Below, one piece after another: positions 1 to 64,000 of a DNA stretch of 64,000 nt. A model generated the notes under the pieces. It saw only the letters and a program-made list of their open reading frames with translations, was not told the origin of the DNA and did not search any database. Positions within the stretch are counted from its first letter, which is position 1. Each line of letters starts with the position of its first letter. This DNA comes from a virus: the IMG/VR virus record IMGVR_UViG_3300010885_044017, positions 62,001 to 126,000 of that record. One strand, written 5' to 3'. The position numbers and the translations under genes are program-made.

Positions 1-927
1 GTCGGCCCAGGCAAGTAGCTCATCTAAGTAGTAGACATTCTGTATATTAATAGTGAAACATAACTGTGTAGTAATAGAACCGTGGCGAAATGTTCTAAAA
101 CCATGTATTTTGTCAACTATTGTATTTGCTTGATCCCATTTTGCACCGTAGCGTTCATATTCAAATCTATCCCCAACATTGTCAACGCTAAACGCAATAT
201 CCACACGGCCGAACTCGTCCCATAAATTAAAATGTTCTTGTGAGGGTTCTTGTGTGGCATTGGTGTTGTAATGAATGTCAATATGCTTGCTGTGTCCACG
301 CAACACTGCATACTTTAAAAGATCAAAATGTTCTTCAATCAGCCAGGGTTCACCGCCGGTGAATTCTATATACCGTATATTGGGCAACAATGACCTCATG
401 TTGTCCCAGAATGTAGCAGTCTTGCGTGGCCATGCACCCTGTCGTAACCAGGTATAGGCTATGTGTGATTTTTTGTCTACGCCTGCGGGCAAGTAGGCCA
501 TTTCCTCTTCAGCCCACTTGCTGCTACTCCACGAGCCACATATACGACATTTGAGATTGCAAATGTTTCCCAGTTTCAAATCCACAAACCACAGTTGATC
601 CGGGTCATCGTTTGCCCAGTCCACTTTTGGGTATAATTCCTTTAGTCTTATCTGTGTGTGTATTCTTTTGCTGGCTCGGCCAGCGGCTTCTTCGTCCCAA
701 CAACGTGTACAGGTGGCAGGCTTTGCACCTGCACGAAATTGCCTACGTAACTCCTGCATATACTCACTGTGATACGCAGTTTCAAGATCGGTGTTGTTTA
801 AATCGTACTTGACTCCTTGCTCATCTGGGATCTCATCATGAGCCAAACAGCAAGGCCGTACAGTGCCCATGGGACTGGCCTCCACACTGATCCATGGTAG
901 CATACAAATTGTGTCAGGAAGGGTCAT
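1..927 (-). CDS. Radical SAM protein with N-terminal twitch-like domain (partial, C-terminus outside window)
   Basis: The frame is open from an ATG at 927 to the window edge (309 codons), so the C-terminus is missing. The N-terminal ~80 residues have the twitch-type cysteine pattern: an IC-x3-PW start near residue 8, a PCC near 26, then CTRC at 73-76. The radical SAM cluster motif CNLKCRIC follows, with Cys123, Cys127 and Cys130 (CX3CX2C) expected to bind the 4Fe-4S cluster that cleaves S-adenosylmethionine. A TGGEPWL motif about 65 residues later is the usual SAM-binding GGE. Its start overlaps the stop of the upstream gene by 14 bases, so it is the downstream member of a translationally coupled operon. 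It is closest in layout to the proteins at 914-2230 and 46704-47828. The substrate is unknown; related twitch/SPASM enzymes act on peptides or sugars. Confidence 0.88.
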   Translation of the reverse strand, partial: MTLPDTICMLPWISVEASPMGTVRPCCLAHDEIPDEQGVKYDLNNTDLETAYHSEYMQELRRQFRAGAKPATCTRCWDEEAAGRASKRIHTQIRLKELYPKVDWANDDPDQLWFVDLKLGNICNLKCRICGSWSSSKWAEEEMAYLPAGVDKKSHIAYTWLRQGAWPRKTATFWDNMRSLLPNIRYIEFTGGEPWLIEEHFDLLKYAVLRGHSKHIDIHYNTNATQEPSQEHFNLWDEFGRVDIAFSVDNVGDRFEYERYGAKWDQANTIVDKIHGFRTFRHGSITTQLCFTINIQNVYYLDELLAWAD

Positions 928-2230
928 ATTGTTGTATCGCCTTTAATTCTGGAAACACTGCAAAGAAATCTTCACTGCGTACTTGATCTATTAGATTATT
1001 AGTTTTAAAGAAACTAGGTAATTCATGTGTGCTGTCTTGTGCCATCATAAAGTTGACTACACCTTCGTACCCCGAAGTGGCACGGGATAATGTATCCAAG
1101 GGACGTAACCATTCTAAATGTGTTTGAATTTTATCTTGTGCTTGCAATTTTAACGGTTCAGGCAGTACATCTACACGATAGCGATGTGGATGTTGTAGTA
1201 TGTTTATGTTCCAATCCATTGGGCGTAACAGTCCCAGATCCACCCATTCTCTATGAAAGTCTGTGATGTGCAACACGTTCATCATGCTGACTGTACTCGA
1301 TACATAGAAATCCACGTTGGGACAAATCTTCAACATACGCTCACGGTTCTCTACAGTTTCTTTCCAGTTTTGCCCTTTGCGTATGTACTCTCCACGCTGA
1401 TAACTACCATCAAGGCTGGCACCTATGCTGACACAGTCAAACAGTTTCCACATCTCAAGTACATCACGACCTTTGAATTTGAGTTCACTGAAGTTTGTGT
1501 TATAAATTAGTCGTACATGAAACATTTCACGTCGAACCAGCTCGTCTAACACTTTCCAATGTTCTTCCATGATCAGGGGTTCGCCGCCGGCCCAGTAGAT
1601 TTGTTCCAAGTGAGGAATGTGCTCTTGCATCTGTTGCCACATGTCACCTTTGTCTCGTCCGGCATACATTATCTGTGGATGCTTCGGATCCCATCCTGCG
1701 GCCTTTTCGTCTTTGTGCCAATTGCTAGAGAAGATACCACCACAAGTTCTGCAGGCAAAATTGCAAAGGTTACTGAAGCGAATGTCGTAGTAGCGTAATT
1801 TAAAATCATCGTACTGACCATCGGGCCGTGTGTTGTCCACTAGGCCAATATGATGTCCAAAGTTTTTGTTAGCACTTTCTCTCATACTAAACAAGCGACT
1901 TTTCTCTTGTTCGTAACATTTAGTACATTCTTTTGATGGAACGTTGTTCAGCATGTTGACTCGCATTTGTTTCAGCGGTGCATCATTCCATATTTCACGC
2001 ATGGTGTGTGTTTTGAGATTGCCAACAGGATGATCGGGCTCACTTAAACAACAGGGATAAGCACGACCATCCGGGAAGGCATGCATGTGTATCCAAGGGA
2101 TCATGCAGAACTCATCGCTTTTTACTAGTCTATCAAGTTGATCTGGTGTTAATTCTGATTCTTTGATATAAATGGGCTTGCGGGCACCGTAGTTGTAATT
2201 TTTGTAATAATCTTCTATGTTGTCTGCCAT
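914..2230 (-). CDS. Radical SAM protein with N-terminal twitch-like domain
   Basis: This 438-residue protein has a twitch-like cysteine region first: FCMIPW at 41-46, PCC at 59-61 and ECTKC at 101-105. The radical SAM motif CNFACRTC follows with Cys156, Cys160 and Cys163. WAGGEPL about 60 residues on is the SAM-binding GGE segment, and the region after it has the regular beta/alpha pattern of a TIM-barrel core. The reaction is not identifiable; by family it should generate a 5'-deoxyadenosyl radical, with the extra cysteines probably holding an auxiliary cluster. Its start overlaps the preceding SGNH hydrolase stop by 16 bases and its stop overlaps the next radical SAM start by 14, so the three are translated as a coupled set. 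The neighbourhood suggests glycan or surface modification. Confidence 0.88.
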   Translation of the reverse strand: MADNIEDYYKNYNYGARKPIYIKESELTPDQLDRLVKSDEFCMIPWIHMHAFPDGRAYPCCLSEPDHPVGNLKTHTMREIWNDAPLKQMRVNMLNNVPSKECTKCYEQEKSRLFSMRESANKNFGHHIGLVDNTRPDGQYDDFKLRYYDIRFSNLCNFACRTCGGIFSSNWHKDEKAAGWDPKHPQIMYAGRDKGDMWQQMQEHIPHLEQIYWAGGEPLIMEEHWKVLDELVRREMFHVRLIYNTNFSELKFKGRDVLEMWKLFDCVSIGASLDGSYQRGEYIRKGQNWKETVENRERMLKICPNVDFYVSSTVSMMNVLHITDFHREWVDLGLLRPMDWNINILQHPHRYRVDVLPEPLKLQAQDKIQTHLEWLRPLDTLSRATSGYEGVVNFMMAQDSTHELPSFFKTNNLIDQVRSEDFFAVFPELKAIQQYDPS

Positions 2231-2955
2231 GTCAATATATTTCTTTCAGCCAAAAATGGCATTGCTATTGCTTTAGTCCAAGTTTCGTGTCCTTGCATAC
2301 TGGGATGGAACTTATCATCTTGCAATAAATCTAGATCTCTACAGTAGTCACCTAAGCATGGTACTATCCATTTTGTTTTATCAATCGATAAATTCAAGTC
2401 TGTTAATTCTTTATTGTAATCGACCCATAACTCTTTGGTATTCTTGATATCTGTTATCGATGAGTAATAGAATTCAAATCCTTTTACTGTTAGGTAGTTA
2501 GACAAATTTGACATTGATAACCAACTGTGTAATGCAAAACTGTGCGAGCTTTGATATTTGCTGTATTCAACTAGTGTTTGCTCAATATGCGTTCTGCGTT
2601 TGGGGTGCCACCAACTACCGCCAAGAACCAACTCATTGTAACCATCATAATTGTAAGTAAATGGGTATGCATTTTTAAAATTTGATAACGACTTGTCTGT
2701 TATCCAATCTATACGTGCCACTCCCGACCACATGGCCATAACTAATGTGTCAGCAGGATCTAAATTGTGTTGTTCAATATATAGCATGATGCTATTGGCA
2801 ATGTGAGTGTTGCCAGCACCCGGTATGGCTAGGTTAATAATATTCATTCCAGTCCACACTGCTAAATCATTTGCCCAAGCAAAATGCTCTTCACAGTCAT
2901 TATGTGTAAAACTGCACCCCGAAACTAGTAGTGTTTTATATTTAGAACGAGTCAT
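2215..2955 (-). CDS. SGNH/GDSL-type hydrolase
   Basis: This 246-residue protein has the SGNH landmarks. A GCSF block at 13-16 carries the likely nucleophile Ser15. A GAGN segment lies near residue 66, and a C-terminal FHPSMQGH block supplies the catalytic Asp/His region. SGNH enzymes remove or transfer acyl groups (often acetyl) on sugars or lipids. There is no signal peptide, so it probably acts in the infected cell's cytoplasm. It is sandwiched between radical SAM genes with 14- to 16-base overlaps on both sides, which ties it to the same pathway. Similar stand-alone SGNH genes occur at 6607-7326 and 44888-45640. The substrate is unknown; acyl transfer is as plausible as hydrolysis. Confidence 0.78.
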   Translation of the reverse strand: MTRSKYKTLLVSGCSFTHNDCEEHFAWANDLAVWTGMNIINLAIPGAGNTHIANSIMLYIEQHNLDPADTLVMAMWSGVARIDWITDKSLSNFKNAYPFTYNYDGYNELVLGGSWWHPKRRTHIEQTLVEYSKYQSSHSFALHSWLSMSNLSNYLTVKGFEFYYSSITDIKNTKELWVDYNKELTDLNLSIDKTKWIVPCLGDYCRDLDLLQDDKFHPSMQGHETWTKAIAMPFLAERNILTWQTT

Positions 2956-3280
2956 ACCATTCTGCTAGGTTGGGAAATGTTGTTGTAAAGTTTTTGCCTC
3001 TGCGTTGGTCGTATTGTGTATAAAATTTCTTAAAGTCCTGTTGTAATACGCTTTGTTCTGCTGCACCCACATGCGGAGTTTTGACTACATCTAAATAGTC
3101 TATCAAGCGTTGTACTTGATTGGTTTCAAATTGATGTAATAACTGATTGTTTTTATTTGTGTTGAACCATGCTTGTAATTTAAGTTTATAGCCGTTGCGT
3201 ATGTCATCTGGCAACACTAAAGGACTTTGAAAACTTGGAAAGCGTAATATATAGTGAGAATGTAGGGAAGTCTCGGCCAC
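2942..3280 (-). CDS. C-terminal fragment of frameshifted radical SAM protein
   Basis: The frame opens at a GTG and encodes 112 residues, but it is best read as the displaced C-terminus of the radical SAM protein at 3204-4328. Its end (Q-x-DFKKFYTQYD-x-RR, then T-T-FP) matches the end of the neighbouring paralogue at 4288-5673 (DFYRFFNEHDKRR, then LTTFPEM). Its beginning continues the alignment where the other frame stops matching. Joining the two by removing one base gives a 461-residue protein, exactly the paralogue's length. The joined stop at 2942 overlaps the SGNH hydrolase start by 14 bases, as at other junctions in this operon. An independent small gene is unlikely. Confidence 0.7.
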   Translation of the reverse strand: MAETSLHSHYILRFPSFQSPLVLPDDIRNGYKLKLQAWFNTNKNNQLLHQFETNQVQRLIDYLDVVKTPHVGAAEQSVLQQDFKKFYTQYDQRRGKNFTTTFPNLAEWYDSF

Positions 3281-4328
3281 ATAGGTCTTTCCACTCCAGG
3301 CATTGATCCAAAAAATCAGTTAAACTATCCAAGCATAATGCGTTGATGGTACACATAATGTGAAATCCTTCTAGGTCAGCATCACGCAACACCTGTTCCA
3401 CATTGGCAGTCCATGTATCCCATACCAGCCCATCACGAATGTATTCGCTTTGTACACCTGTTGCTTCGTTACTGGTGTACAGGTGAAAATGCTTGATGCT
3501 GTGGGCGGCCGCAACAAGTCGATCAATCAATTCTGGTTTGGCGCCAAGATTGCTGTTGATGGCAAACCGCATGTCAGGGTTGACTCGACTGTTGTTGTTC
3601 TTGAACCATTCCAATAATCTCCAGGTGTCGCCCGACATCAGTGGCTCTCCACCAGTTAATCGAAGCTCCTGAAGTGTGCGATGGAGATCTGACTCCCACC
3701 ATGCAAAGAACGCTTCAACGTAAGGATTACTTTCACCAAAGCGATAAAGCTGACTACTTGCATGATTATGAGTGTAATGATTCCTACCGTCTGAAGTGAG
3801 GCCGGTATAAGCACCCATGGTGTCAATATCTTTAACCCAAGTGCTGCTGAAAGCAGGGTTACAGTAACTACACCCAAAATTGCATGTGCGATCAAAAGCA
3901 ATTTCAAGCGTTTGTAAATCCACATCTGTGCTGGCTGGCCTAGCGAATGCATTTCTCAAATCCTCATCTGAATATATAACTGTTTTGTAAACTCTATCAC
4001 TTATGTTGTCTCGCCCGATGTCTTCAATCTTCCAACAGTACTCACAACCTGCGGGACGTTCTCCGCGTTGCATCTGTTCGCGTTCCATTTTTTTCCGTTG
4101 TGTGTTGTGTATGGCCTTGGGATTGGTTCGAATCTCGTCGATATCTATGGCATGTGGTAATGGATGATGACAACTGGTGGTTTGACCTGATCCCAACCAT
4201 ATGGTGGCGTTGTACCATTTGGCCGCACAAAAGCTTTCGCTCTTGATGTCAATTACTCTTTTTTTGTATTCTAAGTCGGTCTCATTGTCAATTCTTGGCA
4301 TGGTATTCACATTCTTTCCAAAATTCAC
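3204..4328 (-). CDS. Radical SAM protein, N-terminal part of a frameshifted gene
   Basis: The 374-residue reading frame carries a twitch-like region (FCAAKW near 33; GCEYCW near 94-99), then the radical SAM motif CNFGCSYC with Cys149, Cys153 and Cys156. LRLTGGEPL is the SAM-binding GGE. It is a clear paralogue of 4288-5673: both share LPHAID/LHAID, GCEYCW/ECSYCW and the (N/S)PxFSSTW block after the cluster. Homology is lost in the last ~20 residues, and the true C-terminus resumes in the +1 frame (2942-3280). One extra base between about 3240 and 3290 explains this. The start overlaps the paralogue's stop by 41 bases. A sequencing insertion, a real mutation and programmed +1 frameshifting are all possible; the first looks most likely to me. 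Confidence 0.82.
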   Translation of the reverse strand: MNFGKNVNTMPRIDNETDLEYKKRVIDIKSESFCAAKWYNATIWLGSGQTTSCHHPLPHAIDIDEIRTNPKAIHNTQRKKMEREQMQRGERPAGCEYCWKIEDIGRDNISDRVYKTVIYSDEDLRNAFARPASTDVDLQTLEIAFDRTCNFGCSYCNPAFSSTWVKDIDTMGAYTGLTSDGRNHYTHNHASSQLYRFGESNPYVEAFFAWWESDLHRTLQELRLTGGEPLMSGDTWRLLEWFKNNNSRVNPDMRFAINSNLGAKPELIDRLVAAAHSIKHFHLYTSNEATGVQSEYIRDGLVWDTWTANVEQVLRDADLEGFHIMCTINALCLDSLTDFLDQCLEWKDLCGRDFPTFSLYITLSKFSKSFSVAR

Positions 4329-5673
4329 GCATTTCGGGAAAAGTAGTTAAAAAATCTGTTTGACGCCTTTTGTCGTGTTCATTGAAGAACCGATAAAAGT
4401 CTGCACGTTGTAGTTTAACATAGTCGGGGTCTAACTTGCAACCTTCCTGCATCCATGCTATGTCTCTGCGTAGGCGTTGTACTTCGTAGTCTTTAAAACC
4501 TTGGAATGGATCTTCCTCTGTTTCCAAGTTCAGTTCCATCCAGTCGGACACACGTTCCAACACACCTGTGTATACAGGTGGCAGTATCTGTAGGCTTTGC
4601 CAGGTGGGTGTGCGTAGCAAGGGAGTATCAAACCAAACACGTTGATATGTGGTGCTGTGACGTTTTCTTAAATCCAGTATCCATTGCAATTGACGTTGTA
4701 GGCCCAGCACACTTAAATTATTCATGGTGATAATGAATGTCAGACTGTTACGGTGGGGCACTTCTGTCAAATATCTGTTGACATATTCATGTAATCTATT
4801 CATGTTGAGACCATGCCTGATATATTCTGCATGTTTGATGTTGCCAGAATCCAAGCTGACATACTGCATGAAATGTTCTATCTGTATTGCACATAACTGT
4901 TTTACATAGTCCAAATATCGTTCAAACAACGCCTGGTCCACGCTGAAGTTGCTGGTGACATTTAAATGTAGATCTGGTTTTGGCATGGCCAACACATAAT
5001 CAAATACCCGATAAGTGTTGCGGTCCATCAATGGTTCACCACCGGTCATTCTAAAGTGTCGCAGTTTGGGGTACAGTTCTGGCCACCATGACCAAAATGC
5101 CTCTACGTAAGGATTTTCATGACTGGCCGGGATTGGCCTATTACGACCAGTAAAATGACTAGGGTCGTTATGAATTGTTGTAGTTGGGTACCCTCCCCAT
5201 CGATCCACTTCCGCTTGCCATGTTGAACTAAACTGCGGACTACAATAACTGCAAGCAAGGTTACAAGCATGATTAAAATTAACTTCCACATAACTGGGTA
5301 CAACATCTTCATCTCCTCGAGAGTTTTTGATTGCTTCGTAGTGTTCTGCGGCCCACGGTTCTCCTGACCTATAATGTCTGTCGCTTAATTGATCATGTCG
5401 TTCTATGTTCCAACAGTAACTACACTCTGCAGGTTGTTCATTTTTCAACATGATGATGCGTTGCTGTTTCTTGTGTTCGGTGTTGTGTAATGCACTGGGA
5501 TTGAGTTTTACAGCATCAGCATCTATGGCATGCAATGGTGGATGGTAACACGAATTATTGAGACCGGTGGGAAGATGTAGGCTCACTTGTTGCCATTTGG
5601 CCAAGCAGAGTGAGTTGCCAAGTTTTGCTTGCATCTCTTCGGCTGCTGACATGAATACGCTTTTATCCAACAT
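4288..5673 (-). CDS. Radical SAM protein with N-terminal twitch-like domain
   Basis: This 461-residue protein is intact. A twitch-like segment (CLAKWQQ near 23, SCYHPP near 41, ECSYCW near 83-88) precedes the radical SAM motif CNLACSYC at Cys137, Cys141 and Cys144. FRMTGGEPL supplies the SAM-binding GGE. The C-terminal ~110 residues after the barrel form a helical tail ending in a conserved T-T-FPEM segment that is also present in the frameshifted paralogue downstream. It is an internal duplicate of that gene and the best template for judging the frameshift. It overlaps the upstream glycosyltransferase-like gene by 11 bases. The function is presumed S-adenosylmethionine-dependent radical chemistry on an unidentified substrate. 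Confidence 0.88.
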   Translation of the reverse strand: MLDKSVFMSAAEEMQAKLGNSLCLAKWQQVSLHLPTGLNNSCYHPPLHAIDADAVKLNPSALHNTEHKKQQRIIMLKNEQPAECSYCWNIERHDQLSDRHYRSGEPWAAEHYEAIKNSRGDEDVVPSYVEVNFNHACNLACSYCSPQFSSTWQAEVDRWGGYPTTTIHNDPSHFTGRNRPIPASHENPYVEAFWSWWPELYPKLRHFRMTGGEPLMDRNTYRVFDYVLAMPKPDLHLNVTSNFSVDQALFERYLDYVKQLCAIQIEHFMQYVSLDSGNIKHAEYIRHGLNMNRLHEYVNRYLTEVPHRNSLTFIITMNNLSVLGLQRQLQWILDLRKRHSTTYQRVWFDTPLLRTPTWQSLQILPPVYTGVLERVSDWMELNLETEEDPFQGFKDYEVQRLRRDIAWMQEGCKLDPDYVKLQRADFYRFFNEHDKRRQTDFLTTFPEMREFWKECEYHAKN

Positions 5674-6610
5674 AGGTCAATTTAGTTAGAAATTTTTTAT
5701 TGATTAGCAAATTATAATTGTGTTCCAATATTTCTTGCATGTCTGCGTACATGGAACTTATTTCTTGCTGTGATTTAGATGCTATATTATCTATCGATTC
5801 TAATATCATTTTGTATTTTTGTTTTGGTTCATATCCATCGTAATCTTCGCTCCAATAGTCATTAAATGTTTTAAATCCCATTTGCCGTAGATGTATTAGA
5901 AAGCACTTTGGGCCCATTATAATAAATGGTTTTTTAAGCAATATTGGTCTTACTGTTTTTTCAGTAGCAAAAAAAGTTTTACCACTGGTGAATGTTTCTG
6001 CTACAATATCAATTAAAAACTCAGTGTATAATTTGCACAATTGGTCGGTGTGTTGCGTTGTTGTGGCTCCAACAGTATAGTCGTCAAATTCTTTCAGCAG
6101 TGCGGGAAATTTTTTATATGTTTGTATAAAGTTCTCAACCGATGCAGGATCTGTTTCAAACAAGGACTGTAGTTCAAAAAGTGTTCGACTGTCCTCATCA
6201 TGTGGGTTGGCTCGAAAATTTACCATGCTGACTGTCCTGTGATTTGCATACAAGTGACTTGCAATACCAATTCGATGCCATATTGGTCGATTGTACAGAG
6301 CTCCAAACAGCTTAGAGTTATTCCATACATGATACTCTTTGTATTCTTTTTCAATCTGAAAAAATTTAAAGTAAGATTGAGCATTAACTATGTTATAGGT
6401 GTTATGAGATTCAAAAATGTTATTAGATAATATAGTCACTGATTTAAATTTAAATAAATCTAAAATTTTGTATACACCAATAGCATTGAGGCAACATCCT
6501 TCGCTATTAACTGACAACAGTATATCTTTCTCTTGATTGTTCACCAAGAACGACATTAACTCCGATTGATTCCATATAAAATTATCAGCTGGTATTATAA
6601 CAAATTTCAT
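5663..6610 (-). CDS. Putative glycosyltransferase-like protein (TEKT/KPF motif)
   Basis: This 315-residue protein has a characteristic C-terminal block: Glu205, then F-x-TEKT at 214-219, KPF at 227-229, GFKTF at 245-249 and a SEDYDGYE acidic segment. This arrangement (E, TEK, then PF and a GFKTF/YD segment) resembles the nucleotide-sugar site of fucosyltransferase-like GT-B enzymes and recurs in uncharacterised aquatic phage proteins. The N-terminal half is not recognisable. The gene is noticeably more AT-rich than the radical SAM genes beside it, suggesting separate acquisition. The 4-base overlap with the upstream SGNH gene and 11-base overlap with the downstream radical SAM gene place it in the operon. 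The glycosyltransferase assignment rests on motif memory and needs a profile search. Confidence 0.5.
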   Translation of the reverse strand: MKFVIIPADNFIWNQSELMSFLVNNQEKDILLSVNSEGCCLNAIGVYKILDLFKFKSVTILSNNIFESHNTYNIVNAQSYFKFFQIEKEYKEYHVWNNSKLFGALYNRPIWHRIGIASHLYANHRTVSMVNFRANPHDEDSRTLFELQSLFETDPASVENFIQTYKKFPALLKEFDDYTVGATTTQHTDQLCKLYTEFLIDIVAETFTSGKTFFATEKTVRPILLKKPFIIMGPKCFLIHLRQMGFKTFNDYWSEDYDGYEPKQKYKMILESIDNIASKSQQEISSMYADMQEILEHNYNLLINKKFLTKLTYVG

Positions 6611-7326
6611 TCGCGTATCATCAGTCCTTGGATTTTTTCTATCAATAAGTTTGCGTATATTTCATATGCTTCTGGGCTAGGGTGGGACTGATCGGTGACA
6701 TCCCACATGTTGTTGTTTTCTGCAATATCAAGTAAAAATTGATCGACATACATATGGTTCATGTCAAGTTGATTAAACAAATGCCTATGTCTGTCAAATG
6801 TTTTAAATTTTCTACCAAAACAAAACAAATAAGGAATTGAGTTTGCTTTTAAATAACTTTGTAGGGAGATCATTTTTATTAATAAATGATATGTTTGCTC
6901 TGATGACCCAATATATTGATAATAATTTTCAAATACCTTGACTATATTTGGATCTCTGTCTTGATTAACAGCATATCCGCAACCAAAGATCCAATCTTTT
7001 TCTACATAATCTTGATCATTAATCGGATAAATTATTTTACCAGGCCAGTCATTCTGTTTGTATTGATAATTTGATGTAAATATTGTATTATTAAATAATT
7101 CAATATTTTGCACTTTATAATCAATACGTATAAAAGGTACCCACTGTACAATAACTAAATCGTATGTTCTTTGTGCTAACTCTGATATTGTTGTTTCGTG
7201 TAGATAAGTATTACCGGCACCAGCTTGTGATAGGTTTACAATATTACTATTAAATTTTTTTTGTATGGCGTACGGCCAGCTAGTGGGTCCACGACTAATC
7301 GAACCTCCATTAATAAGTAAATTCAT
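6607..7326 (-). CDS. SGNH-like hydrolase
   Basis: This 239-residue protein begins directly with an SGNH block: NGGSIS at 6-11 with likely nucleophile Ser9. QAGAGNT near residue 36 is the glycine block, and a C-terminal DVTDQSHPSPEAYEIYA segment supplies the Asp and His. It shows the same three-block layout as the SGNH protein at 2215-2955, with little other similarity by eye. It lacks a signal peptide. The DNA is AT-rich like its downstream partner at 5663-6610, with a 4-base start/stop overlap, so the two look like one transferred pair. An acyl esterase or acyltransferase acting on a phage-made glycan is my inference. Confidence 0.72.
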   Translation of the reverse strand: MNLLINGGSISRGPTSWPYAIQKKFNSNIVNLSQAGAGNTYLHETTISELAQRTYDLVIVQWVPFIRIDYKVQNIELFNNTIFTSNYQYKQNDWPGKIIYPINDQDYVEKDWIFGCGYAVNQDRDPNIVKVFENYYQYIGSSEQTYHLLIKMISLQSYLKANSIPYLFCFGRKFKTFDRHRHLFNQLDMNHMYVDQFLLDIAENNNMWDVTDQSHPSPEAYEIYANLLIEKIQGLMIRE

Positions 7327-7376
7327 TTATGTAAATCCTTTAATTAAACCACCACCGGCTCTATTTGTTAAATTTA

Positions 7377-8273
7377 TCATTCTCTTGCCATGGGACCAGT
7401 ATTTCTAAACTGCGATTTGTAATGATGTTTGAAGAATCTACTGGCATCAGCCGACATGTCTACAATAGGCAATCCCAAGCGTGTGCGTAAGGTTTCTCCC
7501 ACACTGGCACATTGATCTGGGCCGTCTTGTTTAAAACTTTGCCATAATCTTGCCAATACATCAAAGTCTTGTACATCTCGATAGTTCCACTTTTCTATCA
7601 TGGTCATGTATGTGCCAAGTCTTGCTCCGTATATTGCCCATGATCCGTTTTCGACATCGGCGCCCACAGTTTGCCAAATGCATAAATGATCATAGTTGCG
7701 ATTGTGTACACGTCTTTCAAATTCGGGCATGTTGGGCCTTGCGCCACGATCCAAACACATCTTGACACCTTCGCGGAATCCAGCTCGCCATGCCTGTTCA
7801 GGTGTGGCATTGGGATAGGTAGTCGAATAACAATCGTGCATGGCCCAGTAATTAGGATAAAAACAAAACTCTACATCATTCTCTGCAGAACCATCCGTGG
7901 CTTCGTGGGTACGCATGTTGTATATAAATTCTCGAGTCCAACAGCTGACACCACCGTTGCCATACATCAATCCATTTATGTGATTTTTAGCCCGCCATCT
8001 AAATACACAGTCACGATTGGTATCGTCTAGCTCTAGTTGTAGATTAAAAAATTCAGGGTCAGGAATGTTGTCACCATCAATTAATACAAAGCGATCAGTG
8101 TCACTGGCCGCTGCCGCTGCCTTGTGTGCAGCATCCGATCCTTTGACTCCATCTACTCGCTTGGCCCAAGGCACCATGTTTTGTACTCTAATCCAATTGA
8201 TTTCTCGATTGGGTTCATTGTAGGTTAAAAAGATGCAATCTAAATCTGCAACGTCAATGATTTCTGTGGTCAT
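7377..8273 (-). CDS. GT-A-fold glycosyltransferase-like protein
   Basis: This 298-residue protein opens with a beta-strand and FLTYNEPN segment, then an NW-x-R helix. The A-x-RVDGVKG and AHKAAA segments and a FVLIDGDN strand follow, with DGD at 66-68 as the metal-binding DXD motif. This is the nucleotide-sugar fold of GT-A glycosyltransferases and is common in T4-like aquatic phages. The next part (GLMYGNGG, then FCFYPNYWAMHDCYSTTYPN) is probably the acceptor site. A 50-base gap separates it from the SGNH gene downstream; upstream it overlaps the small gene at 8254-8613 by 20 bases. Donor and acceptor are unknown; virion protein, DNA base or glycan are all possible. Confidence 0.75.
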   Translation of the reverse strand: MTTEIIDVADLDCIFLTYNEPNREINWIRVQNMVPWAKRVDGVKGSDAAHKAAAAASDTDRFVLIDGDNIPDPEFFNLQLELDDTNRDCVFRWRAKNHINGLMYGNGGVSCWTREFIYNMRTHEATDGSAENDVEFCFYPNYWAMHDCYSTTYPNATPEQAWRAGFREGVKMCLDRGARPNMPEFERRVHNRNYDHLCIWQTVGADVENGSWAIYGARLGTYMTMIEKWNYRDVQDFDVLARLWQSFKQDGPDQCASVGETLRTRLGLPIVDMSADASRFFKHHYKSQFRNTGPMARE

Positions 8274-8613
8274 AATATTCTGTTTCCGAGTATGATTCGC
8301 CAGTCTCTATAATTAATCCAGCGTGATTTTTTACTGTTCGGTAGCCTGTATTGGATTTAGTTAATTTTACACTATAAATGCTGGCTTGGTCAATCTTTAT
8401 TAATTGTCCTTTAACTATGCGATAATCAAAGTATCGTTCATATTTGTCTTTTGATACCACAACATAGTGGTTTGATTCAGGGTGGTCTGCCATACTACAC
8501 ATAACAATCTCGCCCAATTCATTGTAGTGCAATCTATATTCTATTTCAACTTTAGGAATGGGGATGATCAGGCTTTCAACTTGTGCCCAAAAATCACGTT
8601 CGTCTTGATTCAT
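8254..8613 (-). CDS. Hypothetical protein between two glycosyltransferases
   Basis: This 119-residue protein is unrecognised. It begins with an acidic helix (NQDERDFWAQVESL), then alternates short beta-rich segments with many Tyr and Ile residues and ends DHRNH. There is no signal peptide, membrane segment or cysteine motif. It overlaps both neighbouring glycosyltransferase genes by 20 bases and has normal codon use for the operon, so it is very likely real and translated with them. A role as a partner of one of the glycosyltransferases is the only contextual guess. The 20-base overlaps make misplacement of the frame unlikely. Confidence 0.7.
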   Translation of the reverse strand: MNQDERDFWAQVESLIIPIPKVEIEYRLHYNELGEIVMCSMADHPESNHYVVVSKDKYERYFDYRIVKGQLIKIDQASIYSVKLTKSNTGYRTVKNHAGLIIETGESYSETEYYDHRNH

Positions 8614-9439
8614 AATATTCCGTTAACTCTTGGGTGGCATAGGTTTTGTCATGGTAGTGTACTGGATGATATTGATTCAAGTTGTTGATACGTACAACAT
8701 TGCCATCACGTTCATGCACCACTGTGTCCAACCAACTCTGTGTGTCGCTCCAGCCGTTGAAGCCTGACTTCATGTGTACAAAATTTATAAAGTCCATACT
8801 GGGCATAGTAACTGCATCTGTGCCCACTGTCAATGCGGCAATGGCATATATCACATCTGTGCTGGGAGTTTCTTCTGCACAGTTCTTCAATTGCTCTTGA
8901 TACAGATCCCAACACTGTGAAATCAAACCAGCTGTGTTGAAAAAATCCGCTGCCTGTCTTGAATATCTAAAATACATCAAACCGTTGTACACATCGGGTA
9001 AATTATTTTCATCAAACAACTGTCGGTATTTTCTTACACCGGATAGTATGCCGCGATAATTTTTAGCACCAGTGCTGAGACAAACATCGCGTAATCTAAA
9101 TGCTGTCCACCAGTGATCTATGCTTCGCGTAAACAACAGATCGCTTTCCAACTTGACAGTTTCTTTAAACGGAGTAAGAGCAAACACTTGATACTCGTTG
9201 GCAAATCTAGCAGTGGTGGTGTTGTGATCCACAGGTAAATCAATGATGTAATCAAACGTTTTGGTATGGCGATCTTCTACCAGAGCACGAGTTTCAGCGT
9301 CCACTATGACAGCATAACTGTTGTTCTTTTGCGTGGCTTTGACATTCAAGCACTGCAAGTAAGCCAGTTCTAGGTAATTCACTTCTTCAGTATTTTGTGC
9401 AAAGGTAACGAACCCTTGCGGTTCTTTATGCTGACTCAA
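8594..9439 (-). CDS. Glycosyltransferase-like protein (GT8-like, ESD in place of DXD)
   Basis: This 281-residue protein has a GT-A-like first half: a FVTFAQNT strand, a YAVIVDAETR segment, then VKLESDLLF with Glu98-Ser99-Asp100 where GT8 enzymes have DXD. A later NGLMYFR segment and a Asp/Ala-rich helix resemble the acceptor half of the same family. It is a diverged paralogue of the next gene (9426-10250), which keeps a standard DTD. The Asp-to-Glu change at the first metal ligand could preserve metal binding or mark a different donor. The start overlaps its upstream neighbour by 14 bases. It is probably cytoplasmic. The exact substrate cannot be told from sequence. Confidence 0.7.
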   Translation of the reverse strand: MSQHKEPQGFVTFAQNTEEVNYLELAYLQCLNVKATQKNNSYAVIVDAETRALVEDRHTKTFDYIIDLPVDHNTTTARFANEYQVFALTPFKETVKLESDLLFTRSIDHWWTAFRLRDVCLSTGAKNYRGILSGVRKYRQLFDENNLPDVYNGLMYFRYSRQAADFFNTAGLISQCWDLYQEQLKNCAEETPSTDVIYAIAALTVGTDAVTMPSMDFINFVHMKSGFNGWSDTQSWLDTVVHERDGNVVRINNLNQYHPVHYHDKTYATQELTEYYESRRT

Positions 9440-10250
9440 TTATTGCCTCTACCAGTTGTTGAAAATTATCGCTTTGTAAATATTCTTTATCCATCACGTG
9501 TATGCATTGCCGGGGTACAACTATTGCCGTGGCCTGATGATAAATTCTAATTTGCGAATTTATCATTGCCATCCGTTCTATCTTTTGATCAACAGTAAAC
9601 ATGCTCCAGGGTATGCCTTGCGATGCATTCACTGTGTACCCGTTCAATATTATATTGGCTATGGCAAAAGCATAATCATTTCTGTAACTTGTTTCGTGTA
9701 TACTGTACAAACTTTTATAGTAGGAATAGTTTCTTTGCACACGACCAATTAAATCGAAAAACAATCGAGCACGTTCACTGCGTCTAAATAACGCCACAGT
9801 GGCCCAAACAAATGGCAAGGAATTCACTCCCATGGTGCTAGTGTCTATACCCTTTGCTGTTCGATTATCATGCATCAATTTGTAATCAAACTCCGTGGCC
9901 CACAGTTTCAATATGCTGTGGTCCAGTACTAGATAATCTGTATCCAGCAATACTGTTTCATCATAGGGCGATAGTTGGTATGCCAGGTATCTACCAAAGT
10001 TACGCCATTCCACTGGTTGATTGTTTAAGTCGTTGCGAACATTGCCACCGATGGTGTCGACTCTTATGATTTCATCGTATGCAAATTTGGGTTCAGCGGC
10101 GTGGTCAGTGATCAATGTGATGGGTAATTGTAAATGATGTGCAGTTAATCTACTAGTTTGATCTGCTATGGCAACATAATCAACTGTAGCTGTGTTAAAT
10201 GCAAATACTACAACACCCTTAGATTTTTCTAAGTTGTTTAATTTCTGCAT
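9426..10250 (-). CDS. Glycosyltransferase (GT8-like)
   Basis: This 274-residue protein has the GT8-type pattern: VVVFAFNT at the first strand, ITLITDH near 45-50, and ETVLLDTDYLV with the metal-binding Asp103-Thr104-Asp105. After these come MGVNSLPFVWATVALF and a helix rich in aromatic residues. The C-terminal IRIYHQA segment places a histidine where GT8 enzymes bind the metal. It should transfer a sugar from a nucleotide-sugar donor in the cytoplasm. It is the first glycosyltransferase of the operon and overlaps the small leading gene by 32 bases, so a slightly later start cannot be excluded; the chosen ATG leaves about 10 residues before the first strand. Confidence 0.75.
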   Translation of the reverse strand: MQKLNNLEKSKGVVVFAFNTATVDYVAIADQTSRLTAHHLQLPITLITDHAAEPKFAYDEIIRVDTIGGNVRNDLNNQPVEWRNFGRYLAYQLSPYDETVLLDTDYLVLDHSILKLWATEFDYKLMHDNRTAKGIDTSTMGVNSLPFVWATVALFRRSERARLFFDLIGRVQRNYSYYKSLYSIHETSYRNDYAFAIANIILNGYTVNASQGIPWSMFTVDQKIERMAMINSQIRIYHQATAIVVPRQCIHVMDKEYLQSDNFQQLVEAIIESA

Positions 10251-10533
10251 GTTGTTGGTGCCAGGTATTCATTGCTTGTTGATAGTGCTGTTCGCAAATA
10301 GTACGAAACTCATCGCGGTCAACTTCGATTGGATTATGATATGTATCTTCTATGTACAAGGTATCAGCACGATAAGTGGCAACAAATGCCAACAGTTCTT
10401 GTGTAACTTTAAATAATCCACCGTTGTATGCCACGTGCAAATCTGTTTGGATTTTTTCTCTCAGTATTGTTTTGTTAACGTGATAATCGGTGGCTCTGCG
10501 TATTTCGGCAGTGAGTTTTTCTAGTTCAGTCAT
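10219..10533 (-). CDS. Hypothetical helical protein leading the accessory operon
   Basis: This 104-residue protein is unrecognised by function. It starts with a charged helix (TELEKLTAEIRRA), has a central YNGGLFKVTQELLAF helix and a YIEDTYHNPIEVDRDEF segment, and ends in a Gln/His-rich helix. There are no cysteines that would suggest metal binding beyond one near the end. It is the first gene after the likely boundary with the fibre genes and has a possible sigma-70-type promoter just upstream. It overlaps the next gene by 32 bases. The size and composition resemble small proteins frequently found in T4-like aquatic phages, but no role can be assigned. Confidence 0.68.
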   Translation of the reverse strand: MTELEKLTAEIRRATDYHVNKTILREKIQTDLHVAYNGGLFKVTQELLAFVATYRADTLYIEDTYHNPIEVDRDEFRTICEQHYQQAMNTWHQQHAEIKQLRKI

Positions 10534-10539
10534 ATTGCT

Positions 10540-10568
10540 ATTGTAACATTAAAAGCCAATCCAATCAA
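10540..10568 (-). promoter_or_regulatory. Candidate sigma-70-type promoter for the accessory operon
   Basis: Read on the minus strand, TTGATT (10568-10563) is followed after exactly 17 bases by TACAAT (10545-10540). This matches the -35/-10 layout at 9 of 12 consensus positions. Transcription would start at about the ATG of the gene at 10533, giving a leaderless or nearly leaderless message. It lies in the only gap between the fibre genes and the accessory operon. The match could be chance. Confidence 0.3.
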
Positions 10569-10583
10569 CACTATTGGTTGATT
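10563..10583 (-). terminator. Candidate weak terminator hairpin after the fibre genes
   Basis: A perfect 7-bp inverted repeat (10563-10569 with 10577-10583) encloses a 7-base loop, four bases beyond the stop of the gene ending at 10587. On the minus strand it is followed within a few bases by a short TTTT run, so it is at best a weak intrinsic terminator. It overlaps the candidate -35 element of the next operon. Confidence 0.3.
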
Positions 10584-10586
10584 GAA

Positions 10587-11483
10587 TTAGGATATGGTGG
10601 GAGTGCCCCACACATTGGATAAATATGTGGATTCTGGGGGTGTGATGTCTACTCTACTGGTTATATTGAGACTTATTGTGTCGTCCCAAGTGTGGTCCGC
10701 TACTAAGTAACTAATATAAAAATAAACCTGGCTACCATTGGCTCCAGAGGTTGTATCGATGGTAGGAGTGTACAAGCCAATTGATGCAGCATCGGCAGTG
10801 TAGGCTGCTGTTGTGTCAGTTACAGATATAATATTTGTATTAGAAGTTCCTTGATTTCTGTATCCAAATGCAGTGTTATTGGTATTTAATGTAATACCCG
10901 AACCTGAACGTCCAGTATTGGTTGTGTTTCTCACTGTGACTCCGCCCAGTCCTGTGATTAATCTTGCCAGGCTTGAACTGGAACCTGATCCATTGCTGCT
11001 GTTGGTGCCCAGAACCAAAGTCAGCTGTCCGCCGGCATTGAAAAAGTATCTAGCAGCTTGAACACTGGAAAAAGTTACACCTCGACTAAAACCAGTATTA
11101 ACACCTGTGGTACTTGAAACACCTAGAGTAAATGTTGATCCAGTCACTGTGGTTCCCTGTGTGGCATACAAAGCAGCATTGGTGTAAGTGGTGTTGATTT
11201 GAGTTGCCAAGGTACTCAGATAGTTGATGGTAGAGCCAGCAGTGGTGGCACTAATGCCCGATCCAACTCCACTTTGATGATTTCTCACGTTGTTTAATGT
11301 GTTGATCATCGTAGCCCACTGAGTAGCTGTCACTGTTCCGCTTTGACTAACAGTGGATAATGCAGTTTGACCATAGCCAACGGCTCCTGATCCTGTGCTC
11401 CAAACAGTGTTTAATTGGTTTGAGCCATTTAAAAAGTTATTATAATCCGAGGCTTCAATCAAGCCACCTTGTGCATACGACAT
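10587..11483 (-). CDS. Virion structural / fibre-like protein
   Basis: This 298-residue protein is rich in Ser, Thr, Gly and Asn with almost no charge, typical of phage fibre or appendage proteins. The start (MSYAQGGLIEASDYNNFL) resembles virion proteins seen in T4-like phages of aquatic bacteria. The C-terminal part (YFYISYLVADHTWDDTISLNI) looks like a beta-sandwich. It lies last in the fibre block, ten bases after the next fibre gene's stop. A receptor-binding or decoration role is inferred from composition and position only. Confidence 0.65.
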   Translation of the reverse strand: MSYAQGGLIEASDYNNFLNGSNQLNTVWSTGSGAVGYGQTALSTVSQSGTVTATQWATMINTLNNVRNHQSGVGSGISATTAGSTINYLSTLATQINTTYTNAALYATQGTTVTGSTFTLGVSSTTGVNTGFSRGVTFSSVQAARYFFNAGGQLTLVLGTNSSNGSGSSSSLARLITGLGGVTVRNTTNTGRSGSGITLNTNNTAFGYRNQGTSNTNIISVTDTTAAYTADAASIGLYTPTIDTTSGANGSQVYFYISYLVADHTWDDTISLNITSRVDITPPESTYLSNVWGTPTIS

Positions 11484-11492
11484 TTTTATTCC

Positions 11493-12824
11493 TTACGAAT
11501 TTAGTTTTACCACAGCTTCGATTGTGCCTGATCCCGAATCTAGTTTATCTTCCAATGCTCGCCCAATTACATTCCATGCGGTAATTTCATTACGTGCACC
11601 GGCTCTTGCCCTACCGTTTCCTGCTGAAACTAATCTATCACCTTTGCGTACAACACCGGTTACTTGAACAGGAACACGACCTTGTACTGCCACAGGAGGA
11701 TGTGTTTCGTTTGACCCAGCTCCAGAATTCATTAAGTAAGCTGCTTTAGTACTTATGACTCCAAACACACTTTCACTTAATTCTTGATCAACTACTGTAA
11801 TTTCTGCCGAGCCACCCAATGCCACCACTGTGCCCGCTGTCATGGGCTGATCTGCGGCAAAACGTTCAGCTAAGTCAGCGTATTGTGCGTGTATTGCTGT
11901 GCCATAAATGTTGTTCCACCAGGCTGTGGTTGAACCTAAATTGTATGTTAAATTAGCTGTAGGAGTTATGTTGCCTGCGGTGGTAACTGTGGTAAATGCA
12001 CCCGCGGCCGGAGTTGCATTGCCAACAATACCATTGAAACTGCCACTGGTTAAAGTTGTAAATGCTCCTGTGCTGGGCACAGCATTGCCAATTGGGGTGG
12101 AGTTGATGGCTGCAAAACTAGCAACTCCGCTGTTGCTGACAGTGGCAATGGGCGAACCATTTAAAGTTGCGGTGCCGGTTATTGCCAACCCTTGTCCAGA
12201 AATACTACCTCCAATGGTAACATTATTGGCTATGGTAAATCCTGGTGCTATTGTAGTTTGACCCAATACTGGCGTTGACACAGTGAATGAGGTTGACTCT
12301 GTACTAACCACTGCAGCAAGTTTGTTGTTGACCACAAGGTTACCCACATTGTGTATTGCTGAAAGTGGGTCTGTTAATTGATTGTTTACAAATTGTGTCA
12401 CAGCTGAACCTGGAGGAATAGCCGGGCCGATGGTAATCCAGGCAGTTCCGCTGTAAACATTTAATGTACTGGCAGTGGTATTCCACCAAAGATCTCCGGC
12501 TATGGCATTACTTGGACTGGTGCTACCCGGAGCAGAATGTGCTATTTCTTTCCAAGCTGTGCCATTATAAACTTTTAACACAGCGTTTGAAGTATCCCAC
12601 CAAATTTGTCCAGTGGTTGGGCTAACAGGTGCAGTACTGTAGGCAAAATTTTCCAATAATTTTATGAAATTTTCGTTTAGGTAAAATCCATAACTGGCTT
12701 TGTTTTTTCCAATTAAATTGACACTGGCCACAGCAGCGTTGGCATCGATGTCTGGTCCGTTGGCTACACCATCAGCTAAATTTATTAAAGTAGATCCGTT
12801 TGTTTTTGTTAAGCTATACGCCAT
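11493..12824 (-). CDS. Fibre-like virion protein with repeated N-terminal module and C-terminal peptidase G2-like domain
   Basis: The first ~75 residues (L-x-DG-x-A-x-GPDI, LIGKN-x-ASYG, NENFIKLLENFAY) are shared with 14808-15968, so the two are paralogues. Two copies of a W(W/Y)(D/N)T-x4-LKVY-x-GTAW-type repeat follow near residues 73-95 and 112-135. The middle is low-complexity Gly/Thr/Ala. The last ~150 residues (AQYADLAERF, GTVVALGG, ESVFGVIS, PVAVQGRVPVQVTG) resemble the domain fold of peptidase G2/pre-neck appendage C-termini, which can be chaperone-like and self-cleaving in some phages; cleavage here is not shown. It probably forms a trimeric fibre. It sits in the fibre block, transcribed with its neighbours. 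Confidence 0.75.
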   Translation of the reverse strand: MAYSLTKTNGSTLINLADGVANGPDIDANAAVASVNLIGKNKASYGFYLNENFIKLLENFAYSTAPVSPTTGQIWWDTSNAVLKVYNGTAWKEIAHSAPGSTSPSNAIAGDLWWNTTASTLNVYSGTAWITIGPAIPPGSAVTQFVNNQLTDPLSAIHNVGNLVVNNKLAAVVSTESTSFTVSTPVLGQTTIAPGFTIANNVTIGGSISGQGLAITGTATLNGSPIATVSNSGVASFAAINSTPIGNAVPSTGAFTTLTSGSFNGIVGNATPAAGAFTTVTTAGNITPTANLTYNLGSTTAWWNNIYGTAIHAQYADLAERFAADQPMTAGTVVALGGSAEITVVDQELSESVFGVISTKAAYLMNSGAGSNETHPPVAVQGRVPVQVTGVVRKGDRLVSAGNGRARAGARNEITAWNVIGRALEDKLDSGSGTIEAVVKLNS

Positions 12825-12848
12825 AGAAAATTTCCATATTAATGTTAT

Positions 12849-14804
12849 TTACCACGAGAACGACACATAACCATTACCACCCGAGGCAGCTGTTGGGCCT
12901 CCGTTGTAATTAGTGCCGGTGTTCAATGCCGCCAAAGTATTCCATAATTCTGATCCGCTTGGGTTTACGATTTGTGCTGATATTGCTGCTGGTCCGCCGT
13001 AGTTTGTACCAGTTACAGTTATAGTGTGAGATCCAGCAGAAACATAAACTGAAGCACTATCTACTCCTCCCCAACTAGAGGGGTTGTCTAATACCTCCGT
13101 GCCATCAATGCTAATAAAACCAGCATTATCAATACTTATATTAAATGTATAGTTGCCCGAGGTCGGGAAGTTTAAAGTGGTACTGTAACTCACTGTAGCG
13201 ACATCGTATGGTCCGCCGATCCAAATGCCATAAGTAGATATAAAACTATTCCAAACACCAGCTTCTTGTCCTGTAGCATACCATCCGCTGTCACCACTTT
13301 GACCTGACTGACTCCATCCACCTAATACTATATCAGCACCGTCACTGCCCGAATAAGCACCGTTGTCTCCGCCTACCAGTCCGCCACCGGACCCACCGTT
13401 TGATCCGCCTCCACCTCCGCCTCCGCCTCCACCGTCACCGGGATAGTCTTGTCCTGCACCACCAGCAGTACTGCCACTGGAACTGTAGCCCGATCTTCCT
13501 CGTCCGGCACTGTGCCAGCCACCGCCACCACCACCACCACCTCCACCGGCTACTGCCATAGGTGATCCATTTTTTAATATAACTGTGGCGCCACCTCCGC
13601 CACCACCACCGCCCGATACTCCACCTGAGCCGGCATTACCGCCTCGCCCGCCATCGTATGTACCATTGCCCCATCCGCCGGGCCCACTGCCTACAGGAGA
13701 TTGATTGCTGGAGTATCCACCCGAGCCACCACCACCAATGTAAAATGTTAAGGTATCCCCGGGTACCACATTAAGTGGCCCAGAGATTAAATGTCCAGTA
13801 AAGCCAGCATGCCCGGGACTAGCGTCATTACCTCCACCACCGCCACCGCCGCCCAGGGCTGTAACATTGATGCTTAGTACTCCCGCAGGTACAGTCCAAG
13901 TGTAGGTGCCAACTGTAGTAAAATTTTCACTGCCATGAGCAGCCAATACGTTGAGTGTCACTGGAACTGTGTATGTGTTTTTGCTACGTGCATTACTATT
14001 AACAACAAATTGATCTTGATATGTGCCGGCTTTCAAATTGGCCAGTGTGATAGCTCTGCTGACGGAATTGCCAGAGAATGTAGTAAAATTGGCACCAATG
14101 TTGCCAACAAAATTAGCAACTTGTGTATAAGTGCCAGAAGTGATGCCGGACACCACAAGATTGGCACCAGTGCCAGAATTGGTAATGGTCAATGTGTCCG
14201 AACTGGTGGTTCCTTGATAGTAAGTGTATCCGTTATTAGCTGGTCCAGGCACTGTTGTGATGTCGCTGTAGCCGGCCAGCACTGTGGTGGTAATGGGTAT
14301 CACTGTTTGATTGCCAGGCCAATAGGCAACATTACCGTCTGAGCCAAAGTATCCAGTGTCATTGACAAAGGTAATGTTGCCTGTGCTGGTGCCCACGGCT
14401 TTGCCATAAACATTAGCAACAACAGATCCAGTGCCACCTGTATCTATGGTGTAGGGTACACCACTATTCATGCCTGACAGGTTCACTGTGGTTATGGTTT
14501 TTACACCATCGTAGGCAATTACATTGGCAATAGTTAAAGCCCTATCGCCAATATTTGTAAAATTTATAGTTTGAAAAGCCGGACGCCAGTTCTGATATAC
14601 TTCAACTGTGAATGATGTGGGGGTGGCAGTATTGACACCGGCCGGTGTGGGATAAACTCTTTCCCACACTCCATCCGAGCGTTTAGTCCACGCTGTTTTT
14701 ACTGCGATCCAAGTACCCGCAGAGTTTTTATACCAAAGACTCTTTATGGGTTTCCATGCGGAACCTTGTTTGATTCTAGTTAGGCCGTATGGTAGATAGG
14801 TCAT
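12849..14804 (-). CDS. Polyglycine-rich adhesin/fibre protein with PA14-like C-terminal region
   Basis: The 651-residue protein starts with short W-x-PIKSLWYKNSAGTW-type repeats. Immunoglobulin-like sandwich segments follow (TNIGDRALTI and LTITNSGTGANLVVSGI). Residues ~310-490 are extraordinarily glycine-rich, with many runs of 5-9 Gly separated by short loops. Such polyglycine clusters recall the receptor-binding tip of T-even gp38 adhesins, where loops between Gly-rich motifs set specificity. Residues ~515-610 (YNVSI-like strands, DNAGFISIDG, AGSHTITVTG) resemble a PA14-type carbohydrate-binding sandwich. The end, GNGYVSFSW, matches the VPFTVSW end of 16708-17388, implying a shared terminal module. 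I infer that this is a host-recognition adhesin. Confidence 0.72.
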   Translation of the reverse strand: MTYLPYGLTRIKQGSAWKPIKSLWYKNSAGTWIAVKTAWTKRSDGVWERVYPTPAGVNTATPTSFTVEVYQNWRPAFQTINFTNIGDRALTIANVIAYDGVKTITTVNLSGMNSGVPYTIDTGGTGSVVANVYGKAVGTSTGNITFVNDTGYFGSDGNVAYWPGNQTVIPITTTVLAGYSDITTVPGPANNGYTYYQGTTSSDTLTITNSGTGANLVVSGITSGTYTQVANFVGNIGANFTTFSGNSVSRAITLANLKAGTYQDQFVVNSNARSKNTYTVPVTLNVLAAHGSENFTTVGTYTWTVPAGVLSINVTALGGGGGGGGNDASPGHAGFTGHLISGPLNVVPGDTLTFYIGGGGSGGYSSNQSPVGSGPGGWGNGTYDGGRGGNAGSGGVSGGGGGGGGATVILKNGSPMAVAGGGGGGGGGGWHSAGRGRSGYSSSGSTAGGAGQDYPGDGGGGGGGGGGSNGGSGGGLVGGDNGAYSGSDGADIVLGGWSQSGQSGDSGWYATGQEAGVWNSFISTYGIWIGGPYDVATVSYSTTLNFPTSGNYTFNISIDNAGFISIDGTEVLDNPSSWGGVDSASVYVSAGSHTITVTGTNYGGPAAISAQIVNPSGSELWNTLAALNTGTNYNGGPTAASGGNGYVSFSW

Positions 14805-14807
14805 AGT

Positions 14808-15968
14808 TTAGATTTGAAACCAAAAATCTCCCACACTACCATCTAATACAGTGGGAGTCACTGTGCTGACAAATTGATGACTGCCTTGCCACAGTGCCTG
14901 TGTACTGGCCGCAATGGCCGCTTGTGTAAATGCTGTTGTTGCAATTCTAGTGGTGTTGTCTGTAGCTACAGGTGTAGTCGAGTTGGGAGTACCTGTTAGT
15001 GTTGCACTGGCTATGGGTGCCAATGGAGTAGTTGCTGTGACTATGCTGGTGTCAACATAATTTTTTGTTGCAACACCTGTGTTAGAGATGGGATCTCCTG
15101 CCACTGTTACTAACCCAGTTGCACCATCAATCGTTACAGTTGGTGTAGTAATTCCACTAACATTGTTGTATAAAGTGATATTGGCACCTAGTACAGGATT
15201 GCCGATGGAAGCTGCACCGCCCGGGGCTGATTTAAATGTAAAGTTTCCGCCACCGATTGATATGTTGGCCGCAAAGGAGGAAGTGATGTCAGTTCTTGCA
15301 TAGTTGGTAGCAACAATGTTGCCCAAGTTTTGACTGTTAGTGGCTGTACCAATGAAAATGCCTGAAAGGGCAGTGCTCATGTTGATACCTGTTTGTATTG
15401 TAGCAAATCCTGTCAAGGCTGACAGTGGAGTAAAAGCTGCATCGTTGCTAATAATACTGGTTATCACACCATTGATATACATTTTAATCACAGTGTGACT
15501 GATATTGCCGGTATCTATTATGTGATCAACAATGGCACCAGAAACGCCATCCACTTGACTGTAACCAGGACCAATTGTAGTCCAAGTGCTGCCGTTGAAC
15601 ATTTTAAGTTGATAATTTACCGTGTCCCACCATTCAGCACCAATGACTGTTGAAGTGGGTTGTGTGTCTGACACAGTTAGTGGACTCACTGCTGTCCATG
15701 TGTTGCCCGAATATACCTTTAAGAAACTAGTGGATGTATCGTACCATATTTCTCCTGTCAAAGGATTTAACGGTGGAGTATCATAGGCAAAATTTTGTAA
15801 TAATTTTATAAAATTTTCATTTTGTATCAAACCGTATGTGGCATAATTTTTACCAATCAAATTGATGTCAGTTTTATTTAATCCGGGGTTGACATCAGGT
15901 CCGTCGGCTGTGCCGTCGGGTAACTGTAATATTATTGTTCCATCTGTTTGGGTAATAGTATAGCTCAT
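14808..15968 (-). CDS. Fibre-like virion protein, paralogue of 11493-12824
   Basis: This 386-residue protein shares the N-terminal module DG-x-ADGPDV, LIGKNYATYG, NENFIKLLQNFAYDTPPL with 11493-12824, including the WYDTSTSFLKVYSGNTW repeat and a second WWDTVNYQLKMFNGSTW copy. The rest is low-complexity Thr/Ala/Ile-rich sequence with SIGNPVLGAN-like beta segments. It lacks the peptidase G2-like C-terminus of its paralogue and ends in LDGSVGDFWFQI, similar to the SDGDIWYRI end of 17392-18438. The gene pair flanks the polyglycine adhesin, so duplication around it is likely. It is probably a trimeric fibre or fibre-tip component. Confidence 0.72.
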   Translation of the reverse strand: MSYTITQTDGTIILQLPDGTADGPDVNPGLNKTDINLIGKNYATYGLIQNENFIKLLQNFAYDTPPLNPLTGEIWYDTSTSFLKVYSGNTWTAVSPLTVSDTQPTSTVIGAEWWDTVNYQLKMFNGSTWTTIGPGYSQVDGVSGAIVDHIIDTGNISHTVIKMYINGVITSIISNDAAFTPLSALTGFATIQTGINMSTALSGIFIGTATNSQNLGNIVATNYARTDITSSFAANISIGGGNFTFKSAPGGAASIGNPVLGANITLYNNVSGITTPTVTIDGATGLVTVAGDPISNTGVATKNYVDTSIVTATTPLAPIASATLTGTPNSTTPVATDNTTRIATTAFTQAAIAASTQALWQGSHQFVSTVTPTVLDGSVGDFWFQI

Positions 15969-15976
15969 GTTTTATC

Positions 15977-16669
15977 CTAGCTTAAATTAGTTAAAGTTTG
16001 GATTCTCACTGTGTAATCAACTTGAATCAATCTGTTCAATGCTTTTTGTACTGGATGGAAAATCACATGCGTCAACAAGGGTCCAGCATCAGATGTAAAT
16101 GTTCCACTGCCCGATACATCTGTTGTTCCAGCGGGATCTCTGCCTACAAGGCCCAATTCATCAAATGTGTATGTATCTGCCAGGGTTTGACTGTTGTCAA
16201 ATGCACTTTGGCCAGCAGGCTCACCGTAGTCTAGCAAGCAACTCACCAATATATCAGTGTAAACTGTGCCGGGCACATGACGAATTTGTATGTAGTTTCT
16301 TGTGGGGTCTAGATTGGCACTGGTTGTGTCATCAACAATTTTACTATAAGTGGGATTGTACAAGTTACTGTTTTGAGTAGTGGTGTTGGGTGGCAAATAA
16401 GTAATAACTCCGGTTGGATCTATACTGGATCCACCGTTGCCAAATCGCATTTCATAGATGAAATTACCGTTTGTTCCATTTTTATTGGACAAACAGTAGG
16501 CAATGGCTTGACTGATGTTTTCGTAGTGTATGGCATTTGATTTATCCACCAAAACTTCTTTGGTTTCTGGATCAGAAATTTTGATATGTCCACGAACATA
16601 TATTCCGCCTACATCGTCGGGTTGACGTTCTGGCTGTGTAGTTTTGGGTTGTTGAGTAGTGTGTGTCAT
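15977..16669 (-). CDS. Virion-associated protein of unknown function
   Basis: An ATG at 16669 gives 230 residues. An in-frame start at 16750 would add 27 residues but would run 43 bases into the upstream gene and across a late-promoter motif, so 16669 is preferred; an AGG lies about 7 bases upstream of it. The protein begins with a polar Thr/Gln/Pro-rich tail, then DVGGIYVRGHIKISDPETKEVLVDKSNAIHYEN in parts, and MRFGNGGSSIDPTG further on. It ends VDYTVRIQTLTNLS. No cysteine or catalytic motif is evident. The position inside the fibre block and the beta-rich pattern favour a baseplate or fibre-attachment component. Confidence 0.62.
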   Translation of the reverse strand: MTHTTQQPKTTQPERQPDDVGGIYVRGHIKISDPETKEVLVDKSNAIHYENISQAIAYCLSNKNGTNGNFIYEMRFGNGGSSIDPTGVITYLPPNTTTQNSNLYNPTYSKIVDDTTSANLDPTRNYIQIRHVPGTVYTDILVSCLLDYGEPAGQSAFDNSQTLADTYTFDELGLVGRDPAGTTDVSGSGTFTSDAGPLLTHVIFHPVQKALNRLIQVDYTVRIQTLTNLS

Positions 16670-16691
16670 AAGGTACCTAATTATATCTATA

Positions 16692-16699
16692 TATTTATT
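16692..16699 (-). promoter_or_regulatory. Late-promoter-like element AATAAATA
   Basis: AATAAATA on the minus strand differs from the T4 late consensus TATAAATA at one base. It lies 23 bases upstream of the ATG at 16669, in the gap between two structural genes. It supports that start and suggests recognition by a gp55-type sigma factor. Confidence 0.5.
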
Positions 16700-16707
16700 G
16701 TGTTTTA

Positions 16708-17388
16708 TCACCACGAAACTGTAAATGGCACACGTTGTCTCAAATTCCAACGGTCTACGTGATAACCTTCACTGTTTTGCGGATCTCCAATGGAGACTTG
16801 AAAATAATAACTGTCTCCACTGAGATAAGGAGTCCCGCCACCACTGATGGTGCCTCTACCGCTGTAGTAGCTGTTATACACCTGTAAATCTCCTTGGCAT
16901 ACCTCCAATAGAACTGGAGTTAATGATAGATTTTTGCCCAGTGTGCCATGATTGCTTTCGGCATTTATTTGAAAACTCTGGGCTCCGGCACAACTGGTGG
17001 TTATTACCAACACAGCATCGACATTACCACTGCGAGAATAAACCTGTGTGTCAAACACCGGAGCTGTTATACCACCAAATGTACTGGCGCTGCCAAAGTC
17101 AGCTATGTTGTAAGCAAAGGCATCACCCGGTGTCACTGAGAAACCTTGTGATACGATTCCACCAGCAGTGGGATAGGACACTGTTAGGCTATATATTCCT
17201 GACGGAACAGTAAATGTACCCGAACCTGAGTTAAGAAATTGACTGCCGTGAACAGGATAAGTAAGTAGCCAATTGCCATTGGAATTCACGTAAACCTCGC
17301 GAACTGTATTCCATCCGCCATTGGCACGAACAAAAATCTCTTTAGGTTCTGTCCAGACACCAGAATTACGCACATAGACTTGTGGCAT
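16708..17388 (-). CDS. Fibre/adhesin-like virion protein
   Basis: This 226-residue protein opens with three short repeats of the type VYVRNSGVWTEPKEI / FVRANGGWNTVREV / YVNSNGNWLLTY, the same N-terminal style as the polyglycine adhesin (KSLWYKNSAGTW). A beta-rich centre follows (GSGTFTVPSGIYSLTVSYP), and it ends VPFTVSW, again like the adhesin. It has no enzyme motif. It is probably a small baseplate-proximal fibre or an adaptor carrying the adhesin; the assignment is by similarity within this window. Confidence 0.66.
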   Translation of the reverse strand: MPQVYVRNSGVWTEPKEIFVRANGGWNTVREVYVNSNGNWLLTYPVHGSQFLNSGSGTFTVPSGIYSLTVSYPTAGGIVSQGFSVTPGDAFAYNIADFGSASTFGGITAPVFDTQVYSRSGNVDAVLVITTSCAGAQSFQINAESNHGTLGKNLSLTPVLLEVCQGDLQVYNSYYSGRGTISGGGTPYLSGDSYYFQVSIGDPQNSEGYHVDRWNLRQRVPFTVSW

Positions 17389-17391
17389 TGA

Positions 17392-18438
17392 TTAAATCCT
17401 GTACCAGATATCACCATCACTACCGCCCGACGGTGTTCCCGAACTTATGACTCGTGCCCCATAACCGTTGTAGCCGCTGGCAAGAGAAATTGTCACAGCA
17501 CCTGTTGCGGCACTAACAGCAACTCCCGACCCGCCGTTGACTCCGGTTACACCTGTGTTGGTTATTGTAACCGCACCCGACACTGTGGCAACACTTAGCC
17601 CTCCGCCACTGGTAACACTAAGTATTCCAGAATTATTTAAAGTTACTGAACCAGTTGGTCCGGCAACAGTTCCGCCACCACTCATGCCTGTACCTGCTGT
17701 CACAGTGACCGACGTTAATACACGATTGCTGTTGTCGTACACAGTTGTAGACGCTACGTTAGCAGCAGAAATATTAGTAACATTCAGTTGACTGGGTATA
17801 CTTAGAGTCAATGCCCCAACATTGCCGCCGGTGACTGTGATTTGATTGGCGGTGCCTGCTAAATTAGTAACTGCTGATGCAGTTAAATTTAATGCAGTAT
17901 TGCCAGCATAGGTTATTAGTCCTTTGGCGTTTACTGTTAAATTTGGAATTTGATATATTCCACTGGCAGTTCCTCCCCAAGTACCGGGGTAACTGTTTAC
18001 GGTGTTTAATACAGCAGTAATATTACCAATGTTGCCAGTGAGCGACATGTCGCTGCCGGATCGTGTATTCAATGCAGTTGTGACAGTGACACCATTGGTG
18101 GTTGCATCTGCTAGGGCACTTCTGGCTGTGTACAAATTTGCTACAAGGGTCGTACTGGCAACGGCCAGTGGAGCTGTTCCAGTGGCAAGGGTGCTGACTA
18201 TTTGCCCTGTGGTGCTGACCCCAGTCAATACACCCAATGTAGCAATATTGGGTTGTGTAGCAGTGGTCAAAGTTCCACCAATGGTGCCGGCAACCGTCAA
18301 GTTTGGCAAGGTGGTCATGTAGGTTTTTAGCGATAACCCAGTGATTTTTTGGGTTACAGCAGCGTTGTCCACCGGCAGATATGTGGCATCTGTCATTGTG
18401 GTGCTTAGTGGTAGTGCGGTGATGGTTATTGTTGCCAT
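17392..18438 (-). CDS. Low-complexity fibre-like virion protein
   Basis: This 348-residue protein starts ITITALPLSTTMTDATYLPVDN, a fibre N-terminus style common in T4-like aquatic phages. It is dominated by Thr, Val, Ala, Gly and Asn in beta-helix-like repeats (for example VTVTAGTGMSGGGTVAGPTG and ILSVTSGGGLSVATVSGAVT). The end is SDGDIWYRI, similar to the end of 14808-15968. There are very few charged residues. It is the first gene of the fibre block, four bases before the next gene, and follows a late-promoter-like element. A long thin fibre shaft is the likely role. Confidence 0.68.
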   Translation of the reverse strand: MATITITALPLSTTMTDATYLPVDNAAVTQKITGLSLKTYMTTLPNLTVAGTIGGTLTTATQPNIATLGVLTGVSTTGQIVSTLATGTAPLAVASTTLVANLYTARSALADATTNGVTVTTALNTRSGSDMSLTGNIGNITAVLNTVNSYPGTWGGTASGIYQIPNLTVNAKGLITYAGNTALNLTASAVTNLAGTANQITVTGGNVGALTLSIPSQLNVTNISAANVASTTVYDNSNRVLTSVTVTAGTGMSGGGTVAGPTGSVTLNNSGILSVTSGGGLSVATVSGAVTITNTGVTGVNGGSGVAVSAATGAVTISLASGYNGYGARVISSGTPSGGSDGDIWYRI

Positions 18439-18461
18439 ATTATTTCATTTCTCTATTGTTA

Positions 18462-18469
18462 TATTTATT
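18462..18469 (-). promoter_or_regulatory. Late-promoter-like element AATAAATA
   Basis: The minus-strand AATAAATA lies 24 bases upstream of the fibre gene starting at 18438 and just beyond the stop of the giant gene. It matches the element at 16692-16699, including the preceding C and the following TATA. It would start late transcription of the fibre block. Confidence 0.5.
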
Positions 18470-18472
18470 GCA

Positions 18473-21400
18473 TTAATACCCTCTAATAAACACAGCTTGA
18501 GTTGTGTTACTGCCAGCCAATCCTGTGCCATCCACTGTGTCGTAGGAAATACCCACAGTTTTGGCAGTTAAATTGGCACCATTTCTGTAAACATAGGTGT
18601 TGGCCAAGATATTGGACGAGAAAGCTCCAGTTGCATTGGCGGCCCATATTGTAACAGTGATTCCGGTGCTGTTGGCTGCTACCACACCCGATGCACCTGT
18701 TGCCAATTGGGCAATGGTATTTCCCACAGTCACAGTGGCATTTGTGTTCAATGTTAGATATTCTAGTAGATCCTGCGGGTACGAAGTTATGTTATTGGAA
18801 ATGTTGTCCACTATATCATTGGATAAGTTATCATCTAATATTGATACATTGGCAGATACTTTTAAGTTTAACCAACTGCCAAGATGCACATTGGCACCAC
18901 GTGTGGTACTGGTTGGTATCAGCTGATTTACAGATGATTCAACCACTGCTGTTCCTGCTGGATGAACTACAGGTGCTCCGGTGCCATCTACCCCTCGACG
19001 TAGCTGTCCCAATACATTGTTAACTCTATCAATTGTATAGTAAGTAATTTTTTCGCCGTTGACATAAATTACACCCGGTTGTGTATACTGTGGCAACGGT
19101 GTAGCCAATCCAGCGGTACTGGTTACATATACATTACTGTCAGTGATGTTTAAATTTGCCGACAGTGCAGTGGTATTGGCTGAGAAAATAGCGTAGTACT
19201 GAGGCCAATACTGTGTGCTGACACTGGCCGCATTGGCCGACATGTTGTGAACCACACGATAACCCACATTGGCATTCCCAGTTTGTGTATACACCATCAT
19301 GTTTAAACTGTCAAATGTCACTCCTGGTATCAATTCCTCAGGAGCATGACTGCTATAAGTGTCGTAGTATCCACCGCCATCAACGTTGATATCTTCGGCA
19401 CGGGTGCCGAGTGCAGAGTCACGATAAAAACTTTGTATGTTGGTGTCTAAGTAGGCAGGATCGTTGTAATCATAATACACAATACTGATGTTGGCACCCA
19501 ATGCGATATTGGCCATTGCACCCACCAGGAACATTGATCCAGTTGTGACATTTAATATTGTGACATTGCTTCTCAACCCGGTGTCAAGATTAACAATAGA
19601 TATGGGCAATGTTGGTTGTAGCCCGTAGGTAGTAAAATCAAGCACGGCCACGTTAGAACTGTACAGTGTTGAAGTGTTACTGTAAAAATACAGTATGTTA
19701 GATGCGATATTTGAAGTTGTGGCTCCAAATTTTACGCCTTGCACTTGTACACCTGGATATTCTATGCCCGACATCAACTGTGCCAAATCTAAACCCGGCA
19801 TACCCGATCCAGGTTGATAAGCAGCAGTAATGCGATCACTGGCATTGCTTAAATTAGCAGTTGACAATAATGAATATTTTCCATAATCAAATATATTTGT
19901 AACTGCCACAGGACTGGCTACAGAAGTGATGCCGTTGATTGCAATATTACCGGTGCGTCGTAAAAAATTACCAGTTAAATTGGCCACTGTGATTAAACTG
20001 TTGCTGGCAATTGAAACAATTCTAGCATTGGCACTGACATTGTTACCTTGTGTTACATAGTCACCCACTGTGGCTGAAATATTACTGCTTAATTTAAGTG
20101 TAGCACTGCTGTATACTGTGGAGTTGGCTTGGTATGCACTGCCTTGATAACTCACACGCGAATTGGCCGACACTGTGACGTTGGGTTGCCATGCTGATAT
20201 ATTGCTGGTATAAGTGGTTCTATCAAATTTCACATGTGTAGTAAATGTTCTAACTTTGTTGTAGCTTTGATCCTCAAATGCAGTATAAGAACCAACAGGT
20301 GTCACTGTGGAAACAGTATAATACGCAGGCTTAATATTGAGGTTTGACCCGTTTCTATATAGATATGCGTTACCAACAAAAGTTCCTGAATAATTCCACA
20401 GTGATACAACATTTCCTGTGGTATTGTAGTATACTTCTGCCTGTGCACCACTGCCCGGTTGATTAATAATATTGCCTGTGTAGGCAACGAGATTGCCGGT
20501 CAATTTCATTGACACTGTGGCTACACCTGGACGTATTGATAAATTACTGGAGTCGCTGAACAACCATTGGTTGCTGACAAATGTACCAACAACATCTTTT
20601 AAAGTAATAATGTTGCCTGTTGAAGCTGAGTAAGCAACTCCTGATGCACCTGTGTTGGGTTGAGTAACAATGTTGCCAACATAAATCACAGCGTTGCCCA
20701 CAGTGGTTATAGTCTGCACAGGTACACTGGTAATGAACTGCTCTGACACCAATTTTGGATATCCAGCAGCATTTACACCTGACCCATTGATCTGTATGGT
20801 AGGAGTAGAAGTATAGCCTGATCCTGAATCAACTACGTCAAATCTAGCAATGGTATTGCTGGCCACGTCAAGAACTGCTTGTATATTGGCGCCTGTGCCG
20901 CCACCGCCTGTCACTGTGATTGTAGGAGTTGTATAGTAGTTGGCACCTGAGTTGCTCACAGTGACAGTGTTGATGCTGTAACTGTGATTGTTGTTCCATT
21001 GACTGTACTGCGGCAATGTGGCTAAACTGTAAGCATCTGACGGCAAACTACCATCAGGACTACGATAAGCATTGATATTGGCAATATAAGTTGCTGGGAT
21101 ATCAAAGTCTGTAATATCGCCAGTGAAATCATCGGTACCTTGATAGTTGATCAAGTATTCACGTATGCTGGTTCTATACGGCTTAACTTCGTTGATATAA
21201 TTCTCGTAGTATGTTTGGTTGTCTTGAATATACGCAGGGAACTGTTCTAATTTTTTCAGCTGATGCAACACTGTGACAAAGCTGGTTTTAAATACCCAAT
21301 CTACAGATTTTTGTTCGGTTAGTACATAGTTAATCAAATAAAAGAACAGACCATTGAAATTACCAATTAGTGTATCAACAAAAATACTGTCACGTATGGT

Positions 21401-24400
21401 TTCAAATAGTATTCTGATTTCATTAGCAGCCACATCAGTGGTGTACAATGTACTGTTGTATTGAATGGTACCGTTTTCAAGTCCCACCAAGTCCCAGGCA
21501 GAACCGTTGTAACGATACACAGCAAATTCACCGTTACCTCTGTTGGCTACTTGAGCAGTGTCATTTGCCGAGGCTGTCAATGTGGCTAGATCAGCGTAGG
21601 TGTTGGCCAAATATTTTACAGTGTCGCTGGAGTTGTAGGTACTGTCGTACCAGTCAGCAAAACTCCAGTAAAACGGAGTGTAGTAACTTTGAGTACGCAC
21701 CGTGCTCCACGCTGTACCTGTCCATGTATGCACAGTCCAAAGTCCGTTTTGTGTTTCGTTATTGATCACCAGCACAGTATAATTTGATAATGTTGTTGCT
21801 GTGTTGATGTAATCTAGTTCTGCCCGAGTAGCAATAGCAAGATCATACTCAGTATCTGCAGGTTGAGCTTCTGCACTGTATAAATTGTTGATGTTGCGTT
21901 GCTCTACAATGGGATATTGTATCATTACGTTATTGACATATTCAACAAAGTTTTTCAACGCTGTCATTCTGTCAACAAATACAGTTTGAGTAAAGTCTAA
22001 CCCAATTCTTGTTTGTGGTGTTAATGTTGCGTCTGGGATTGTGTTGCCATACTGGTCCACTCCAGCCAAACTGTCAATTATTTTTTCAACAATCCTGGTG
22101 GGAATCAAACTGTTGCTGTTGCCTTCTTGAACCAATTGCCACTCGTTATGCATGATATTGTTGTTAATTAATGCATCTGTGTCAGCATGGAATACCACTG
22201 TGTTGCCAGCACCAGTTAAATAATCGCCTATGTTGTAAAGACTTACAGCATCATTGCGTAGTACGGCAGCATAGGGAACCGATTGAGCAGTGGGGTTGGC
22301 AATAATTTCTTGTAAAATTTTAACACTGTTTCTTCTTGTTGAATTTGTTGGCACTGTGGTTTTATCTTTAACCCAGAAGTAATATCTGGTGCGTACAACT
22401 TTGGTTGCTTGGTCTACATAGTTTTCTTCTACATAAGATTGAAATTCTGTATAAAGCGGTTGGCCACTGCCGGTGTATTGGTCGGGCGGAACAGAACTTG
22501 CCACCCACTCACACACTTGAACAGTGCTGCCCGGGAACATTTCGCCCCAGTGGTTAGCACGATAAGTTAAGTTGCCCTGCTCATAATCTACATAACGAAC
22601 CAGGCTGGTATCCCACCAAGTTTTCCCAACTTGTGCAGATCCCCAATGGAAGTCTGGACTGGCTCCGCCCAAGGGACCGGCTTCGGGGCCACCACCGGCA
22701 TTGTAAATGGCCGGATCATACGAAGTAATGTAATCTAAATCTTGTTCAGCAATACCTAGTACCTTGCCTTTGGCCGGATCAATATGATCAAAGTTTGTCA
22801 ACAAGGTATCAGTAACGTTATTGTATAGATACATTCTAGTAATGCTGCTGATGTCAACTTGTGGTTGCTCACTGCCGATAATATCCCAGCCCACGTTGCC
22901 GCTGATGTTTTTGTATGTGTAGTATGTACCGGCATTGGGAATACTGGTCAATGCTTGACTCACAGAGTCAGTCGTTAAGTGGTTACTATCGCCGGGAGCC
23001 CCGACTAATAATATGTTGGCATTCAATGCCAGACTACTGCCCAATTGATCATTAGAGCTTACTGCGTTGTTTTGTAATTGTTGCACCAACACGTATTGAT
23101 CCAGTGTGGTTGATGTCAATGAACCTTCAACTAAACCATAAATGTATACCACTCCCGAACCCTGTAGCATATCGCTGAATGACGTAGCATCTGCATCAAA
23201 GCGAGTCAGCAATTGATCAAAAGTCATTGCGTTGTTGGTTTGGCCTCTGTTGGCACTGACTATTAAATTGTTGCTGTCCGCACTGGATGTAAGTTGACTA
23301 CCAAAAGCGTTGACATCAGCTGAGCCTGGATGTTTGATAGATTGCACATTGGTATAAACATCTAGCCCAATGTTGGCCAATGCTGTTCCTGTACCTGGTG
23401 TAATTAATAATTTCTTGTATGGTACTGCTACGTTGCTGGTCAATGTCAATAATCCATAATCTTGTGCTGTTGCTGTGATGCCCGGTATGTTGGCTGAATT
23501 GATGTTGGCCACAATGGATTGTAAATTGCCCACTAAACTGCCACCAACATTGGCACCAAACGTCACTAACTGTCCATTGATATACAAGTTATGACCCACT
23601 GTGACCACTGGATCGTATACTGTGCCTGCCACAGTGCCGTAATTGGCACCGTAGTTGGCAAATCTATAAACAACACCACTGTGGTAACCCACTTCGCTGT
23701 AACCGGGACTTGATGCATACACATCTGCGTCATTGCCGGATATGTGTGCCACTGTTCCAAATTGATTTCCGCTGCCAGGAACAGTTTCTGTTAATTTTTT
23801 TACTAATTGTATTTTATTAGTATCGATGGTGATAGTGGTTCCCACTGTGGGTGTTGCTGTAAATGTCACAGCACTGCTGTTGCTGGTGTATCCAGTGGTT
23901 ACAACATTGCCATTGACTGTGACCAATAAAGTATTAGCGGAAATAGCATACTGTGGGTAATATGCTGTGTTGCCTGAGGCAATAAATGATTCTTGACTGC
24001 GGTTAAACGTATAAACTGCACCAGCAGATGATACTCCTGCGATGCTTTCACCTGGAGCTCCAATGGCAGTATAGTCACCTTCGCTTGTGGTGCTGACTAC
24101 ATAACCAAATCGTGATGATACAGCATTGCCTGTGCTGACATAGCTGTTGCCCACAATGGTGTTGGCAAGGCTGTAGTAACTGGTTGTATTGGCATGATAT
24201 ACATAAACATTGCCTGCACCAGGAGCCCCAACATATAACCAAGTACCATCATCGCTGGCACTTACACTGTAACCAAATTGATCTCCAGTATTACCAGTGA
24301 ATGGGCTTGATAATGTTTGTGATAAAGTAAAGAAGTCATTAATATATGCGCCATAAGTGGCAGGGTTTGCTAGAATATAAGGGTGTAAAGTACCGGTAAT

Positions 24401-27400
24401 CCAAGAAATCTGACCTGGGTTTGTGTTGACTCCGCCTATCCATTGATTGTATGCCAATGCATCCAATGGAGATACTGTGCCGGAATTATTAACATCTGCC
24501 AGTGGTCTTCCGCCAACTGTTGTTGTTTTAAATAAAGTCTTTCCAGGTTCAACGTCAACCGACGCTTGCAGGATAGCGGTAGCAACAGCAGTAGTGTTTA
24601 CAGTGGGAGTACCAGTGTCAGTAGCATTAAATTTATGGATATGTGTTCTACCATACTCTGTGCTGCCGTTGCCAGGATTTCCTACATATAATAAATTACC
24701 CGAACTGTGTAGACTGGCGCCAAACAAACTTGCACTATTACTTGGCGGTGCACCAAGATTGGCCACCATGGTAAAGTTGTAACCATTGGTGACATTGGAT
24801 ACAAATGCAATTACATTGCCCATACCTAAATTAGGTAAACTGGCCGCTGCAAATGTTCCTGCCTGATTTATAGTCGACACTGTGCCGAATCCAGAATTAC
24901 TGATGTAACTGTTGGCATCCAACTGCATACTCAAGGGACTGGTCACCACGCTGGCATTGGCAGTGGTCCACGGGCTGGACTTGTTGTATACCAACCAACC
25001 TGGTGTATTTTGATCTGCATCAACCCATAACTTATCGCCATCCAGCCATTGATTTAAAGGAGTAATGGCGTTTAAATCTGTAGGTGATTTTATTCTCACT
25101 GTTTGTAATCGATAAACTACCCCCAGTCCGGTGATGGTTCCTGCAGACTTCAGCACAGGATAACTGTTGACATCAATTATTAGATTGAAATTATAATTAT
25201 CAACCACAGAAGACACTTGATAAAAACCATCAACTCTTCCGTCAAATCCTTTGATCACAACATAGTCGCCACGACCAAAGCCATGTGCCCGATTTGTAGT
25301 TGCAGTGATGGTGTAATCAACATTGTAAAAAACTGAATTTATTAGAACATTGGTTTCGTTTACACGATACACTGCCCAGCTGGAGCTGACGTTGTCCTGT
25401 GCGGCCCAAATTTTGTAGCCCGGGGCTACATTGGCCATTTGCGAATTAAGTTGTCCATATGCTTGTATGTTGAATATCTGTGTGTCCACATCTGCCACGC
25501 TGACATAACCGGCAGTTAATATATCGTTTTCATAAAAACTTGCGTCATCTCTATCTTTAAAGATTGTTGGAGAATACCCAATGCTGGACCGGTATATATT
25601 GTCGGGATACACTGACACAATGTTGTCTGTGGCTGTGGTGCCGTTGTTTAAAAAATTAAACACAGCAGGTTCGCCTTTGAACACGCCTTCGCTGAGTATT
25701 AATTCAACATATCTATTGTTGTTTGTTGCACCGTACTCGCCCACACGCATGGCCCAATCTTCATACAAATTGATTGTGCTGCTTACGCCATTGAAACCTG
25801 CCGCTGTAAATGCTGATATAGAATTTAATGTGCCTTTTTGTCTAATGAACCCTTGATAAAATTTAGCCTGTGTGGGTATATCAATACCAAAGTTTGTCAA
25901 GTATTGTCTAGGTGTGAATCCTATTTCGTTACCAACAAAGTTAGCGAAGTCGCCTTGCAATTCTGGGTCATTGAAATTGTTATATCTCAGTGACTTGCCG
26001 GCATTGTAACTAAAGTTTGGTAGTAGTCCTGTTTGTATTTGATTCTTGTTGAGACGTTTCCATTGTGAAGGAGAAAATGTGTTGGTGGCTGTTAAATTTT
26101 GTGTGTTGGTATAATAAACATCTTTGTATGTAACCAAACTGCCCAACAAGTAATCAACTCCCGGTTGCCATACATCTACTGTGCTACTGTTGTAAACAAA
26201 TCCTGGAGGATTTAATGCACCAGTCCACGATCCAGTTTTTTGCCCTATCAATTTTAATCTGTACTGTCTGTTACCCAAACTAGGTACATAGATCACATCG
26301 TTGAACACCGTGACGTTGTCAAAAATTACTACATGTTCATATTCCACTATGTCCAACACAGCCAAAGCAATGGTACGGCCAGATACAGCAGTCAATGTAA
26401 ACACATTATCTGTTCTTGTCACTGTGAGTTCGTTGTACTTGATAAAATTAAATTCAGGGTCTAAGATTCTAGACTGCAATGGTGCATTTTCTATCTTATC
26501 AACCACTCCTGACGTGCTGTTCACAGTCAAGTGATTCAGCACAGGACTTAATATCATAACAGTGCCCACTGCCCAGCCCTGCTGGCTCCAGGCTAAAAAT
26601 TCTTGAACACTGAGTTTAAAATCTCTTTGTGTTTCTAAGTTGGGATCTTTATCAGCAAGAACAAATCCACTGCCAATTAAGTATCTTTCATAACTGATTA
26701 AGAAATCCACCACTTGTTGTTTATTGGTAAACTCAAATCCATAAGGCACTGTGATCTTGTATTTTTGATAATCTTGATACACTATGCCGGTGTCGTTCAA
26801 CACTGTTACGGGATAAGCATTGTTATTGGCCAAACTGGGAATAATAGTAAAGTAAGGATTACTGGTGTCGTAACCACTCACCGTATAACCGTTTTCGCTT
26901 TTTTCTACTATAACTGCACTGTAGGCAACTGTTTTAACTGGAGTTGATTTATACAATTCCAGTGTGTAGTTTTCTGCTGGTATTACCACACTGTTGGTGG
27001 TACTGGTGGGACTTGCTTGTTCCGCCAATACTTGTAAAAATGATTTATCACTGTATCCGGCCATTTTATAAGCCAATTGCACAGTGACCGAGTCCAAGTA
27101 TCCAGAAATTTTGTCGACCGGTTCTATTCCCTGTCCACGTAAATATTCAGCTATCCAGTTTATGTAACCGGCCACTCGACGAATGCTGGTGCCAGAGCTT
27201 TGGCCATTAATACGAATTGCCCCCGGAGTTATGCGTTGCAAACTGTCACTCAATACATATTGATCCAGCATGGTATCTTTGTAATATCTAGTGACATCCA
27301 TCAAGGTACCAAAGAAATATCCTGGTCTTGCCAGTGCAATGGCTTCTTGCACAGCATAAGGATAATCGCTACTGCGACGCCAAGCTGTTTCTACTGGACC

Positions 27401-30400
27401 TTGTTGTCCCACTGCATAACTGCCATTGGCTTGGTTACTGTTGAAAGACTTTACTAAAAATTGTGCAGGATTGCGTAAATTGCCGTTTTCGTCTACAGGG
27501 ATAATACTCAACAATCCCGGACGTGCAAATCTTGCATCAGTATAACTGTCACCGTTGTTCCAAACATAGCCAACTTCTAAGTCGCCCCATAATACTAAAT
27601 TTCCACCGGTGTAGGGTGCAACACCATAACGTGTTTCCCACCAAAGGGGTTGTTCGCTAAAGCCCAACATTTCCCACGGTGCTGTGTTAGGGGCTACAGT
27701 GTCGTAAAAATATTGATAAATGGCACGCCAAGTTCCCGGCAAGGCTTCTCCGTTGACTGTGTCAAAGAATCTGCTGAAGTTCCAAGTGAATGGATCGTCT
27801 CCAACAAAATACGTATTACTGGTAAAGTCAACTCTATTGGCACCAACCCATTGCAAAAAGCTTCTGCTTAATAATCTTGTAAACTCTGCATTGGTGTAAT
27901 CTGTTGTACGAAATTTTCCCGGAACTGTGTCATAGATGTTGTTACTGACCACAGTGGCATCAATTTTGATATTGTTGTAAATACGCAATTCAAATTCCAA
28001 CAGCAATTGATCTCTGAAATCGTTAAATGCTGGTGTTATACTGCCGTCATGTCCTTGTATTACATTGATAGGATCGACATAAGTTTCATCTAAATAAATT
28101 TTAGGAGTAAATTTAGGATACAATCCTAATTTAGTCGGAGTTTCAGGAATATAATTTCCGTCAGTGTCACTGTACTCGTTGATTGTAATTACATCGTCCA
28201 CAGCCAATGAGATTTTAAACGTAATACCGGCACGTGTGGTATCAAACACATAGTCTTGACCTTTGGTCAATTGCACATTGTTGACATATACCAGTACCGA
28301 TTGATTGCTCAACTCAGTATCAACAAAAATGTTTGTTATTTCGTAATCTATCTGTTCAGCATCAATCACTGTGTAAGTAATAGTATTTTTTAACGGACCA
28401 TATGGAACCATGTCACTATAATACCACGGGAACGAGCTGTTCTTAACACTGTTAATAGTCAACAATATAGAGTCCAACATGCCTGGAATGTCGTTGGTGT
28501 CAATGGTTTTTAATTTAACAGCCGATTCAAGTATTTTGTTTTTAATTCTGCCGTAATTGTGTCTGGCCAGTTCTAAGCCTTTTAAGAAATTAATTTCGGG
28601 ATCAACTAAAAATAATTCACTGTACAACACTGGGCTGGCGTTTTGTAAAATATTTCCGCCTTGAGCTTTGATGGGTCTATCTCTGAGATTATTAGCACCA
28701 AATGCTGAACCTGTGACTTGATTGCTGTTGGACACCAATGTTACCAAGTGGTTACGCAACTGTCCCAAAGTTAAACTAGAAAAATTAGTGTTTTCAGTGT
28801 TGAAGTTTAGGTTATCCGGAACTTGATAATAACCCAAGGCACTGACTGTTTTGCTGTAAATCAAAATATCTATTTTATCGTCAATGGCCAAGGTGGAGTC
28901 TGTTATTTTTACATACAGTTTAACACCGGCTGATACTGTTTGAAATTGTGCAGTGGTCAATTCGACAAAGTTTTTAAAAACTTTAAAATAAGGTATTGTG
29001 GTTCTAGCTTCAGGTCGTATGTCAATTTCAAAATAACGATTTACACCATCATACACTCCACTTATCAGCTGATACTGACGGCTGGGTTCAGTAACTTTGG
29101 CCCACGAATTTCTTGCGGCACTGGCAACAAGTCCAGAATTTTTTCTTAGTGTGCCCGCAGAATGAATATTTTCTGTTTGTGTGGCAGAGGCGGCTGTGTA
29201 TGAAAATACATCTGTATCAAAATTGTTATTGAACTGTATATCACCAACTTGATTAAATGTTCTATAACTCAAAGGGAAACCTAAGATTTGGTCATCAACA
29301 CCAGTGCCTGGTTGGTATGAAAAGATTTTTGTTCCTCCAACAACAGTTCCAAGATTATTAGTAGCAGTAGCAAAAGTAGATGCGGGATATATTGTAACGT
29401 CGCCCAGGCTGATGCCATTGCCGTCGTATACATCAAACATGGGAGTTTGATTGACCCCAGTCTTTTGTTGCCCTGCAATCCAGTTGCTACCGTTGAACCA
29501 ATATTCTGTGCCTTTGTTGGCTCCTTGTAACACAATTAAATTATTGTAAGTGCTGGTCTCACTGTCTTCTGCCAGACTTAAAGTAATAACAGGAGTTTGA
29601 CTGATCTCCGAAATGTTGATAACAAATATTTGATTTCTCACTGTGGGATCAAAATCATTGGCAAACACCACACGTTGCCCGTTTTGTAATGAGACCCCGT
29701 TTAATTGAAACGACCCACTAAGCTCAACTGTGTTACGTGCATCTGTTGTAGTCAAGTCAAATATGTCTACTGGAGTTTTTGCCACACGTCCAAAATTATA
29801 AAGTTGCAAATCAGCTTCAAATTCAATAATGGGACGGTTGGCTCTGACGTTTTGGTCAAATACTGGTACTTCGTTGTTGTAAGAGGCTGCGGCTTTGATA
29901 ACATCAATGTGGAACCAACGATTACTACGTGTCCACGGATTTAAATCTTGACTGGCACGATTGATTGTAATGTAGTCCGGAGTGCCAATGCCGTTGGCAG
30001 CATATGGCTCCGGTGTTTGAAAATTTGTTGCTAATAATAATTGTATAGCAGTTCCTACACCCTCAACATAATATGCGTTGTTGGCATAAGTGGCAGGCAC
30101 AGCACTGGCATCAAATTGAATTTTTAATCCGTTGGTGAATACAACACCGTTGGGGCTGGTATAATCTGCTTTACCCACAATGTCATCATCAACTTTTAAT
30201 GTGTTGTCATCAATTGCAACAAGATTAAATTGTCCCGCATATCCGGCACTGACACCATCTTGATAATAAATGGTAGACAACGGTGCTGTGATGTTTGGAA
30301 TTTGTTTGTACGTAAGAAACTGTTGGTCTAAATAAAAACTATATTCTGCATAGTTTTGTCCACTGGCTACATAAATTTTTTGATTTTTTGTCACAGTGGT

Positions 30401-31438
30401 GATTGATATCAAACTAATAACCGGGTCTTGGGCCAATGGATCAACAGCTTGAATTTGCCAAACATTCCTACGTGTGGCTTTGGGTACAGTGTTTCCGTCG
30501 ACTGTCCAATAGGCATCATCAATATCACTGTTGGTAAAGATAAAAGTTTTACCCAATAACTGCGATTTTACTCCGTCAAGTCCGCCCAGGGCCGCCAATT
30601 GGCTAAGCGTGGCGCCTTGAATTTGATTGTAATGCAAATCAGTTGAAGTATCCACAGTGCCCGACCCAATATCATTATTGGGGTATTGCATGTAAATGTA
30701 ATAATCTTGTGCTGTGGATTGCGGAACTCGAAATGTAATGGTGCCCACATCGGTGCCATTGTTTTCTATTCCCAAGATGTCTCTACTGCTTAAATTACTT
30801 TGATTGTTTTTTAATCCCGATGTGCCTATAGTGCTTTGAATCCAAAAAGGATAACCAGGTTGATTTACTACAAACTGATAAGTACCGCCACGGGCTAACC
30901 GCACGGCTGGATTTTTTGCCAACCCTGATCCAGAAAAACGATAGGCTCCATTGCCGGCATCTCTTGTCACGGTGAAAGTTTGAGTTTGATCCACACCGGC
31001 ACCAAACACTTCCACTGTGGTTGGTCCGTCGGTTAACCAATAGTATTGATTAAAATTTACAAATTTGTCAAAATCAAATAAGCCATCAAAACTATAAGTT
31101 TCACTGGAAAACAATCTACTGTGATCGTTGACAAAGCCGCCACTGTATCCAATTTGATTAATTAAATCAATATAACTGCTAAAAAATTCCACTGTGCCAG
31201 TTTTATTTTTAACTACTACACTGGGCTCTAGTTGATAATTCTGCCTTAACGCACTGCTCTCAGGCTGGTAGTTATTGGAATTTTGATACGTTGGTGCAAA
31301 TTTACGACCCACATAAGCATTGACTTTTCTCAAGTCTGGCGGAGTAACCAATTGGTCCAGGGTAGCACCCAAGAACTTACGATTGGTGTCTGTCCTAAAT
31401 ACTTCAGGTAAAAAATTTGCAGTTTTTATTGATGCCAT
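18473..31438 (-). CDS. Giant virion structural protein (4,321 residues) with FG-GAP-like and dockerin-like segments
   Basis: A single intact frame of almost 13 kb. The N-terminus (TANFLPEVFRTDTNRKFL, then FDFDKFVNFNQYYWL) matches large structural proteins of T4-like cyanophages. Residues ~2230-2830 hold several FG-GAP-like blades with the pattern FG-x4-S-x-DG/GNWLLYVGAPG-x-GNVYVY, probably a beta-propeller. Near residue ~2313, inside this region, DVNNSGTVSPLDALAY has the calcium-loop spacing of a type I dockerin. Residues ~3490-3560 carry GSGYTSTPTI-type repeats, and three or four copies of a ~65-residue repeat (VGNxIxQxxTGAxG, then GTFVxN, then YRNGSNLxIKP) sit near 3580, 3640, 3785 and 4240. 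It lies between gp6 and the fibre genes. A baseplate-attached fibre or large tail appendage is likely. Confidence 0.8.
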   Translation of the reverse strand: MASIKTANFLPEVFRTDTNRKFLGATLDQLVTPPDLRKVNAYVGRKFAPTYQNSNNYQPESSALRQNYQLEPSVVVKNKTGTVEFFSSYIDLINQIGYSGGFVNDHSRLFSSETYSFDGLFDFDKFVNFNQYYWLTDGPTTVEVFGAGVDQTQTFTVTRDAGNGAYRFSGSGLAKNPAVRLARGGTYQFVVNQPGYPFWIQSTIGTSGLKNNQSNLSSRDILGIENNGTDVGTITFRVPQSTAQDYYIYMQYPNNDIGSGTVDTSTDLHYNQIQGATLSQLAALGGLDGVKSQLLGKTFIFTNSDIDDAYWTVDGNTVPKATRRNVWQIQAVDPLAQDPVISLISITTVTKNQKIYVASGQNYAEYSFYLDQQFLTYKQIPNITAPLSTIYYQDGVSAGYAGQFNLVAIDDNTLKVDDDIVGKADYTSPNGVVFTNGLKIQFDASAVPATYANNAYYVEGVGTAIQLLLATNFQTPEPYAANGIGTPDYITINRASQDLNPWTRSNRWFHIDVIKAAASYNNEVPVFDQNVRANRPIIEFEADLQLYNFGRVAKTPVDIFDLTTTDARNTVELSGSFQLNGVSLQNGQRVVFANDFDPTVRNQIFVINISEISQTPVITLSLAEDSETSTYNNLIVLQGANKGTEYWFNGSNWIAGQQKTGVNQTPMFDVYDGNGISLGDVTIYPASTFATATNNLGTVVGGTKIFSYQPGTGVDDQILGFPLSYRTFNQVGDIQFNNNFDTDVFSYTAASATQTENIHSAGTLRKNSGLVASAARNSWAKVTEPSRQYQLISGVYDGVNRYFEIDIRPEARTTIPYFKVFKNFVELTTAQFQTVSAGVKLYVKITDSTLAIDDKIDILIYSKTVSALGYYQVPDNLNFNTENTNFSSLTLGQLRNHLVTLVSNSNQVTGSAFGANNLRDRPIKAQGGNILQNASPVLYSELFLVDPEINFLKGLELARHNYGRIKNKILESAVKLKTIDTNDIPGMLDSILLTINSVKNSSFPWYYSDMVPYGPLKNTITYTVIDAEQIDYEITNIFVDTELSNQSVLVYVNNVQLTKGQDYVFDTTRAGITFKISLAVDDVITINEYSDTDGNYIPETPTKLGLYPKFTPKIYLDETYVDPINVIQGHDGSITPAFNDFRDQLLLEFELRIYNNIKIDATVVSNNIYDTVPGKFRTTDYTNAEFTRLLSRSFLQWVGANRVDFTSNTYFVGDDPFTWNFSRFFDTVNGEALPGTWRAIYQYFYDTVAPNTAPWEMLGFSEQPLWWETRYGVAPYTGGNLVLWGDLEVGYVWNNGDSYTDARFARPGLLSIIPVDENGNLRNPAQFLVKSFNSNQANGSYAVGQQGPVETAWRRSSDYPYAVQEAIALARPGYFFGTLMDVTRYYKDTMLDQYVLSDSLQRITPGAIRINGQSSGTSIRRVAGYINWIAEYLRGQGIEPVDKISGYLDSVTVQLAYKMAGYSDKSFLQVLAEQASPTSTTNSVVIPAENYTLELYKSTPVKTVAYSAVIVEKSENGYTVSGYDTSNPYFTIIPSLANNNAYPVTVLNDTGIVYQDYQKYKITVPYGFEFTNKQQVVDFLISYERYLIGSGFVLADKDPNLETQRDFKLSVQEFLAWSQQGWAVGTVMILSPVLNHLTVNSTSGVVDKIENAPLQSRILDPEFNFIKYNELTVTRTDNVFTLTAVSGRTIALAVLDIVEYEHVVIFDNVTVFNDVIYVPSLGNRQYRLKLIGQKTGSWTGALNPPGFVYNSSTVDVWQPGVDYLLGSLVTYKDVYYTNTQNLTATNTFSPSQWKRLNKNQIQTGLLPNFSYNAGKSLRYNNFNDPELQGDFANFVGNEIGFTPRQYLTNFGIDIPTQAKFYQGFIRQKGTLNSISAFTAAGFNGVSSTINLYEDWAMRVGEYGATNNNRYVELILSEGVFKGEPAVFNFLNNGTTATDNIVSVYPDNIYRSSIGYSPTIFKDRDDASFYENDILTAGYVSVADVDTQIFNIQAYGQLNSQMANVAPGYKIWAAQDNVSSSWAVYRVNETNVLINSVFYNVDYTITATTNRAHGFGRGDYVVIKGFDGRVDGFYQVSSVVDNYNFNLIIDVNSYPVLKSAGTITGLGVVYRLQTVRIKSPTDLNAITPLNQWLDGDKLWVDADQNTPGWLVYNKSSPWTTANASVVTSPLSMQLDANSYISNSGFGTVSTINQAGTFAAASLPNLGMGNVIAFVSNVTNGYNFTMVANLGAPPSNSASLFGASLHSSGNLLYVGNPGNGSTEYGRTHIHKFNATDTGTPTVNTTAVATAILQASVDVEPGKTLFKTTTVGGRPLADVNNSGTVSPLDALAYNQWIGGVNTNPGQISWITGTLHPYILANPATYGAYINDFFTLSQTLSSPFTGNTGDQFGYSVSASDDGTWLYVGAPGAGNVYVYHANTTSYYSLANTIVGNSYVSTGNAVSSRFGYVVSTTSEGDYTAIGAPGESIAGVSSAGAVYTFNRSQESFIASGNTAYYPQYAISANTLLVTVNGNVVTTGYTSNSSAVTFTATPTVGTTITIDTNKIQLVKKLTETVPGSGNQFGTVAHISGNDADVYASSPGYSEVGYHSGVVYRFANYGANYGTVAGTVYDPVVTVGHNLYINGQLVTFGANVGGSLVGNLQSIVANINSANIPGITATAQDYGLLTLTSNVAVPYKKLLITPGTGTALANIGLDVYTNVQSIKHPGSADVNAFGSQLTSSADSNNLIVSANRGQTNNAMTFDQLLTRFDADATSFSDMLQGSGVVYIYGLVEGSLTSTTLDQYVLVQQLQNNAVSSNDQLGSSLALNANILLVGAPGDSNHLTTDSVSQALTSIPNAGTYYTYKNISGNVGWDIIGSEQPQVDISSITRMYLYNNVTDTLLTNFDHIDPAKGKVLGIAEQDLDYITSYDPAIYNAGGGPEAGPLGGASPDFHWGSAQVGKTWWDTSLVRYVDYEQGNLTYRANHWGEMFPGSTVQVCEWVASSVPPDQYTGSGQPLYTEFQSYVEENYVDQATKVVRTRYYFWVKDKTTVPTNSTRRNSVKILQEIIANPTAQSVPYAAVLRNDAVSLYNIGDYLTGAGNTVVFHADTDALINNNIMHNEWQLVQEGNSNSLIPTRIVEKIIDSLAGVDQYGNTIPDATLTPQTRIGLDFTQTVFVDRMTALKNFVEYVNNVMIQYPIVEQRNINNLYSAEAQPADTEYDLAIATRAELDYINTATTLSNYTVLVINNETQNGLWTVHTWTGTAWSTVRTQSYYTPFYWSFADWYDSTYNSSDTVKYLANTYADLATLTASANDTAQVANRGNGEFAVYRYNGSAWDLVGLENGTIQYNSTLYTTDVAANEIRILFETIRDSIFVDTLIGNFNGLFFYLINYVLTEQKSVDWVFKTSFVTVLHQLKKLEQFPAYIQDNQTYYENYINEVKPYRTSIREYLINYQGTDDFTGDITDFDIPATYIANINAYRSPDGSLPSDAYSLATLPQYSQWNNNHSYSINTVTVSNSGANYYTTPTITVTGGGGTGANIQAVLDVASNTIARFDVVDSGSGYTSTPTIQINGSGVNAAGYPKLVSEQFITSVPVQTITTVGNAVIYVGNIVTQPNTGASGVAYSASTGNIITLKDVVGTFVSNQWLFSDSSNLSIRPGVATVSMKLTGNLVAYTGNIINQPGSGAQAEVYYNTTGNVVSLWNYSGTFVGNAYLYRNGSNLNIKPAYYTVSTVTPVGSYTAFEDQSYNKVRTFTTHVKFDRTTYTSNISAWQPNVTVSANSRVSYQGSAYQANSTVYSSATLKLSSNISATVGDYVTQGNNVSANARIVSIASNSLITVANLTGNFLRRTGNIAINGITSVASPVAVTNIFDYGKYSLLSTANLSNASDRITAAYQPGSGMPGLDLAQLMSGIEYPGVQVQGVKFGATTSNIASNILYFYSNTSTLYSSNVAVLDFTTYGLQPTLPISIVNLDTGLRSNVTILNVTTGSMFLVGAMANIALGANISIVYYDYNDPAYLDTNIQSFYRDSALGTRAEDINVDGGGYYDTYSSHAPEELIPGVTFDSLNMMVYTQTGNANVGYRVVHNMSANAASVSTQYWPQYYAIFSANTTALSANLNITDSNVYVTSTAGLATPLPQYTQPGVIYVNGEKITYYTIDRVNNVLGQLRRGVDGTGAPVVHPAGTAVVESSVNQLIPTSTTRGANVHLGSWLNLKVSANVSILDDNLSNDIVDNISNNITSYPQDLLEYLTLNTNATVTVGNTIAQLATGASGVVAANSTGITVTIWAANATGAFSSNILANTYVYRNGANLTAKTVGISYDTVDGTGLAGSNTTQAVFIRGY

Positions 31439-31450
31439 TGCTGTTCCCGA

Positions 31451-34400
31451 TTATACGATTGTGTTTGACCCGGCCAAGGTCTGATTAATTTGTGCAGCAG
31501 TTATGGCACTGATGATTTGTACATTGCTGGCTGTGGCACAACTTATGATAATTTCATCTGGATTGGAATTAATCTGCATGAGTCCACCAAACGCCACATC
31601 AGTGTTGGCTGGCACAATAATAATACTGGCCACGTTTGGTGCCAGTGTGTTATGCAAATAAGTAGCTAGTTCACTGAAATAAAATGTCTCGCCAAAGTTC
31701 CAATTGGCTGTGTCAAAATAAGTGTTGATTGCAGCAATCACTCCACTGATTACATCATTATCGCTGATGGTTAAATTTGGATTTTTAACCACTTTAAATG
31801 TGGCTTGCAGTGCTGAGTCTGCCTTGGCGCCAAACACCGGCTTATATCTGCCAGGGTTATAAATGATTGTGTCACTGAGTGCTTTGTAATTTTCTAAGCT
31901 GGTGGCACCAGAACCATAGGTTAATTTTAATTCTTCATTGGTTGGCAGTGCTGGTTCTGTCAAGGTATTGGTAGTATCTCTTACCCATGCTGTGTAATCG
32001 GTGGTATAGTCTGTGGTCAACAAATACAAGTCCATAATATTGTTGGGACTGGGATCTATACGGCGTGTGTTTGGGCTGTTGTGTCTATACTGGAAGTTTA
32101 ACTTTTGTCTTCCAACTTCGGCTATGTAGCTGGTAGACTGTGCAAGTGTACGGTTTCCAGCAGCAGAAATTGACAGTACATAAAATTTATCTTCGCTGGT
32201 GGCATAAAATACTTGCCCATCAACATATAAATTTTGATTGGTTAATATAGCACTTTGAGTGGTATAGGTTGTCACTATCAAGCTGTTGTCAACCGGAGCG
32301 GCTGTTAAAAAGTTTCCAACGTTGGTGTTGGCATCAGTGACCTGTTGAAAAAATACATACTTACCTGTGGTTGCAGTGTTGGCAACATTGGTAAAAATAT
32401 CTGGATCATCAGGAACACCGTCATTGTTGACAGCACTAAAAGTAACCAATACCTGTGTATAGTCAATTCTTCCATCCGCTGTGACAACATTGTTGTAAAT
32501 GTACCATAATTGATCTTGTCCCAATGCTGTGGTTAAACTGTCAGGTGCTGTGTTGTTTTTTAATATCGATACCTGATCAATCACAGTTGCTCCGGATTTG
32601 CTGTCAAATACTTTTACTTTTGGATCAAAGTAAAAACGTGTTTGTTCTAAACTTTCAAATACATATTTTAAATTACGATGGGCTAGATTGTAGTTGACAC
32701 CGTTGTAGGCAAAGGATACTATCCAACTGCTGTCTAGTCCCCCACCCGTGGTATCACCTGTATTGGCCAAGCTGAATGCCGAGGTAGTGTTTAAATCGGC
32801 TGGTGCAATAATTTTCCAAGTTTGTGAGGGTACATCGTATCTGATTCCAAAGTTTTTATAACTCTTTATCAAATTAACCATGGTGCTAACAAATGCCAAG
32901 TTACTGAAATCATTTTTAAACACAGGAATAATACTTTCAAGCACAGCACCTGTGGGTATGTTTTGTGTTATTTGTAATGTATTACTGTTGGCAACAGATG
33001 CCACTGCTACCCAAATATATTTTTTATCATTTTCATATACCGGAGTACCAGACACTATTACGTTTTGTGCATTGAAATAATTTCCTGTGCCGGCTGTGAA
33101 TTTTAATAGTGTTCCGTTAGTGATATATTTAAAGTTGGTGTTGGTTACGTATCCAACCGTTTGAATTACAGTTCCGTTGGTCAAGTAACCAGTGCTGCTA
33201 CCAGAATTGGCCGTGGCCTGTGTCCACGTGGTGGTCACAGCAGGTGTATATCTTGTGTAATTGGCATAATAGAAATGCTTAACTTCTGTACTGTTTAAAA
33301 TAGGTATTACTGTGTTGTAAATTACATTGTTTATGTCGTTGGTTGATGCAAAGCCAAACGTTGAGCTGGGCACAGAATTTTGTTTATACAACCAACCATC
33401 TGTACCAAACATGTTGGTACTGGAATATTTTCCAGTGACATCCAGCACATCTAGATATCTACTGATACCGGAACTGGTTCTGTTCACTGCCTTGACTTTT
33501 AAAATGCTACTGAAGTTGGTGTACGGGAAAAGATTATAGTCTTCACCTGTGATCATTCTGTTCTGTGTATAGTACTGCTGTGGTGCTTTTACACGAATGT
33601 CGTCCACTAGTTCTCTTGTGGCAGCATTGGTCACTGTGTAGTATAAACTGGCACGTACAGTCAGCGTTTCTACTCTGTTGCTCTTACTGACATAGTTTAA
33701 AGCAATCACAATGTTTTGCATTTCGTCGGGAGTAATTTTATAATTTAATCCGTTGCTGACTCGATAAAATAATTGGAAATTTCCCTGCGGAATGTTGGCA
33801 AAACTACCGTCACCAAATACTAAATCAATTTGATCATTGGCTCTGGTATTGATCTGATACAAGTTACGATTGGTGCTTTGATTGTAAATGATGTTGATGC
33901 CGGCCACAGCAGGAACACTGCTCCATATGGTATTGGGTACTCCAGCATTGTCAAGTTTATACAACCAAACATCTGTGTTGTTGATGTTGTCGTAGTTGAC
34001 ATTGACTATGCGATTGGGTAAACTCTGTTGTAGGTTTAAAACTAAATTGTTCAGTGTACCTTGTTTAAAGTAAACAAAATACCCGGTGTTGTTGCTGGCA
34101 TTGCCAAGATTGTCATTTTGATACAGGATATTGAATTTTCCACTGGGTGCCGGACTGGCTTCGTATACATAACTTTGTCCTGCTGATGTGGCACTCACTG
34201 CTTCAAACGGTGTACTGGTGCCTTCTATTGTGGCATTGAAAGTGTAAGTGGGAATCACTCCGCCCAATAAATTAATGCTGTACTCACTGGTCATGATGCC
34301 ATTGATGTCTTGTGTGTTGCCCGGAGTGCCGATGTTTTGATTGTTAATTAAAGCAGCATTAAATATGGCAGTGAATTGTTCTTGCCAATCTTCGTTGGTG

Positions 34401-34840
34401 GTGTCATTCCAATTGATCAACAGGTTGGCTAGATCTAGGCCGTTGCTGTCTGTCACACTCTCGCTGGTGGTGATGCTGTCAATTTTCAAATAGCCCGCAG
34501 CAGGTACAGTACGTTTGGCATTGTAATTGATTAAACTGGCCAGTTTTAAAATACTGTCACGTCTTTGTGCAGTGTCAAAAAAACTTTCACGTGCATTTAA
34601 ATCTGTTCTAAATGCTAGACTCTGTCCTAAAAAAGCAATCAAGTCAATTAATGCTATGTACTCTGAGCTTTCTGTAAAATCATTAAAATCTTCTGGATAG
34701 TAGTTACGCAGATAATCGATCATGCTTTTGCGTATGGTTTCAAAGTCATAGCTTTGAAAGTTGGCATTTTGAAAACTCTGGTACAGGGTAGTCCAGTCCT
34801 GGTTTACCAATAAATTTGTTTGACGTGTAGTGATAGACAT
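31451..34840 (-). CDS. gp6: Baseplate wedge protein gp6
   Basis: The N-terminus is diagnostic of T4-like gp6: YDFETIRKSMIDYLRNYYP, then DFTESSEYIALIDLIAFLGQ and LAFRTDLNARESFFDTAQRR. At 1,129 residues it is much longer than T4 gp6 (660) but similar to cyanophage forms. In T4, gp6 dimers form the continuous ring that ties the six wedges together at the core of the baseplate. The middle and C-terminal parts are beta-rich and Asn/Thr-rich. It follows gp25 and precedes the giant gene by 13 bases, and a late-promoter-like element lies 22 bases upstream of its ATG. Confidence 0.93.
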   Translation of the reverse strand: MSITTRQTNLLVNQDWTTLYQSFQNANFQSYDFETIRKSMIDYLRNYYPEDFNDFTESSEYIALIDLIAFLGQSLAFRTDLNARESFFDTAQRRDSILKLASLINYNAKRTVPAAGYLKIDSITTSESVTDSNGLDLANLLINWNDTTNEDWQEQFTAIFNAALINNQNIGTPGNTQDINGIMTSEYSINLLGGVIPTYTFNATIEGTSTPFEAVSATSAGQSYVYEASPAPSGKFNILYQNDNLGNASNNTGYFVYFKQGTLNNLVLNLQQSLPNRIVNVNYDNINNTDVWLYKLDNAGVPNTIWSSVPAVAGINIIYNQSTNRNLYQINTRANDQIDLVFGDGSFANIPQGNFQLFYRVSNGLNYKITPDEMQNIVIALNYVSKSNRVETLTVRASLYYTVTNAATRELVDDIRVKAPQQYYTQNRMITGEDYNLFPYTNFSSILKVKAVNRTSSGISRYLDVLDVTGKYSSTNMFGTDGWLYKQNSVPSSTFGFASTNDINNVIYNTVIPILNSTEVKHFYYANYTRYTPAVTTTWTQATANSGSSTGYLTNGTVIQTVGYVTNTNFKYITNGTLLKFTAGTGNYFNAQNVIVSGTPVYENDKKYIWVAVASVANSNTLQITQNIPTGAVLESIIPVFKNDFSNLAFVSTMVNLIKSYKNFGIRYDVPSQTWKIIAPADLNTTSAFSLANTGDTTGGGLDSSWIVSFAYNGVNYNLAHRNLKYVFESLEQTRFYFDPKVKVFDSKSGATVIDQVSILKNNTAPDSLTTALGQDQLWYIYNNVVTADGRIDYTQVLVTFSAVNNDGVPDDPDIFTNVANTATTGKYVFFQQVTDANTNVGNFLTAAPVDNSLIVTTYTTQSAILTNQNLYVDGQVFYATSEDKFYVLSISAAGNRTLAQSTSYIAEVGRQKLNFQYRHNSPNTRRIDPSPNNIMDLYLLTTDYTTDYTAWVRDTTNTLTEPALPTNEELKLTYGSGATSLENYKALSDTIIYNPGRYKPVFGAKADSALQATFKVVKNPNLTISDNDVISGVIAAINTYFDTANWNFGETFYFSELATYLHNTLAPNVASIIIVPANTDVAFGGLMQINSNPDEIIISCATASNVQIISAITAAQINQTLAGSNTIV

Positions 34841-34861
34841 GCGAAAATATCCCTTATAGAG

Positions 34862-34869
34862 TATTTATT
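34862..34869 (-). promoter_or_regulatory. Late-promoter-like element AATAAATA
   Basis: A minus-strand AATAAATA sits in the short gap between gp25 and gp6, 22 bases upstream of the gp6 start. It fits the spacing expected for a T4-type late promoter that lets gp6 and the giant gene be expressed independently of gp25. Confidence 0.5.
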
Positions 34870-34896
34870 ACAATCAAAAACAGGGTATATTATTAG

Positions 34897-35274
34897 CTAT
34901 CTTACTGTGAGTCGTTGTGTATTGGAATCAAATTGCAAGTTCAATGCTGTCAATTGATTGGTGGGAATATACAGTAGATCCACCATTATTTGTATACCGT
35001 TCTGGTATTCGTTGATGGTTATGTTTTGTAAATTGGTGCGTGGATCATATCCCACCACCGACTTGACATCATCGATGATGGCTTGACGCACAGTGGCAGT
35101 CATGGGTTCAAACAACAGGCTCCAAACAATGGTGCCAAAGTCCGGTTGCATGACTTTTTCACCTTTTTTAATGTTGAAATGATTGATCAAGTCCTGTTTG
35201 ATCAAGTCAATGTCAGTGACACGAAACTTTTTGTATCGGTTGACAGTGCTGAATCCTTTGTATAGTGTGGTCAT
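34897..35274 (-). CDS. gp25: Baseplate wedge protein gp25
   Basis: This 125-residue protein matches the gp25/GPW family. DIDLIKQDLINHFNIKKGEK near 21-40 leads into the conserved PDFGTIVWSLLFEP segment, then AIIDDVKSVVGYDPR and the closing beta-hairpin IQIMVDLLYIPTNQ. In contractile systems this protein sits in the inner baseplate and seeds sheath attachment around the tube. The length is normal for the family (T4: 132). It is located between gp5 and gp6, a usual order in aquatic T4-like phages. A late-promoter-like element is unusually close, eight bases from its ATG. Confidence 0.93.
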   Translation of the reverse strand: MTTLYKGFSTVNRYKKFRVTDIDLIKQDLINHFNIKKGEKVMQPDFGTIVWSLLFEPMTATVRQAIIDDVKSVVGYDPRTNLQNITINEYQNGIQIMVDLLYIPTNQLTALNLQFDSNTQRLTVR

Positions 35275-35281
35275 AGTAATA

Positions 35282-35289
35282 TATTTATT
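35282..35289 (-). promoter_or_regulatory. Late-promoter-like element AATAAATA close to the gp25 start
   Basis: A minus-strand AATAAATA ends eight bases before the gp25 ATG, between the gp5 stop and gp25. At the spacing known for T4 late promoters the message would begin within a few bases of the ATG. Either it is leaderless or the element is not a promoter. Confidence 0.35.
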
Positions 35290-35295
35290 CTAAAA

Positions 35296-38200
35296 TTACG
35301 CCGATCTCACATCAGAAATTATGTTAGCCGATACCGCTGCCACGATGGCCATGTGATTGACACTGCTTGCTATGTGGGTAACTCTTGGTGCTGGCGGAGG
35401 AGCTGGATAAGGGTTACCGTAACCAGCATCGCCATAATTACGAGGATTATAATAGTTCACTGCTCGTACTACATTTGATGGTAAATTGGCCAAACGCATG
35501 CCCACTGTGGGGAACCCGTCAATACACACCATGAGGTCTATTTTCATACCTGTGGCAGCCATTTGGTTAACTATTTCAGCACCTTTACTAAATCCAATTA
35601 ATATTACCTTCTTGGTTCCACGATTTTTTACAACATAAGCAGAGGCTCCGCCTATATCAGTACAACTAAACACTTCTGCGGCAGCACCTAGCCCAGTTAA
35701 TTGTGCGGCCAGGGCTCGAACACCGGTCTTGTATGCTTCACCGGCTTTTTCTAGTCCAGTGATCAATACAACCAATTGGTCACCGGGACCACTGGCCTTG
35801 GGTTCTGTAGTGGCATCTGTGGCCTTGGTGTTGATTGTTTGTATATGTGGCCAATCGTTGGGGATAGTTTTTAAATTGTATTTGCCTAGACCCAATTCTG
35901 TGTCAAGTGCATATACATCGTGTTGAATGTCCATTGCTTGACCAAGATTGTGTTGACTTGTGCCCGGGGGTGCAACCAAGTTTCCTTTTTTGCCTCCTGC
36001 AACCCAGGCATTATAAAGTCCCGCTTGCTCTTCATTGGTGCGAAGTGTTGAATTAACCTGCATTTTTTTATCGTACTTTTCTTTATAGGCCTTGGCCAAT
36101 TGCAGGGTGGCCGATCGTAGTACGGGGGTGGATGCATCAAAGCGAGCTCGGGTACCAGTTCCGCTGGATCTAAACAGCATCACTGTGTCAGGATCAATGC
36201 TGAGGTCGATTGGGCCAGCAGCATTGCTGGTGCCGGTTATGGCTTGAGCACTTAATACATCAATTGCATATCTACCGTGATTAAAGTATTCTTCAGCAGT
36301 GCCGGCCTCCCCAGCAACTGTAGGTGGTGTTTTTACCTTGCCTGACTGGCGCCATTCGGCAGCCAATGCCGCACTGCGATACTTGTGTGCCACAAACAGC
36401 ATACCGGCGGCCATACAAATGTCATCTTCAGGTTTGATACCTTTGTTGGTGACCAGTGTTTTATAGTTGGCCAAAAATTCTTTATTTTGTAAATCATCTT
36501 GCAGTTGTTTGTTGGCAAAAAAATCTTTTTGACTGCGTATGCTGTCTTTACCGGTCCAACTTTCGTTTTTAGATAATGTTTGTGCACCGTATTGTTTGAT
36601 AGCATCTGGTTTGATATATCCAGCTTCGGCCAAAAGGTACGCATCCACTTGATACTTGCCAATTCTTGTGCCATCACCCGGGGTGGCCTTGGCTGTGGCA
36701 TCGGAATTACTAGCAGAAGATCCAGCTGTTATTTCTGTTATTATTTTTTGCAATGCACCAGCCACATTTGGATAACTTGTTGGATGCAGTGGTGGTTTAT
36801 CGCCGCTGGGGTAATCGGTCAGTGCCACAGTTTTATCGCCGGTGATGCTGGCAACTTGCGTTACAGCAGCGCAGGCTATGCTGTCATAGGGTAAAATCCA
36901 AATGTATTTTTCTGCTCGCAATGCGGCTCTAATGGCCTTTAAGTTTTCAATCAACAGTGTTTTATTACCAACACCTTTGACAATATCATTGCTACCGCAA
37001 GAAATTACTGCCACTTTGACTTTACCTACCCAATCATTTTCATACTGATAATCTTGATAAGTTCCCACACGTCCGGAGGCCGGTGCAGGAGGATTTTTGG
37101 CATTGGCCAATATGGTTGTACTGTTGTCACCAACTCGGGCCATGACACTGGTTGAGGACAATTTTTTCTGTAGTGCTTGACCAGTTCCCCAAGCAATACT
37201 GTCGCCCATGACCAATATTGTACCTTTAGTGCCGACGTTAATAGCTGCACCTGCAGGTGTTGAAGTTTTCCCACCAGTGCTGGCATAGTCCCACTGGCTT
37301 TCAAAATAGCCTAATTCGGCATGCATATTGGTGGCATAGGCCTGTGTCAACAAAGGAGCTGCGGAGCTGATGGCCCCTGGTGATTTATACAGTTCAGCTT
37401 TACCTAACCAATCTTTGGGACAGCTGGATGATACTGTGCGACCGTATGCGTTGTTGATGCCGACGTCGGTGTTGGCACTGGTGGTTTTAGATCCCGAAGC
37501 AATGGCATTTCCTGAACTGTCTGTGACTTTAATTCCTGAACTAGACTGTAGTGTGCCTGGATCCACAGCAGTACCAGCATTGGCCAAGCATTGTTTTACA
37601 GCGTTTAATTTGGTTTGCATAAATGTTTCAAAATCTTGTACATTTACGTAACCTTTTCCAGTTTTGTCAAAGTGGTTTTGACTATAGGCTTTGTTTTGAA
37701 ATGCAGTGTAGGTTGCACCCGGAGGAGATCCATTTAATCCATACACTATATAAGTTAAATCTTGGCCAGTGGCCACTGGCCAATTGATACACGAATACAC
37801 ATCTACCATGCGACCTTTGCTTTTCTTCCACGGCGCATTTAATTTAAAATATTTTTCAACTAGATCTAACTGCTGTACTCGGGACAGCCCAGTAAATGCT
37901 GGGATATCACTGGGATTGTAGCCCACTAGTTTTCTAGCGTCACCACCAAACTGTATCAACCCGTAAAATCCCAATCCGTTGGGCTCGGCTGGATCCATTG
38001 TACCACCGGTTTCTAAATACATAGCAGCCAATAACCATAGCCAATTGCTAATTCCTAAATTTGCAGCCACTTGTTTGGTTTTATCTAAAAATGCTGTATC
38101 GGTAGACCAAGGTGCCGAACCTTTGGCACCACCGTGTACTCTGCCCAAATCTAATTTATTACCATTGGGTTTGGGTAATATATAGTCACCAGGAGATGAA

Positions 38201-39675
38201 GTGGTTCTAGGTGGGCACACACTGGCAGGCAATATCTGTACGGGTGCTTCTGTAGGGGCACCAGGTGTGGAAGATTTAATCCAAGGTTGATGTGCTGGGA
38301 ATATTGATACTATGCTGGCAGCTTGATTAGCCACACTGTTCCACAGTCGTGTTTTAGTATCGTAAGTGGTATCAGGAAACTGTTGAGTTTGTAAACTTAC
38401 TCCTGATCCAGCATTGTTGGCCCCACCGGTGTCTATGGCTACAGAGCCGCCTTTGAGTTCTAATGCACCGCCCGATCCCACCGACACAGACCCACCGCCC
38501 AAGGTCAATGCACCTCCGGCGCCAATGTTGATTTTAGATCCATGAACATTGGTGGAACTAGTAGCAGAAATGTTGATGTCGGCACTGACTGCATTGACAT
38601 AGGTGGCACCTCGTAGGTTCAATGCACTGCCGGCTTCAATGTTGATGTTCTTGTCAGCACGTAGGTTTAAATCGCCTTGAGCACGAACACTGAAACTGCC
38701 ACCGTTGTAGATGTTCATGTCACCATTTTTACTCAGCTCAATCCAACTACTGCCACTGGAGTTAATGATAAACATGATGCCTTCTGTATCATTCATTAGG
38801 ATCTGATGTCCTGCAGATGAACGTATGCGTACCAACTGGTCTTTGCCGTTGACATCACCGTCGTCCACGACAAATGTATGTCCACCTTTTCTGGCCTTGA
38901 CTTCGTAGTCAAGAATGTTGATTGACCCGTCGGCTAATTTTTTCTCGTAGGTGGGATCATCTGCGGGATCGTTGCCCAAGGCTCGGCCCGGGGTACTGAT
39001 ACCAAACACATGACTGGGACTTTCTCTATGGCTGTTGGAACTTATGGCACCACGCACAGCATCTCTGTCCAGTCCTTGCTGAAACAGCACATTGGCTTGA
39101 AATTCGTGTATGGGTCTGGCATTGTTATAGGAATCTGCAGCAAAAGCATCGTCTCGATTTTCGTTGTATTCTGCCACTGGCAATACTTGACTGCCGTCTG
39201 TGACTAAACTGCTTTTTAAATCTGCACTGGCCAATTCTGTGTCGGTTTTTTTAGCACCTGCCAAGGCTGGTACCATGTAATGACTTATAGTGGGGTTGAC
39301 GCAGGCAAACCAATAACCGCGATCTGGATCACCATTGACAAATGTACACAGCACTTGATTGCCCACATCCGGTGGCACCATCCACATGCCGTAGGTGTGA
39401 TTGGTTGTTTCAAATTTATTATTAGCGGTTTGATCGCCTACAAATGTAGCACCAAAAAACGGGCTTGCATAATTTACTGTTTGCCACGCGGATTCCACAC
39501 CTTGATCTCCTAGACCAAATTCTGGAATCCATACACGTAATCTGCCCAATCTGCGAGGATCTTTATTATCTTTCACCACTCCCATAAATGTGGCCGTGTC
39601 AAATTTGATGCCCGAGTCACCGTCTCGCTTGGCCCACTTGGGTATTTTGGTTCCTGCTACTTTATCTATTGGCAT
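35296..39675 (-). CDS. gp5: Multi-enzyme baseplate hub/tail lysozyme, gp5-like (1,459 residues)
   Basis: The N-terminus (FMGVVKDNKDPRRLGRLRVWIP) is the gp5 OB-fold that sits on the tail hub; residues ~290-430 are a Gly-rich beta-helix. Then come five enzyme-like modules. (1) ~515-690: lysozyme/transglycosylase-like with LETGG (catalytic Glu ~556) and GFYGLIQF. (2) ~815-960: SGNH hydrolase with GDSIAWG (~823), CGSNDIV and LHPTSYP. (3) ~1003-1120: GKYQVDAYLLAEAGYI, a second lysozyme-like segment. (4) ~1165-1280: M15/VanY-like peptidase with TLRTNEEQAGLYNAW, SQHNLGQAMDI and WPHIQ supplying zinc ligands. (5) ~1300-1459: alpha/beta hydrolase-like with nucleophile elbow IGFSKGAE (~1358) and VNHMAIV. 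T4 gp5 (575) has one lysozyme. It should penetrate the envelope and cut peptidoglycan. Confidence 0.88.
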   Translation of the reverse strand: MPIDKVAGTKIPKWAKRDGDSGIKFDTATFMGVVKDNKDPRRLGRLRVWIPEFGLGDQGVESAWQTVNYASPFFGATFVGDQTANNKFETTNHTYGMWMVPPDVGNQVLCTFVNGDPDRGYWFACVNPTISHYMVPALAGAKKTDTELASADLKSSLVTDGSQVLPVAEYNENRDDAFAADSYNNARPIHEFQANVLFQQGLDRDAVRGAISSNSHRESPSHVFGISTPGRALGNDPADDPTYEKKLADGSINILDYEVKARKGGHTFVVDDGDVNGKDQLVRIRSSAGHQILMNDTEGIMFIINSSGSSWIELSKNGDMNIYNGGSFSVRAQGDLNLRADKNINIEAGSALNLRGATYVNAVSADINISATSSTNVHGSKINIGAGGALTLGGGSVSVGSGGALELKGGSVAIDTGGANNAGSGVSLQTQQFPDTTYDTKTRLWNSVANQAASIVSIFPAHQPWIKSSTPGAPTEAPVQILPASVCPPRTTSSPGDYILPKPNGNKLDLGRVHGGAKGSAPWSTDTAFLDKTKQVAANLGISNWLWLLAAMYLETGGTMDPAEPNGLGFYGLIQFGGDARKLVGYNPSDIPAFTGLSRVQQLDLVEKYFKLNAPWKKSKGRMVDVYSCINWPVATGQDLTYIVYGLNGSPPGATYTAFQNKAYSQNHFDKTGKGYVNVQDFETFMQTKLNAVKQCLANAGTAVDPGTLQSSSGIKVTDSSGNAIASGSKTTSANTDVGINNAYGRTVSSSCPKDWLGKAELYKSPGAISSAAPLLTQAYATNMHAELGYFESQWDYASTGGKTSTPAGAAINVGTKGTILVMGDSIAWGTGQALQKKLSSTSVMARVGDNSTTILANAKNPPAPASGRVGTYQDYQYENDWVGKVKVAVISCGSNDIVKGVGNKTLLIENLKAIRAALRAEKYIWILPYDSIACAAVTQVASITGDKTVALTDYPSGDKPPLHPTSYPNVAGALQKIITEITAGSSASNSDATAKATPGDGTRIGKYQVDAYLLAEAGYIKPDAIKQYGAQTLSKNESWTGKDSIRSQKDFFANKQLQDDLQNKEFLANYKTLVTNKGIKPEDDICMAAGMLFVAHKYRSAALAAEWRQSGKVKTPPTVAGEAGTAEEYFNHGRYAIDVLSAQAITGTSNAAGPIDLSIDPDTVMLFRSSGTGTRARFDASTPVLRSATLQLAKAYKEKYDKKMQVNSTLRTNEEQAGLYNAWVAGGKKGNLVAPPGTSQHNLGQAMDIQHDVYALDTELGLGKYNLKTIPNDWPHIQTINTKATDATTEPKASGPGDQLVVLITGLEKAGEAYKTGVRALAAQLTGLGAAAEVFSCTDIGGASAYVVKNRGTKKVILIGFSKGAEIVNQMAATGMKIDLMVCIDGFPTVGMRLANLPSNVVRAVNYYNPRNYGDAGYGNPYPAPPPAPRVTHIASSVNHMAIVAAVSANIISDVRSA

Positions 39676-39695
39676 ATTTTATATTTAAGTTGATG

Positions 39696-42677
39696 TTATA
39701 TGGAGTAACCAATTATTGATTCACCTGTGGCTAGAGAGTTATCGCCAATGGCCACTGTGACAGCAGTGTCCACTACTGTCTGTAAATCAAATGTTCCAAG
39801 ATCCGATTCAGGCAATTCTCTCAACACTGTGGTAGCAACTGGAGGTGTTTTGAACTTTTCTTTGGTTTTGATCCTTGTTTTCTCTTCTACTCTTGCAGTA
39901 CTTAAATTAACATTGTTGGTTTTTTGTTTTGCATTTTTGCTTTGTTCTGGTGCTTTGATTGTTTTATCTCGCTCAACATTGTCAGTGCTTTTTTTACCAT
40001 CGCCGGGTTGATTTATTTGTCTTACAGTTTCTAAAGTTTGCATAAATTTACCACTACGAAACTCACTGGAAACTTTTAAAACTCGATACAGCCCACTGAA
40101 GCTGCTGGTACTATCACCTTTATAATACGCCAATCCGCCGGTGGCTTCATTGATGTCGGCGGGGGTTTTAAATGTCACTCGACAATATATTGCCCCGCGA
40201 TCCATTACCAAACTGCTTGCTTCTCCGTCGACAAATTGTTGGTTGGGTTTATAATCTGTTGTAAGTGCTGTATATAATATATCATCCTGTTTAATAAAAT
40301 CTGGATCGCCTATGATGTTTAATTTTAAATTTAACATGTCACCGCCCATTTGACTGTAAAGACTATCTCTAAAACTGGTATTTTTTTGTGCTTCGGCGCT
40401 GCCTAAATTACCACCGCTGGAATTGGAAACATTAAGAGGCATGGGTATTTGTTCCGGGTTGGTTGGGTTCCCATATCCGGTTTTGATTGAAATTTCTGAC
40501 GAGTCGCTGGCTGTGTTTGCATCATTGTTGTTGAGAGCTTTACTCGTTGCTGCCTTGGCATTCTTGTCCACTTGTATTGCAGTAAAAAATAAAGCATTAA
40601 AATCTATGTCAAAAGAAATAACATCTTGATTTTTTCCAGTATAAAAATATTGATAATCTTTAACTGCATTTGGTAATTGAGATTTTGCCGCACGATCGTC
40701 GCTGGTGTTGTAGTAAATATATTCGCTGATGATAAAGGTGATTTTTTTACCCCAGGCCTGTCGCTGGTTGTCAAACTTTGTCAGTTCAATGTGAGGAACT
40801 ACTTTAAACCAATTTATATTTTTATTTCCAACAGCCTTACTAAGATCCTTGGCACTGGTTGGAATAGACATATCTTTATTTTGATCACCATCACGTTTCA
40901 ATTGATTTGTGATGTACTCGCTATTGGTTATAACCTGTTCTACTATTGATTGAATTGAAGTTCCGGCATTGACTGTAAATGTTTGTCTGGTTTCTTGGCC
41001 AGATTGAACTGCTGCGGGCCCATTGGGATTGTCATTCTTCAACTGCACTGCTATAGCAGAAGGATCATCATTCATTGGCTTTTTATTTTCATTGAGTTTT
41101 TTAGGCGGAACCAACAGGGCATTTTTTATTTTATCGCTGGTAATTTTAAAAAAGATTTCATCCGGTACAGTGATATTTTTTTCTTTATTGATTATCAATG
41201 CTTGATACCAGGCATTGTACGCAGCAGCCAGACCTTGATCTGTTTTAATTACAAAATTTAGATTACTGGCAGACCCTGCAGGAGTTGAGGTTTTGTCTTT
41301 GACTACTGGTGTAGTTGCCTGTTTAGTCTTTAAAGTGGGATCCGAGTCTTTTACTAACTCAGTTCCATCATCGTAATTGGTTATTTTAATAGAGGCTATC
41401 GCTTCTTTTCTCTCGTCATCTTTTTTCACTTCGGTTTGAATAGAATTGGCAAAAGATTTAATTGTTGCAGCGTTTGCCCCTTGTTCATTGAGATACTCGC
41501 CCACTGTGCCGGCTGTGACTTCCACTGTGGTTTTGAGTGATTGTGTGTTGGAAAAGTTGGCCTGATGATTGAATGGTACCGCAGTGATTTGATATTCTGT
41601 GCCTTTGACTGTGGCCCGCATTTTCATGTTAATTAATTTAATGGGGATTTTTTTATTTAATTCTGCAATTTTTTTCTCTTGAGCCCCGGCATCGTTGTAA
41701 CCAAAAAAATCAATTTCTAATAGATAAGGAACTTGCAAGTAGTTTTCTATTTGTAGAGTTTTTTCGCTGAGATCCAGCAATCTATTGATCAATGTCATAC
41801 CGTAGGGCTCGATGATGGTGAAAGATATTTCAATGGCGTTGCCAGATCTGCTGGTGGCATTGAGTCCAATCACTGTGCCTAACTTTAACTCTTCAAAATA
41901 AAAGTCATCAGTAAAAAACTCACTTCTGGTGGCATGATGTCTACTGGCAGAACTGATCAATGTGTGATTAATTTTAAACTGTTTTGGATTGTTGTTTAAT
42001 TGTTTATAGTCGGCTTGAGTGAGTGCATGTAGACTCAACCCATAGGTATAATTGTTGTATTGATGTAGCCGATTTTCTGTTGTTTTATAAGTTATCTCAG
42101 CGGTATCTTCGGCAGTGGAAGTATTTTTTTTGTTTGATTGATCTGCTTTGGTCAATGGGCCACCGGCTTGATTACCTGTACTGGTGGGCGATTTCAATGT
42201 GGCCTGTTGTGCAGGATTGGGTTTATAAGGTACTGCGGCGCCTTCACTGCCCCAGGCATTGGGGTTGTAAGGATCAATGTTGTTTGTTTCTTCTTTGGTT
42301 AATTTGGTGGTACCCGTGGGCACTGTGGTTCCAGTTTGGTCGCTGTCTGTGACCACTGCGTCTGTGGCAGTGTTGGAACCGGGATCGGCAGTCTTGGAAT
42401 CCAGATAAGCAGCAGTGGTGTTCAAGAGTTTGATTGTGGCGGTGTTTTTTAGTCGCAACTCGGCAAGAAGTTCGGTATCCCCATTTGCTTTGGCATCGGC
42501 GATGCGAGATTCAAATTGAGTTTGCTTGTTACTCAGTGATTTAAATATCTCTGTTAAATTAGACCTGTTTTGAGCAATGGCTTGGGCATCTCCATTGGCA
42601 ATAGCGGCACTCAGTTGTGCAGCATAGTCATTGGCAAGGTTTTCTAAGGTGTCAAGTACAGGGTAGCCGGTGGCCAT
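39696..42677 (-). CDS. Large baseplate hub candidate
   Basis: This 993-residue protein has an N-terminal helical coiled-coil-like region (LENLANDYAAQLSAAIANGD) and a low-complexity Thr/Asp/Asn linker. A conserved core follows: YTYGLSLHALTQADYKQL, then ARSEFFTDDFYFEELKLGTVIGL and EPYGMTLINRLLDL. It continues with WFKVVPHIELTKFD and a late GAIYCRVTFKTPADIN segment. This core is typical of a large structural protein located beside gp5 and gp53 in T4-like cyanophages. The position suggests it is the partner that holds gp5 on the hub (the role of gp27 in T4), but I do not recognise a gp27 fold in sequence. Charged low-complexity stretches near 870-950 are unusual for a hub ring. Confidence 0.68.
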   Translation of the reverse strand: MATGYPVLDTLENLANDYAAQLSAAIANGDAQAIAQNRSNLTEIFKSLSNKQTQFESRIADAKANGDTELLAELRLKNTATIKLLNTTAAYLDSKTADPGSNTATDAVVTDSDQTGTTVPTGTTKLTKEETNNIDPYNPNAWGSEGAAVPYKPNPAQQATLKSPTSTGNQAGGPLTKADQSNKKNTSTAEDTAEITYKTTENRLHQYNNYTYGLSLHALTQADYKQLNNNPKQFKINHTLISSASRHHATRSEFFTDDFYFEELKLGTVIGLNATSRSGNAIEISFTIIEPYGMTLINRLLDLSEKTLQIENYLQVPYLLEIDFFGYNDAGAQEKKIAELNKKIPIKLINMKMRATVKGTEYQITAVPFNHQANFSNTQSLKTTVEVTAGTVGEYLNEQGANAATIKSFANSIQTEVKKDDERKEAIASIKITNYDDGTELVKDSDPTLKTKQATTPVVKDKTSTPAGSASNLNFVIKTDQGLAAAYNAWYQALIINKEKNITVPDEIFFKITSDKIKNALLVPPKKLNENKKPMNDDPSAIAVQLKNDNPNGPAAVQSGQETRQTFTVNAGTSIQSIVEQVITNSEYITNQLKRDGDQNKDMSIPTSAKDLSKAVGNKNINWFKVVPHIELTKFDNQRQAWGKKITFIISEYIYYNTSDDRAAKSQLPNAVKDYQYFYTGKNQDVISFDIDFNALFFTAIQVDKNAKAATSKALNNNDANTASDSSEISIKTGYGNPTNPEQIPMPLNVSNSSGGNLGSAEAQKNTSFRDSLYSQMGGDMLNLKLNIIGDPDFIKQDDILYTALTTDYKPNQQFVDGEASSLVMDRGAIYCRVTFKTPADINEATGGLAYYKGDSTSSFSGLYRVLKVSSEFRSGKFMQTLETVRQINQPGDGKKSTDNVERDKTIKAPEQSKNAKQKTNNVNLSTARVEEKTRIKTKEKFKTPPVATTVLRELPESDLGTFDLQTVVDTAVTVAIGDNSLATGESIIGYSI

Positions 42678-42680
42678 GAG

Positions 42681-42986
42681 TTAAATTCCCAAATCTGCGG
42701 TCAATTGAGACTTGGTGGGGATCTGTATCACCGCCCCGGAACGAAAATCCAACAAGGGATCTTCAATCACATTGGGGTTACGAGCAGCAAACACCCACCA
42801 TAAAGCACTGTCACCATACAAGTCAAATGCCAACAGGTCGGGACGAAATTGATAAATTGCGTCTATAGTATAAACTACATCGTCATCCTGTGCAGTGATG
42901 GGTCGTGCAGTTAATACATCAAGAAACTGACCAAAACTTGCAGTGCCAAAGTACGGGCTGGATCTACTGTAGGTAACTTGAGCCAT
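42681..42986 (-). CDS. gp53: Baseplate wedge protein gp53-like
   Basis: This 101-residue protein carries the gp53-like pattern of aquatic T4-like phages: SSPYFGT, FLDVLTARPITAQDDDVVYTI, then YQFRPDLLAFDLYGDSALWWVFAARNPN and a closing IQIPTKSQL. In T4, gp53 joins adjacent wedges in the baseplate. It is about half the T4 length, as usual in cyanophage-type versions. Its ATG overlaps the upstream stop (TAATG), so translation is coupled to 42986-43894, and its stop lies four bases before the hub candidate. Confidence 0.85.
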   Translation of the reverse strand: MAQVTYSRSSPYFGTASFGQFLDVLTARPITAQDDDVVYTIDAIYQFRPDLLAFDLYGDSALWWVFAARNPNVIEDPLLDFRSGAVIQIPTKSQLTADLGI

Positions 42987-43894
42987 TATAAGAATCCTCC
43001 ATTGCCAGATAATAGTTGTCCTTTTGCAAATTTGCCCAGTGTAAAGTTTTTGTAAATGTTGGCTCTGCTGTATACCGGTTGCACTGTTACAGATAATTGA
43101 CTGGCTGTGGGCAGTCTTACCAATCGATTGGCGGCAGATTTAGTACCGGTGGACACTGTGGCCGAAGATCCTACAGGAATTTCTATATAATCTACTGAAT
43201 CCGGCAGGGTGTGTGTGAAGTTTGTTATTACACAACTCACATGCGGAAAATAAAAGTCCCCGTAGCCATCTAAAAATACTATGGGCGGTGGGTTTCCAGC
43301 ATTTGTATCATTACCAAAAAACATTTTGGTACAGGTTCTAAAAAAGTATATGGCTGCCAGCAGATATTGTCCTTCGTCTAGGTTTTGCACAGTGAAGTCT
43401 CCACTGATGGTGATTGCACCCACATCCGAGCCTTCATAAAAATAATTTTTATAATTGCTGTGTGTCAGAGCTTGTTCTTGATATCTGGCATTGTGTGCCA
43501 CAGTGATTGCAGGTGTGTACGGAAAAATTACCCCTGTTTCAGCAGTTCTTGTCAAGGGAGATAACAATGATGTATCAGCATCGTCCATCAACGGTGTCCA
43601 CCCGGTTCCGGCTAGACTTATACGCACTCGCCAATCCACTGGTTGTGGTTGACCTTGGCTCAGGGTGTTTACCTTGGGCATTGTGGTAACACGATTGGTT
43701 TGGGCACCTCCGGAAAATAACCCAGCAGCTCGTTTTCTTATACTGCTCATGTCTAGAAAACTGGAAGCTGATCCCTTGTCTTTGACAGAATCGGTACTGG
43801 GACTGGAGCTCAAAGAGCCGTCATTGCCCACAGCCAGCGTGGAGCCATCGTCAAATGTTTGCATACTGGAACCGTCATCGTATTGTATTGGCAT
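42986..43894 (-). CDS. Baseplate/tail-tube-associated structural protein
   Basis: This 302-residue protein starts with short YDDGSSMQTFDDGSTL-type repeats and a Ser/Asp-rich tail. The conserved core is VDWRVRISL, IFPYTPAITVAHNARY, YFYEGSDVGAITISGDFTVQN, LAAIYFFRTCTKMFFG, PPPIVFLDGYGDFYF and LPDSVDYIEIPVG. This set is familiar from structural proteins near gp53 in T4-like cyanophages. The likely role is at the top of the baseplate where the tube starts (the place of gp48/gp54 in T4), but the homology is not certain. It is the first gene of the 26-kb baseplate and fibre operon and follows a perfect late-promoter motif. Confidence 0.68.
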   Translation of the reverse strand: MPIQYDDGSSMQTFDDGSTLAVGNDGSLSSSPSTDSVKDKGSASSFLDMSSIRKRAAGLFSGGAQTNRVTTMPKVNTLSQGQPQPVDWRVRISLAGTGWTPLMDDADTSLLSPLTRTAETGVIFPYTPAITVAHNARYQEQALTHSNYKNYFYEGSDVGAITISGDFTVQNLDEGQYLLAAIYFFRTCTKMFFGNDTNAGNPPPIVFLDGYGDFYFPHVSCVITNFTHTLPDSVDYIEIPVGSSATVSTGTKSAANRLVRLPTASQLSVTVQPVYSRANIYKNFTLGKFAKGQLLSGNGGFL

Positions 43895-43923
43895 ATTTGT
43901 TCTGTGATAATTAAGTTATACAG

Positions 43924-43931
43924 TATTTATA
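43924..43931 (-). promoter_or_regulatory. Late promoter, perfect TATAAATA
   Basis: The minus strand carries the exact T4 late-promoter consensus TATAAATA, 30 bases upstream of the ATG at 43894. It is the best match in the window and stands at the head of the baseplate operon. Recognition by the gp55 encoded just across the divide is the expected mechanism. Confidence 0.65.
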
Positions 43932-43963
43932 AACAAAATAAACTGCTATTATTATAAAAGTGG

Positions 43964-43993
43964 TTGACCCAAGGTGTAAATATATGTTAGTAT
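43964..43993 (+). promoter_or_regulatory. Candidate sigma-70-type promoter for the gp55 operon
   Basis: TTGACC (43964-43969) is followed after 18 bases by TAGTAT (43988-43993), with TGT just before it as in extended -10 sites. The start site would be near 44000, leaving a short leader with a GAGGAA ribosome binding site and a TTG start at 44016. Early or middle expression by host polymerase fits a late sigma factor gene. Confidence 0.42.
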
Positions 43994-44015
43994 ACACTTA
44001 CAACGAGGAAATAAA

Positions 44016-44891
44016 TTGCGCCAAAATTACTTAAATAACAAAGATATACTCAAAGAAATCCACAAAAGCAAAACTACTTATTGCAGTTACAGCGACCCCG
44101 GTTATGTCAACTATGACATGATACTGCCCACAGTGGACAAAATTAACAAGAAAAATACACTGGAAGGCCGTAGGTTACGTGCAGAACGCTTGGGCAAATT
44201 GGCACACGAAACTGCTGTGGCTGAAACCGGTGTCAAGAGAAAATTGGATGAATTTCAAGTCAAGTTACGTGATGTTGCCGACAGTGATGTAGTATTCAGA
44301 ATCATGACATGGGATCACATTCCTGTAGATGATGTCAAAACTCGAAAAGCCCGCATGAGTGCCTTGGACATTGATGACTCAGAAGATCCACTTATTACAG
44401 AATACGACGAATTAGATACCACACACAACAAATATGTCAAGGTAAACTTTCCCCCATTTCAGCACTGGCGAATCAATGAGTCAGGCGCGGCAGAATGTGT
44501 GGGCAAAAGTCACTGGAGTGGAGCTGTTGACACAGGCCGATTCAATAGAGATCACGGAAAAATGACAGCAAAATTGGCACACATGTTTGTTAAACTGTGC
44601 GAACGTTATGCCACTCGTAGCAACTGGCGTGGCTACACCTACAATGACGAGATGCGTAGCCAAGCACTGCTACAACTGAGTCAAATTGGCCTGCAATTTG
44701 ACGAATCAAAAAGTCAAAACCCGTTTGCCTACTACACTGCTGCAATTACCAATAGTTTTACCCGTGTGCTCAATATCGAAAAGCGAAATCAAAATCTTCG
44801 TGATGACATACTGGAAATGAACGGCTTAACACCCAGTTATACTCGACAGGGCGACTGGGGTTCAGGTGTGGGCCACGGGTCAGACGAATGA
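44016..44891 (+). CDS. gp55: Late-transcription RNA polymerase sigma factor gp55
   Basis: The start is a TTG at 44016 with GAGGAA eight bases upstream; no ATG is well placed. The protein has 291 residues, longer than T4 gp55 (185). The diagnostic core is KLAHMFVKLCERYATRSNWRGY, DEMRSQALLQL, then KSQNPFAYYTAAITNSFTRVLNIEKR and NLRDDIL, corresponding to sigma region 2. gp55 replaces the host sigma factor and reads TATAAATA promoters on replicating DNA, together with the gp45 clamp. The first ~130 residues are charged and phage-specific. It overlaps the SGNH gene by four bases. Its target motif recurs before most structural operons here. Confidence 0.93.
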   Translation: MRQNYLNNKDILKEIHKSKTTYCSYSDPGYVNYDMILPTVDKINKKNTLEGRRLRAERLGKLAHETAVAETGVKRKLDEFQVKLRDVADSDVVFRIMTWDHIPVDDVKTRKARMSALDIDDSEDPLITEYDELDTTHNKYVKVNFPPFQHWRINESGAAECVGKSHWSGAVDTGRFNRDHGKMTAKLAHMFVKLCERYATRSNWRGYTYNDEMRSQALLQLSQIGLQFDESKSQNPFAYYTAAITNSFTRVLNIEKRNQNLRDDILEMNGLTPSYTRQGDWGSGVGHGSDE

Positions 44892-45640
44892 TAGTTTATT
44901 CAAATTCTTGCAGTTTTGGTAGCATTCAAGAGCATGTTATTTACCCTGAATTGGTATCAACTGAACTTAAAGGAAAATTATTAAACGAGGGAATTCCAGG
45001 TTCGTGTAACCGACGTATTATACGTAGTTCTATTAGATCGCTAATTGATATTAGAAAACACCACATTGGGCCTGTACTAGCATTGATTGGATTAACATTT
45101 ATCAGTAGAACCGAACTATGGCAACCACATTTGCCATCCAATGGCAACGACGGAGATTTTCACCCAATCACAAGTTTATCTATAAAGAAACTCGATTGGT
45201 CTACCGGGCTAGTTAATACTAAACACAATGTATACGAATATGCCGATTCTGAAGTAAAAAATTACTATAAACAGTGGCTTCTACACTTTAGTAAAGAAGC
45301 AGAAGTTACTAATTTACTGACCGATATAATTATGTTTGAGTCTTTTGCTAAATCCAATGGCATTGACTGTTTAATTTTTTGTAACTGTCAAAAATTTCCA
45401 TCATTACCTGAGGTGTCGACCTCGGCTCCTTTTTTAAATAGTTTAGTAGAATTTTCATATACAAAAAATTCCATTATTGATTTATGGAATTTTAGTTTTG
45501 CAGATTTTGCTTTGGACAACGGGTATCAGCCTAAGGACTATTTAAAATATGGAGCGAATGGGCATCCAGGAAAAGTTGCCCATGAAAAATTTGGGTTTCA
45601 TCTACTAGAAATATACAAGACAAATATTACTAAAGAGTAA
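44888..45640 (+). CDS. SGNH-like hydrolase
   Basis: This 250-residue protein begins MIVYSNSCSFGS with the likely nucleophile Ser9 in the N-S-C-S block. GIPGSCNRR near residue 37 replaces the usual GAGN, and a C-terminal YGANGHPGKVAHEKFG segment supplies the catalytic His. The pattern parallels the SGNH proteins at 2215-2955 and 6607-7326, but the Cys in the second block is unlike both. It is AT-rich compared with gp55 and gp47 on either side, and its ATG overlaps the gp55 stop by four bases, as for an inserted accessory gene. Substrate unknown. Confidence 0.68.
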   Translation: MIVYSNSCSFGSIQEHVIYPELVSTELKGKLLNEGIPGSCNRRIIRSSIRSLIDIRKHHIGPVLALIGLTFISRTELWQPHLPSNGNDGDFHPITSLSIKKLDWSTGLVNTKHNVYEYADSEVKNYYKQWLLHFSKEAEVTNLLTDIIMFESFAKSNGIDCLIFCNCQKFPSLPEVSTSAPFLNSLVEFSYTKNSIIDLWNFSFADFALDNGYQPKDYLKYGANGHPGKVAHEKFGFHLLEIYKTNITKE

Positions 45641-45684
45641 ATCAGTGGTTGCAAATGTATGGATAAATTTGCTACACTATGTAA

Positions 45685-46704
45685 ATGACCAACTTATTTA
45701 AAAAAGCAGCAGTTTTCACAGACATACATTTTGGCTTGAAAAGCAACAGCACCTTGCACAACGAGGATTGTTTGGCATTTGTCAAATGGGCCACTGCTCG
45801 GGCCCGGGCAGAAGGCTGTGAAACTTGTATTTTTACCGGTGACTGGCACAACAATCGTGCGTCGATCAATATTCTCACACTGGGCTACAGCCTACGTGCT
45901 TTGGAGCATTTGAATGAAAACTTTTCGCAAACATTCTTTATTCCCGGCAATCACGATTTATATTATCGTGACAAGCGTGATGTACAAAGTGTGGAGTGGG
46001 CCCGACACCTGGCCAACATCCATATTTGTAACGATTGGACTACTATGGGCGATGTTACTATTGCTCCGTGGCTGGTGGGCGACGACCATAAACGATTAAA
46101 GAAGCTGTCCGGCAAGTACATGTTTGGGCATTTTGAACTGCCGGGCTACTTGATGAATGCCATGGTGGCCATGCCGGATCACGGTGAAGTCGATCCTCGA
46201 ACGGATTTGACCGGATTTGAACATGTTTATTCTGGACACTTTCATAAAAGACAAACTAGAGGCAATGTCACTTACTTGGGCAACTGTTTCCCGCACAACT
46301 ATGCTGATGCCGGTGACGATGATAGAGGCCTAATGATACTGGAGTGGGATCATGAACCGGTGTATCATGCATGGCCCGATCAGCCCAGATATCGTGTGTT
46401 TCAACTCAGTGATGTACTCAAGCACACCGAGTCCATGTTGGAACCCAATATGCATGTTAGAGTTAACCTAGACATTGATATTAGTTACGAAGAAGCCACT
46501 TTTATCAAAGAAACTTTTATAGATACGTATAAGTTACGAGAGATTACACTTATACCGGCCAAAGTGACAGAGTTGTCTGATTACGAAATAGCTGGCAATA
46601 TTAATTTTGAAAGTGTGGATCAAATTGTGTTTGGACAGTTGAGCAACATCGAAAGCGAACAATTCAATAAAAATCTGTTATTAGATATCTATAGGAATTT
46701 ATAA
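45685..46704 (+). CDS. gp47: Recombination endonuclease subunit gp47 (SbcD/Mre11-like)
   Basis: This 339-residue protein has every metallophosphoesterase motif: FTDIHFG (Asp13, His15), GDWHNN (Asp53, His55), GNHD (89-91 region), GHFELPG and GHFHKRQ. With gp46 it forms the Mre11/Rad50-type nuclease that resects DNA ends for recombination-dependent replication and degrades host DNA. Length matches T4 gp47 (339). The gene is separated from gp46 by two radical SAM genes, which is not the usual adjacent arrangement. Its stop overlaps the first radical SAM ATG by one base. A weak sigma-70-like promoter (TTGCAA, 18 bases, TACACT at 45673-45678) would make its message leaderless. Confidence 0.94.
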   Translation: MTNLFKKAAVFTDIHFGLKSNSTLHNEDCLAFVKWATARARAEGCETCIFTGDWHNNRASINILTLGYSLRALEHLNENFSQTFFIPGNHDLYYRDKRDVQSVEWARHLANIHICNDWTTMGDVTIAPWLVGDDHKRLKKLSGKYMFGHFELPGYLMNAMVAMPDHGEVDPRTDLTGFEHVYSGHFHKRQTRGNVTYLGNCFPHNYADAGDDDRGLMILEWDHEPVYHAWPDQPRYRVFQLSDVLKHTESMLEPNMHVRVNLDIDISYEEATFIKETFIDTYKLREITLIPAKVTELSDYEIAGNINFESVDQIVFGQLSNIESEQFNKNLLLDIYRNL

Positions 46705-47828
46705 TGTCTGACTCTTTTTGTGTTAATCCTTGGATTAGTATGCACTATTTCATGGGCAAACAAATTAATCCTTGCTGTTTGTTTGCAGGCGGGATAAAAA
46801 CAAACAACATCAATGAATATGCCAATAGTACACAATTGGCCAACATAAAACAAAATTTACTCGACAATAAAAAAATTAACGAATGTGCTACCTGTTGGAA
46901 TCAAGAAAGTCAAGGCGGTGTCAGCAAACGCCAACAAGATAATAAAACTTACAAGAAAATATTTGATTATCAATTTAAAAATCAACTAACAGAACCCAAT
47001 ACCAATTTTGTTGAATACTATGTTAGGTTGGGAAATCATTGCAATATACGATGCACTACCTGTAACGATACACTAAGTACTGGCTGGATAAGTGAAAAGA
47101 AAAAATTCAATTTGCCGTCGGGTCCTGTGCTGAATATTACATCTGCAGATCCAATTTGGCAACACCTCAAAGACCATGCAAAGAATATAGCCAGCATAGA
47201 ATTCATCGGGGGCGAACCGTTTATGATGAACATCGACGAACAACGCGATTTATTTGATTATTTTGTAAAGTCCGGCGATGCTAGACATATTAAATTAAAA
47301 TACAATACAAACGGCACACGTATGCCTGCAGAACAAATAGAATTCTGGAGCAAATTTGGTGAGATTGAGTTAAATGTTAGTATGGACGGAGTAGAGAATC
47401 AATTTGAATATTTAAGATTTCCGGCAGTATGGTCTGAATTTGATGCAAATTTAACCAAGTACAAAGAATTGGCCACGATATTACCTAATTTAAAATTAAC
47501 GGTGATGCACACATTGAGTATATTTAATATTGGGTATGTGCAAAAAACTATAGATTATTGTAAAGAAAAAGAAATTGCAATATTTTTTAATATGTTACAT
47601 GCTCCAACTTATTTTAATCTTTATAATTTTACAGCCGATGTGTCTGAATGGATACAAAATCAAATCAATGAGGTTGATGATACAACTATTAAAAATATAC
47701 ATGACCGTTTATCAAAGGAACCAGGTTTCTCCAATTCAAAGTTTTTGAGTAAATGCCAAGAACTTGACCGTCGTAGAGGATTAAGTATAGCAGAAACATT
47801 TCCAGAATTGTACCAATGTTTAACTTAG
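46704..47828 (+). CDS. Radical SAM protein with N-terminal twitch-like domain, inserted after gp47
   Basis: This 374-residue protein has the N-terminal twitch pattern FCVNPW near 5-10, NPCC at 22-25 and ECATCW at 60-65, then the radical SAM motif CNIRCTTC with Cys113, Cys117 and Cys120. IEFIGGEPF is the SAM-binding GGE. It is closest in layout to 914-2230 and 1-927 of the minus-strand island. The last ~20 residues (DRRRGLSIAETFPEL) echo the TTFPE end of the other twitch-type members. The gene is AT-rich relative to gp47. It begins on the gp47 stop and overlaps the next radical SAM gene by 13 bases. Role unknown. Confidence 0.87.
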   Translation: MSDSFCVNPWISMHYFMGKQINPCCLFAGGIKTNNINEYANSTQLANIKQNLLDNKKINECATCWNQESQGGVSKRQQDNKTYKKIFDYQFKNQLTEPNTNFVEYYVRLGNHCNIRCTTCNDTLSTGWISEKKKFNLPSGPVLNITSADPIWQHLKDHAKNIASIEFIGGEPFMMNIDEQRDLFDYFVKSGDARHIKLKYNTNGTRMPAEQIEFWSKFGEIELNVSMDGVENQFEYLRFPAVWSEFDANLTKYKELATILPNLKLTVMHTLSIFNIGYVQKTIDYCKEKEIAIFFNMLHAPTYFNLYNFTADVSEWIQNQINEVDDTTIKNIHDRLSKEPGFSNSKFLSKCQELDRRRGLSIAETFPELYQCLT

Positions 47829-48781
47829 ATCAAATCACTACGTTAGATATTGAAACTATTAATAATTGCAACGCTCTTTGTCCTTTATGTCTGCGAGGAG
47901 AAGGAATGACCACGAATGATCGATTGGATTGGACTCAAGTAATCAAACAAATACCCGATACTGTCTGGCAACAGGTTAAAAAAATTAATTTTAATGGCAC
48001 AACAGGTGACAATCTAATGCATCCAGAAATTGCAGATATTTTGGCATGGGCCATTAACAATACCAATGCACAGGTTATTTTACATACCAATGGTAGTTTA
48101 AGAAACACCACCTGGTGGGGCAATTTAGGAAAAGTATTTGGTACCAAGCATCGTGTGGTATTTGGTATAGACGGGTTAGAGGATACTCACAATGTGTATC
48201 GAGTAAACACAGATTGGCAAAAAATTATAGATAATGCAAAGGCTTTTATCGACGTAGGCGGCTGTGCTGTTTGGCAATTTATTATATTTGACCACAATCG
48301 GCATCAAATTGATGAGTGCAGGGCATTAAGTGAAAAATTAGGGTTCCGCAAGTTTTTACCTATACTTCAAGATCGATTTGATGCTACTGGGACTCAAGGC
48401 CAAATACAACGTGCAAATATCGTCGCAGTACCTGTTGATACTATCATAAAGCCAACTAGCAATAATTTCAATAAAAAGAAGTTTACACAAGTAAAAGTTG
48501 ATTGTCTGAGTCAAAAAACAGGATGGGTCAGCATATATGCAGATGGTACCATATGGCCTTGCTGTTGGTTAATGGGGTGGCACTTGGCTAAACATCAAAA
48601 AACTCAATATGCAATTATCAACTATCATTTTAAGAAAATATTAAATATTGACTTTGCACAAATTAGTCTTTATAATAAGACGCTAGAAGAAATTATTGGC
48701 AGTGATTTGTGGCAAAAAAGATTTCCAGATAGTTTTAACAACAACCCAAACTTGGTGTGTGTACAACAATGTTCAAAATAA
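47816..48781 (+). CDS. Radical SAM protein with C-terminal SPASM-like domain, inserted before gp46
   Basis: In this 321-residue protein the radical SAM motif CNALCPLC is near the N-terminus (Cys18, Cys22, Cys25). A NFNGTTGDN segment replaces the usual GGE. The C-terminus has the SPASM-like WVSIYADGTIWPCCW (~240) and further cysteines ending VCVQQCSK, expected to hold an auxiliary iron-sulphur cluster. This is the second architecture class, shared with 50531-51367 and 51361-52365. The start overlaps the previous gene by 13 bases, and the end overlaps the gp46 start by 13. The coupling of these genes to gp46 is unusual. Peptide or sugar modification is suggested only by the family. Confidence 0.85.
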   Translation: MFNLDQITTLDIETINNCNALCPLCLRGEGMTTNDRLDWTQVIKQIPDTVWQQVKKINFNGTTGDNLMHPEIADILAWAINNTNAQVILHTNGSLRNTTWWGNLGKVFGTKHRVVFGIDGLEDTHNVYRVNTDWQKIIDNAKAFIDVGGCAVWQFIIFDHNRHQIDECRALSEKLGFRKFLPILQDRFDATGTQGQIQRANIVAVPVDTIIKPTSNNFNKKKFTQVKVDCLSQKTGWVSIYADGTIWPCCWLMGWHLAKHQKTQYAIINYHFKKILNIDFAQISLYNKTLEEIIGSDLWQKRFPDSFNNNPNLVCVQQCSK

Positions 48782-50538
48782 AAGATTTAACTGTAAAAAA
48801 TTTCATGAGCGTGGGCAACAGCACCCAGGCTGTAAACTTTGACCGTCAAGACTTGACCTTGGTGCTGGGTGAAAACTTGGACTTGGGTGGAGACGATTCT
48901 GGTGCTAGAAACGGCACCGGTAAGACCACCATCATCAATGCTCTCAGTTATGCCTTGTATGGCAATGCACTAACCAATATCCGTAAAGAAAACTTGATCA
49001 ATAAAACCAATCAAAAAAACATGATGGTGACTGTGGATTTTGAAAAGGATGGAGAAACTTATAGAATTGAACGTGGCAGAAAACCCAATGTCATGCGTTT
49101 CTTTGTGGGAGATACAGAACGAGAAATCACCGATGATGCTCAAGGTGATTCAAGAGAAACACAAGCAGAAATAGAACGCATGTTGGGCATGAGCCACGAC
49201 ATGTTCAAACACATTGTAGCACTCAACACCTATACCGAACCATTTCTTGCCCTGCGTGCCAACGATCAAAGATCTATCATCGAACAGTTGCTGGGCATTA
49301 CATTACTAAGTGAAAAAGCTGATCGACTAAAAGAACAGAACAAAGCCACTCGAGATTCAATTACGCAAGAAGAATATCGTATCAAGGCCGTGGGCGATGC
49401 CAATGTGCGTGTACAAGAACAAATTGAAAACTTAAAGCGTAGACAAACCTTATGGAAGACTCGACATGACGCAGACATTGCCAACCTGGAGACGGCGCTC
49501 GATCAGTTACTCGAGCTTGATATCGATCAAGAGATTGGGGCACACCGGGCACTTACGGCGTATCTTCAAAAGAAGAAAGACATCAGTGACGTACAGTCCT
49601 ATCTTCGACGTTCTGCACAGGATCAAGTACGTGAAACTAAAGCTATTGAAAAACTCCAGCAAGAGATCGCATCGCTGCATGACCATCAGTGTCACACCTG
49701 TGGGCAGGAGTTCCACGACGAGCGGCATGTACAGGTCTTGGAGGCTAAACAACAGGATTTAACTGTGGCTGAAGAAAATTTGATCACTGCTGTCAACGAT
49801 GTGGCGGCATTTACCGAAGCTGTGACTACATTGGGCGAACTGGGCTCGGCACCTGCTACGTTTTATGATCAAGAACAAGATGCTGTGCAACACAGAGCCA
49901 GCGTGGCCAGTTTGCAACAACAGTTAGCCGTGAAAAGCGAGGAAGACGATCCTTATCGTGATCAAATTGCAGAAATGCAAAGTCAAGGCATTGAGGAAAT
50001 TAGTTATGATGCTATCAACACCCTGACCAATGTGCGAGAACATCAAGAGTTTCTGTTAAAGTTATTGACTAATAAAGATTCGTTTATTCGCAAACGTATC
50101 ATTGATCAAAATCTAAGTTACTTAAATGCTAGACTGGGACAATATCTAGACCGTATTGGTTTACCGCACACTGTGAAATTCCTTAACGACCTAACTGTAA
50201 GCATCACTGAACTGGGAAGAGATCTAGACTTTGACAACTTGAGCCGTGGCGAGCGTAATCGTTTAATACTTTCCTTGAGCTGGAGTTTCCGCGATGTGTG
50301 GGAAAGTTTATATCAACCCATCAACTTGTTGTTTATAGACGAGTTGATTGATTCCGGGCTTGACTCATCGGGAGTTGAAAACAGCTTGGCTATTCTTAAA
50401 AAAATGTCCAGGGAAGGTAATAAATCAATTTGGCTGGTAAGTCACAAGGATGAACTGGTTGGTAGGGTCAACAACACTCTTAAAGTAGTTAAAGAACACG
50501 GCTATACCACTTACAACACGGATGTAGAAATTGTATAA
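48769..50538 (+). CDS. gp46: Recombination endonuclease subunit gp46 (SbcC/Rad50-like ATPase)
   Basis: An ATG at 48769 (MFKIKDLTVKNF) is preferred to an upstream GTG at 48757, giving 589 residues (T4: 560). Walker A is SGARNGTGKTT at about 44-54, two coiled-coil arms flank a zinc hook CHTCGQEF with Cys308 and Cys311, the signature is NLSRGERNRLIL, and Walker B is LLFIDELID near 521. It dimerises through the hook and drives gp47. Bases ~49480-49750, covering the coiled coil and hook, use a more GC-rich codon set (CTC, CGG, GCG) than either flank, so this module may have been exchanged. It is flanked on both sides by radical SAM genes with 8- to 13-base overlaps. Confidence 0.94.
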   Translation: MFKIKDLTVKNFMSVGNSTQAVNFDRQDLTLVLGENLDLGGDDSGARNGTGKTTIINALSYALYGNALTNIRKENLINKTNQKNMMVTVDFEKDGETYRIERGRKPNVMRFFVGDTEREITDDAQGDSRETQAEIERMLGMSHDMFKHIVALNTYTEPFLALRANDQRSIIEQLLGITLLSEKADRLKEQNKATRDSITQEEYRIKAVGDANVRVQEQIENLKRRQTLWKTRHDADIANLETALDQLLELDIDQEIGAHRALTAYLQKKKDISDVQSYLRRSAQDQVRETKAIEKLQQEIASLHDHQCHTCGQEFHDERHVQVLEAKQQDLTVAEENLITAVNDVAAFTEAVTTLGELGSAPATFYDQEQDAVQHRASVASLQQQLAVKSEEDDPYRDQIAEMQSQGIEEISYDAINTLTNVREHQEFLLKLLTNKDSFIRKRIIDQNLSYLNARLGQYLDRIGLPHTVKFLNDLTVSITELGRDLDFDNLSRGERNRLILSLSWSFRDVWESLYQPINLLFIDELIDSGLDSSGVENSLAILKKMSREGNKSIWLVSHKDELVGRVNNTLKVVKEHGYTTYNTDVEIV

Positions 50539-51367
50539 GGTCTTGCACATCGAACCCACTGATGTTTGTCACGCCACTTGCGCCTTGTGTGCTAGAGAAA
50601 CCGATTCAAATTTTGATAAAAATAAAAAACATCATTTGTCTGTGGATCGAATCAAAGATAAATTTGACACTGAATTTATAAAAAATCTAGACAAAATGTT
50701 CATGTGTGGCAACTACGGCGACCCAGCTGCTGGAAAACATACTTTAGAAATATACGATTACTTTAGATCCGTTAATACTGAAATTACACTAGGCATGAAT
50801 ACCAATGGTGGCATTCGCGAATCTTGGTGGTGGACTCAAATTGGATCAATATTCAATCAACCGCGGGACTATGTTGTATTCAGCATCGACGGACTAGAAG
50901 ACACCAATCGTATATATAGAAAAGGTGTAAGTTGGAATGTTATTATGGCCAATGCTCAAGCATTTATTGTTGCAGGTGGCTCAGCACATTGGGACATGTT
51001 GGTGTATCGGCATAACGAACATCAAGTTGATGCTTGTGAACAACTGGCACGTGACATGGGATTCAAATGGTTTAGAGCCAAAGTGAGTCGACGTCCGCTG
51101 GCCAATGGATTAGAGTATCCCATCAAATGGCAATCACCTTTAGAAAAAACTGGTACTGTAGAGTGTTTTGCGTTAAACGAACAAAGTATATACATAGATG
51201 CTCAAGGTCGTGTTAGCCCGTGTTGTTGGCTAGGTTCTAGACAACAGGATTTTGATTTTAAAGGGGTTGCCACTGCATCAAATCCTGTATGCCGTGCAAC
51301 ATGTAGCACCCATAGTAAAAAAACTACATTTACTGCACAATGGCAACGTGAGGTTGAACTATGCTAG
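50531..51367 (+). CDS. Radical SAM protein with SPASM-like C-terminus
   Basis: It starts at a TTG at 50531, overlapping the gp46 stop by eight bases, and encodes 278 residues. The radical SAM motif CHATCALC is at Cys13, Cys17 and Cys20. MFMCGNYGDP takes the place of the GGE segment, and FSIDGLEDTNRIYRKG follows. The C-terminal SPASM-like part is IYIDAQGRVSPCCWLG with later CRATC cysteines. It is a paralogue of 47816-48781 (FGIDGLEDTHNVYRVN) and 51361-52365, so the three arose by duplication around gp46. The last seven bases are shared with the next gene (ATGCTAG). Confidence 0.85.
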   Translation: MYKVLHIEPTDVCHATCALCARETDSNFDKNKKHHLSVDRIKDKFDTEFIKNLDKMFMCGNYGDPAAGKHTLEIYDYFRSVNTEITLGMNTNGGIRESWWWTQIGSIFNQPRDYVVFSIDGLEDTNRIYRKGVSWNVIMANAQAFIVAGGSAHWDMLVYRHNEHQVDACEQLARDMGFKWFRAKVSRRPLANGLEYPIKWQSPLEKTGTVECFALNEQSIYIDAQGRVSPCCWLGSRQQDFDFKGVATASNPVCRATCSTHSKKTTFTAQWQREVELC

Positions 51368-52365
51368 CCACCTGGCATTTTCATATCGAAATATCTAGTA
51401 AATGTACACTACGTTGTCCTAGATGTGCTAGACAAGAAGTTCCCGACACACTGGTCAATACTGAACTGGATTTAGAATTCTTTAAACGTAACTTTACAGC
51501 AGAATTTATTATAAACAATGTAGAAAAGATCACCTTCTGCGGCGACGACGGAGATCCTGTATATGCACATGACTTGATTTCTGTAATACATTATGTTAAA
51601 AGTGTCAAACCGGTGGAGTTTGTCATCATTACAAACGGTAGCTATAAGCGAGCAGAATGGTGGGCAGAGCTGGGTGCTATGCTAACAGAAAAAGACACTG
51701 TACACTTTAGTATAGATGGATGGGACAATGCCAGTAATAATTTATATCGTGTAAACAGCGATTTCAACAGCATTACCCAGGGCATAACAGCATTGAGAAC
51801 CGCTAGCCAATGTCGCTTGATATGGGCCGCTATAGCATTTAAGTTTAACCAAGAATATCTAGGACAAATGAAAAACTATGCTGCTGCATTGGGGATGGAT
51901 GCGTTTCAATTGACCAAAAGTACCAAATTTGGCAGTGTATATCCCAGTTACGGTGCTAACGATCCGTTAGAACCCAGTGATAAATTTGTCAGCAACACAC
52001 TTAGATTTGAACGAGAGCAAATCGATTTTACCAATCGAGCACCTGTCACGCACCCAATTAATTTTGAATTATATACTCAGAATCAAGATAGAACACCGGT
52101 GGTACCTTTGTGCGAAATAGGTAATAAAGGATTATACATAGATGCTCGCGGTAGATTATTTCCGTGCTGTTGGGTAGCTAATAGGTATAACCACAATCAA
52201 GAATGGCAAACATTAGCAGAACAGTTCGATTTACACCACCGTACATTAACAGAGGCTTTATCCAGCAGTTTTTGGAGAGAAGAATTTCAAACATTCAAGT
52301 GGCAAGAATGCCAAACAAAATGTTCCGCAAGGGTCGTAAATCAAGATTATGCGACACAGTGGTGA
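51361..52365 (+). CDS. Radical SAM protein with SPASM-like C-terminus
   Basis: This 334-residue protein has CTLRCPRC with Cys15, Cys19 and Cys22 and a FCGDDGDP segment where GGE is usual. FSIDGWDNASNNLYRVN matches its paralogues, and the C-terminal LYIDARGRLFPCCWVANR with a distal ECQTKCS completes the SPASM-like cluster. It is longer than 50531-51367 by an insertion in the middle. It closes the radical SAM run; the GIY-YIG-like gene follows after 19 bases. By family it should have two 4Fe-4S clusters. The substrate is unknown. Confidence 0.85.
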   Translation: MLATWHFHIEISSKCTLRCPRCARQEVPDTLVNTELDLEFFKRNFTAEFIINNVEKITFCGDDGDPVYAHDLISVIHYVKSVKPVEFVIITNGSYKRAEWWAELGAMLTEKDTVHFSIDGWDNASNNLYRVNSDFNSITQGITALRTASQCRLIWAAIAFKFNQEYLGQMKNYAAALGMDAFQLTKSTKFGSVYPSYGANDPLEPSDKFVSNTLRFEREQIDFTNRAPVTHPINFELYTQNQDRTPVVPLCEIGNKGLYIDARGRLFPCCWVANRYNHNQEWQTLAEQFDLHHRTLTEALSSSFWREEFQTFKWQECQTKCSARVVNQDYATQW

Positions 52366-52384
52366 TCGATGATAACTACTATGC

Positions 52385-52837
52385 ATGACATGGCTATTCA
52401 AAAACTCTCTTGTAGAAACCTTACCCGAAGACTGTGTTGGATTTGTATATCTTATAACAAATTTAACTACAGGCAGGAGATATATTGGCAAAAAATTAGC
52501 CAAGTTTGCAAAAACAACTTACAAGACAGTGAAATTAAAAAACGGCACCAAGCGAAAGAAAAAGATTAGAAGTAAGATCGATAGTGACTGGCAATCATAT
52601 TACGGATCAAACGCAGAACTAAATGCAGACGTGGAGAAATTAGGCGTTGACAATTTTTCAAGAGAAATACTATACTACTGCAACAGTAAAGCTGAATGCA
52701 GTTACATAGAAGCAAGAGAACAATTCAGACACCAAGTCTTGGAATCAGACAATTACTACAATGGCCAAATAGCCTGTAGAATCCATGGCTCTCATATTAA
52801 AAATAAAATAGACACCCGGTCGACAGTAACAAACTAG
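52385..52837 (+). CDS. GIY-YIG-like nuclease
   Basis: This 150-residue protein has the GIY-YIG signature GFVYLITN (19-26) and RRYIGKK (31-37). A Lys-rich loop follows, then SDWQSYYGSN, the FSREILYYC helix and a YIEAREQF segment with the catalytic Glu. This family is common in T4-like aquatic phages and can be a homing or structure-specific endonuclease. It is the last gene of the plus-strand block and is directly followed by the structured RNA region, an association often seen with mobile RNA elements, though no intron boundary is visible. The catalytic set looks intact. Confidence 0.78.
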   Translation: MTWLFKNSLVETLPEDCVGFVYLITNLTTGRRYIGKKLAKFAKTTYKTVKLKNGTKRKKKIRSKIDSDWQSYYGSNAELNADVEKLGVDNFSREILYYCNSKAECSYIEAREQFRHQVLESDNYYNGQIACRIHGSHIKNKIDTRSTVTN

Positions 52838-53302
52838 CACAGGTTAAACTCGTGTGCCTATGACAACCGGATAATAACGGGGACGGAAGACTCTTGCTGT
52901 CAAGAGCACTCAATCAGTATCCTTGACAGGACCATGATCGGATATGCCTATAACCGGTTTGATTGTTTGAAAAGTAGTAGGAACAGGCTAAAAGAGTGGG
53001 TAATGCCCACACGTGGTTAAATGTGTTAGCGTATGTTTAACCGCCGCCGTTGTATAAAGACAGAACGAGCAGGTACCGGACAACCGCCTGTGTGTACGCA
53101 AGTACGTAGTTCTAACGCTAAGTGACTGGTTCAACTCGGATGAAGCAGATCATTTTTGCCCTTGAGCGGGCAAAGTGTGACCAAAGAATCTGGATGAAAC
53201 GGGAAGCAAACTGCTTTCGTTAATAATAAAAAAAAAGATTTCTGAACGAAGTGAAAGAAATAGATTAGCTCTGCTAATCTCAAAAGGATAGGCTCGAAGA
53301 AA
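52838..53302 (+). ncRNA. Candidate large structured RNA (class unknown)
   Basis: No reading frame of note covers these 465 bases between convergent genes, but hairpins are dense. CTCTTG/CAAGAG (52891-52906) competes with CTGTCAAG/CTTGACAG (52897-52929). Others are GTGGG/CCCAC (52996-53010), GGTTAAA/TTTAACC (53015-53042), GTAC-GCAA-GTAC with a GNRA tetraloop (53094-53105), TTTGCCC/GGGCAAA (53155-53174), AACG...AAGC with matching arm (53198-53221) and AGATTAGC/GCTAATCT (53262-53280). AACCGG (52865-52870) can pair with CCGGTT (52954-52959). The strand is inferred from the upstream plus-strand gene; both are possible. I do not see tmRNA, RNase P or group I intron core motifs. Large phage RNAs such as GOLLD or ROOL are the nearest idea. 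Confidence 0.55.
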
Positions 53303-53530
53303 TCAAAAGAATGGCATACCCGATTTGTTTGTGACTTCCATGTTTTCTTTTATCAGTTTGGCTATCAACTGTCGTTCTTCTGTACTCAGTTCCATGGCTT
53401 CGCTGTAAGTGAGACCGCCACGCATGTACCAACAAAAACTAAACAACTCGGCTTTCAAGGCTTTTGACTCCTGCTCCATTTGATCCAACCACTTGAAAAC
53501 TTCTTCAGTGGTTAGAGTCAAAAGCCTCAT
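53303..53530 (-). CDS. Small baseplate-hub-associated protein, gp51-like position
   Basis: This 75-residue protein (FSFCWYMRGGLTYSEAMELSTEERQLI, then ENMEVTNKSGMPFF, in parts) resembles the small ORF that follows gp26 in T4-like cyanophages. The ATG overlaps the gp26 stop (ATGA), so it is translated with gp26. The role is probably in hub assembly, perhaps like the chaperone gp51 of T4, but sequence similarity to T4 gp51 is not visible to me. It is well charged, helical and without membrane segments. Its stop adjoins the structured RNA region. Confidence 0.6.
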   Translation of the reverse strand: MRLLTLTTEEVFKWLDQMEQESKALKAELFSFCWYMRGGLTYSEAMELSTEERQLIAKLIKENMEVTNKSGMPFF

Positions 53531-54369
53531 TCGAAAAAATTTGATTGATTGAATGTTAGAGTATTTTCAAATTCTTTTTGACAACTGTTGCACACAATCT
53601 TCAAAGGTTGTACTTTGAATGTATCCACTAGCGACTGTATGTGGTCCTTGATTTGATTGTAAACCTGTCGGCTGCATTGATCTAAAAACTCAGTGATTTG
53701 AGCACGATCTTTAACTACAACTCCAGTTTCGGTTTCTATGCTGTTGATGCTTACAACAACTGAGTCTATGTTCATTTGTCGCAACTTTTCAAAGCTGGCG
53801 TTGAATTGGGCTGTTTTTTCTTCCTGTGACAAAGACTCGTTAAGTATCACTGAATCCACCAATCTCTGCTCTTCGTAGGTTATGAGTCCTGCTTGATTTA
53901 TATCTTGATAGGTTTGTGGGCGGAAATGAAATTGCAATCCATCAATAGTAACCGGAGACGAATAGTCTGCTGTTTCCAGTCCATCCAGCACGCCTGTCAA
54001 ATCCACTGTGTATTCATCCTGTACCCGGCAGTGAGCACAGGTGCAGTTGATGTCCATGCCCTTGCCGTAGCTGGCCAAACGTATGGCAATAAAAACGGGA
54101 TCCAAATCCACTGCTGGCATGGTCCACGGATCGCGAATGTTTGGGCAGCAACTTTTAATAACATTGATTATTCCCTCCCCGTTCATTAGTGCATCTGGAG
54201 TTTTCATTGTTAACTCGTCACGCACAGTCATAGGATACACGGGAATTTCCCCGGTCACCGGTAGGTCTATAGTGTTGTCGGGGTAAAAACGTCCGCGACT
54301 GGGTAGTTTTAAATAAATTGCTGGTTGTCTAAAATGTCCGGATAAGGGATTGTTAGCGGGGTTTGCCAT
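53527..54369 (-). CDS. gp26: Baseplate hub protein gp26-like
   Basis: This 280-residue protein has the T4-like gp26 pattern of aquatic phages: IYLKLPSRGRFY, YPMTVRDELTMKTPDALMNGEGI, then IKSCCPNIRDPW and DPVFIAIRLASYGKGM. It then has Cys109, Cys111 and Cys114 (CTCAHC) and a second CNSC pair at 260-263, which together may bind a metal. In T4, gp26 helps assemble the central hub with gp29, gp27 and gp5. It forms a minus-strand island with its small partner between two plus-strand blocks, divergent from the tape measure gene. It is preceded by a late-promoter-like element. Confidence 0.85.
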   Translation of the reverse strand: MANPANNPLSGHFRQPAIYLKLPSRGRFYPDNTIDLPVTGEIPVYPMTVRDELTMKTPDALMNGEGIINVIKSCCPNIRDPWTMPAVDLDPVFIAIRLASYGKGMDINCTCAHCRVQDEYTVDLTGVLDGLETADYSSPVTIDGLQFHFRPQTYQDINQAGLITYEEQRLVDSVILNESLSQEEKTAQFNASFEKLRQMNIDSVVVSINSIETETGVVVKDRAQITEFLDQCSRQVYNQIKDHIQSLVDTFKVQPLKIVCNSCQKEFENTLTFNQSNFFE

Positions 54370-54383
54370 GGTTGATTGAACTC

Positions 54384-54391
54384 CATAAATA
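54384..54391 (+). promoter_or_regulatory. Late-promoter-like element CATAAATA
   Basis: CATAAATA ends 30 bases before the ATG of the tape measure gene and faces the divergent element at 54404-54411. It differs from the T4 consensus only in the first base. The two overlap in a 52-base intergenic region, so both genes can be turned on late by gp55. Confidence 0.5.
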
Positions 54392-54403
54392 AATGTATAA
54401 ATC

Positions 54404-54411
54404 TATTTATC
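54404..54411 (-). promoter_or_regulatory. Late-promoter-like element GATAAATA
   Basis: On the minus strand GATAAATA lies 34 bases upstream of the gp26 ATG at 54369. It is one base from the T4 late consensus, and it faces the tape measure promoter. Confidence 0.48.
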
Positions 54412-54421
54412 GTAAAAAACT

Positions 54422-56680
54422 ATGGCAGATGTAAAAATTAACATACCCGGTATCGGCGAAGTAGTGGCTTCTAATGCTGCTTCAGAGGAAACCATGCTTA
54501 AAATTCTTGCGGTGATGGACAAAACCACCAAGAAACAGCAGGATCCATCTCAAGGCATCTTTAAAAACATGGTAAAAGATTACCAAAGTCAAAAGAAGGC
54601 TGCCGATGAATATGAAAAATCCCTAGAAGGACTTACCAAAGAACAGAAAAAAGCACTGGCCTCTGAACGTGAAGTGGCTTTGTCGCAACTGAAGTTTGAA
54701 CGGGCGTTACTGGGTGGCGTACAAGCAGTCAGTGCCATAACCGGAACCATAGGCAGCTTGGGCAAAAGTGTTCTCAGCCTTGGAGTACAAATGGCCACCT
54801 CTTATGATGAGATGGCCAAAAACCCTATAGGAGCCGCTGCTGGACAGGTAAACACCTTTATTGACATGGCCAACACTGCTGTAAAAGGTGTTGCGGATGC
54901 CAGTGCAGGGGTAGCACATGCATTTGGTGGTATCCCAATCGTTGGACCTATAATTTCTGGGCTAGGTGATGCCGCTGCCGCTGCCACTAAAGGCCTAGCA
55001 GATCTAGCCGCCGCAGTGCTACACACAGCCAATGATGTAATGGCCAAAGAGTTTCAAAAGTCTGCCACAGCACTGGACGTGTATACCAAGCAAGGTGCTA
55101 GTTTTGCCAACGGTATGGTGGAAATGCGTACAATAGCAAACGATGCTGGTTTGAGTTTAACATTGTTGCAAGATGCTGCAAAAAATTCTAGACAAGAACT
55201 GAGAGAATCGGGATTGAGCCAAGGCGATGCAGTAAAAGTTTTGGCCAAAGGCATGTTGTCTGCAAAGGACACTATAGGAAAGAGTGGTGCTAGTTTACGC
55301 AACGAGATGTTGGCCTTGGGTTATAATTATCAAGAGCAGGGCGAAATTATGGCTCAGTACATGGCACAACAACGCAGTGCTGGCGAAAATTTGAAGAATA
55401 TTGCTCCTGCAGAACTTGCCCGCGGTGCTAGAGAATATGCACAAAATTTAAAAATTATCAGCGACATCACTGGTGAAGATGCTAAAAAATTAATGGAAAA
55501 AGCTAAGGCACAAGCCATGGAAGCTGATTTAATGGCCGAAGCTTATGCCAAGGGTGGTCCCGAAGCTGTAAAAAAATTACAAGCACAATTGGCTACAATG
55601 CCGGAAGCTATGAAAAAGGGCTATATGGAGTTTGTTAGTACCGGCGGAACTGCTATTGCCGATGCAGCAACCAACGTGGCCATTACACAAAATCCTAAAA
55701 TTATGGAACAGTATCGCCAGCAGTACGAAACGCTGGGTGATGCAAACAAAAAACAACAAGATGCACTAATCGAGTCCGGAAAACTAACTGAGCAGACAGG
55801 AAAGTATGCTAGAGAACATTTAGAAGATACAAGAACACTTGCTATGGCCGGAAGGCTCAGTGGCGATGGTCAATTGCAAGCTGTGAGCACACTTAACAAT
55901 TCATTAATAATGGCAGGTGCCAAACTTGAAGAAGGTACAACGCAAGCATCTAAGGATGCATCGGATGCACAGGCCAAATTGGCTGCAAGTGCCAACAGTC
56001 TTGAATCAAATTTTGCAAGTATAACAAAAACAATGCAGGACAATGCAGTACGAATGGAAGAACTGGCTGGAGAGCATTTAGAAGAGTACGGAGAAGTATT
56101 AAAAAGAACAGCAGACGCAACTGCAGAAGCATTTGACAAAGCCATTAAATTTATCAACAGTGGGTTTGATGTGGCAAGTCTTACAGCAAAACCCGGCGAT
56201 GCAGAAAACAAAGCACGAATGTCCGAGGCTAAAAACAACTACGATAAAGAATTCGCAGGTGCCGGTTTTTTTCAAAAATTCTTTCAAATAGGAATGACCG
56301 AAAGCCAACGCAAAGCCAATGCAAATCTCAACGACGCCGGTACAGCAAATATGCAACACAACGATACAGACTACTTCAGCAGTATTCCGCATCTTGATGG
56401 TGGTGGTGTAGTATCGGGTCCATCAAGTGGCTATTTGGCCATGTTGCACGGCACTGAGAAAGTTGAAAAACTGGGATCAAAGGAAGATTTAGCCGAAGCC
56501 GACACTTTGAAGGGCACACTAAAAGGCCTGCTAGCGGGAGCATACGGAGATGCATCAAGATCAAGTATGGATAGATTAGTTGACTTGGTCGAGCGCCAGC
56601 TTGAACAACAGCAAGAAATGATAATGCAGTTGCGTGACCACAAAGACATAGCACAAAAACAGCTTTATGCTAGTTACTAG
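54422..56680 (+). CDS. Tail tape measure protein
   Basis: This 752-residue protein is long and helical: coiled-coil-rich segments (KKQQDPSQGIFK, EYEKSLEGLTKEQKKALASE), a Gly/Ala-rich hydrophobic central part (IVGPIISGLGDAAAAA) and helices rich in Gln, Lys and Ala. The C-terminus has the tape-measure-type GGGVVSGPSSGYLAMLHGTEKVEKLG segment before a final Gln-rich helix. It probably fills the tail lumen and sets tail length, as gp29 does in T4, though the sequence looks unlike gp29. It is divergent from gp26 with late promoters between them. It ends beside a short direct repeat. Confidence 0.8.
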   Translation: MADVKINIPGIGEVVASNAASEETMLKILAVMDKTTKKQQDPSQGIFKNMVKDYQSQKKAADEYEKSLEGLTKEQKKALASEREVALSQLKFERALLGGVQAVSAITGTIGSLGKSVLSLGVQMATSYDEMAKNPIGAAAGQVNTFIDMANTAVKGVADASAGVAHAFGGIPIVGPIISGLGDAAAAATKGLADLAAAVLHTANDVMAKEFQKSATALDVYTKQGASFANGMVEMRTIANDAGLSLTLLQDAAKNSRQELRESGLSQGDAVKVLAKGMLSAKDTIGKSGASLRNEMLALGYNYQEQGEIMAQYMAQQRSAGENLKNIAPAELARGAREYAQNLKIISDITGEDAKKLMEKAKAQAMEADLMAEAYAKGGPEAVKKLQAQLATMPEAMKKGYMEFVSTGGTAIADAATNVAITQNPKIMEQYRQQYETLGDANKKQQDALIESGKLTEQTGKYAREHLEDTRTLAMAGRLSGDGQLQAVSTLNNSLIMAGAKLEEGTTQASKDASDAQAKLAASANSLESNFASITKTMQDNAVRMEELAGEHLEEYGEVLKRTADATAEAFDKAIKFINSGFDVASLTAKPGDAENKARMSEAKNNYDKEFAGAGFFQKFFQIGMTESQRKANANLNDAGTANMQHNDTDYFSSIPHLDGGGVVSGPSSGYLAMLHGTEKVEKLGSKEDLAEADTLKGTLKGLLAGAYGDASRSSMDRLVDLVERQLEQQQEMIMQLRDHKDIAQKQLYASY

Positions 56681-56703
56681 CACAAAAACTTCTTTATGCT
56701 AGT
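56651..56703 (+). repeat. Tandem direct repeat across the tape measure stop codon
   Basis: Two 24-base copies (56651-56674 and 56680-56703) differ at two positions (AG in the first, TT in the second) and are spaced by a 29-base period. The first copy encodes the last residues of the tape measure protein, and the second lies in the untranslated leader of the portal gene. A recent slip duplication is the simple explanation. Confidence 0.8.
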
Positions 56704-56741
56704 ACATAATACGCTAAATACAGCATAGAGGACAATTCACA

Positions 56742-57653
56742 ATGGCATGGCGAAAATATTTTAAGACCAGTAACATACCTGGAGCTACAAGCCCTATAGG
56801 CAGTGGCACTTCCGCAATGGCTGCTCCCGGACACACCAAGTTTGGCAGTAACTTACCCGAAGTTTATATTGGACACCCAAACCGTATTGAGCGTTATAAT
56901 CAGTACGAGCAAATGGACATGGACTCGGAAGTCAATGCAGCCTTAGACATCTTGGCCGAGTTCTGCACACAAAAAAACGACGAAAACCTCACAGCATTTG
57001 ACATACACTTTCACGAAAAGCCCACAGACAACGAAGTTAAAATCATCAAAGAACAACTGCAACAGTGGGTCAATCTCAACGAATTAAACAAACGTATCTT
57101 TAAAATTGTACGCAATACCATCAAGTACGGTGATCAAGTGTTTATACGTGACCCCGAGACATTTAAATTGTTTTGGACAGAAATGTCAAAAGTCACCAAA
57201 GTGATTGTGAACGAGAGCGAGGGCAAAAAACCCGAGCAGTATGTGGTCAAAGACATCAACCCCAACTTTCGAAATCTCACTGTGACAGCAGTGACAACAT
57301 CAGACACATTTACCAATCACCCACAGGTGGGCGGAGCCAGTGGTGCTTATGTACAACCAAGAACACCTTATTCGGGTGGTTCAAGATTCAGCCATGCACA
57401 GAACGAAGCAGTGGTGGATGCAGAACACATAGTACATCTAAGTTTGACCGAGGGCTTGGATGTGTTTTGGCCGTTTGGTAATAGTGTGCTGGAAAACATT
57501 TTCAAAGTGTTCAAACAAAAAGAATTACTGGAAGATAGTATCATTATCTATCGTGTGCAACGTGCTCGGAACGTAGAATGTTTAAAATTGACGTGGGCAA
57601 CATGCCCACACACATGGCCATGGCTTTTATTGAACGTGTTAAAAACGAGATAA
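56742..57653 (+). CDS. gp20: Portal protein gp20, N-terminal part (frameshifted)
   Basis: This is the first part of the portal gene. MAWRKYFKTSNIPGA starts the protein, and YNQYEQMDMDSEVNAALDILAEFC, VNLNELNKRIFKIVRNTIKYGDQVF and FWPFGNSVLENIFKVFKQKELLEDS are hallmark gp20 segments. The authentic sequence ends at IIIYRVQRA near 57565; the remaining ~26 residues are out of frame. Adding one C beside 57567 (GCTCGG to GCTCCGG) restores RAPERRMF and fuses to 57578-58465, giving ~574 residues. gp20 forms the dodecameric head-to-tail ring through which DNA enters and leaves. It is essential, so a sequencing error is more likely than a true defect. Confidence 0.93.
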   Translation: MAWRKYFKTSNIPGATSPIGSGTSAMAAPGHTKFGSNLPEVYIGHPNRIERYNQYEQMDMDSEVNAALDILAEFCTQKNDENLTAFDIHFHEKPTDNEVKIIKEQLQQWVNLNELNKRIFKIVRNTIKYGDQVFIRDPETFKLFWTEMSKVTKVIVNESEGKKPEQYVVKDINPNFRNLTVTAVTTSDTFTNHPQVGGASGAYVQPRTPYSGGSRFSHAQNEAVVDAEHIVHLSLTEGLDVFWPFGNSVLENIFKVFKQKELLEDSIIIYRVQRARNVECLKLTWATCPHTWPWLLLNVLKTR

Positions 57654-58465
57654 GCCAGCGTAGAATCCCCACACAGAGTGCCAGTGGTCAAAACATGATG
57701 GATGCTACGTATAACCCTCTCAGCACAAATGAGGATTTCTTCTTCCCACAAACAGCAGATGGGCGTGGCTCCAGTGTAGAAATACTGCCGGGTGGACAGA
57801 ACCTAGGTGAAATCACAGACCTACGCTTCTTTACCAATAAATTATTCCGCGGCCTACGTATTCCTTCAAGCTATTTGCCACACCCCACAGGAGATGACAA
57901 CGGCGGCAGCAGTTTCAGCGACGGCAAAACTGGAGTGGCCCTGATTCAGGAATGGAGATTCAACCAGTACTGTATGCGACTGCAGGCCATGATTGTGGAT
58001 AGACTAGACAAAGAATTTAAAATGTTCATGAAGTGGCGTGGCATCAATATCGACGGACAACTGTTTGATTTGATGTTTAACGAGCCACAAAACTTTGCAC
58101 AGTATCGTCAAGCCGACATTGACAGTGCTAAAATTGCCACATTTACACAGTTGGAACAGATCCCCTATCTCAGCAAACGTTTCTTAATGAAGCGTTATCT
58201 AGGCTTGACCGAAATGGAAATGAGCGAAAACGAAATCATGTGGCGAGAGGAAAAAGGCGAAGCCGAAGCTCCTGCAGCAGGACAAAGTTCAATGCGAGCC
58301 GCAGGCATCAGTGCCGGTGGCATTGCCAGTGACTTGGAAAATCTAGCACCGCCGCCCGAAGGCGGTGAAGCACCCGCACCCGGAGCCGAAGCTGGCGCCG
58401 CACCCGGAGCGGGTACTCCCACAGGTGGACCCGGACTAGCAGCATCTGCACCCGGCGTTGCTTAA
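57578..58465 (+). CDS. gp20: Portal protein gp20, C-terminal part (frameshifted)
   Basis: The frame contains the rest of gp20: KIDVGNMPTHMAMAFIERVKNEI, then NEDFFFPQTADGRGSSVEIL, EITDLRFFTNKLFRGLRIPSSYLP and MKRYLGLTEMEMSENEIMW. An ATG (57578) exists, but the conserved RAPERR-x-F lead-in upstream is in the same frame only after a one-base correction. The last ~55 residues are an Ala/Gly/Pro/Glu-rich tail, common at portal C-termini of aquatic phages. Joined with 56742-57653 it makes one portal protein. Independent re-initiation is very unlikely to produce a functional ring. Confidence 0.93.
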   Translation: MFKIDVGNMPTHMAMAFIERVKNEISQRRIPTQSASGQNMMDATYNPLSTNEDFFFPQTADGRGSSVEILPGGQNLGEITDLRFFTNKLFRGLRIPSSYLPHPTGDDNGGSSFSDGKTGVALIQEWRFNQYCMRLQAMIVDRLDKEFKMFMKWRGINIDGQLFDLMFNEPQNFAQYRQADIDSAKIATFTQLEQIPYLSKRFLMKRYLGLTEMEMSENEIMWREEKGEAEAPAAGQSSMRAAGISAGGIASDLENLAPPPEGGEAPAPGAEAGAAPGAGTPTGGPGLAASAPGVA

Positions 58466-58488
58466 GACTTTTTGGTAAATACTTTACT

Positions 58489-58713
58489 ATGTTCCTAAAT
58501 GAAATGTACGATGATGCTGTTCCCGGCAGAGAAATTGAAAAAGACGACCGCAGTGTCCAGCATCTCAATGATCTTAGAAAAACAAGATTGACACTAAATC
58601 ACTTGAATCGTCTAAGAATGGCGTCGGATGTTCGCAAAGTAGAGTTTGAAGAAAAGATGAAACAAACCAAAGTTCAGTATGCTGCCGCACCCGCTGAAGG
58701 CGGAATGATGTAG
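58489..58713 (+). CDS. Small prohead core-like protein (gp67 position)
   Basis: This 74-residue protein lies between portal and prohead core genes. YDDAVPGREIEKDDRSVQ and LNDLRKTRLTLNHLNRLR are the conserved pattern of the small protein found at this place in T4-like cyanophages, where T4 has prohead core gp67. It is highly charged and helical. A second ATG at 58504 (MYDD) is another possible start and would match the usual start of the family. A GGTAAATA element ends eight bases before the first ATG. Confidence 0.75.
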   Translation: MFLNEMYDDAVPGREIEKDDRSVQHLNDLRKTRLTLNHLNRLRMASDVRKVEFEEKMKQTKVQYAAAPAEGGMM

Positions 58714-58740
58714 TGTTTTTATAGCAGTTTATAAAAATAC
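58713..58740 (+). terminator. AT-rich hairpin after the small core gene
   Basis: An 11-bp arm at 58713-58723 pairs with 58730-58740 (one G-T wobble) around a six-base loop immediately after the stop. It lacks a U tract, so it is a doubtful terminator; it may instead stabilise the message end or mark processing. Confidence 0.35.
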
Positions 58741-58833
58741 CTCAAAAAACACCTGTTTAACCCCCGATATTATCAAAATCATTAAATATATTATATAGCT
58801 TAATAAAACACGGCTAATTTAAAGGAGAATTAC

Positions 58834-59826
58834 ATGAACCGATACGAACAGTTGATAGAACACATTATCAACGATGACGAAGCAGCAGCTAAAGCATTAT
58901 TCCATAAAATTGTAGTTGAGAAATCACGCGACATTTATGAGAGTTTAATGGACGAAGAAATGGGCGGATCACCTGCTCAAGGATTTGTACAAGACATGCA
59001 TCAACAAGATGATGCAGCTCAAGAACATGGACTTGGCGAAGACGACGAAGAAATGGGCGAAATTGAATTAGACGGCGGCGACGATGAGTTCGATGACGCA
59101 GAAGACGAAACATTTGGCGAGCCAGGCGAACACGACGACCACACAGAAATTGTCAGTAAAATTGATGATCTCGAAGCACAATTGGCAGAACTCAAAGACA
59201 TGTTAGGTGGCAACGATGACATGGGCGACATGGATGACATGGACCACGAAGAGCCAGAGATGGATAGTGACTTTGACAAAGAAGAGCCAGAGATGGATCA
59301 TGATGCAGAAGAGTCCGACATGAGCAAGAAACCATTTGAATCACGCACACGTAAATTAAGTGATGTAGAAATCATGAAAGAATACGTTAACAAGATTGGC
59401 GAAATCTACAATCCCAACATGACCAGTGAAAAAGGTTCAGTAGTTGGCAAAGGTACAGCCACTGATGGTGATTCTAAGCCCACAATCAACAACAAAGGTG
59501 TAGTGCGTAACAAGGATCTAGGCAAGTTTGATGGTGAAACAACCGACAACATTGCACGTGGTGGATCAGAAAACGCTGCCGACGGCAAGCCAATTCCCAA
59601 GCCAAAGAATGCATACACCAAAGGCGAAACAACACAGCCTTTAGCTTCCAAAGACGGTGGCTACAAAAATCAACAGGGTGGTAACAAGCCCTGGAACCAA
59701 AAAGCTCCAGCAGAAGGTCACGGAGCTGAGAAAAAAGGCACTGAGTCAGGCAAACAAGCCGGCGCAAAAGAGACCATGGGCGGTTCAATCAACCCAAAAT
59801 CTGAAATTGGAGGCCGAGTACGTTAA
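58834..59826 (+). CDS. Acidic prohead core/scaffold-associated protein
   Basis: This 330-residue protein has an N-terminal helix (NRYEQLIEHIINDDE) and a strongly acidic middle (residues ~65-180, rich in Asp, Glu, Gly and Met in DMGDMDDMDHEEP-type runs). The basic, Gly/Lys/Asn-rich second half ends in GGRVR. AAGGAG sits eight bases before the ATG. The position between the small core protein and gp21 matches the T4 prohead core genes (67/68), and acidic, low-complexity core proteins are usual there. The first residues look like a cyanophage core family, but homology to a T4 protein is not clear. It likely helps scaffold assembly and is cleaved by gp21. Confidence 0.72.
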   Translation: MNRYEQLIEHIINDDEAAAKALFHKIVVEKSRDIYESLMDEEMGGSPAQGFVQDMHQQDDAAQEHGLGEDDEEMGEIELDGGDDEFDDAEDETFGEPGEHDDHTEIVSKIDDLEAQLAELKDMLGGNDDMGDMDDMDHEEPEMDSDFDKEEPEMDHDAEESDMSKKPFESRTRKLSDVEIMKEYVNKIGEIYNPNMTSEKGSVVGKGTATDGDSKPTINNKGVVRNKDLGKFDGETTDNIARGGSENAADGKPIPKPKNAYTKGETTQPLASKDGGYKNQQGGNKPWNQKAPAEGHGAEKKGTESGKQAGAKETMGGSINPKSEIGGRVR

Positions 59827-59850
59827 TTCGTACTTGAACCGGGCGACAGT

Positions 59851-60495
59851 ATGTCTAAAATTTTAAAAGAACATTTGACTTTTGACAATGCCGAAATCAA
59901 GGTGTTGTCGGAGTCCGATGGTCCAGACGGAAATGGAAAAAAACATTTCTATATGGAAGGGATATTCATTCAAGGTGGTGTCAAAAACGCCAACCAACGT
60001 GTTTATCCTGTACACGAAATTGAACGTGCTGTTTCTGCCATCAACGATCAAATCAAAGGTGGCTATAGTGTTTTGGGCGAAGTAGATCACCCAGAAGACT
60101 TAAAAATTGGTCTAGACCGTGTGAGCCATATGATCACTAAAATGTGGATGGACGGCGCCACAGGTTATGGAAAATTAAAAGTATTACCTACCCCAATGGG
60201 ACAAATAGTAGAAGCTATGTTGACAAGCGGCGTCAAACTGGGAGTCAGCAGCAGAGGATCGGGTCAGGTAAATGAAGGAAGTGGACACGTTAGCGATTTT
60301 GAAATCGTTACTGTAGACATAGTAGCACAACCCAGTGCACCAAACGCATATCCCAAAGCAATCTATGAGGGCTTGATGAATATGAAGGGCGGTCAACAAG
60401 TATTTGAGATGGCACGTGATGCCAGCACTGATCAAAGAGTACAGAAGTACCTAAAAGAGGCAGTGGTAGGCCTTATTAAAGATTTAAAATTATAG
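59851..60495 (+). CDS. gp21: Prohead core protease gp21
   Basis: This 214-residue protein matches gp21 (T4: 212). KKHFYMEGIFIQGGVKNANQR is the substrate-side start. GEVDHP with His80 and LGVSSRGSG with Ser133/Ser134 form the catalytic His/Ser sites of this serine protease family (related to herpesvirus assemblins). It is packed in the prohead, cleaves the scaffold gp22 and the N-terminus of gp23, then degrades itself so that DNA can enter. It sits in the usual order portal, core, 21, 22, 23, ten bases before gp22. Confidence 0.94.
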   Translation: MSKILKEHLTFDNAEIKVLSESDGPDGNGKKHFYMEGIFIQGGVKNANQRVYPVHEIERAVSAINDQIKGGYSVLGEVDHPEDLKIGLDRVSHMITKMWMDGATGYGKLKVLPTPMGQIVEAMLTSGVKLGVSSRGSGQVNEGSGHVSDFEIVTVDIVAQPSAPNAYPKAIYEGLMNMKGGQQVFEMARDASTDQRVQKYLKEAVVGLIKDLKL

Positions 60496-60505
60496 GAGAT
60501 ATCCA

Positions 60506-61609
60506 ATGTTAGATGCTATCAAAACATTATTGGACAGCGGAATTATCAATGAATCTACACAGCAGGCCATCAACGAAGCTTGGGAAACTAAACTGGTTGA
60601 AGCACGTGAGCAGGTACGTGCAGAACTGCGTGAAGAATTTGCTGGTCGTTACGAACACGATAAAGGTGTTATGGTTGAAGCTCTAGACAAAATGGTTACT
60701 GAATCCCTAACTGCAGAACTCACAGAGTTCCAAGCAGAAAAACAAGCTCTAGCTGAAGACCGTGCAAAGTTTAACTCACGCATGGTGGAATCAGCAGGCA
60801 AATTTGATAACTTCATGGTTACTAAACTTGCTGAAGAAATTCAAGAACTACGTGCAGATCGCAAAACATACGAGAACAGCATTGCTCAACTCGAATCATT
60901 TGTAATCAAAGCACTGGCCGAAGAAATTCAAGAGTTTGAACAAGACAAACGTGCCTTAGTTGAAACCAAAGTTGCATTGGTAGCCGGAGCTAAAGAAAAA
61001 TTAGCCGAGTTACAAAAGACTTTTGTACAACGCAGTGCAGAACTTGTTAAAGAATCAGTTACTGAAAAACTAGAGACAGAAATGACTCAACTCAAAGAAG
61101 ACATCCAACTTGCTCGCGAGAACATGTTTGGTCGTCGATTATTCGAAGCTTTTGCTAGTGAATTTGCTGTTACTCATTTGAATGAGAACAAAGAAATTGC
61201 TCGATTACAAGCTACAATCAAACAGCAGAAACAAGCTGTTGCTGAAGCTCGTCATGTAGCTGAAGAAAAGTCAGTGTTGGTTGAATCAAAAGAACGTGAA
61301 ATTAAAATTATTCGGGAATCAGCAGAACGCAAAGAAACATTTGCAAAATTGTTGAAACCGTTAAACAAAGAGAAAGCCTCAGTAATGAGTGAACTACTCG
61401 AATCAGTGCAGACCGATAAGTTACAGTCGGCATTTGATAAGTATCTACCAGCTGTACTTAACAACAGTTCTGTTAAGCCAGTTGCTGAAAAGCAAACTGT
61501 TTTAACTGAGAGTCGTCAAGTAGTAACTGGTGATAAAACTGCTAAAAACGTGGAAAACTATGTTGGAACCAACGTGGTTGAGTTAAAGCGTTTGGCAGGG
61601 CTAAAGTGA
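60506..61609 (+). CDS. gp22: Prohead core scaffold protein gp22
   Basis: This 367-residue protein is almost wholly helical and coiled-coil-like, with alternating Glu, Lys, Gln and Ala (WETKLVEAREQVRAELREEF, EIARLQATIKQQ). It is longer than T4 gp22 (269). AAEEIQEL/EEIQEF-type repeats suggest internal duplication near residues 108-142. GGAG precedes the ATG by about eight bases. gp22 forms the core around which the capsid shell assembles and is destroyed by gp21. The order and properties make the call secure even where residue identity is low. Confidence 0.9.
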   Translation: MLDAIKTLLDSGIINESTQQAINEAWETKLVEAREQVRAELREEFAGRYEHDKGVMVEALDKMVTESLTAELTEFQAEKQALAEDRAKFNSRMVESAGKFDNFMVTKLAEEIQELRADRKTYENSIAQLESFVIKALAEEIQEFEQDKRALVETKVALVAGAKEKLAELQKTFVQRSAELVKESVTEKLETEMTQLKEDIQLARENMFGRRLFEAFASEFAVTHLNENKEIARLQATIKQQKQAVAEARHVAEEKSVLVESKEREIKIIRESAERKETFAKLLKPLNKEKASVMSELLESVQTDKLQSAFDKYLPAVLNNSSVKPVAEKQTVLTESRQVVTGDKTAKNVENYVGTNVVELKRLAGLK

Positions 61610-61615
61610 CTTAAC

Positions 61616-61623
61616 CCTAAATA
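61616..61623 (+). promoter_or_regulatory. Late-promoter-like element CCTAAATA before gp23
   Basis: CCTAAATA, two bases from the T4 consensus, ends 12 bases before the capsid gene ATG and abuts its AGGAG ribosome binding site. Relatives (GCTAAATA, GGTAAATA) occur before the portal and two later genes. A separate promoter for the most abundant virion protein would be expected. Confidence 0.42.
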
Positions 61624-61635
61624 GGAGAAAAAGAA

Positions 61636-62808
61636 ATGACACAAGCATTATTAGAAAGCCGTTGGGGCGAAACCAAAGACGCTCTGCTTGAAGGCTTAAA
61701 CGGAAGTAAAAGAACTACAATGGGTGTAATTTTGGAAAACACTCGCAAAAACTTGATGGAAACTGCAACAGCAGGTGCAACAGGCTCCAGTAACGTGGCT
61801 ACACTTAATCGTGTGATTCTGCCAGTTATTCGTCGTGTTATGCCTACAGTTATTGCAAACGAAATCGTTGGTGTTCAGCCAATGACAGGTCCAGTAGCAC
61901 AGATCCATACCTTACGTGTGCGTTACGCTGACGGTGTAACAGCCACAGGTGGTGCAACAGGTACTGTGGCTGGTGACGAAGCATTATCACCATTCAAGAT
62001 TGCAACTGCATATTCAGGCGCAACTGATGGTTTCGCAAGAACCACATCAGCACTGGAAGGTGTAGCAGGTAACAGAATCAACGTTCAAATCTTGAAACAG
62101 GTAGTAGAAGCCAAGACACGTAAGTTGTCAGCTCGTTGGACATTTGAAGCGGCTCAAGACGCACAAAGCATGCATGGTTTAGATGTAGAAGCAGAAATCA
62201 TGGCAGCATTGGCACAAGAAATCACTGTGGAAATCGATCAAGAAATCCTCGGTAGTTTACGTAGCTTGGGTGCAGTTGATTATGCATATGATCAGTCCAG
62301 CGTTTCAGGTACAGCAACATTTGTTGGTGATGAGCATGCTGCTTTGGCAGTGTTGGTCAATCGTAGTGCAAACTTGATTGCTCAACGTACACGTCGTGGC
62401 GCTGGTAACTGGGCAGTTGTAAGTCCGGCTGCTTTGACAGTGTTGCAAAGTGCTACAACAAGTGCATTTGCTAGAACAACAGAAGGTACATTTGAAGCTC
62501 CTACAAACACCAAGTTTGTTGGTACATTGAATGGCGCAATGCGTATCTATGTAGACAGTTATGCAAACGATTCAACAGCAGTATTGGTTGGATATAAGGG
62601 TTCAAGCGAAGCTGATGCAGCTGCGTTCTATTGCCCATATATTCCTTTGATGAGTTCAGGCGTTGTTTTAGATCCAGCTACTTTTGAACCAGTAGTTGGC
62701 TTTATGACAAGATATGGCTACGTCGAGCTCACGAATACTTCGAGTTCTTTAGGTAATGCTGGTGATTACCTTTCAGAAATATCGATTTCGAACCTTAGTT
62801 TTCAATAA
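61636..62808 (+). CDS. gp23: Major capsid protein gp23
   Basis: This 390-residue protein is a gp23: TQALLESRWGETKDALLEGL at the start, TLNRVILPVIRRVMPTVIANEIVGVQPMTGPVAQIHTLRVRY in parts, then LSARWTFEAAQDAQSMHGLDVEAEIMAALAQEI in parts and MTRYGYVELTNTSSSLG near the end. It is clearly shorter than T4 gp23 (521), as in several aquatic T4-like phages; the N-terminal extension removed by gp21 is short here. The HK97-fold subunits form the head hexamers. AGGAG lies eight bases upstream. A strong terminator follows 29 bases after the stop, as needed for a highly expressed gene. Confidence 0.95.
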   Translation: MTQALLESRWGETKDALLEGLNGSKRTTMGVILENTRKNLMETATAGATGSSNVATLNRVILPVIRRVMPTVIANEIVGVQPMTGPVAQIHTLRVRYADGVTATGGATGTVAGDEALSPFKIATAYSGATDGFARTTSALEGVAGNRINVQILKQVVEAKTRKLSARWTFEAAQDAQSMHGLDVEAEIMAALAQEITVEIDQEILGSLRSLGAVDYAYDQSSVSGTATFVGDEHAALAVLVNRSANLIAQRTRRGAGNWAVVSPAALTVLQSATTSAFARTTEGTFEAPTNTKFVGTLNGAMRIYVDSYANDSTAVLVGYKGSSEADAAAFYCPYIPLMSSGVVLDPATFEPVVGFMTRYGYVELTNTSSSLGNAGDYLSEISISNLSFQ

Positions 62809-62837
62809 ATCGAAACTGTATTTGTATCAAACAAAAA

Positions 62838-62858
62838 CCTGCCCAGTGCAGGTTTTTT
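62838..62858 (+). terminator. Intrinsic terminator after gp23
   Basis: CCTGC (62838-62842), a five-base loop and GCAGG (62848-62852), plus flanking A/T pairs, are followed by six T residues (62853-62858). It lies 29 bases after the capsid stop and is the clearest terminator in the window. Confidence 0.8.
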
Positions 62859-62869
62859 GTTGACAACGG

Positions 62870-62877
62870 CATAAATA
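62870..62877 (+). promoter_or_regulatory. Late-promoter-like element CATAAATA
   Basis: CATAAATA sits just after the capsid terminator and 88 bases before the next ATG, so that gene has its own transcript with a long structured leader. Confidence 0.5.
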
Positions 62878-62891
62878 TTCATGTTCACTCG

Positions 62892-62958
62892 CTGAGAGAG
62901 ACTCTCGGAGCACCACTTCGGGCGGCCTAGAACGCTAACGCCCTGAAGGGCAAAGGAG
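62892..62958 (+). promoter_or_regulatory. Structured 5' leader with alternative pairings
   Basis: The leader contains CTGAGAG/CTCTCGG (62892-62898 with 62902-62908, AGA triloop). GCCC/GGGC with a TGAA loop (62940-62951) ends one base before AAAGGAG (62952-62958). GGGCG at 62920-62924 can instead pair with CGCCC at 62939-62943, which would free the strand next to the ribosome binding site. Two exclusive pairings next to a ribosome binding site could tune translation; no ligand is suggested. Confidence 0.4.
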
Positions 62959-62965
62959 AAACAAA

Positions 62966-63730
62966 ATGGCAAAATTAAAAATTTCAACAACAACTTCGGT
63001 ATCATCAGTAAACTATCCACAAGCTCAAACGGATAGATTTGTCACACCAACCCAGGTCAACGGTAATCGCATCGGCGGCGTGGGTGGTGTCACCAGTCAG
63101 GTCGGCTTACAGATCAAGCCCACAGTGTTTGTCACTGGCGGCAGTGCCTTACCCGGCAGTATTACATCACAAAAAGGGGCTCACAAGTTTCGTGTGAGTG
63201 ATGGCACTAGAACAGGTGTATGCAAGTTGGTAAACAGTACAACACTAGCGGCAGGTCAAATGAACTTATGGGCAAACATCTGTGTTATTCCCAGTGCAAA
63301 CATAGCAGCAGCCAACATTGCCGGCAATGCCACACAAACTTGGGTGTCATGGACCACAGGTACAACCATTGGTCCAGTGGCAACGCCACGTGTGGGCGAC
63401 TATATTCTTGGATTCACCAGTGCCAACATTGGCGTATACGGTGCACAAGTTACTGCTGTAGTTTCCACTACCAACGTGGCTGTGGCTGTTACTGGTAATG
63501 TTTCCTCTTCTACTTTTGTGCTGGCCAACACCATGACATTAGTAAGTAGAATTGACAACAAGTATATACATGACTTCACCACTAATGGTACCCGTGACAG
63601 CACAGACGGTACAGTGACCTATTACACCAACGGTTTCAATCCAACTAGATTCCGTTATGTGTTGGGTGGAAATGCTGTGTCGGCATCAGCCACAATAACA
63701 TCGGGATTTGCCAGAGTAATCAGCGGTTAA
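62966..63730 (+). CDS. Virion structural protein of unknown function
   Basis: This 254-residue protein is beta-rich, with few charges and much Thr, Val, Gly and Asn (TTTSVSSVNYPQAQTDRF, NRIGGVGGVTSQVGLQIKPTV). It contains AHKFRVSDGTRTGVCKLVN and a long hydrophobic ending. It follows the capsid gene with its own late-promoter-like element, leader and downstream terminator, so it is probably an abundant virion component such as a head decoration or neck protein. No enzyme motif or named family is recognised. AAAGGAG is eight bases from the ATG. Confidence 0.62.
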   Translation: MAKLKISTTTSVSSVNYPQAQTDRFVTPTQVNGNRIGGVGGVTSQVGLQIKPTVFVTGGSALPGSITSQKGAHKFRVSDGTRTGVCKLVNSTTLAAGQMNLWANICVIPSANIAAANIAGNATQTWVSWTTGTTIGPVATPRVGDYILGFTSANIGVYGAQVTAVVSTTNVAVAVTGNVSSSTFVLANTMTLVSRIDNKYIHDFTTNGTRDSTDGTVTYYTNGFNPTRFRYVLGGNAVSASATITSGFARVISG

Positions 63731-63772
63731 TAACTATAATCAGCTGACGTCGATCAGCATGAATCAGTTCAA

Positions 63773-63808
63773 AACAGCCTGTCACAACACAGGTTGTTTT
63801 TTTTTTTG
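63773..63808 (+). terminator. Intrinsic terminator
   Basis: AACAGCCTGT (63773-63782) pairs with ACAGGTTGTT (63789-63798, one G-T wobble) across a six-base loop, and a run of twelve T residues ends it (to 63808). It closes the transcript of 62966-63730. Confidence 0.82.
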
Positions 63809-63828
63809 AAATTGTATATTAGATATTT

Positions 63829-63836
63829 GCTAAATA
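63829..63836 (+). promoter_or_regulatory. Late-promoter-like element GCTAAATA
   Basis: GCTAAATA, placed between the previous terminator and the ATG at 63858, is 21 bases upstream of that gene. It matches the element at 56713-56720 before the portal gene. Confidence 0.4.
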
Positions 63837-63857
63837 CTCTATAACAGGACTGTAAAG

Positions 63858-64000
63858 ATGGCAACTTTTAAAAGAATCTCAGGTGACTATACAATTCAAA
63901 GTGCAGGTGCCAGTGACAATGTCTACGTCAACACCAACACACTCACTGTGAATGGTAACTTGATAGTGACCGGTAACTCTACCAGTATCAACACCACCAA
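63858..64000 (+). CDS. Fibre-like virion protein (partial, C-terminus outside window)
   Basis: The ATG at 63858 opens a frame that runs off the window after 47 codons. The residues (ATFKRISGDYTIQSAGASD, then VYVNTNTLTVNGNLIVTGNST) are the start of fibre-like virion proteins in T4-like aquatic phages, where a short N-terminal hook leads into a NGNLIVTGN beta-helix shaft. It has a late-promoter-like element 21 bases upstream. No more can be said from the fragment. Confidence 0.6.
   Translation, partial: MATFKRISGDYTIQSAGASDNVYVNTNTLTVNGNLIVTGNSTSINTT

Follow-up and report, generated by a model that had tools for sequence, protein, structure and literature searches.

A conserved operon of radical SAM enzymes and glycosyltransferases beside a tail-fibre-like gene in uncultivated T4-like phages, with a proposed role in virion glycan synthesis

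A module of radical SAM and glycosyltransferase genes is vertically inherited in a clade of uncultivated T4-like phages, and its operon may build a glycan and edit it by radical chemistry, the likeliest acceptor being the phage's own tail-fibre-like protein, TAIL; we give this joint reading about an even chance. The DNA analysed (the window) is a stretch of 64,000 nucleotides, positions 62,001–126,000 of the 151,913-bp virus record IMGVR_UViG_3300010885_044017, and unprefixed coordinates are window positions. The genes named in an initial annotation were all found on the minus strand within 1–10533. The window start lies within a longer minus-strand operon that reaches about 53.8 kb of the record and there includes another radical SAM gene, the gene x366, two further SGNH genes, and genes for an O-carbamoyltransferase and an APS-kinase-like protein. 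The same phage also carries sugar-nucleotide, hexapeptide acyltransferase and DegT genes.

Composition and organization of the operon

The four radical SAM genes initially proposed are confirmed by matches to NF033640 (E 5e-73 to 1e-120), the NCBIfam family N_Twi_rSAM ('twitch domain-containing radical SAM protein'; curated cut-off 170 bits). All genes named here lie on the minus strand: R1 (1–927), which runs off the window (record 61710–62927; E 4e-98 for the full gene); R2 (914–2230; E 1e-120); R3, frameshift-broken in this record; and R4 (4288–5673; E 2e-86), which has an N-terminal twitch domain. The first part of R3 (3204–4328) covers NF033640 positions 1–310 and its C-terminal part (2942–3280), in the other frame, positions 300–398; relatives have a single intact ORF of about 450 aa. 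The 112-aa ORF at 2942–3280 was rejected as a separate gene because it continues the profile of the first part. Five such proteins, R0–R4, belong to the operon core and score 246–403 bits, all above the cut-off, R3 included despite its frameshift. CxxxCxxC and GGEP are kept in all qualifying relatives of R0–R4 (63–80 relatives each), and the N-terminal cluster cysteines in nearly all relatives of the paralogues. By these motifs R0–R4 are members of the radical SAM superfamily, with predicted SAM-dependent radical catalysis. R4 is the most conserved core enzyme, with 82% mean column identity and invariant cluster cysteines across 26 sequences, and it has four conserved N-terminal cysteines (C23, C42, C84 and C87); a PDB sequence search with its profile gave no significant match. 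We know of no reaction assigned to NF033640, which is a sequence family.

Three GT-A-like glycosyltransferases had been proposed, and this held by fold for GTb and by homology for GTa. The GTb (8594–9439) model (pLDDT 80) predicts a GT-A fold of GT8 type: the 50 best fold matches in the PDB are GT8/GT24-type enzymes, including UGGT and LARGE1, and it matches glycogenin with a best E of 2e-8 and probability 1.0, at moderate TM-scores of 0.4–0.6. GTa (9426–10250) is assigned as GT8-like through its profile homology to GTb (hhalign 97%); it does not reach the PF01501 cut-off, just 1 of 29 GTa sequences matching that family (E 0.01). D103 and D105 of GTa form an invariant DxD, and E98 and D100 of GTb form ESD in the place where DxD is expected. 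The claim is weaker for GTc (7377–8273), a putative GT-A-like protein with a weak PF13641 match, a conserved DGDN motif and 76% mean column identity in its alignment. KPF (5663–6610), a variable-slot gene, encodes the protein initially described as TEKT/KPF glycosyltransferase-like; the motif is kept in relatives, the protein has no family or structure match, and it is a possible, unproven glycosyltransferase. PDB sequence searches with the GTa, GTb, GTc and KPF profiles gave nothing significant.

Both SGNH proteins expected in the window are present and match PF19547/DUF6071, for which the cut-off is 27 bits. SGNH2 (6607–7326), which occupies the variable slot separating GTc from R4 and is an SGNH/GDSL-type hydrolase or acyltransferase, lies above it (27.5 bits), and the SGNH-type protein SGNH1 (2215–2955), inserted between R3 and R2, lies below (20.1 bits); 2 of the 4 SGNH proteins in the operon reach the cut-off (27.5 and 36.7 bits) and the other two do not. 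The O-carbamoyltransferase matches both Carbam_trans_N (E 4e-36) and Carbam_trans_C (E 4e-49). The protein x366, also encoded outside the window, has a confident structure model with relatives among phage models only and no PDB match, and its profile found nothing significant among PDB sequences. Two small proteins are conserved in alignments of relatives, s104 (10219–10533), which is the first operon gene and has 25 invariant alignment columns, and s119 (8254–8613). PHROG scans gave only noise for s104 and nothing above noise for s119, and s104 has no Pfam or cultured-phage match. No module protein contains a predicted membrane segment, no stretch reaching 1.6 in a 19-residue hydropathy window.

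Overlaps of 4–41 bases, as originally described, are found at most joints; the exceptions are a 50-base gap (7327–7376) and a false 77-base overlap between the ORFs 3204–4328 and 2942–3280, which together are one frameshifted radical SAM protein. The further claim that a single unbroken run of overlaps spans the operon is not borne out, given the gap, the frameshift and a separate promoter.

The gene just before the enzyme operon is TAIL (10587–11483, minus strand), which encodes a Ser/Thr-rich (31%) tail-fibre-like protein with the highest S+T content among the record's proteins longer than 150 aa. TAIL has no family match, and a PDB sequence search with its profile gave nothing significant; it is the candidate acceptor, and it is taken as a fibre because of its neighbours at 11493–12824 and 14808–15968, which match tail-fibre/virion PHROGs. 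A terminator-like hairpin (10556–10590, minus strand) lies at the end of TAIL and is followed by CTTTT, and hairpins or inverted repeats are found in relatives too. The enzyme operon has a sigma-70-type promoter (10540–10568, minus strand; TTGATT-17-TACAAT with an extended -10) that scores 9/12; scores of at least 10/12 are found in 66 of 114 distinct relatives, compared with 2.3% in shuffles. With a conserved sigma-70 promoter and hairpin found, we dropped the operon as a plain continuation of the late tail operon. Its promoter resembles those of the phage's non-structural genes, and several structural genes carry TATAAATA/AATAAATA-type sites in a purely descriptive listing of upstream spacers; a search for TATAAATA late promoters across the whole window gave one site, below chance expectation. 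Early or separate expression would suit modification of the host surface at least equally, a point against a tail-protein acceptor.

Conservation and inheritance of the module

The prospect that related phages carry these genes scattered, with no co-occurrence, clearly fails: the core order is kept in about 150 uncultivated phage loci, and chance grouping is therefore excluded. TAIL, GTa and GTb lie upstream of GTc in 78 of 78 GTc loci and, in the reverse direction, GTa and GTb follow TAIL in 58 of 58 TAIL loci, so that TAIL and the glycosyltransferases are never seen apart in the loci examined. Since the loci all come from a single broad clade, the linkage may partly reflect shared ancestry. 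R4 is present in 69 of the 70 loci whose downstream sequence extends for 3 kb or more. Insertions cluster in three slots (49/76, 40/78 and 38/65), those at the other core joints being 0/72, 2/75, 4/72 and 6/64. The divergence of the core proteins tracks that of the major capsid protein (Mantel r 0.58–0.86, reached by 0 of 2000 permutations), as expected if the enzymes have a phage-encoded partner; the correlation with the capsid protein is weaker for TAIL itself (r 0.38).

Hundreds of IMG/VR contigs bear parts of the module, with 413 relatives of R4 and at least 586 of GTc, and no relative of five diagnostic proteins was found in a search of 50,697 cultured phage records. A scan of a genome collection with R4 yielded one true relative, which leaves the module with no known cellular reservoir. 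The cellular R4 relative is found in a Bdellovibrionia MAG, in a polysaccharide-type gene cluster near methyltransferase, Asn-synthase/GATase and GT2 genes.

Proposed pathway, acceptor and alternatives

The initial proposal that the operon builds or edits a glycan is supported by the GT8 folds, by the O-carbamoyltransferase, SGNH and sugar-nucleotide enzymes, and by the gene contexts in the Bdellovibrionia MAG and in Vibrio phage K566. The two GT8-fold transferases and the third GT-A-like protein would assemble a sugar chain, and the five paralogous twitch radical SAM enzymes would use radical chemistry, for example dehydrogenation, epimerisation or deoxygenation, to modify the sugars or the nascent glycan. 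The O-carbamoyltransferase, SGNH proteins and slot genes would add or remove decorations varying between phages. With TAIL as the acceptor, the virion would carry a glycosylated adhesin. A more specific version, in which at least five radical SAM enzymes acting in series, together with x366, form a vertically inherited core pathway to a carbamoylated tail-fibre glycan with swappable slot decoration, is put forward tentatively, somewhat against the balance of probability.

TAIL is the most likely acceptor and the host surface its main rival, the evidence on the substrate leaning to the phage's own tail protein. The enzymes might instead build or alter LPS or capsule sugars during infection, blocking superinfection or aiding release. 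LPS core synthesis typically involves GT8 enzymes, which would suit this role, as would the operon's own sigma-70 promoter, the hypervariable slots and the polysaccharide-type cluster that holds the cellular R4 relative; the same reading has been proposed for pelagimyophage host recognition clusters with glycosyltransferases and radical SAM cassettes (PMC7029224). Host-surface remodelling is nevertheless unlikely, given that the core enzymes follow the capsid gene and show high conservation over many phages, unlike patchy host-directed genes, that the module is always linked to TAIL, and that a membrane-embedded flippase, ligase or Gtr-type protein is missing from it.

The radical SAM enzymes could also act on a protein backbone in the manner of RiPP enzymes, with TAIL or s104/s119 as the substrate and the glycosyltransferases decorating the same protein. 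Their N-terminal cluster domain also scores to Pfam SPASM, a domain common in peptide-modifying enzymes, and the genes for two small conserved proteins lie among those of the enzymes. This reading is improbable: the conserved N-terminal cysteines number just four, the count seen in twitch domains; conservation in s104 and s119 extends over the full length and leaves no variable core peptide, and no small peptide with such a core was noted among the conserved genes; and sugar and carbamoyl enzymes predominate. The contrast drawn initially, of twitch enzymes acting on sugars and SPASM enzymes on peptides, is only a lead.

The evidence weighs against DNA as the substrate via a hydroxymethyl-pyrimidine route. 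No gene of PF00303, the thymidylate-synthase-type family to which pyrimidine hydroxymethylases belong, was found in this possibly fragmentary record or in seven other clade records, four of them 320–345 kb, and no TET match was obtained in a search run without a positive control; the module also adjoins tail genes, not replication genes. Placement of sugars on modified bases of the phage genome is very improbable, though carbamoyl and aminated sugars would fit and modification of DNA is within the reach of phage glycosyltransferases (Pyle et al. 2024, as cited in PMC12619734). Finally, the radical SAM genes might serve unrelated Fe-S or auxiliary host metabolism and owe their location here to chance. 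Nishimura 2017 related the 12 radical SAM genes of the T4-like ocean phage TARA_ERS488813_N000010 to Fe-S metabolism (PMC5332604). For the present genes this reading is hardly credible and is contradicted by their fixed order with TAIL and the glycosyltransferases across about 150 loci.

On the more specific version, a virion glycan of as yet uncharacterised chemistry would be made by a module known in uncultivated phages only, and if the tail fibre is glycosylated, these phages, a widespread group without cultured members, could diversify their adhesin chemically instead of through its sequence. The module, widespread in IMG/VR yet with its diagnostic genes absent from the cultured phage records searched, would then also provide a defined, conserved radical SAM set with a candidate acceptor adjacent, in which new sugar chemistry could be sought. 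It also offers a concrete handle on the hoarding of radical SAM genes by some aquatic phages, a pattern described since 2017 that still lacks an agreed explanation.

Comparison with known systems

All five operon radical SAM proteins belong to the NF033640 family, well above its cut-off; what sets them apart from the family at large is their occurrence as five paralogues in a constant multi-enzyme group together with glycosyltransferases. The phage O-carbamoyltransferase has a significant sequence match to TobZ, NovN and GdmN, which act on antibiotics, and has both Pfam domains in common with them, but is about 80–200 aa shorter. Conversion of O-antigen by gtr-type systems uses a membrane flippase and membrane-bound transferases, none of which is predicted in the module by hydropathy. 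In Vibrio phage K566, several radical SAM genes of NF033640 type adjoin two GT8 genes and one GT4 gene, but they are only 21–25% identical and in another gene order, and the s104-GTa-GTb-GTc core has no sequence match in that phage.

Mycobacteriophages place phage-encoded glycans on virion proteins, with capsid and tail-tube targets (Freeman et al. 2023, cited in PMC12619734), which is the kind of modification proposed here; the citing paper does not mention radical SAM enzymes, whereas here they dominate and the candidate target is fibre-like. Moraphages, large aquatic phages with core glycosyltransferases (PMC12619734), were not adopted as the same lineage, the text mentioning no radical SAM genes. 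Compared by description, TARA_ERS488813_N000010 likewise combines numerous radical SAM genes in a single T4-like genome, but no glycan operon is described for it (PMC5332604). The pelagimyophage host recognition cluster, a T4-like tail-fibre region, likewise combines glycosyltransferases with radical SAM cassettes (PMC7029224). That region is described as hypervariable, whereas the present phages keep a fixed core order that is passed on together with the capsid gene and concentrate their variation in slots.

Operon layout and enzyme families

The window covers positions 62,001–126,000 of a 151,913-base virus record. ORF calls over the whole record extend the minus-strand operon past the window to ~53.8 kb of the record, and the genes at window 1–10533 are its upstream part. 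In transcription order, TAIL (window 10587–11483), a Ser/Thr-rich tail-fibre-like protein, is followed by s104, GTa, GTb, s119, GTc, SGNH2, KPF, R4, R3, SGNH1, R2, R1, x339, R0, x366, SGNH3, SGNH4, CarbT, x230 and kin, all on the minus strand; s104 and s119 are small conserved proteins, R0–R4 twitch radical SAM paralogues, SGNH1–SGNH4 SGNH-type proteins, KPF a TEKT/KPF-motif protein, and x339, x366 and x230 further proteins. Tail genes occupy the DNA upstream, including the gene for a baseplate wedge protein (window 31451–34840) and two that match virion or tail-fibre families (11493–12824 and 14808–15968). The nearest cultured matches of the T4-type major capsid protein (61636–62808), 65–69% identical, come from large phages infecting Vibrio, Sinorhizobium, Pseudomonas, Xanthomonas, Erwinia and Serratia.

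Every radical SAM protein of the operon belongs by profile match to NF033640, the NCBIfam family of twitch domain-containing radical SAM proteins. CxxxCxxC and GGEP are kept in every radical SAM copy of the relatives and a four-cysteine N-terminal cluster motif in nearly all; invariant cysteines in the alignment of R4 relatives are C23, C42, C84 and C87, and C137, C141 and C144. R3 is split in the record, with NF033640 model positions 1–310 at window 3204–4328 and 300–398 at 2942–3280. In relatives R3 is a single intact frame of ~450 residues; the split may be either a sequencing or assembly error or a real mutation.

The structure model of GTb, built from 30 sequences (pLDDT 80), finds its best PDB fold matches in glycogenin, UGGT, WbbM, LARGE1 and xylosyltransferase, each a GT-A enzyme, and GTa is homologous to GTb. 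GTc shows no relation to either by profile comparison and is called GT-A-like only from its DGDN motif and a weak Pfam match. Both carbamoyltransferase domains are recognised in CarbT, which also matches NovN, GdmN and TobZ by sequence; kin matches APS kinase. x366 (record 58282–59382; L009 14282–15382) carries invariant histidines and acidic residues; its confident model (pLDDT 87) has no fold match in the PDB (best E 1.3), and the fold recurs only in ten other phage proteins, of which nine belong to uncultured phages and the tenth to Agrobacterium phage Atu_ph07. x366 may possibly represent a new enzyme fold.

Elsewhere in the window, four further radical SAM genes (46704–47828, 47816–48781, 50531–51367 and 51361–52365, plus strand; span 45685–52365) surround genes judged by eye to encode gp47-like (45685–46704) and gp46-like (48757–50538) recombination nuclease subunits; one is NF033640 and the other three match the radical SAM core only. 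Several unrelated proteins of the phage share an M-x-x-x-E-I-like N-terminal peptide, such as MKIVEILVE or MRITEITTE (record 5798, 6598, 6969, 49417, 149320 and 149802).

Conserved order and transcription

The initial annotation had proposed a possible glycan-modification pathway, and the same gene set, looked for in other phage genomes, does co-occur in fixed order in the R4 and GTc locus sets. R4 finds 413 relatives in IMG/VR, the best 80 of these 413 at 72–91% identity, and GTc at least 586; gene order is identical throughout the maps of the two sets of loci, which overlap in some contigs. Among GTc loci with at least 3 kb downstream, 69/70 carry a strong R4 and 70/70 a radical SAM gene; with 4.5 kb upstream, TAIL, GTa and GTb are present in 78/78 and s104 in 76/78. 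The reverse search from TAIL recovers GTa and GTb in 58/58. Where enough DNA follows R0, x366 is present in 63/63 cases; with 3.2 kb behind x366, SGNH3, SGNH4 and CarbT are present in 9/9 loci.

Insertions fall mainly into three slots, GTc–R4 (49/76 loci), R4–R3 (40/78) and R1–R0 (38/65), less often into R2–R1 (15/70) and TAIL–s104 (7/71), and almost never into s104–GTa (0/72), GTa–GTb (2/75), R3–R2 (4/72) or R0–x366 (6/64). In relatives, several slot genes, coding for an AMP-binding enzyme, a DegT-type protein, an SGNH protein and a radical SAM protein, have homologues at 19–29 kb of the record, so these genes seem to form a shared pool. That region (L011 9000–19200) is a second sugar cluster, comprising NAD epimerase, radical SAM, hexapeptide acyltransferase, DegT-type aminotransferase, AMP-binding enzyme and SGNH genes.

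The 53-base TAIL–s104 spacer contains a terminator-like hairpin and a sigma-70-type promoter. Promoter scores of at least 10 out of 12 were found in 66/114 distinct relatives versus 2.3% of mononucleotide-shuffled spacers, and nine relatives have perfect TTGACA/TATAAT pairs. By the same test the SGNH3–SGNH4 spacer has no site of at least 10/12, and TAIL2–TAIL spacers have such sites in only 2/15, the two near-identical. In a purely descriptive listing, the record's strong sigma-70 sites lie mainly before non-structural genes, and TATAAATA/AATAAATA sites before some structural genes. Given the spacer, its controls and this distribution of sites, the enzyme operon is most likely its own transcription unit. 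In many relatives an inverted repeat, often followed by a T run, overlaps the −10 box, and its arms vary between phages yet stay complementary; here (window 10534–10590) and in relatives it could be a terminator fused with the promoter, or else an operator.

Acceptor, inheritance and related clusters

In 17 genomes, R4, R3, R2, R1, GTa, GTb, GTc and s104 each diverge in step with the capsid protein when pairwise distances are compared (Mantel r 0.58–0.86; 0/2000 permutations as high), which points to vertical inheritance of the operon core; mean identities are 74% for R4, 68% for R3 and 66% for GTc versus 85% for capsid. R4 is present in 7/9 contigs of at least 100 kb, possibly fragments, chosen by capsid similarity alone.

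The phage's own tail protein is favoured as the acceptor on five grounds: the TAIL linkage runs both ways, the module is inherited vertically together with virion genes, TAIL has the highest Ser/Thr content of the record (31%; relatives 23–34%), and the module lacks a membrane protein and stands apart from replication genes. The main rival is modification of the host surface, the reading put forward for pelagimyophages (PMC7029224). The sigma-70 promoter speaks against a tail acceptor, as does the chance that the TAIL linkage is a product of shared ancestry. A DNA acceptor is disfavoured, as the thymidylate synthase family, which includes known hydroxymethylases, is absent from this record and seven other clade records, four of 320–345 kb.

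Abundant radical SAM genes were recorded from T4-like ocean phages in 2017 (PMC5332604), and pelagimyophage host-recognition clusters with radical SAM cassettes and glycosyltransferases in 2020 (PMC7029224); a Baltic Sea study annotated viral SPASM/radical SAM-domain genes as ahbD (heme-related) AMGs and termed inferences about such genes rather speculative (PMC9301287). In the open-licence literature we found no description of the fixed operon, its TAIL link, its promoter or x366.

Among 50,697 cultured phage records, s104, GTa, GTc, TAIL and x366 have no relative, and the sole R4 matches are in two Vibrio phages (25% identity). In the genome collection R4 finds a single relative, 45% identical, on a bacterial contig from a Bdellovibrionia MAG; its neighbours are genes for a methyltransferase, two Asn-synthase-type proteins and a GT2 enzyme. 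This MAG encodes six NF033640 proteins above cut-off; some of its twitch radical SAM proteins adjoin other radical SAM genes and one adjoins polysaccharide-type genes (L104 9899–21365; L292, L293). In Vibrio phage K566 (OZ196521.1 161548–168284; L016), radical SAM, GT8 and GT4 genes form a comparable though divergent cluster, a possible laboratory model.

Follow-up and report, generated by a model that had tools for sequence, protein, structure and literature searches.

Multiple radical SAM (rSAM) genes have been on record in phages since 2010, without function. The Campylobacter phages CP220 and CPt10, T4-related like the phages described here, hold 11-12 of them (PMC2853527), with five grouped next to genes that resemble sugar transferases, and the T4-like marine genome TARA_ERS488813_N000010 holds 12 (PMC5332604). 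In pelagimyophages, glycosyltransferases and rSAM cassettes accompany the tail fibres of the host recognition cluster (PMC7029224), and in the pelagimyophage Mosig EXVC030M rSAM-type, carbamoyltransferase and aminotransferase genes are found together. At the level of single proteins, the family NF033640 ('N_Twi_rSAM') places an N-terminal four-cysteine twitch ahead of the barrel and has no assigned reaction.

We analysed a 64,000-nt stretch of viral DNA (IMGVR_UViG_3300010885_044017, positions 62,001-126,000; hereafter the window, to which coordinates refer unless marked as record coordinates). The new element is not the number of rSAM genes; it is the organisation of one class of them, class A, with five NF033640-type groups co-inherited in a single block by uncultured, T4-like phages from lakes and seas. 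While the CP220 cluster, which contains an amidinotransferase gene, was described as interchangeable, the class A block is fixed. Among 50,697 annotated phage records, we found neither the putative glycosyltransferase GTa of this block nor a close class A relative, in pelagimyophages or elsewhere; a search with the class A protein A2 returned weak Vibrio phage matches only. The class B protein B3 has matches in three Campylobacter phage records, at 24% identity; the A2 search retrieved no Campylobacter phage. TARA_ERS488813_N000010 has an A-type Fe-S carrier, a type that also occurs in 7 of 12 records studied here and was not found in the record that contains the window. A search of the open-licence literature found no paper joining phage, radical SAM, carbamoyltransferase and SGNH. 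With five rSAMs forming one inherited unit with fixed partners beside the tail fibres, the block presents a single testable pathway, and its transferases, carbamoyltransferase and tail fibre provide a first functional handle on NF033640. If the product decorates the virion or the host surface, it would bear on the control of adsorption and competition by abundant aquatic phages.

Radical SAM genes of the record and their two architectures

The eight rSAM reading frames that an earlier note had assigned to the window were all found where it placed them, each with an exact CxxxCxxC motif. PF04055 matched all eight proteins (E 4e-4 to 2e-8), four above the Pfam cut-off and the rest significantly. 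The whole record contains 11 rSAM genes (six class A, four class B and one QueE), including a class A gene, A0, located just outside the window (record 59364-60659), a class B-like gene (record 20968-21996) and the QueE gene (record 29468-30319). The CxxxCxxC motif occurs in nine record ORFs of at least 150 residues, against 0.085 expected from shuffled proteins. The five class A proteins of the window score 247-403 bits with NF033640, for which the curated cut-off is 170, and all six class A genes of the record pass that cut-off.

The division into two architectures was borne out. Class A proteins carry C-x17/18-C...CxxC ahead of the barrel, with C42, C61, C102 and C105 of the N-terminal auxiliary cluster (A2 numbering) invariant in all six, whereas the cluster of class B lies at residue 13-18. 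Class B was also upheld as rSAM, since the PF04055 profile recovers these proteins. Their C-terminus reads C-x12-G-x4-CC...CxxxC, which retains the first half of a SPASM domain (C-x12-G-x4-C) and afterwards only CC and CxxxC. PF13186 (SPASM, cut-off 21.5) falls below threshold for B1 (18.3 bits) and B3 (19.4 bits) and does not match B2. The proposed SPASM-like end thus stands as twitch/SPASM-like and falls as a full seven-cysteine SPASM; judged by its motifs, class B probably works like twitch/SPASM proteins, and we do not class it as SPASM. The proposal of several related reactions is likewise sustained, as the five class A groups of the block are ancient, non-interchangeable paralogs kept together. 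The earlier view that eight rSAM genes in 64 kb are remarkable for a virus does not hold: 19 long related records hold 6-21 rSAM genes each, and published phages reach comparable or higher counts. Classes A and B are separate and do not form a single system.

A fixed block of class A genes beside the tail-fibre genes

The class A block adjoins tail-fibre genes, with which it is co-directional. Its other neighbours are a carbamoyltransferase, SGNH-type proteins and three proteins that are putative glycosyltransferases. All block genes within the window lie on the minus strand. The tail-fibre-type protein tf1 (10587-11483) is labelled from its position and sequence type, a PHROG search giving no match, and occurs in the complete loci, a set for which a tail gene was a selection criterion. 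It is followed by the conserved small protein h105 (10219-10533; 45/46 complete loci), two copies of the putative glycosyltransferase GTb (copy 2, 9426-10250; copy 1, 8594-9439; both called on a weak glycogenin profile match, E 0.1) and a second conserved small protein, h119 (8254-8613; 43/46). GTa (7377-8273), a putative GT-A type glycosyltransferase and a strongly conserved marker of the block, has a weak Glyco_tranf_2_3 match; the N-terminal half of its AlphaFold2 (AF2) model resembles the GT-A/nucleotidyltransferase fold (Z about 8). Beyond it are an SGNH/DUF6071-like protein (6607-7326; 27.5 bits, cut-off 27) and FT (5663-6610), a putative glycosyltransferase considered GT10-like by eye only, from an EKxxKPIxxxxPF motif; Pfam and PDB searches with FT gave no match, and its family occurs in 56/80 loci.

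The class A genes follow: A4 (4288-5673; NF033640 290 bits; group in 74/80 loci), A3 (3204-4328; 247 bits), A2 (914-2230; 403 bits; orthologs 50-91% identical) and A1 (1-927; in 74/80 loci), with another SGNH/DUF6071-like protein (2215-2955; DUF6071 E 5e-4, below cut-off; family in 70/80 loci) between A3 and A2. A1 is truncated by the window edge; the full gene (record 61710-62927) scores 329 bits, compared with 284 for the part inside the window. The A3 frame is broken near its 3' end, and 3204-4328 is a partial gene, with a C-terminal piece in an ORF of another frame (2942-3280, minus strand; NF033640 positions 300-398). The two pieces align end to end with one intact A3 gene of the relative L198, and the group median elsewhere is 451 aa. 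As the portal gene of the record is broken in a like manner, sequencing or assembly indels are the likely cause. Outside the window, the carbamoyltransferase of CmcH/NodU/TobZ type (record 55289-56764) matches PF16861 (167 bits) and PF02543 (126 bits), both above cut-off, and is nearest to the sugar/antibiotic O-carbamoyltransferases NovN, GdmN and TobZ.

The first four class A genes of the window, together with A0, represent five one-copy ortholog groups in the fixed order A4-A3-A2-A1-A0. Identity is 0.55-0.74 within these groups, against 0.18-0.31 between them, and the Fe-S cysteines are conserved within the groups over 80 loci, with gaps in a few A3 copies only. In the 46 complete loci, selected as holding a tail gene, A0-A4, GTa and two copies of GTb are present without exception (46/46), the carbamoyltransferase and SGNH genes are present in 45, and the median gap between block genes is -14 bp. 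GTa was also present in 14/14 long related records picked by gp46 or B3, and in the 10 of these records in which the region is neither cut nor replaced, five or more class A genes stand in tandem (one gene is cut by the contig end in G028). The block pattern is therefore not an artefact of contig choice. Two sister records retain the tail genes-h105-GTb-GTb-h119-GTa part, and have the class A/SGNH/carbamoyltransferase part swapped for two other rSAMs and other enzymes, a replacement that fits a constant assembly part joined to an exchangeable tailoring part. A diverged class A set occurs on a Bacteriovoracaceae contig, and Bdellovibrionota contigs carry class A sets without the phage SGNH, GTa and GTb genes, some of them in housekeeping surroundings.

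A possible glycan pathway and its alternatives

The AF2 model of A2 (pLDDT 93) shows the partial TIM barrel of rSAM enzymes. Its structural neighbours include the peptide maturases SkfB (Z 12.6, rmsd 3.7, 226 residues aligned) and CteB (Z 12.4) and the sugar-acting enzymes BlsE (Z 12.3, rmsd 3.9 over 221 residues) and DesII (Z 12.0, rmsd 4.4 over 234); by this model, peptide maturases and sugar enzymes tie. The N-terminal twitch of A2 is hardly covered by these matches. A class A profile matches the twitch of another sugar-acting enzyme, BtrN, weakly (E 0.06); in BtrN the match lies at residues 162-242, behind the barrel, while the class A twitch precedes it. Class A has no close sequence similarity to BtrN, BlsE or DesII.

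We propose that the class A genes may well provide five steps of a single phage-encoded pathway in which a glycan, probably carbamoylated, is made and tailored on the tail fibre or the host surface, although we place this reading just short of an even chance. The two GTb proteins and GTa would link sugars into a short chain carried by an acceptor. A4, A3, A2, A1 and A0 would then each apply a SAM-derived radical at the barrel cluster for successive changes, the likeliest being dehydrogenation, epimerisation or deoxygenation, with the N-terminal auxiliary cluster acting as an electron relay or substrate ligand. SGNH-type proteins could attach or strip acyl groups, and the CmcH/NodU-type enzyme would attach a carbamoyl group. 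Because the genes of the block overlap and lie next to the tail genes in the same direction, expression is probably late and the target would be the phage's own tail fibre or a host surface glycan.

Several observations are consistent with a glycan product at this level of confidence: the fixed one-copy groups, their 46/46 co-occurrence, the swap in the sister records, the likeness of the carbamoyltransferase to NovN, GdmN and TobZ, the BtrN, BlsE and DesII matches and the NDP-sugar type genes of the record (two epimerases, two DegT aminotransferases and one hexapeptide transferase). The weak glycosyltransferase calls (GTa Z about 8, GTb E 0.1, no match for FT) count against it, as do SkfB and CteB among the best neighbours of A2 and the Bdellovibrionota class A sets that lack SGNH, GTa and GTb. 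Somewhat more tentatively, and leaving the acceptor as either a glycan or a virion protein, the five paralogous N-twitch rSAMs could be a co-inherited relay making an undescribed structure; the relay would have become fixed in a lineage of uncultured phages, and Bdellovibrionota would share it in diverged form.

It is rather less probable, at perhaps one chance in four, that the five rSAMs directly modify amino acids of a virion protein, such as the tail fibre, in the fashion of SPASM maturases, with the transferases decorating the same protein. The position beside the tail genes and the predicted solubility of the cluster proteins suit such a target, and the top-ranked neighbours of A2 include SkfB, CteB, anSME and SuiB, all peptide- or protein-acting; BlsE and DesII nevertheless share in that structural tie, and family searches reported no leader-binding (RRE) domain. 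A conserved partner peptide for the rSAMs, which the earlier note had suggested seeking, was looked for, and the microprotein that emerged tracks the carbamoyltransferase instead. This protein of about 33 residues, ending RDPFIYK, accompanies the carbamoyltransferase in 95/120 loci, always on the same strand (95/95) and at a median distance of 12 bp, compared with 29/120 for a class A rSAM within 6 kb. As the sole widely conserved small ORF keeps company with the carbamoyltransferase and not the rSAMs, a RiPP precursor in the cluster was rejected; no other small ORF in the gene gaps was common to more than 8 loci. A tblastn search of cultured phages with the 33-mer gave no match, BLAST being able to miss short queries, and the microprotein was not found beside the carbamoyltransferases of S-CAM8, P-SSM7, P-RSM4 and AG-345-D19, nor in the Mosig region.

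A narrower version of the glycan proposal, which we consider unlikely, at about one chance in five, is that the cluster changes the host lipopolysaccharide or capsule and thereby blocks adsorption of rival phages (superinfection exclusion). Such a role was proposed for the glycosyltransferases of the pelagimyophage host recognition cluster, where rSAM cassettes were noted (PMC7029224), and the N-terminus of the microprotein is hydrophobic and membrane-like in some phages. The cluster is, however, without a flippase, polymerase or membrane glycosyltransferase, and adjacency to tail genes is equally expected for a virion target.

Hypermodification of DNA, with the carbamoyltransferase and transferases acting on 5-hydroxymethylcytosine (5hmC) or another base, is very improbable. 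A 5hmC carbamoyltransferase is known from phages, where it is found together with a homolog of thymidylate synthase (PMC8670742), and FolE, QueD-like and QueE-like genes of the record could feed 7-deazaguanine. Yet PF00303 was found in 8/12 records, which may be fragments, and in none of the other four, and all eight ThyA proteins read PFN at 177 and keep His at the 147 position (numbering of PMC8670742), the dUMP-type state. Carbamoylation of 5hmC is disfavoured because these enzymes carry Asn177, the dCMP-type Asp177 being absent; the class A block, moreover, sits with tail genes. Least probable of all, with hardly any weight, is that the rSAMs are unrelated auxiliary metabolic genes that boost the metabolism of the host, an idea put forward for CP220 (PMC2853527); it would suit the class B cargo and the many other, variable rSAM genes of these genomes, but not five one-copy orthologs in fixed order with conserved ligands in every complete locus, which is no random assortment.

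Class B genes in the gp46 hotspot

The class B genes of the window lie on the plus strand around gp46. The SbcD-like nuclease subunit gp47 (45685-46704; phrog_100, E 4e-58) is followed by A5 (46704-47828; NF033640 294 bits), a lone class A copy between gp47 and gp46 that branches outside group A1 and has a close relative in 1/80 B3-type loci. B1 (47816-48781; PF04055 31.1 bits; phrog_21308, E 2e-26) precedes the SbcC-like subunit gp46 (48757-50538; phrog_77, E 3e-101), behind which are B2 (50531-51367; PF04055 34.9 bits) and B3 (51361-52365). A GIY-YIG type protein (52385-52837; phrog_7363 homing endonuclease, E 6e-13) bounds this rSAM slot.

Sampling based on B3 had suggested that B3 is a core gene; this was rejected, as sampling based on gp46 gave a B3-like gene in 7/51 loci, and 21/54 slots were without any rSAM. 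Class B is exchangeable accessory cargo of the hotspot between gp46 and the GIY-YIG gene. Among the B3-type loci, 40/80 carry a relative of B2 at more than 45% identity, and B3 itself is 68-74% identical in 80 contigs, with the Fe-S cysteines invariant in 91 copies.

Radical SAM genes of a T4-like phage

By its genes, the 151,913-base IMG/VR virus record IMGVR_UViG_3300010885_044017, of which the window spans bases 62001-126000, is a T4-like phage, encoding a major head protein, portal, head protease, gp46/gp47-type nuclease subunits, late sigma factor and baseplate. All eight genes named as radical SAM (rSAM) proteins in the earlier note were found to carry an exact CxxxCxxC motif and to match PF04055, and the NF033640 (N_Twi_rSAM) cut-off was far exceeded by all five class A proteins of the window (A1 to A4 and the lone A5, 46704-47828). 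Across the record, the motif occurs in nine ORFs of at least 150 residues, against 0.085 expected from shuffled proteins, and the rSAM total is eleven (six class A, four class B-like and QueE). The note's view that eight such genes are remarkable for a virus does not hold, as phages with high rSAM counts have already been reported (PMC2853527, PMC5332604).

Of the eight proposed gene coordinates, two cover only part of a gene: A1 (1-927) runs off the edge of the window, and 3204-4328 is a partial A3 gene, the reading of which carries on in another frame as 2942-3280 and forms a single intact gene in the relative L198. As the portal gene (56742-58465) is likewise split between two frames, the breaks in both A3 (2942-4328) and portal are most simply explained by indel errors in this record.

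The proposed division into two architectures was borne out, with auxiliary cysteines located before the barrel in class A and after it in class B. Those of class A (C42, C61, C102 and C105 in the numbering of A2, 914-2230) are invariant and N-terminal to the barrel, and one cysteine of the CC pair is missing from A3 and A4 (4288-5673). Class B proteins place a similar unit, C-x12-G-x4-CC...CxxxC, after the barrel. Judged by sequence, the two look like one small Fe-S unit on opposite barrel sides, possibly related by domain permutation. Because class B proteins score below the Pfam SPASM cut-off and lack the full seven-cysteine pattern, we refer to them as twitch/SPASM-like. The Fe-S cysteines are all invariant among 91 proteins resembling B3 (51361-52365); across class B more broadly, His often takes the place of the first.

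A five-group class A block

Using A2 as the query against IMG/VR yielded 99 relatives, and the loci of 80 were read. These share a near-constant order: tail genes, h105 (a conserved small protein), two copies of the putative glycosyltransferase GTb, h119 (a second small protein), the putative glycosyltransferase GTa, class A rSAM genes (mostly five or more), SGNH (SGNH/DUF6071-like) genes, a carbamoyltransferase and a kinase. In a tree built from 424 class A proteins, five groups were resolved, A0 to A4, each single-copy or almost single-copy at a locus and ordered A4-A3-A2-A1-A0, with identities of 0.55-0.74 inside groups versus 0.18-0.31 between them. Requiring an A2 gene, an upstream tail gene and sufficient sequence downstream gave 46 loci. 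Every one of them has the five groups, GTa and GTb, and 45 have SGNH and carbamoyltransferase genes; cluster genes are spaced by a median of -14 bp.

Since these loci had been found by A2, records chosen by gp46 or B3 provided a check. GTa was present in 14/14, followed by at least five tandem NF033640 genes in ten, with two more cut near the contig end. The remaining two (G025, G026) have zero NF033640 genes above the cut-off after GTa, and retain the order from tail genes through h105, GTb, GTb and h119 to GTa with a different tailoring set (by eye, two other rSAMs, a methyltransferase-like protein, a GNAT-like protein and others). This keeping of GTa and its neighbours is seen in the sister phages L336 and L337, where one rSAM of the differing tailoring set has an N-terminal part rich in cysteines.

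A search of 50,697 annotated phage records with A2 hit 13 Vibrio phages alone (about 21-25% identity), and one with GTa hit none; no description of the five-group block was found in the open-licence literature searched. On that literature, the organisation of the block is new; high rSAM counts in phages are known, and so are cassettes in which rSAM genes accompany glycosyltransferases close to tail fibres (PMC7029224).

In a genome-contig scan, bacterial relatives were mostly at 30-43% identity (Bacteroidota, Bdellovibrionota, Elusimicrobia and others). A few contigs reach 51-56%, four of which carry phage gene order inside MAGs. Contig L268 is assigned to Bacteriovoracaceae (UBA6144), with the caveat that misassignment of MAG contigs does occur. 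It carries eight class A genes branching beside phage groups A3, A0, A1, A2, A1, A4, A3 and A3 (support for the A4 placement, 0.2); the phage groups stay monophyletic. Genes near these on L268 include, by eye, obgE-like and lgt-like ones, and a carbamoyltransferase lies ~11 kb from the class A genes.

Function of the block and an associated microprotein

The carbamoyltransferase is closest to NovN, GdmN and TobZ, enzymes acting on sugars or antibiotics. Together with the GT-A/nucleotidyltransferase-like fold predicted for the GTa N-half, the weak match of GTb to glycogenin, the NDP-sugar type genes in the record and the predicted solubility of the cluster proteins, this favours a glycan-building and tailoring pathway. 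A protein-modification system is a close rival, because peptide maturases tie with sugar enzymes as structural neighbours of the A2 model. Modification of 5hmC by the carbamoyltransferase was tested using the Asp/Asn criterion in thymidylate synthase homologs (PMC8670742), and is opposed by Asn rather than Asp in 8/8 homologs and by the lack of any homolog in 4/12 records.

A search for precursor peptides revealed a 33-residue microprotein, MNWLRNLYNRIVLERRYRKKLKELRRRDPFIYK (record 57410-57511, minus strand, outside the window; L011), ending in RDPFIYK and overlapping two SGNH genes. It was found in 68/80 cluster loci, in 54 of them between two SGNH genes. Across 71 copies, its last eight codons plus stop are written in 48 different DNA sequences, so the peptide is under selection. 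A DNA pattern for this end matched at least 120 loci; among the matches listed, it ends an ORF in 120/120, and a carbamoyltransferase lies nearby in at least 95/120 viral loci (at a median of 12 bp, and on the same strand in 95/95). The 160 gp46/B3 loci contain no carbamoyltransferase. The microprotein is thus a partner of the lineage to which this carbamoyltransferase belongs, and might serve as a membrane tether or subunit.

The gp46 hotspot and other genes

The class B genes B1 (47816-48781), B2 (50531-51367) and B3 lie near gp46. B3 relatives share 68-74% identity across 80 contigs, and almost always sit between gp46 and a GIY-YIG gene; B3-like genes occur in 7/51 gp46-sampled loci. In 54 gp46-sampled slots, the number of rSAM genes was zero (21 slots), one (19), two (12) or three (2), and rSAM genes make up 49/73 cargo ORFs, with many others resembling short-chain dehydrogenases. 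The region from gp46 to the GIY-YIG gene (48757-52837) is thus a cargo hotspot, occupied mainly by rSAM genes and, after them, by short-chain-dehydrogenase-like ones.

A-type Fe-S carrier genes (PF01521), not found in this record, occur in 7/12 related records (G004-G006, G015-G018), two directly adjoining rSAM genes. FolE, QueD-like and QueE-like genes, the sort expected for 7-deazaguanine synthesis, are located at record positions 25329-26078, 26713-27339 and 29468-30319; a TGT-like reading of 14289-15884 was made by eye only, with no Pfam or NCBIfam match. A second sugar-type cluster (record 19033-25283) encodes an epimerase, the class B-like rSAM B0, a hexapeptide transferase, a DegT aminotransferase and an AMP-binding enzyme.

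Follow-up and report, generated by a model that had tools for sequence, protein, structure and literature searches.

Organization of the hub gene and its neighbours

The analysed window (the whole stretch of DNA studied here, 64,000 nucleotides) belongs to a virus record of 151,913 bases and contains at 35296..39675, on the minus strand, a single open frame of 1459 aa, in agreement with the earlier note, which had read this region as one hub gene. A profile search showed that residues 31-422 match phrog_13211, 'baseplate hub subunit and tail lysozyme' (E 6.7e-39), and Pfam placed an OB fold of the baseplate injector type at residues ~26-130 (39286..39600, minus strand; Phage_base_V, E 1.6e-8), so that the OB fold and the gp5-type hub proposed earlier are both confirmed. 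The OB fold is followed by a gp5/VgrG-type beta-helix needle at residues ~285-425 (38401..38823, minus strand), recognized by beta-strand repeats, by the phrog_13211 match reaching residue 422 and by weak matches to VgrG and DUF2345, and the needle in turn by five predicted enzymes. By sequence, the ORF is thus identified as a baseplate hub of the T4-gp5/VgrG type.

The gene lies within a baseplate cluster on the minus strand. A gp25-like wedge gene is directly downstream (34897..35274; Pfam GPW_gp25, E 1.1e-9), a gp6-like wedge gene is also located downstream (31451..34840; phrog_10646 baseplate wedge, E 4.3e-289), and a gp53-like wedge gene is found two genes upstream (42681..42986; phrog_7145, E 7.8e-26). 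Besides these wedge genes the record carries a portal, which is closest to those of the jumbo phages Phosso (55.6%) and PA5oct (54.5%), so the record could be either complete or partial. A search of the record for a PAAR tip protein gave none. T4 gp5 likewise combines an OB fold, a beta-helix needle and a tail lysozyme in one protein encoded in a baseplate gene cluster. It has one lysozyme, sited between the OB fold and the beta-helix, whereas the hub of the window has five enzymes after the beta-helix, one of them nested in another.

The five predicted enzymatic modules

The motifs ETGG, GDSIAWG, SQHNLGQAMDI and GFSKGAE all lie at the places previously described, each of the five modules has its catalytic residues intact in the window, and the count of five holds by family matches, folds, catalytic residues and purifying selection, with the activities being predicted. 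Lysozyme-1 covers residues 522-701 (37573..38112, minus strand) and is lytic-transglycosylase-like, as it matches the 'lytic transglycosidase' PDB 9udh (E 1.5e-7) and also phage proteins annotated as transglycosylases; the lysozyme-like reading of the ETGG segment is therefore retained. The Glu of ETGG is the predicted catalytic residue E555, which was invariant in an alignment of eight hubs. 'Transglycosylase' genes of RisingSun and Moabite were considered as multi-enzyme hubs and rejected, because they are short separate genes (~295 and 224 aa).

The SGNH hydrolase covers residues ~815-985 (36721..37233, minus strand). Its Pfam match is weak (E 0.001, below the cut-off); the SGNH region of a model of residues 735-1148 (mean pLDDT 85.8) superposed on TesA and OatA with Z 15.3 and an rmsd of 2.4-2.5 over 142-146 residues, which bears out the assignment made earlier from GDSIAWG. 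Further fold matches were thioesterases, aryl esterases and carbohydrate esterases, so the substrate cannot be read from the fold. The residues S826, G849, N896 and D959 of the SGNH blocks were conserved in 16/16 homologues and H964 in 15/16. The Asp-His spacing is an unusual DxxxxH in the window and in the related hub L002, and the canonical DxxH in the related hub L031.

The M15 zinc peptidase, at residues ~1160-1283 (35827..36198, minus strand), matched Pfam VanY above the cut-off (E 1.8e-7), upholding the M15/VanY assignment. It has the pattern HxxxxxxD plus His of the zinc ligands, with an acidic residue three positions before the last His; the ligands H1242, D1249 and H1277 were invariant in ten sequences, and D1274 was kept. 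The best Foldseek match of an AlphaFold2 model of residues 1148-1459 (mean pLDDT 72.5) was the endolysin Ply500 (2vo9, E 2.3e-4). An L-Ala-D-Glu type of peptidase is favoured, because Ply500 has the closest fold and Asp occupies the third position ahead of the final zinc His.

The C-terminal small alpha/beta hydrolase, at residues ~1298-1459 (35299..35784, minus strand), had a weak Pfam match (BAAT_C, E 0.004, below the cut-off). Its fold matched 2qjw (Z 13.4) and a B. subtilis lipase (Z 12.1), in accordance with the hydrolase proposed for this end of the protein, in a model of intermediate confidence (most pLDDT values 60-77). The triad Ser-Asp-His follows in this order as S1363, D1386 and H1441 and was invariant in three homologues. 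Relatives of this domain were found in viral contigs only in the same hubs and not in isolated phages. A bacterial origin of the domain was rejected, as no relative was found among genome contigs searched with strict short patterns.

The SGNH hydrolase is nested inside lysozyme-2

The alignment of hubs with and without the insert showed that lysozyme-2 is divided into two parts. The first half, with the predicted catalytic Glu E792, covers residues ~743-803 (37267..37449, minus strand), and the second half, with GKYQ, covers residues ~1002-1145 (36241..36672, minus strand), as delimited by the hub alignment, the model and a match to phrog_27932 'tail lysozyme' (E 1e-11). In hubs without the SGNH domain, the segment with the catalytic Glu (ELGYFES in the window) is followed by GKYQ after ~15-40 residues, and in the window after 214 residues; the window, L002 and L031 all have ~200 extra residues here, and this stretch is the SGNH domain. 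In the model of residues 735-1148, most of both lysozyme-2 halves and the SGNH core were predicted with high confidence, and the two joints had pLDDT <50, a pattern that would be expected if the domain were tethered by two flexible linkers. Given the short gap in hubs without the insert and the two low-confidence linkers of the model, the SGNH domain is nested inside lysozyme-2, before its GKYQ half. The earlier note had described a second lysozyme as a separate segment downstream of the SGNH domain: the tail-lysozyme match supports the second lysozyme, but not its separate position, because the Glu half precedes the inserted SGNH domain.

The lysozyme-2 part of the model is confident and helical. 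Structure prediction by domain, proposed as a check in that note, gave matching folds for the SGNH, M15 and alpha/beta modules, but lysozyme-2 had neither a solved-structure match by profile nor a fold match, the fold-match lists being filled by SGNH. Pfam Transglycosylas matched the lysozyme-2 family only with E 0.024 and in 3/16 members. We regard lysozyme-2 as a putative tail lysozyme that may have a lysozyme-superfamily fold. E792 is Glu in 17/19 aligned members and Q in the other two, and each of the three five-enzyme hubs retains both the Glu and GKYQ. Several related hubs have lost the catalytic Glu and still contain the domain, so lysozyme-2 can be maintained without catalytic function.

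Hubs of the Pootjesviridae (Atu_ph04, phiM9, OLIVR5 and RHph_N34) have a tail lysozyme of the lysozyme-2 family (tblastn, E down to 2e-29). These hubs differ from that of the window in their length of ~850-863 aa and in having the lysozyme mid-protein, and the tblastn matches in them included no lysozyme-1, SGNH, M15 or alpha/beta module.

Relatives of the nested SGNH domain

A profile scan of viral contigs for the small SGNH family detected 128 related loci, 80 of which were retained. Some relatives stand alone as ORFs of ~126-166 aa, one lies C-terminally in a tail protein (phrog_350, E 3.3e-66), and others occur in a second hub lineage (L032-L034) alongside phage-lysozyme domains. The hubs of this lineage (L032-L034 and L061-L062) are also gp5-type and share the same small SGNH family and phage-lysozyme domains; they differ in that the SGNH domain lies in the beta-helix region, outside any lysozyme, and no M15 or alpha/beta module was found in them. 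From the phrog_350 protein and the second hub lineage, we conclude that the small SGNH domain became attached to tail proteins on more than one occasion. A tie of this family to lysis genes was unsupported: among the top 25 neighbour families, from 98 neighbours of stand-alone SGNH relatives, the endolysin and tail lysozyme families had one member each. The hub domain had also been said to echo three stand-alone SGNH genes of the window; these have weak DUF6071/GDSL matches and no GDS motif, and we rejected them as close kin.

Related hubs, selection and module replacement

The five-enzyme hub is present in three independent contigs, namely the window, L002 and L031. The L002 hub has the same architecture with 84% best-segment identity to the window; that of L031 has five enzymes with 45-73% identity per module, and its N-terminus is missing because the contig ends there. 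A C-terminal hub fragment in a further contig, L012, is identical to the window. Between the window and L002, dN/dS was low in every named domain (0.055-0.19), including SGNH (0.11), alpha/beta (0.09), M15 (0.17) and the two lysozyme-2 halves (0.13 and 0.055), which argues that all five modules are in use. Lysozyme-1 of the window and L002 share 53% aa identity with a dS of 2.4, while the neighbouring parts have a dS of 0.4-0.8, and lysozyme-1 of L002 shares 86% identity with its L031 counterpart; these sequence comparisons show that lysozyme-1 was replaced as a unit between close relatives. M15 of L031 is more divergent from the window (45%) than the neighbouring modules (60-73%).

To place this architecture among its relatives, we made a census of 104 hub ORFs (the window, 23 relatives and the best 80 of a further search), which includes some near-duplicates and a few incomplete ORFs, with L031 counted apart. 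Lysozyme-2 alone was found in 54/104 hub ORFs and none of the five modules in 29/104, so that most related hubs have one lysozyme or none, and some have two or three of the five enzymes. Lysozyme-2 plus M15 occurred in 6/104, a group in which L013 and L119 have a GH19 domain where lysozyme-1 would be, and lysozyme-1, lysozyme-2 and M15 occurred together in 12/104. Metagenomic hubs from freshwater and other sources (L003-L011 and L116-L118) share the needle and these three modules with the window and differ in lacking the nested SGNH domain and the alpha/beta hydrolase. All five enzymes were present in two ORFs, and the remaining one was a fragment with M15 and alpha/beta.

A predicted envelope-breaching spike

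Taken together, the identity of the hub and its baseplate neighbours, the five modules recognized by family or fold, the nesting, the shared architecture of L002 and L031, the low dN/dS and the census make it probable that the hub is the envelope-breaching central spike of a contractile-tailed T4-related phage, with five predicted enzymes gained stepwise. The data directly support the architecture, the nesting, the folds of three modules (SGNH, M15 and alpha/beta), the conserved catalytic residues, the module replacement and the purifying selection; we infer the activities and substrates, how the enzymes are delivered and the order in which they were gained. The OB fold and beta-helix form the needle of a hub that, as in T4 gp5, may be a trimer, and tail contraction would carry the enzymes across the outer membrane to the periplasm. 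There, in an order of action suggested by gp5 biology, the two lysozymes would cleave glycan strands and M15 stem peptides or cross-links, the SGNH domain would remove acyl groups such as O-acetyl groups blocking the lysozymes, and lipid or other acyl esters would be the targets of the alpha/beta hydrolase. A tail tip directed against glycan, acyl groups and peptide, as previously proposed, is supported by the sequence matches and models, and such a hub might be able to attack glycan, acyl groups and cross-links 'all at once'. Lysozyme-2 is widespread and probably the ancestral tail lysozyme; lysozyme-1 and M15 may have been gained around it first, followed by insertion of the SGNH domain into lysozyme-2 and addition of the alpha/beta hydrolase at the C-terminus.

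It is also conceivable, though less likely, that only some modules are enzymatic and that the rest act as scaffolds or cell-wall-binding domains, with lysozyme-2 and the alpha/beta module as the foremost candidates. The retention of lysozyme-2 in hubs that have lost its Glu and the middling model of the alpha/beta part would fit such a role, but the catalytic residues of all five are intact in the window, L002 and L031 where covered, and dN/dS is low. The C-terminal string could alternatively resemble the effectors of evolved VgrG proteins of type VI secretion, which carry enzymatic domains behind a gp5-like needle, and act on the cell instead of opening a hole for DNA. Evolved VgrG proteins usually have one effector domain. 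The fusion behind a gp5/VgrG needle, which weakly matches the VgrG family, agrees with this; we nevertheless consider it very improbable, because the gene encodes a phage hub in a baseplate cluster, the phage has portal and wedge genes, and most relatives have a tail lysozyme at this place. An assembly chimera is hardly credible: although the closest sequences are all metagenomic, the same architecture in the independent L002 and L031, together with purifying selection in every module, refutes it in practice.

The site of action is a closer question, since the SGNH and alpha/beta modules may act outside the wall at adsorption, on capsule, LPS or outer-membrane lipids, leaving only the lysozymes and M15 to work on peptidoglycan. 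We hold this to be a real possibility, though the less probable one: in phage tailspikes, surface polysaccharide is deacetylated by SGNH domains (PMC5380687), the alpha/beta domain resembles small lipases, and the SGNH fold matches take in carbohydrate esterases and thioesterases besides OatA, but their placement at the needle's far end and the enclosure of one esterase in a lysozyme would favour a periplasmic site. The nested pair could even be a composite enzyme, in which the SGNH domain, inserted beside the helix with the catalytic Glu of lysozyme-2, de-O-acetylates the very strand that lysozyme-2 then cuts; we think this unlikely. If true, one tail tip would beat the lysozyme resistance of a host wall.

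All parts of the hub belong to known families. We found no comparable nested or five-enzyme hub in the literature searched (open-licence papers), weak evidence that the arrangement is new. Hubs with none, one, two, three or five enzymes form a natural series from a puncturing needle to a multi-enzyme tool, which lets one ask which envelope barrier each enzyme serves, and the modules are candidates for new antibacterial enzymes. In a 2017 review, no more than five virion lysins were listed with even two lytic domains, and every one came from a phage of Gram-positive bacteria (PMC5380687). Tail-tip proteins with endopeptidase and SGNH domains are known in Tal (gp44) of Staphylococcus phage phi11 and in related tail lysins (PMC5380687); compared with the five enzymes of the window hub, phi11 Tal has two lytic domains, a Gram-positive host and no gp5 needle.

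Analysis of the hub relatives on other viral contigs showed that the catalytic Glu of lysozyme-2, the lysozyme domain split by the nested SGNH hydrolase, was gone in the hubs of loci L117, L118, L174 and others, and that the GKYQ motif was often gone from these hubs too. The Glu-less domains appear to be pseudo-enzymes retained in the spike. In the C-terminal part of lysozyme-1, we found an EF-hand-like stretch (37612-37674; Pfam EF-hand_1 E 0.098, below the cut-off), and because relatives share a similar stretch, it may bind calcium.

In loci L035-L065 (for example, L043:665-2677), phage tail proteins matching phrog_350, each about 670-700 aa long, also terminate in a member of the small SGNH family to which the hub SGNH hydrolase belongs. 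The three stand-alone SGNH genes of the earlier note are probably those at 2215-2955, 6607-7326 and 44888-45640, which all matched DUF6071 weakly; two of them also matched GDSL weakly, and the GDS motif was absent from all three.

The 64-kb window contains seven radical-SAM-like genes (914-2230, 3204-4328, 4288-5673, 46704-47828, 47816-48781, 50531-51367 and 51361-52365), an unusual number for a phage. Several carry SPASM domains, and the gene at 46704-47828 matched N_Twi_rSAM with an E of 1.6e-87. A giant ORF of 4321 aa (18473-31438) lies immediately downstream of the gp6-like baseplate wedge gene.
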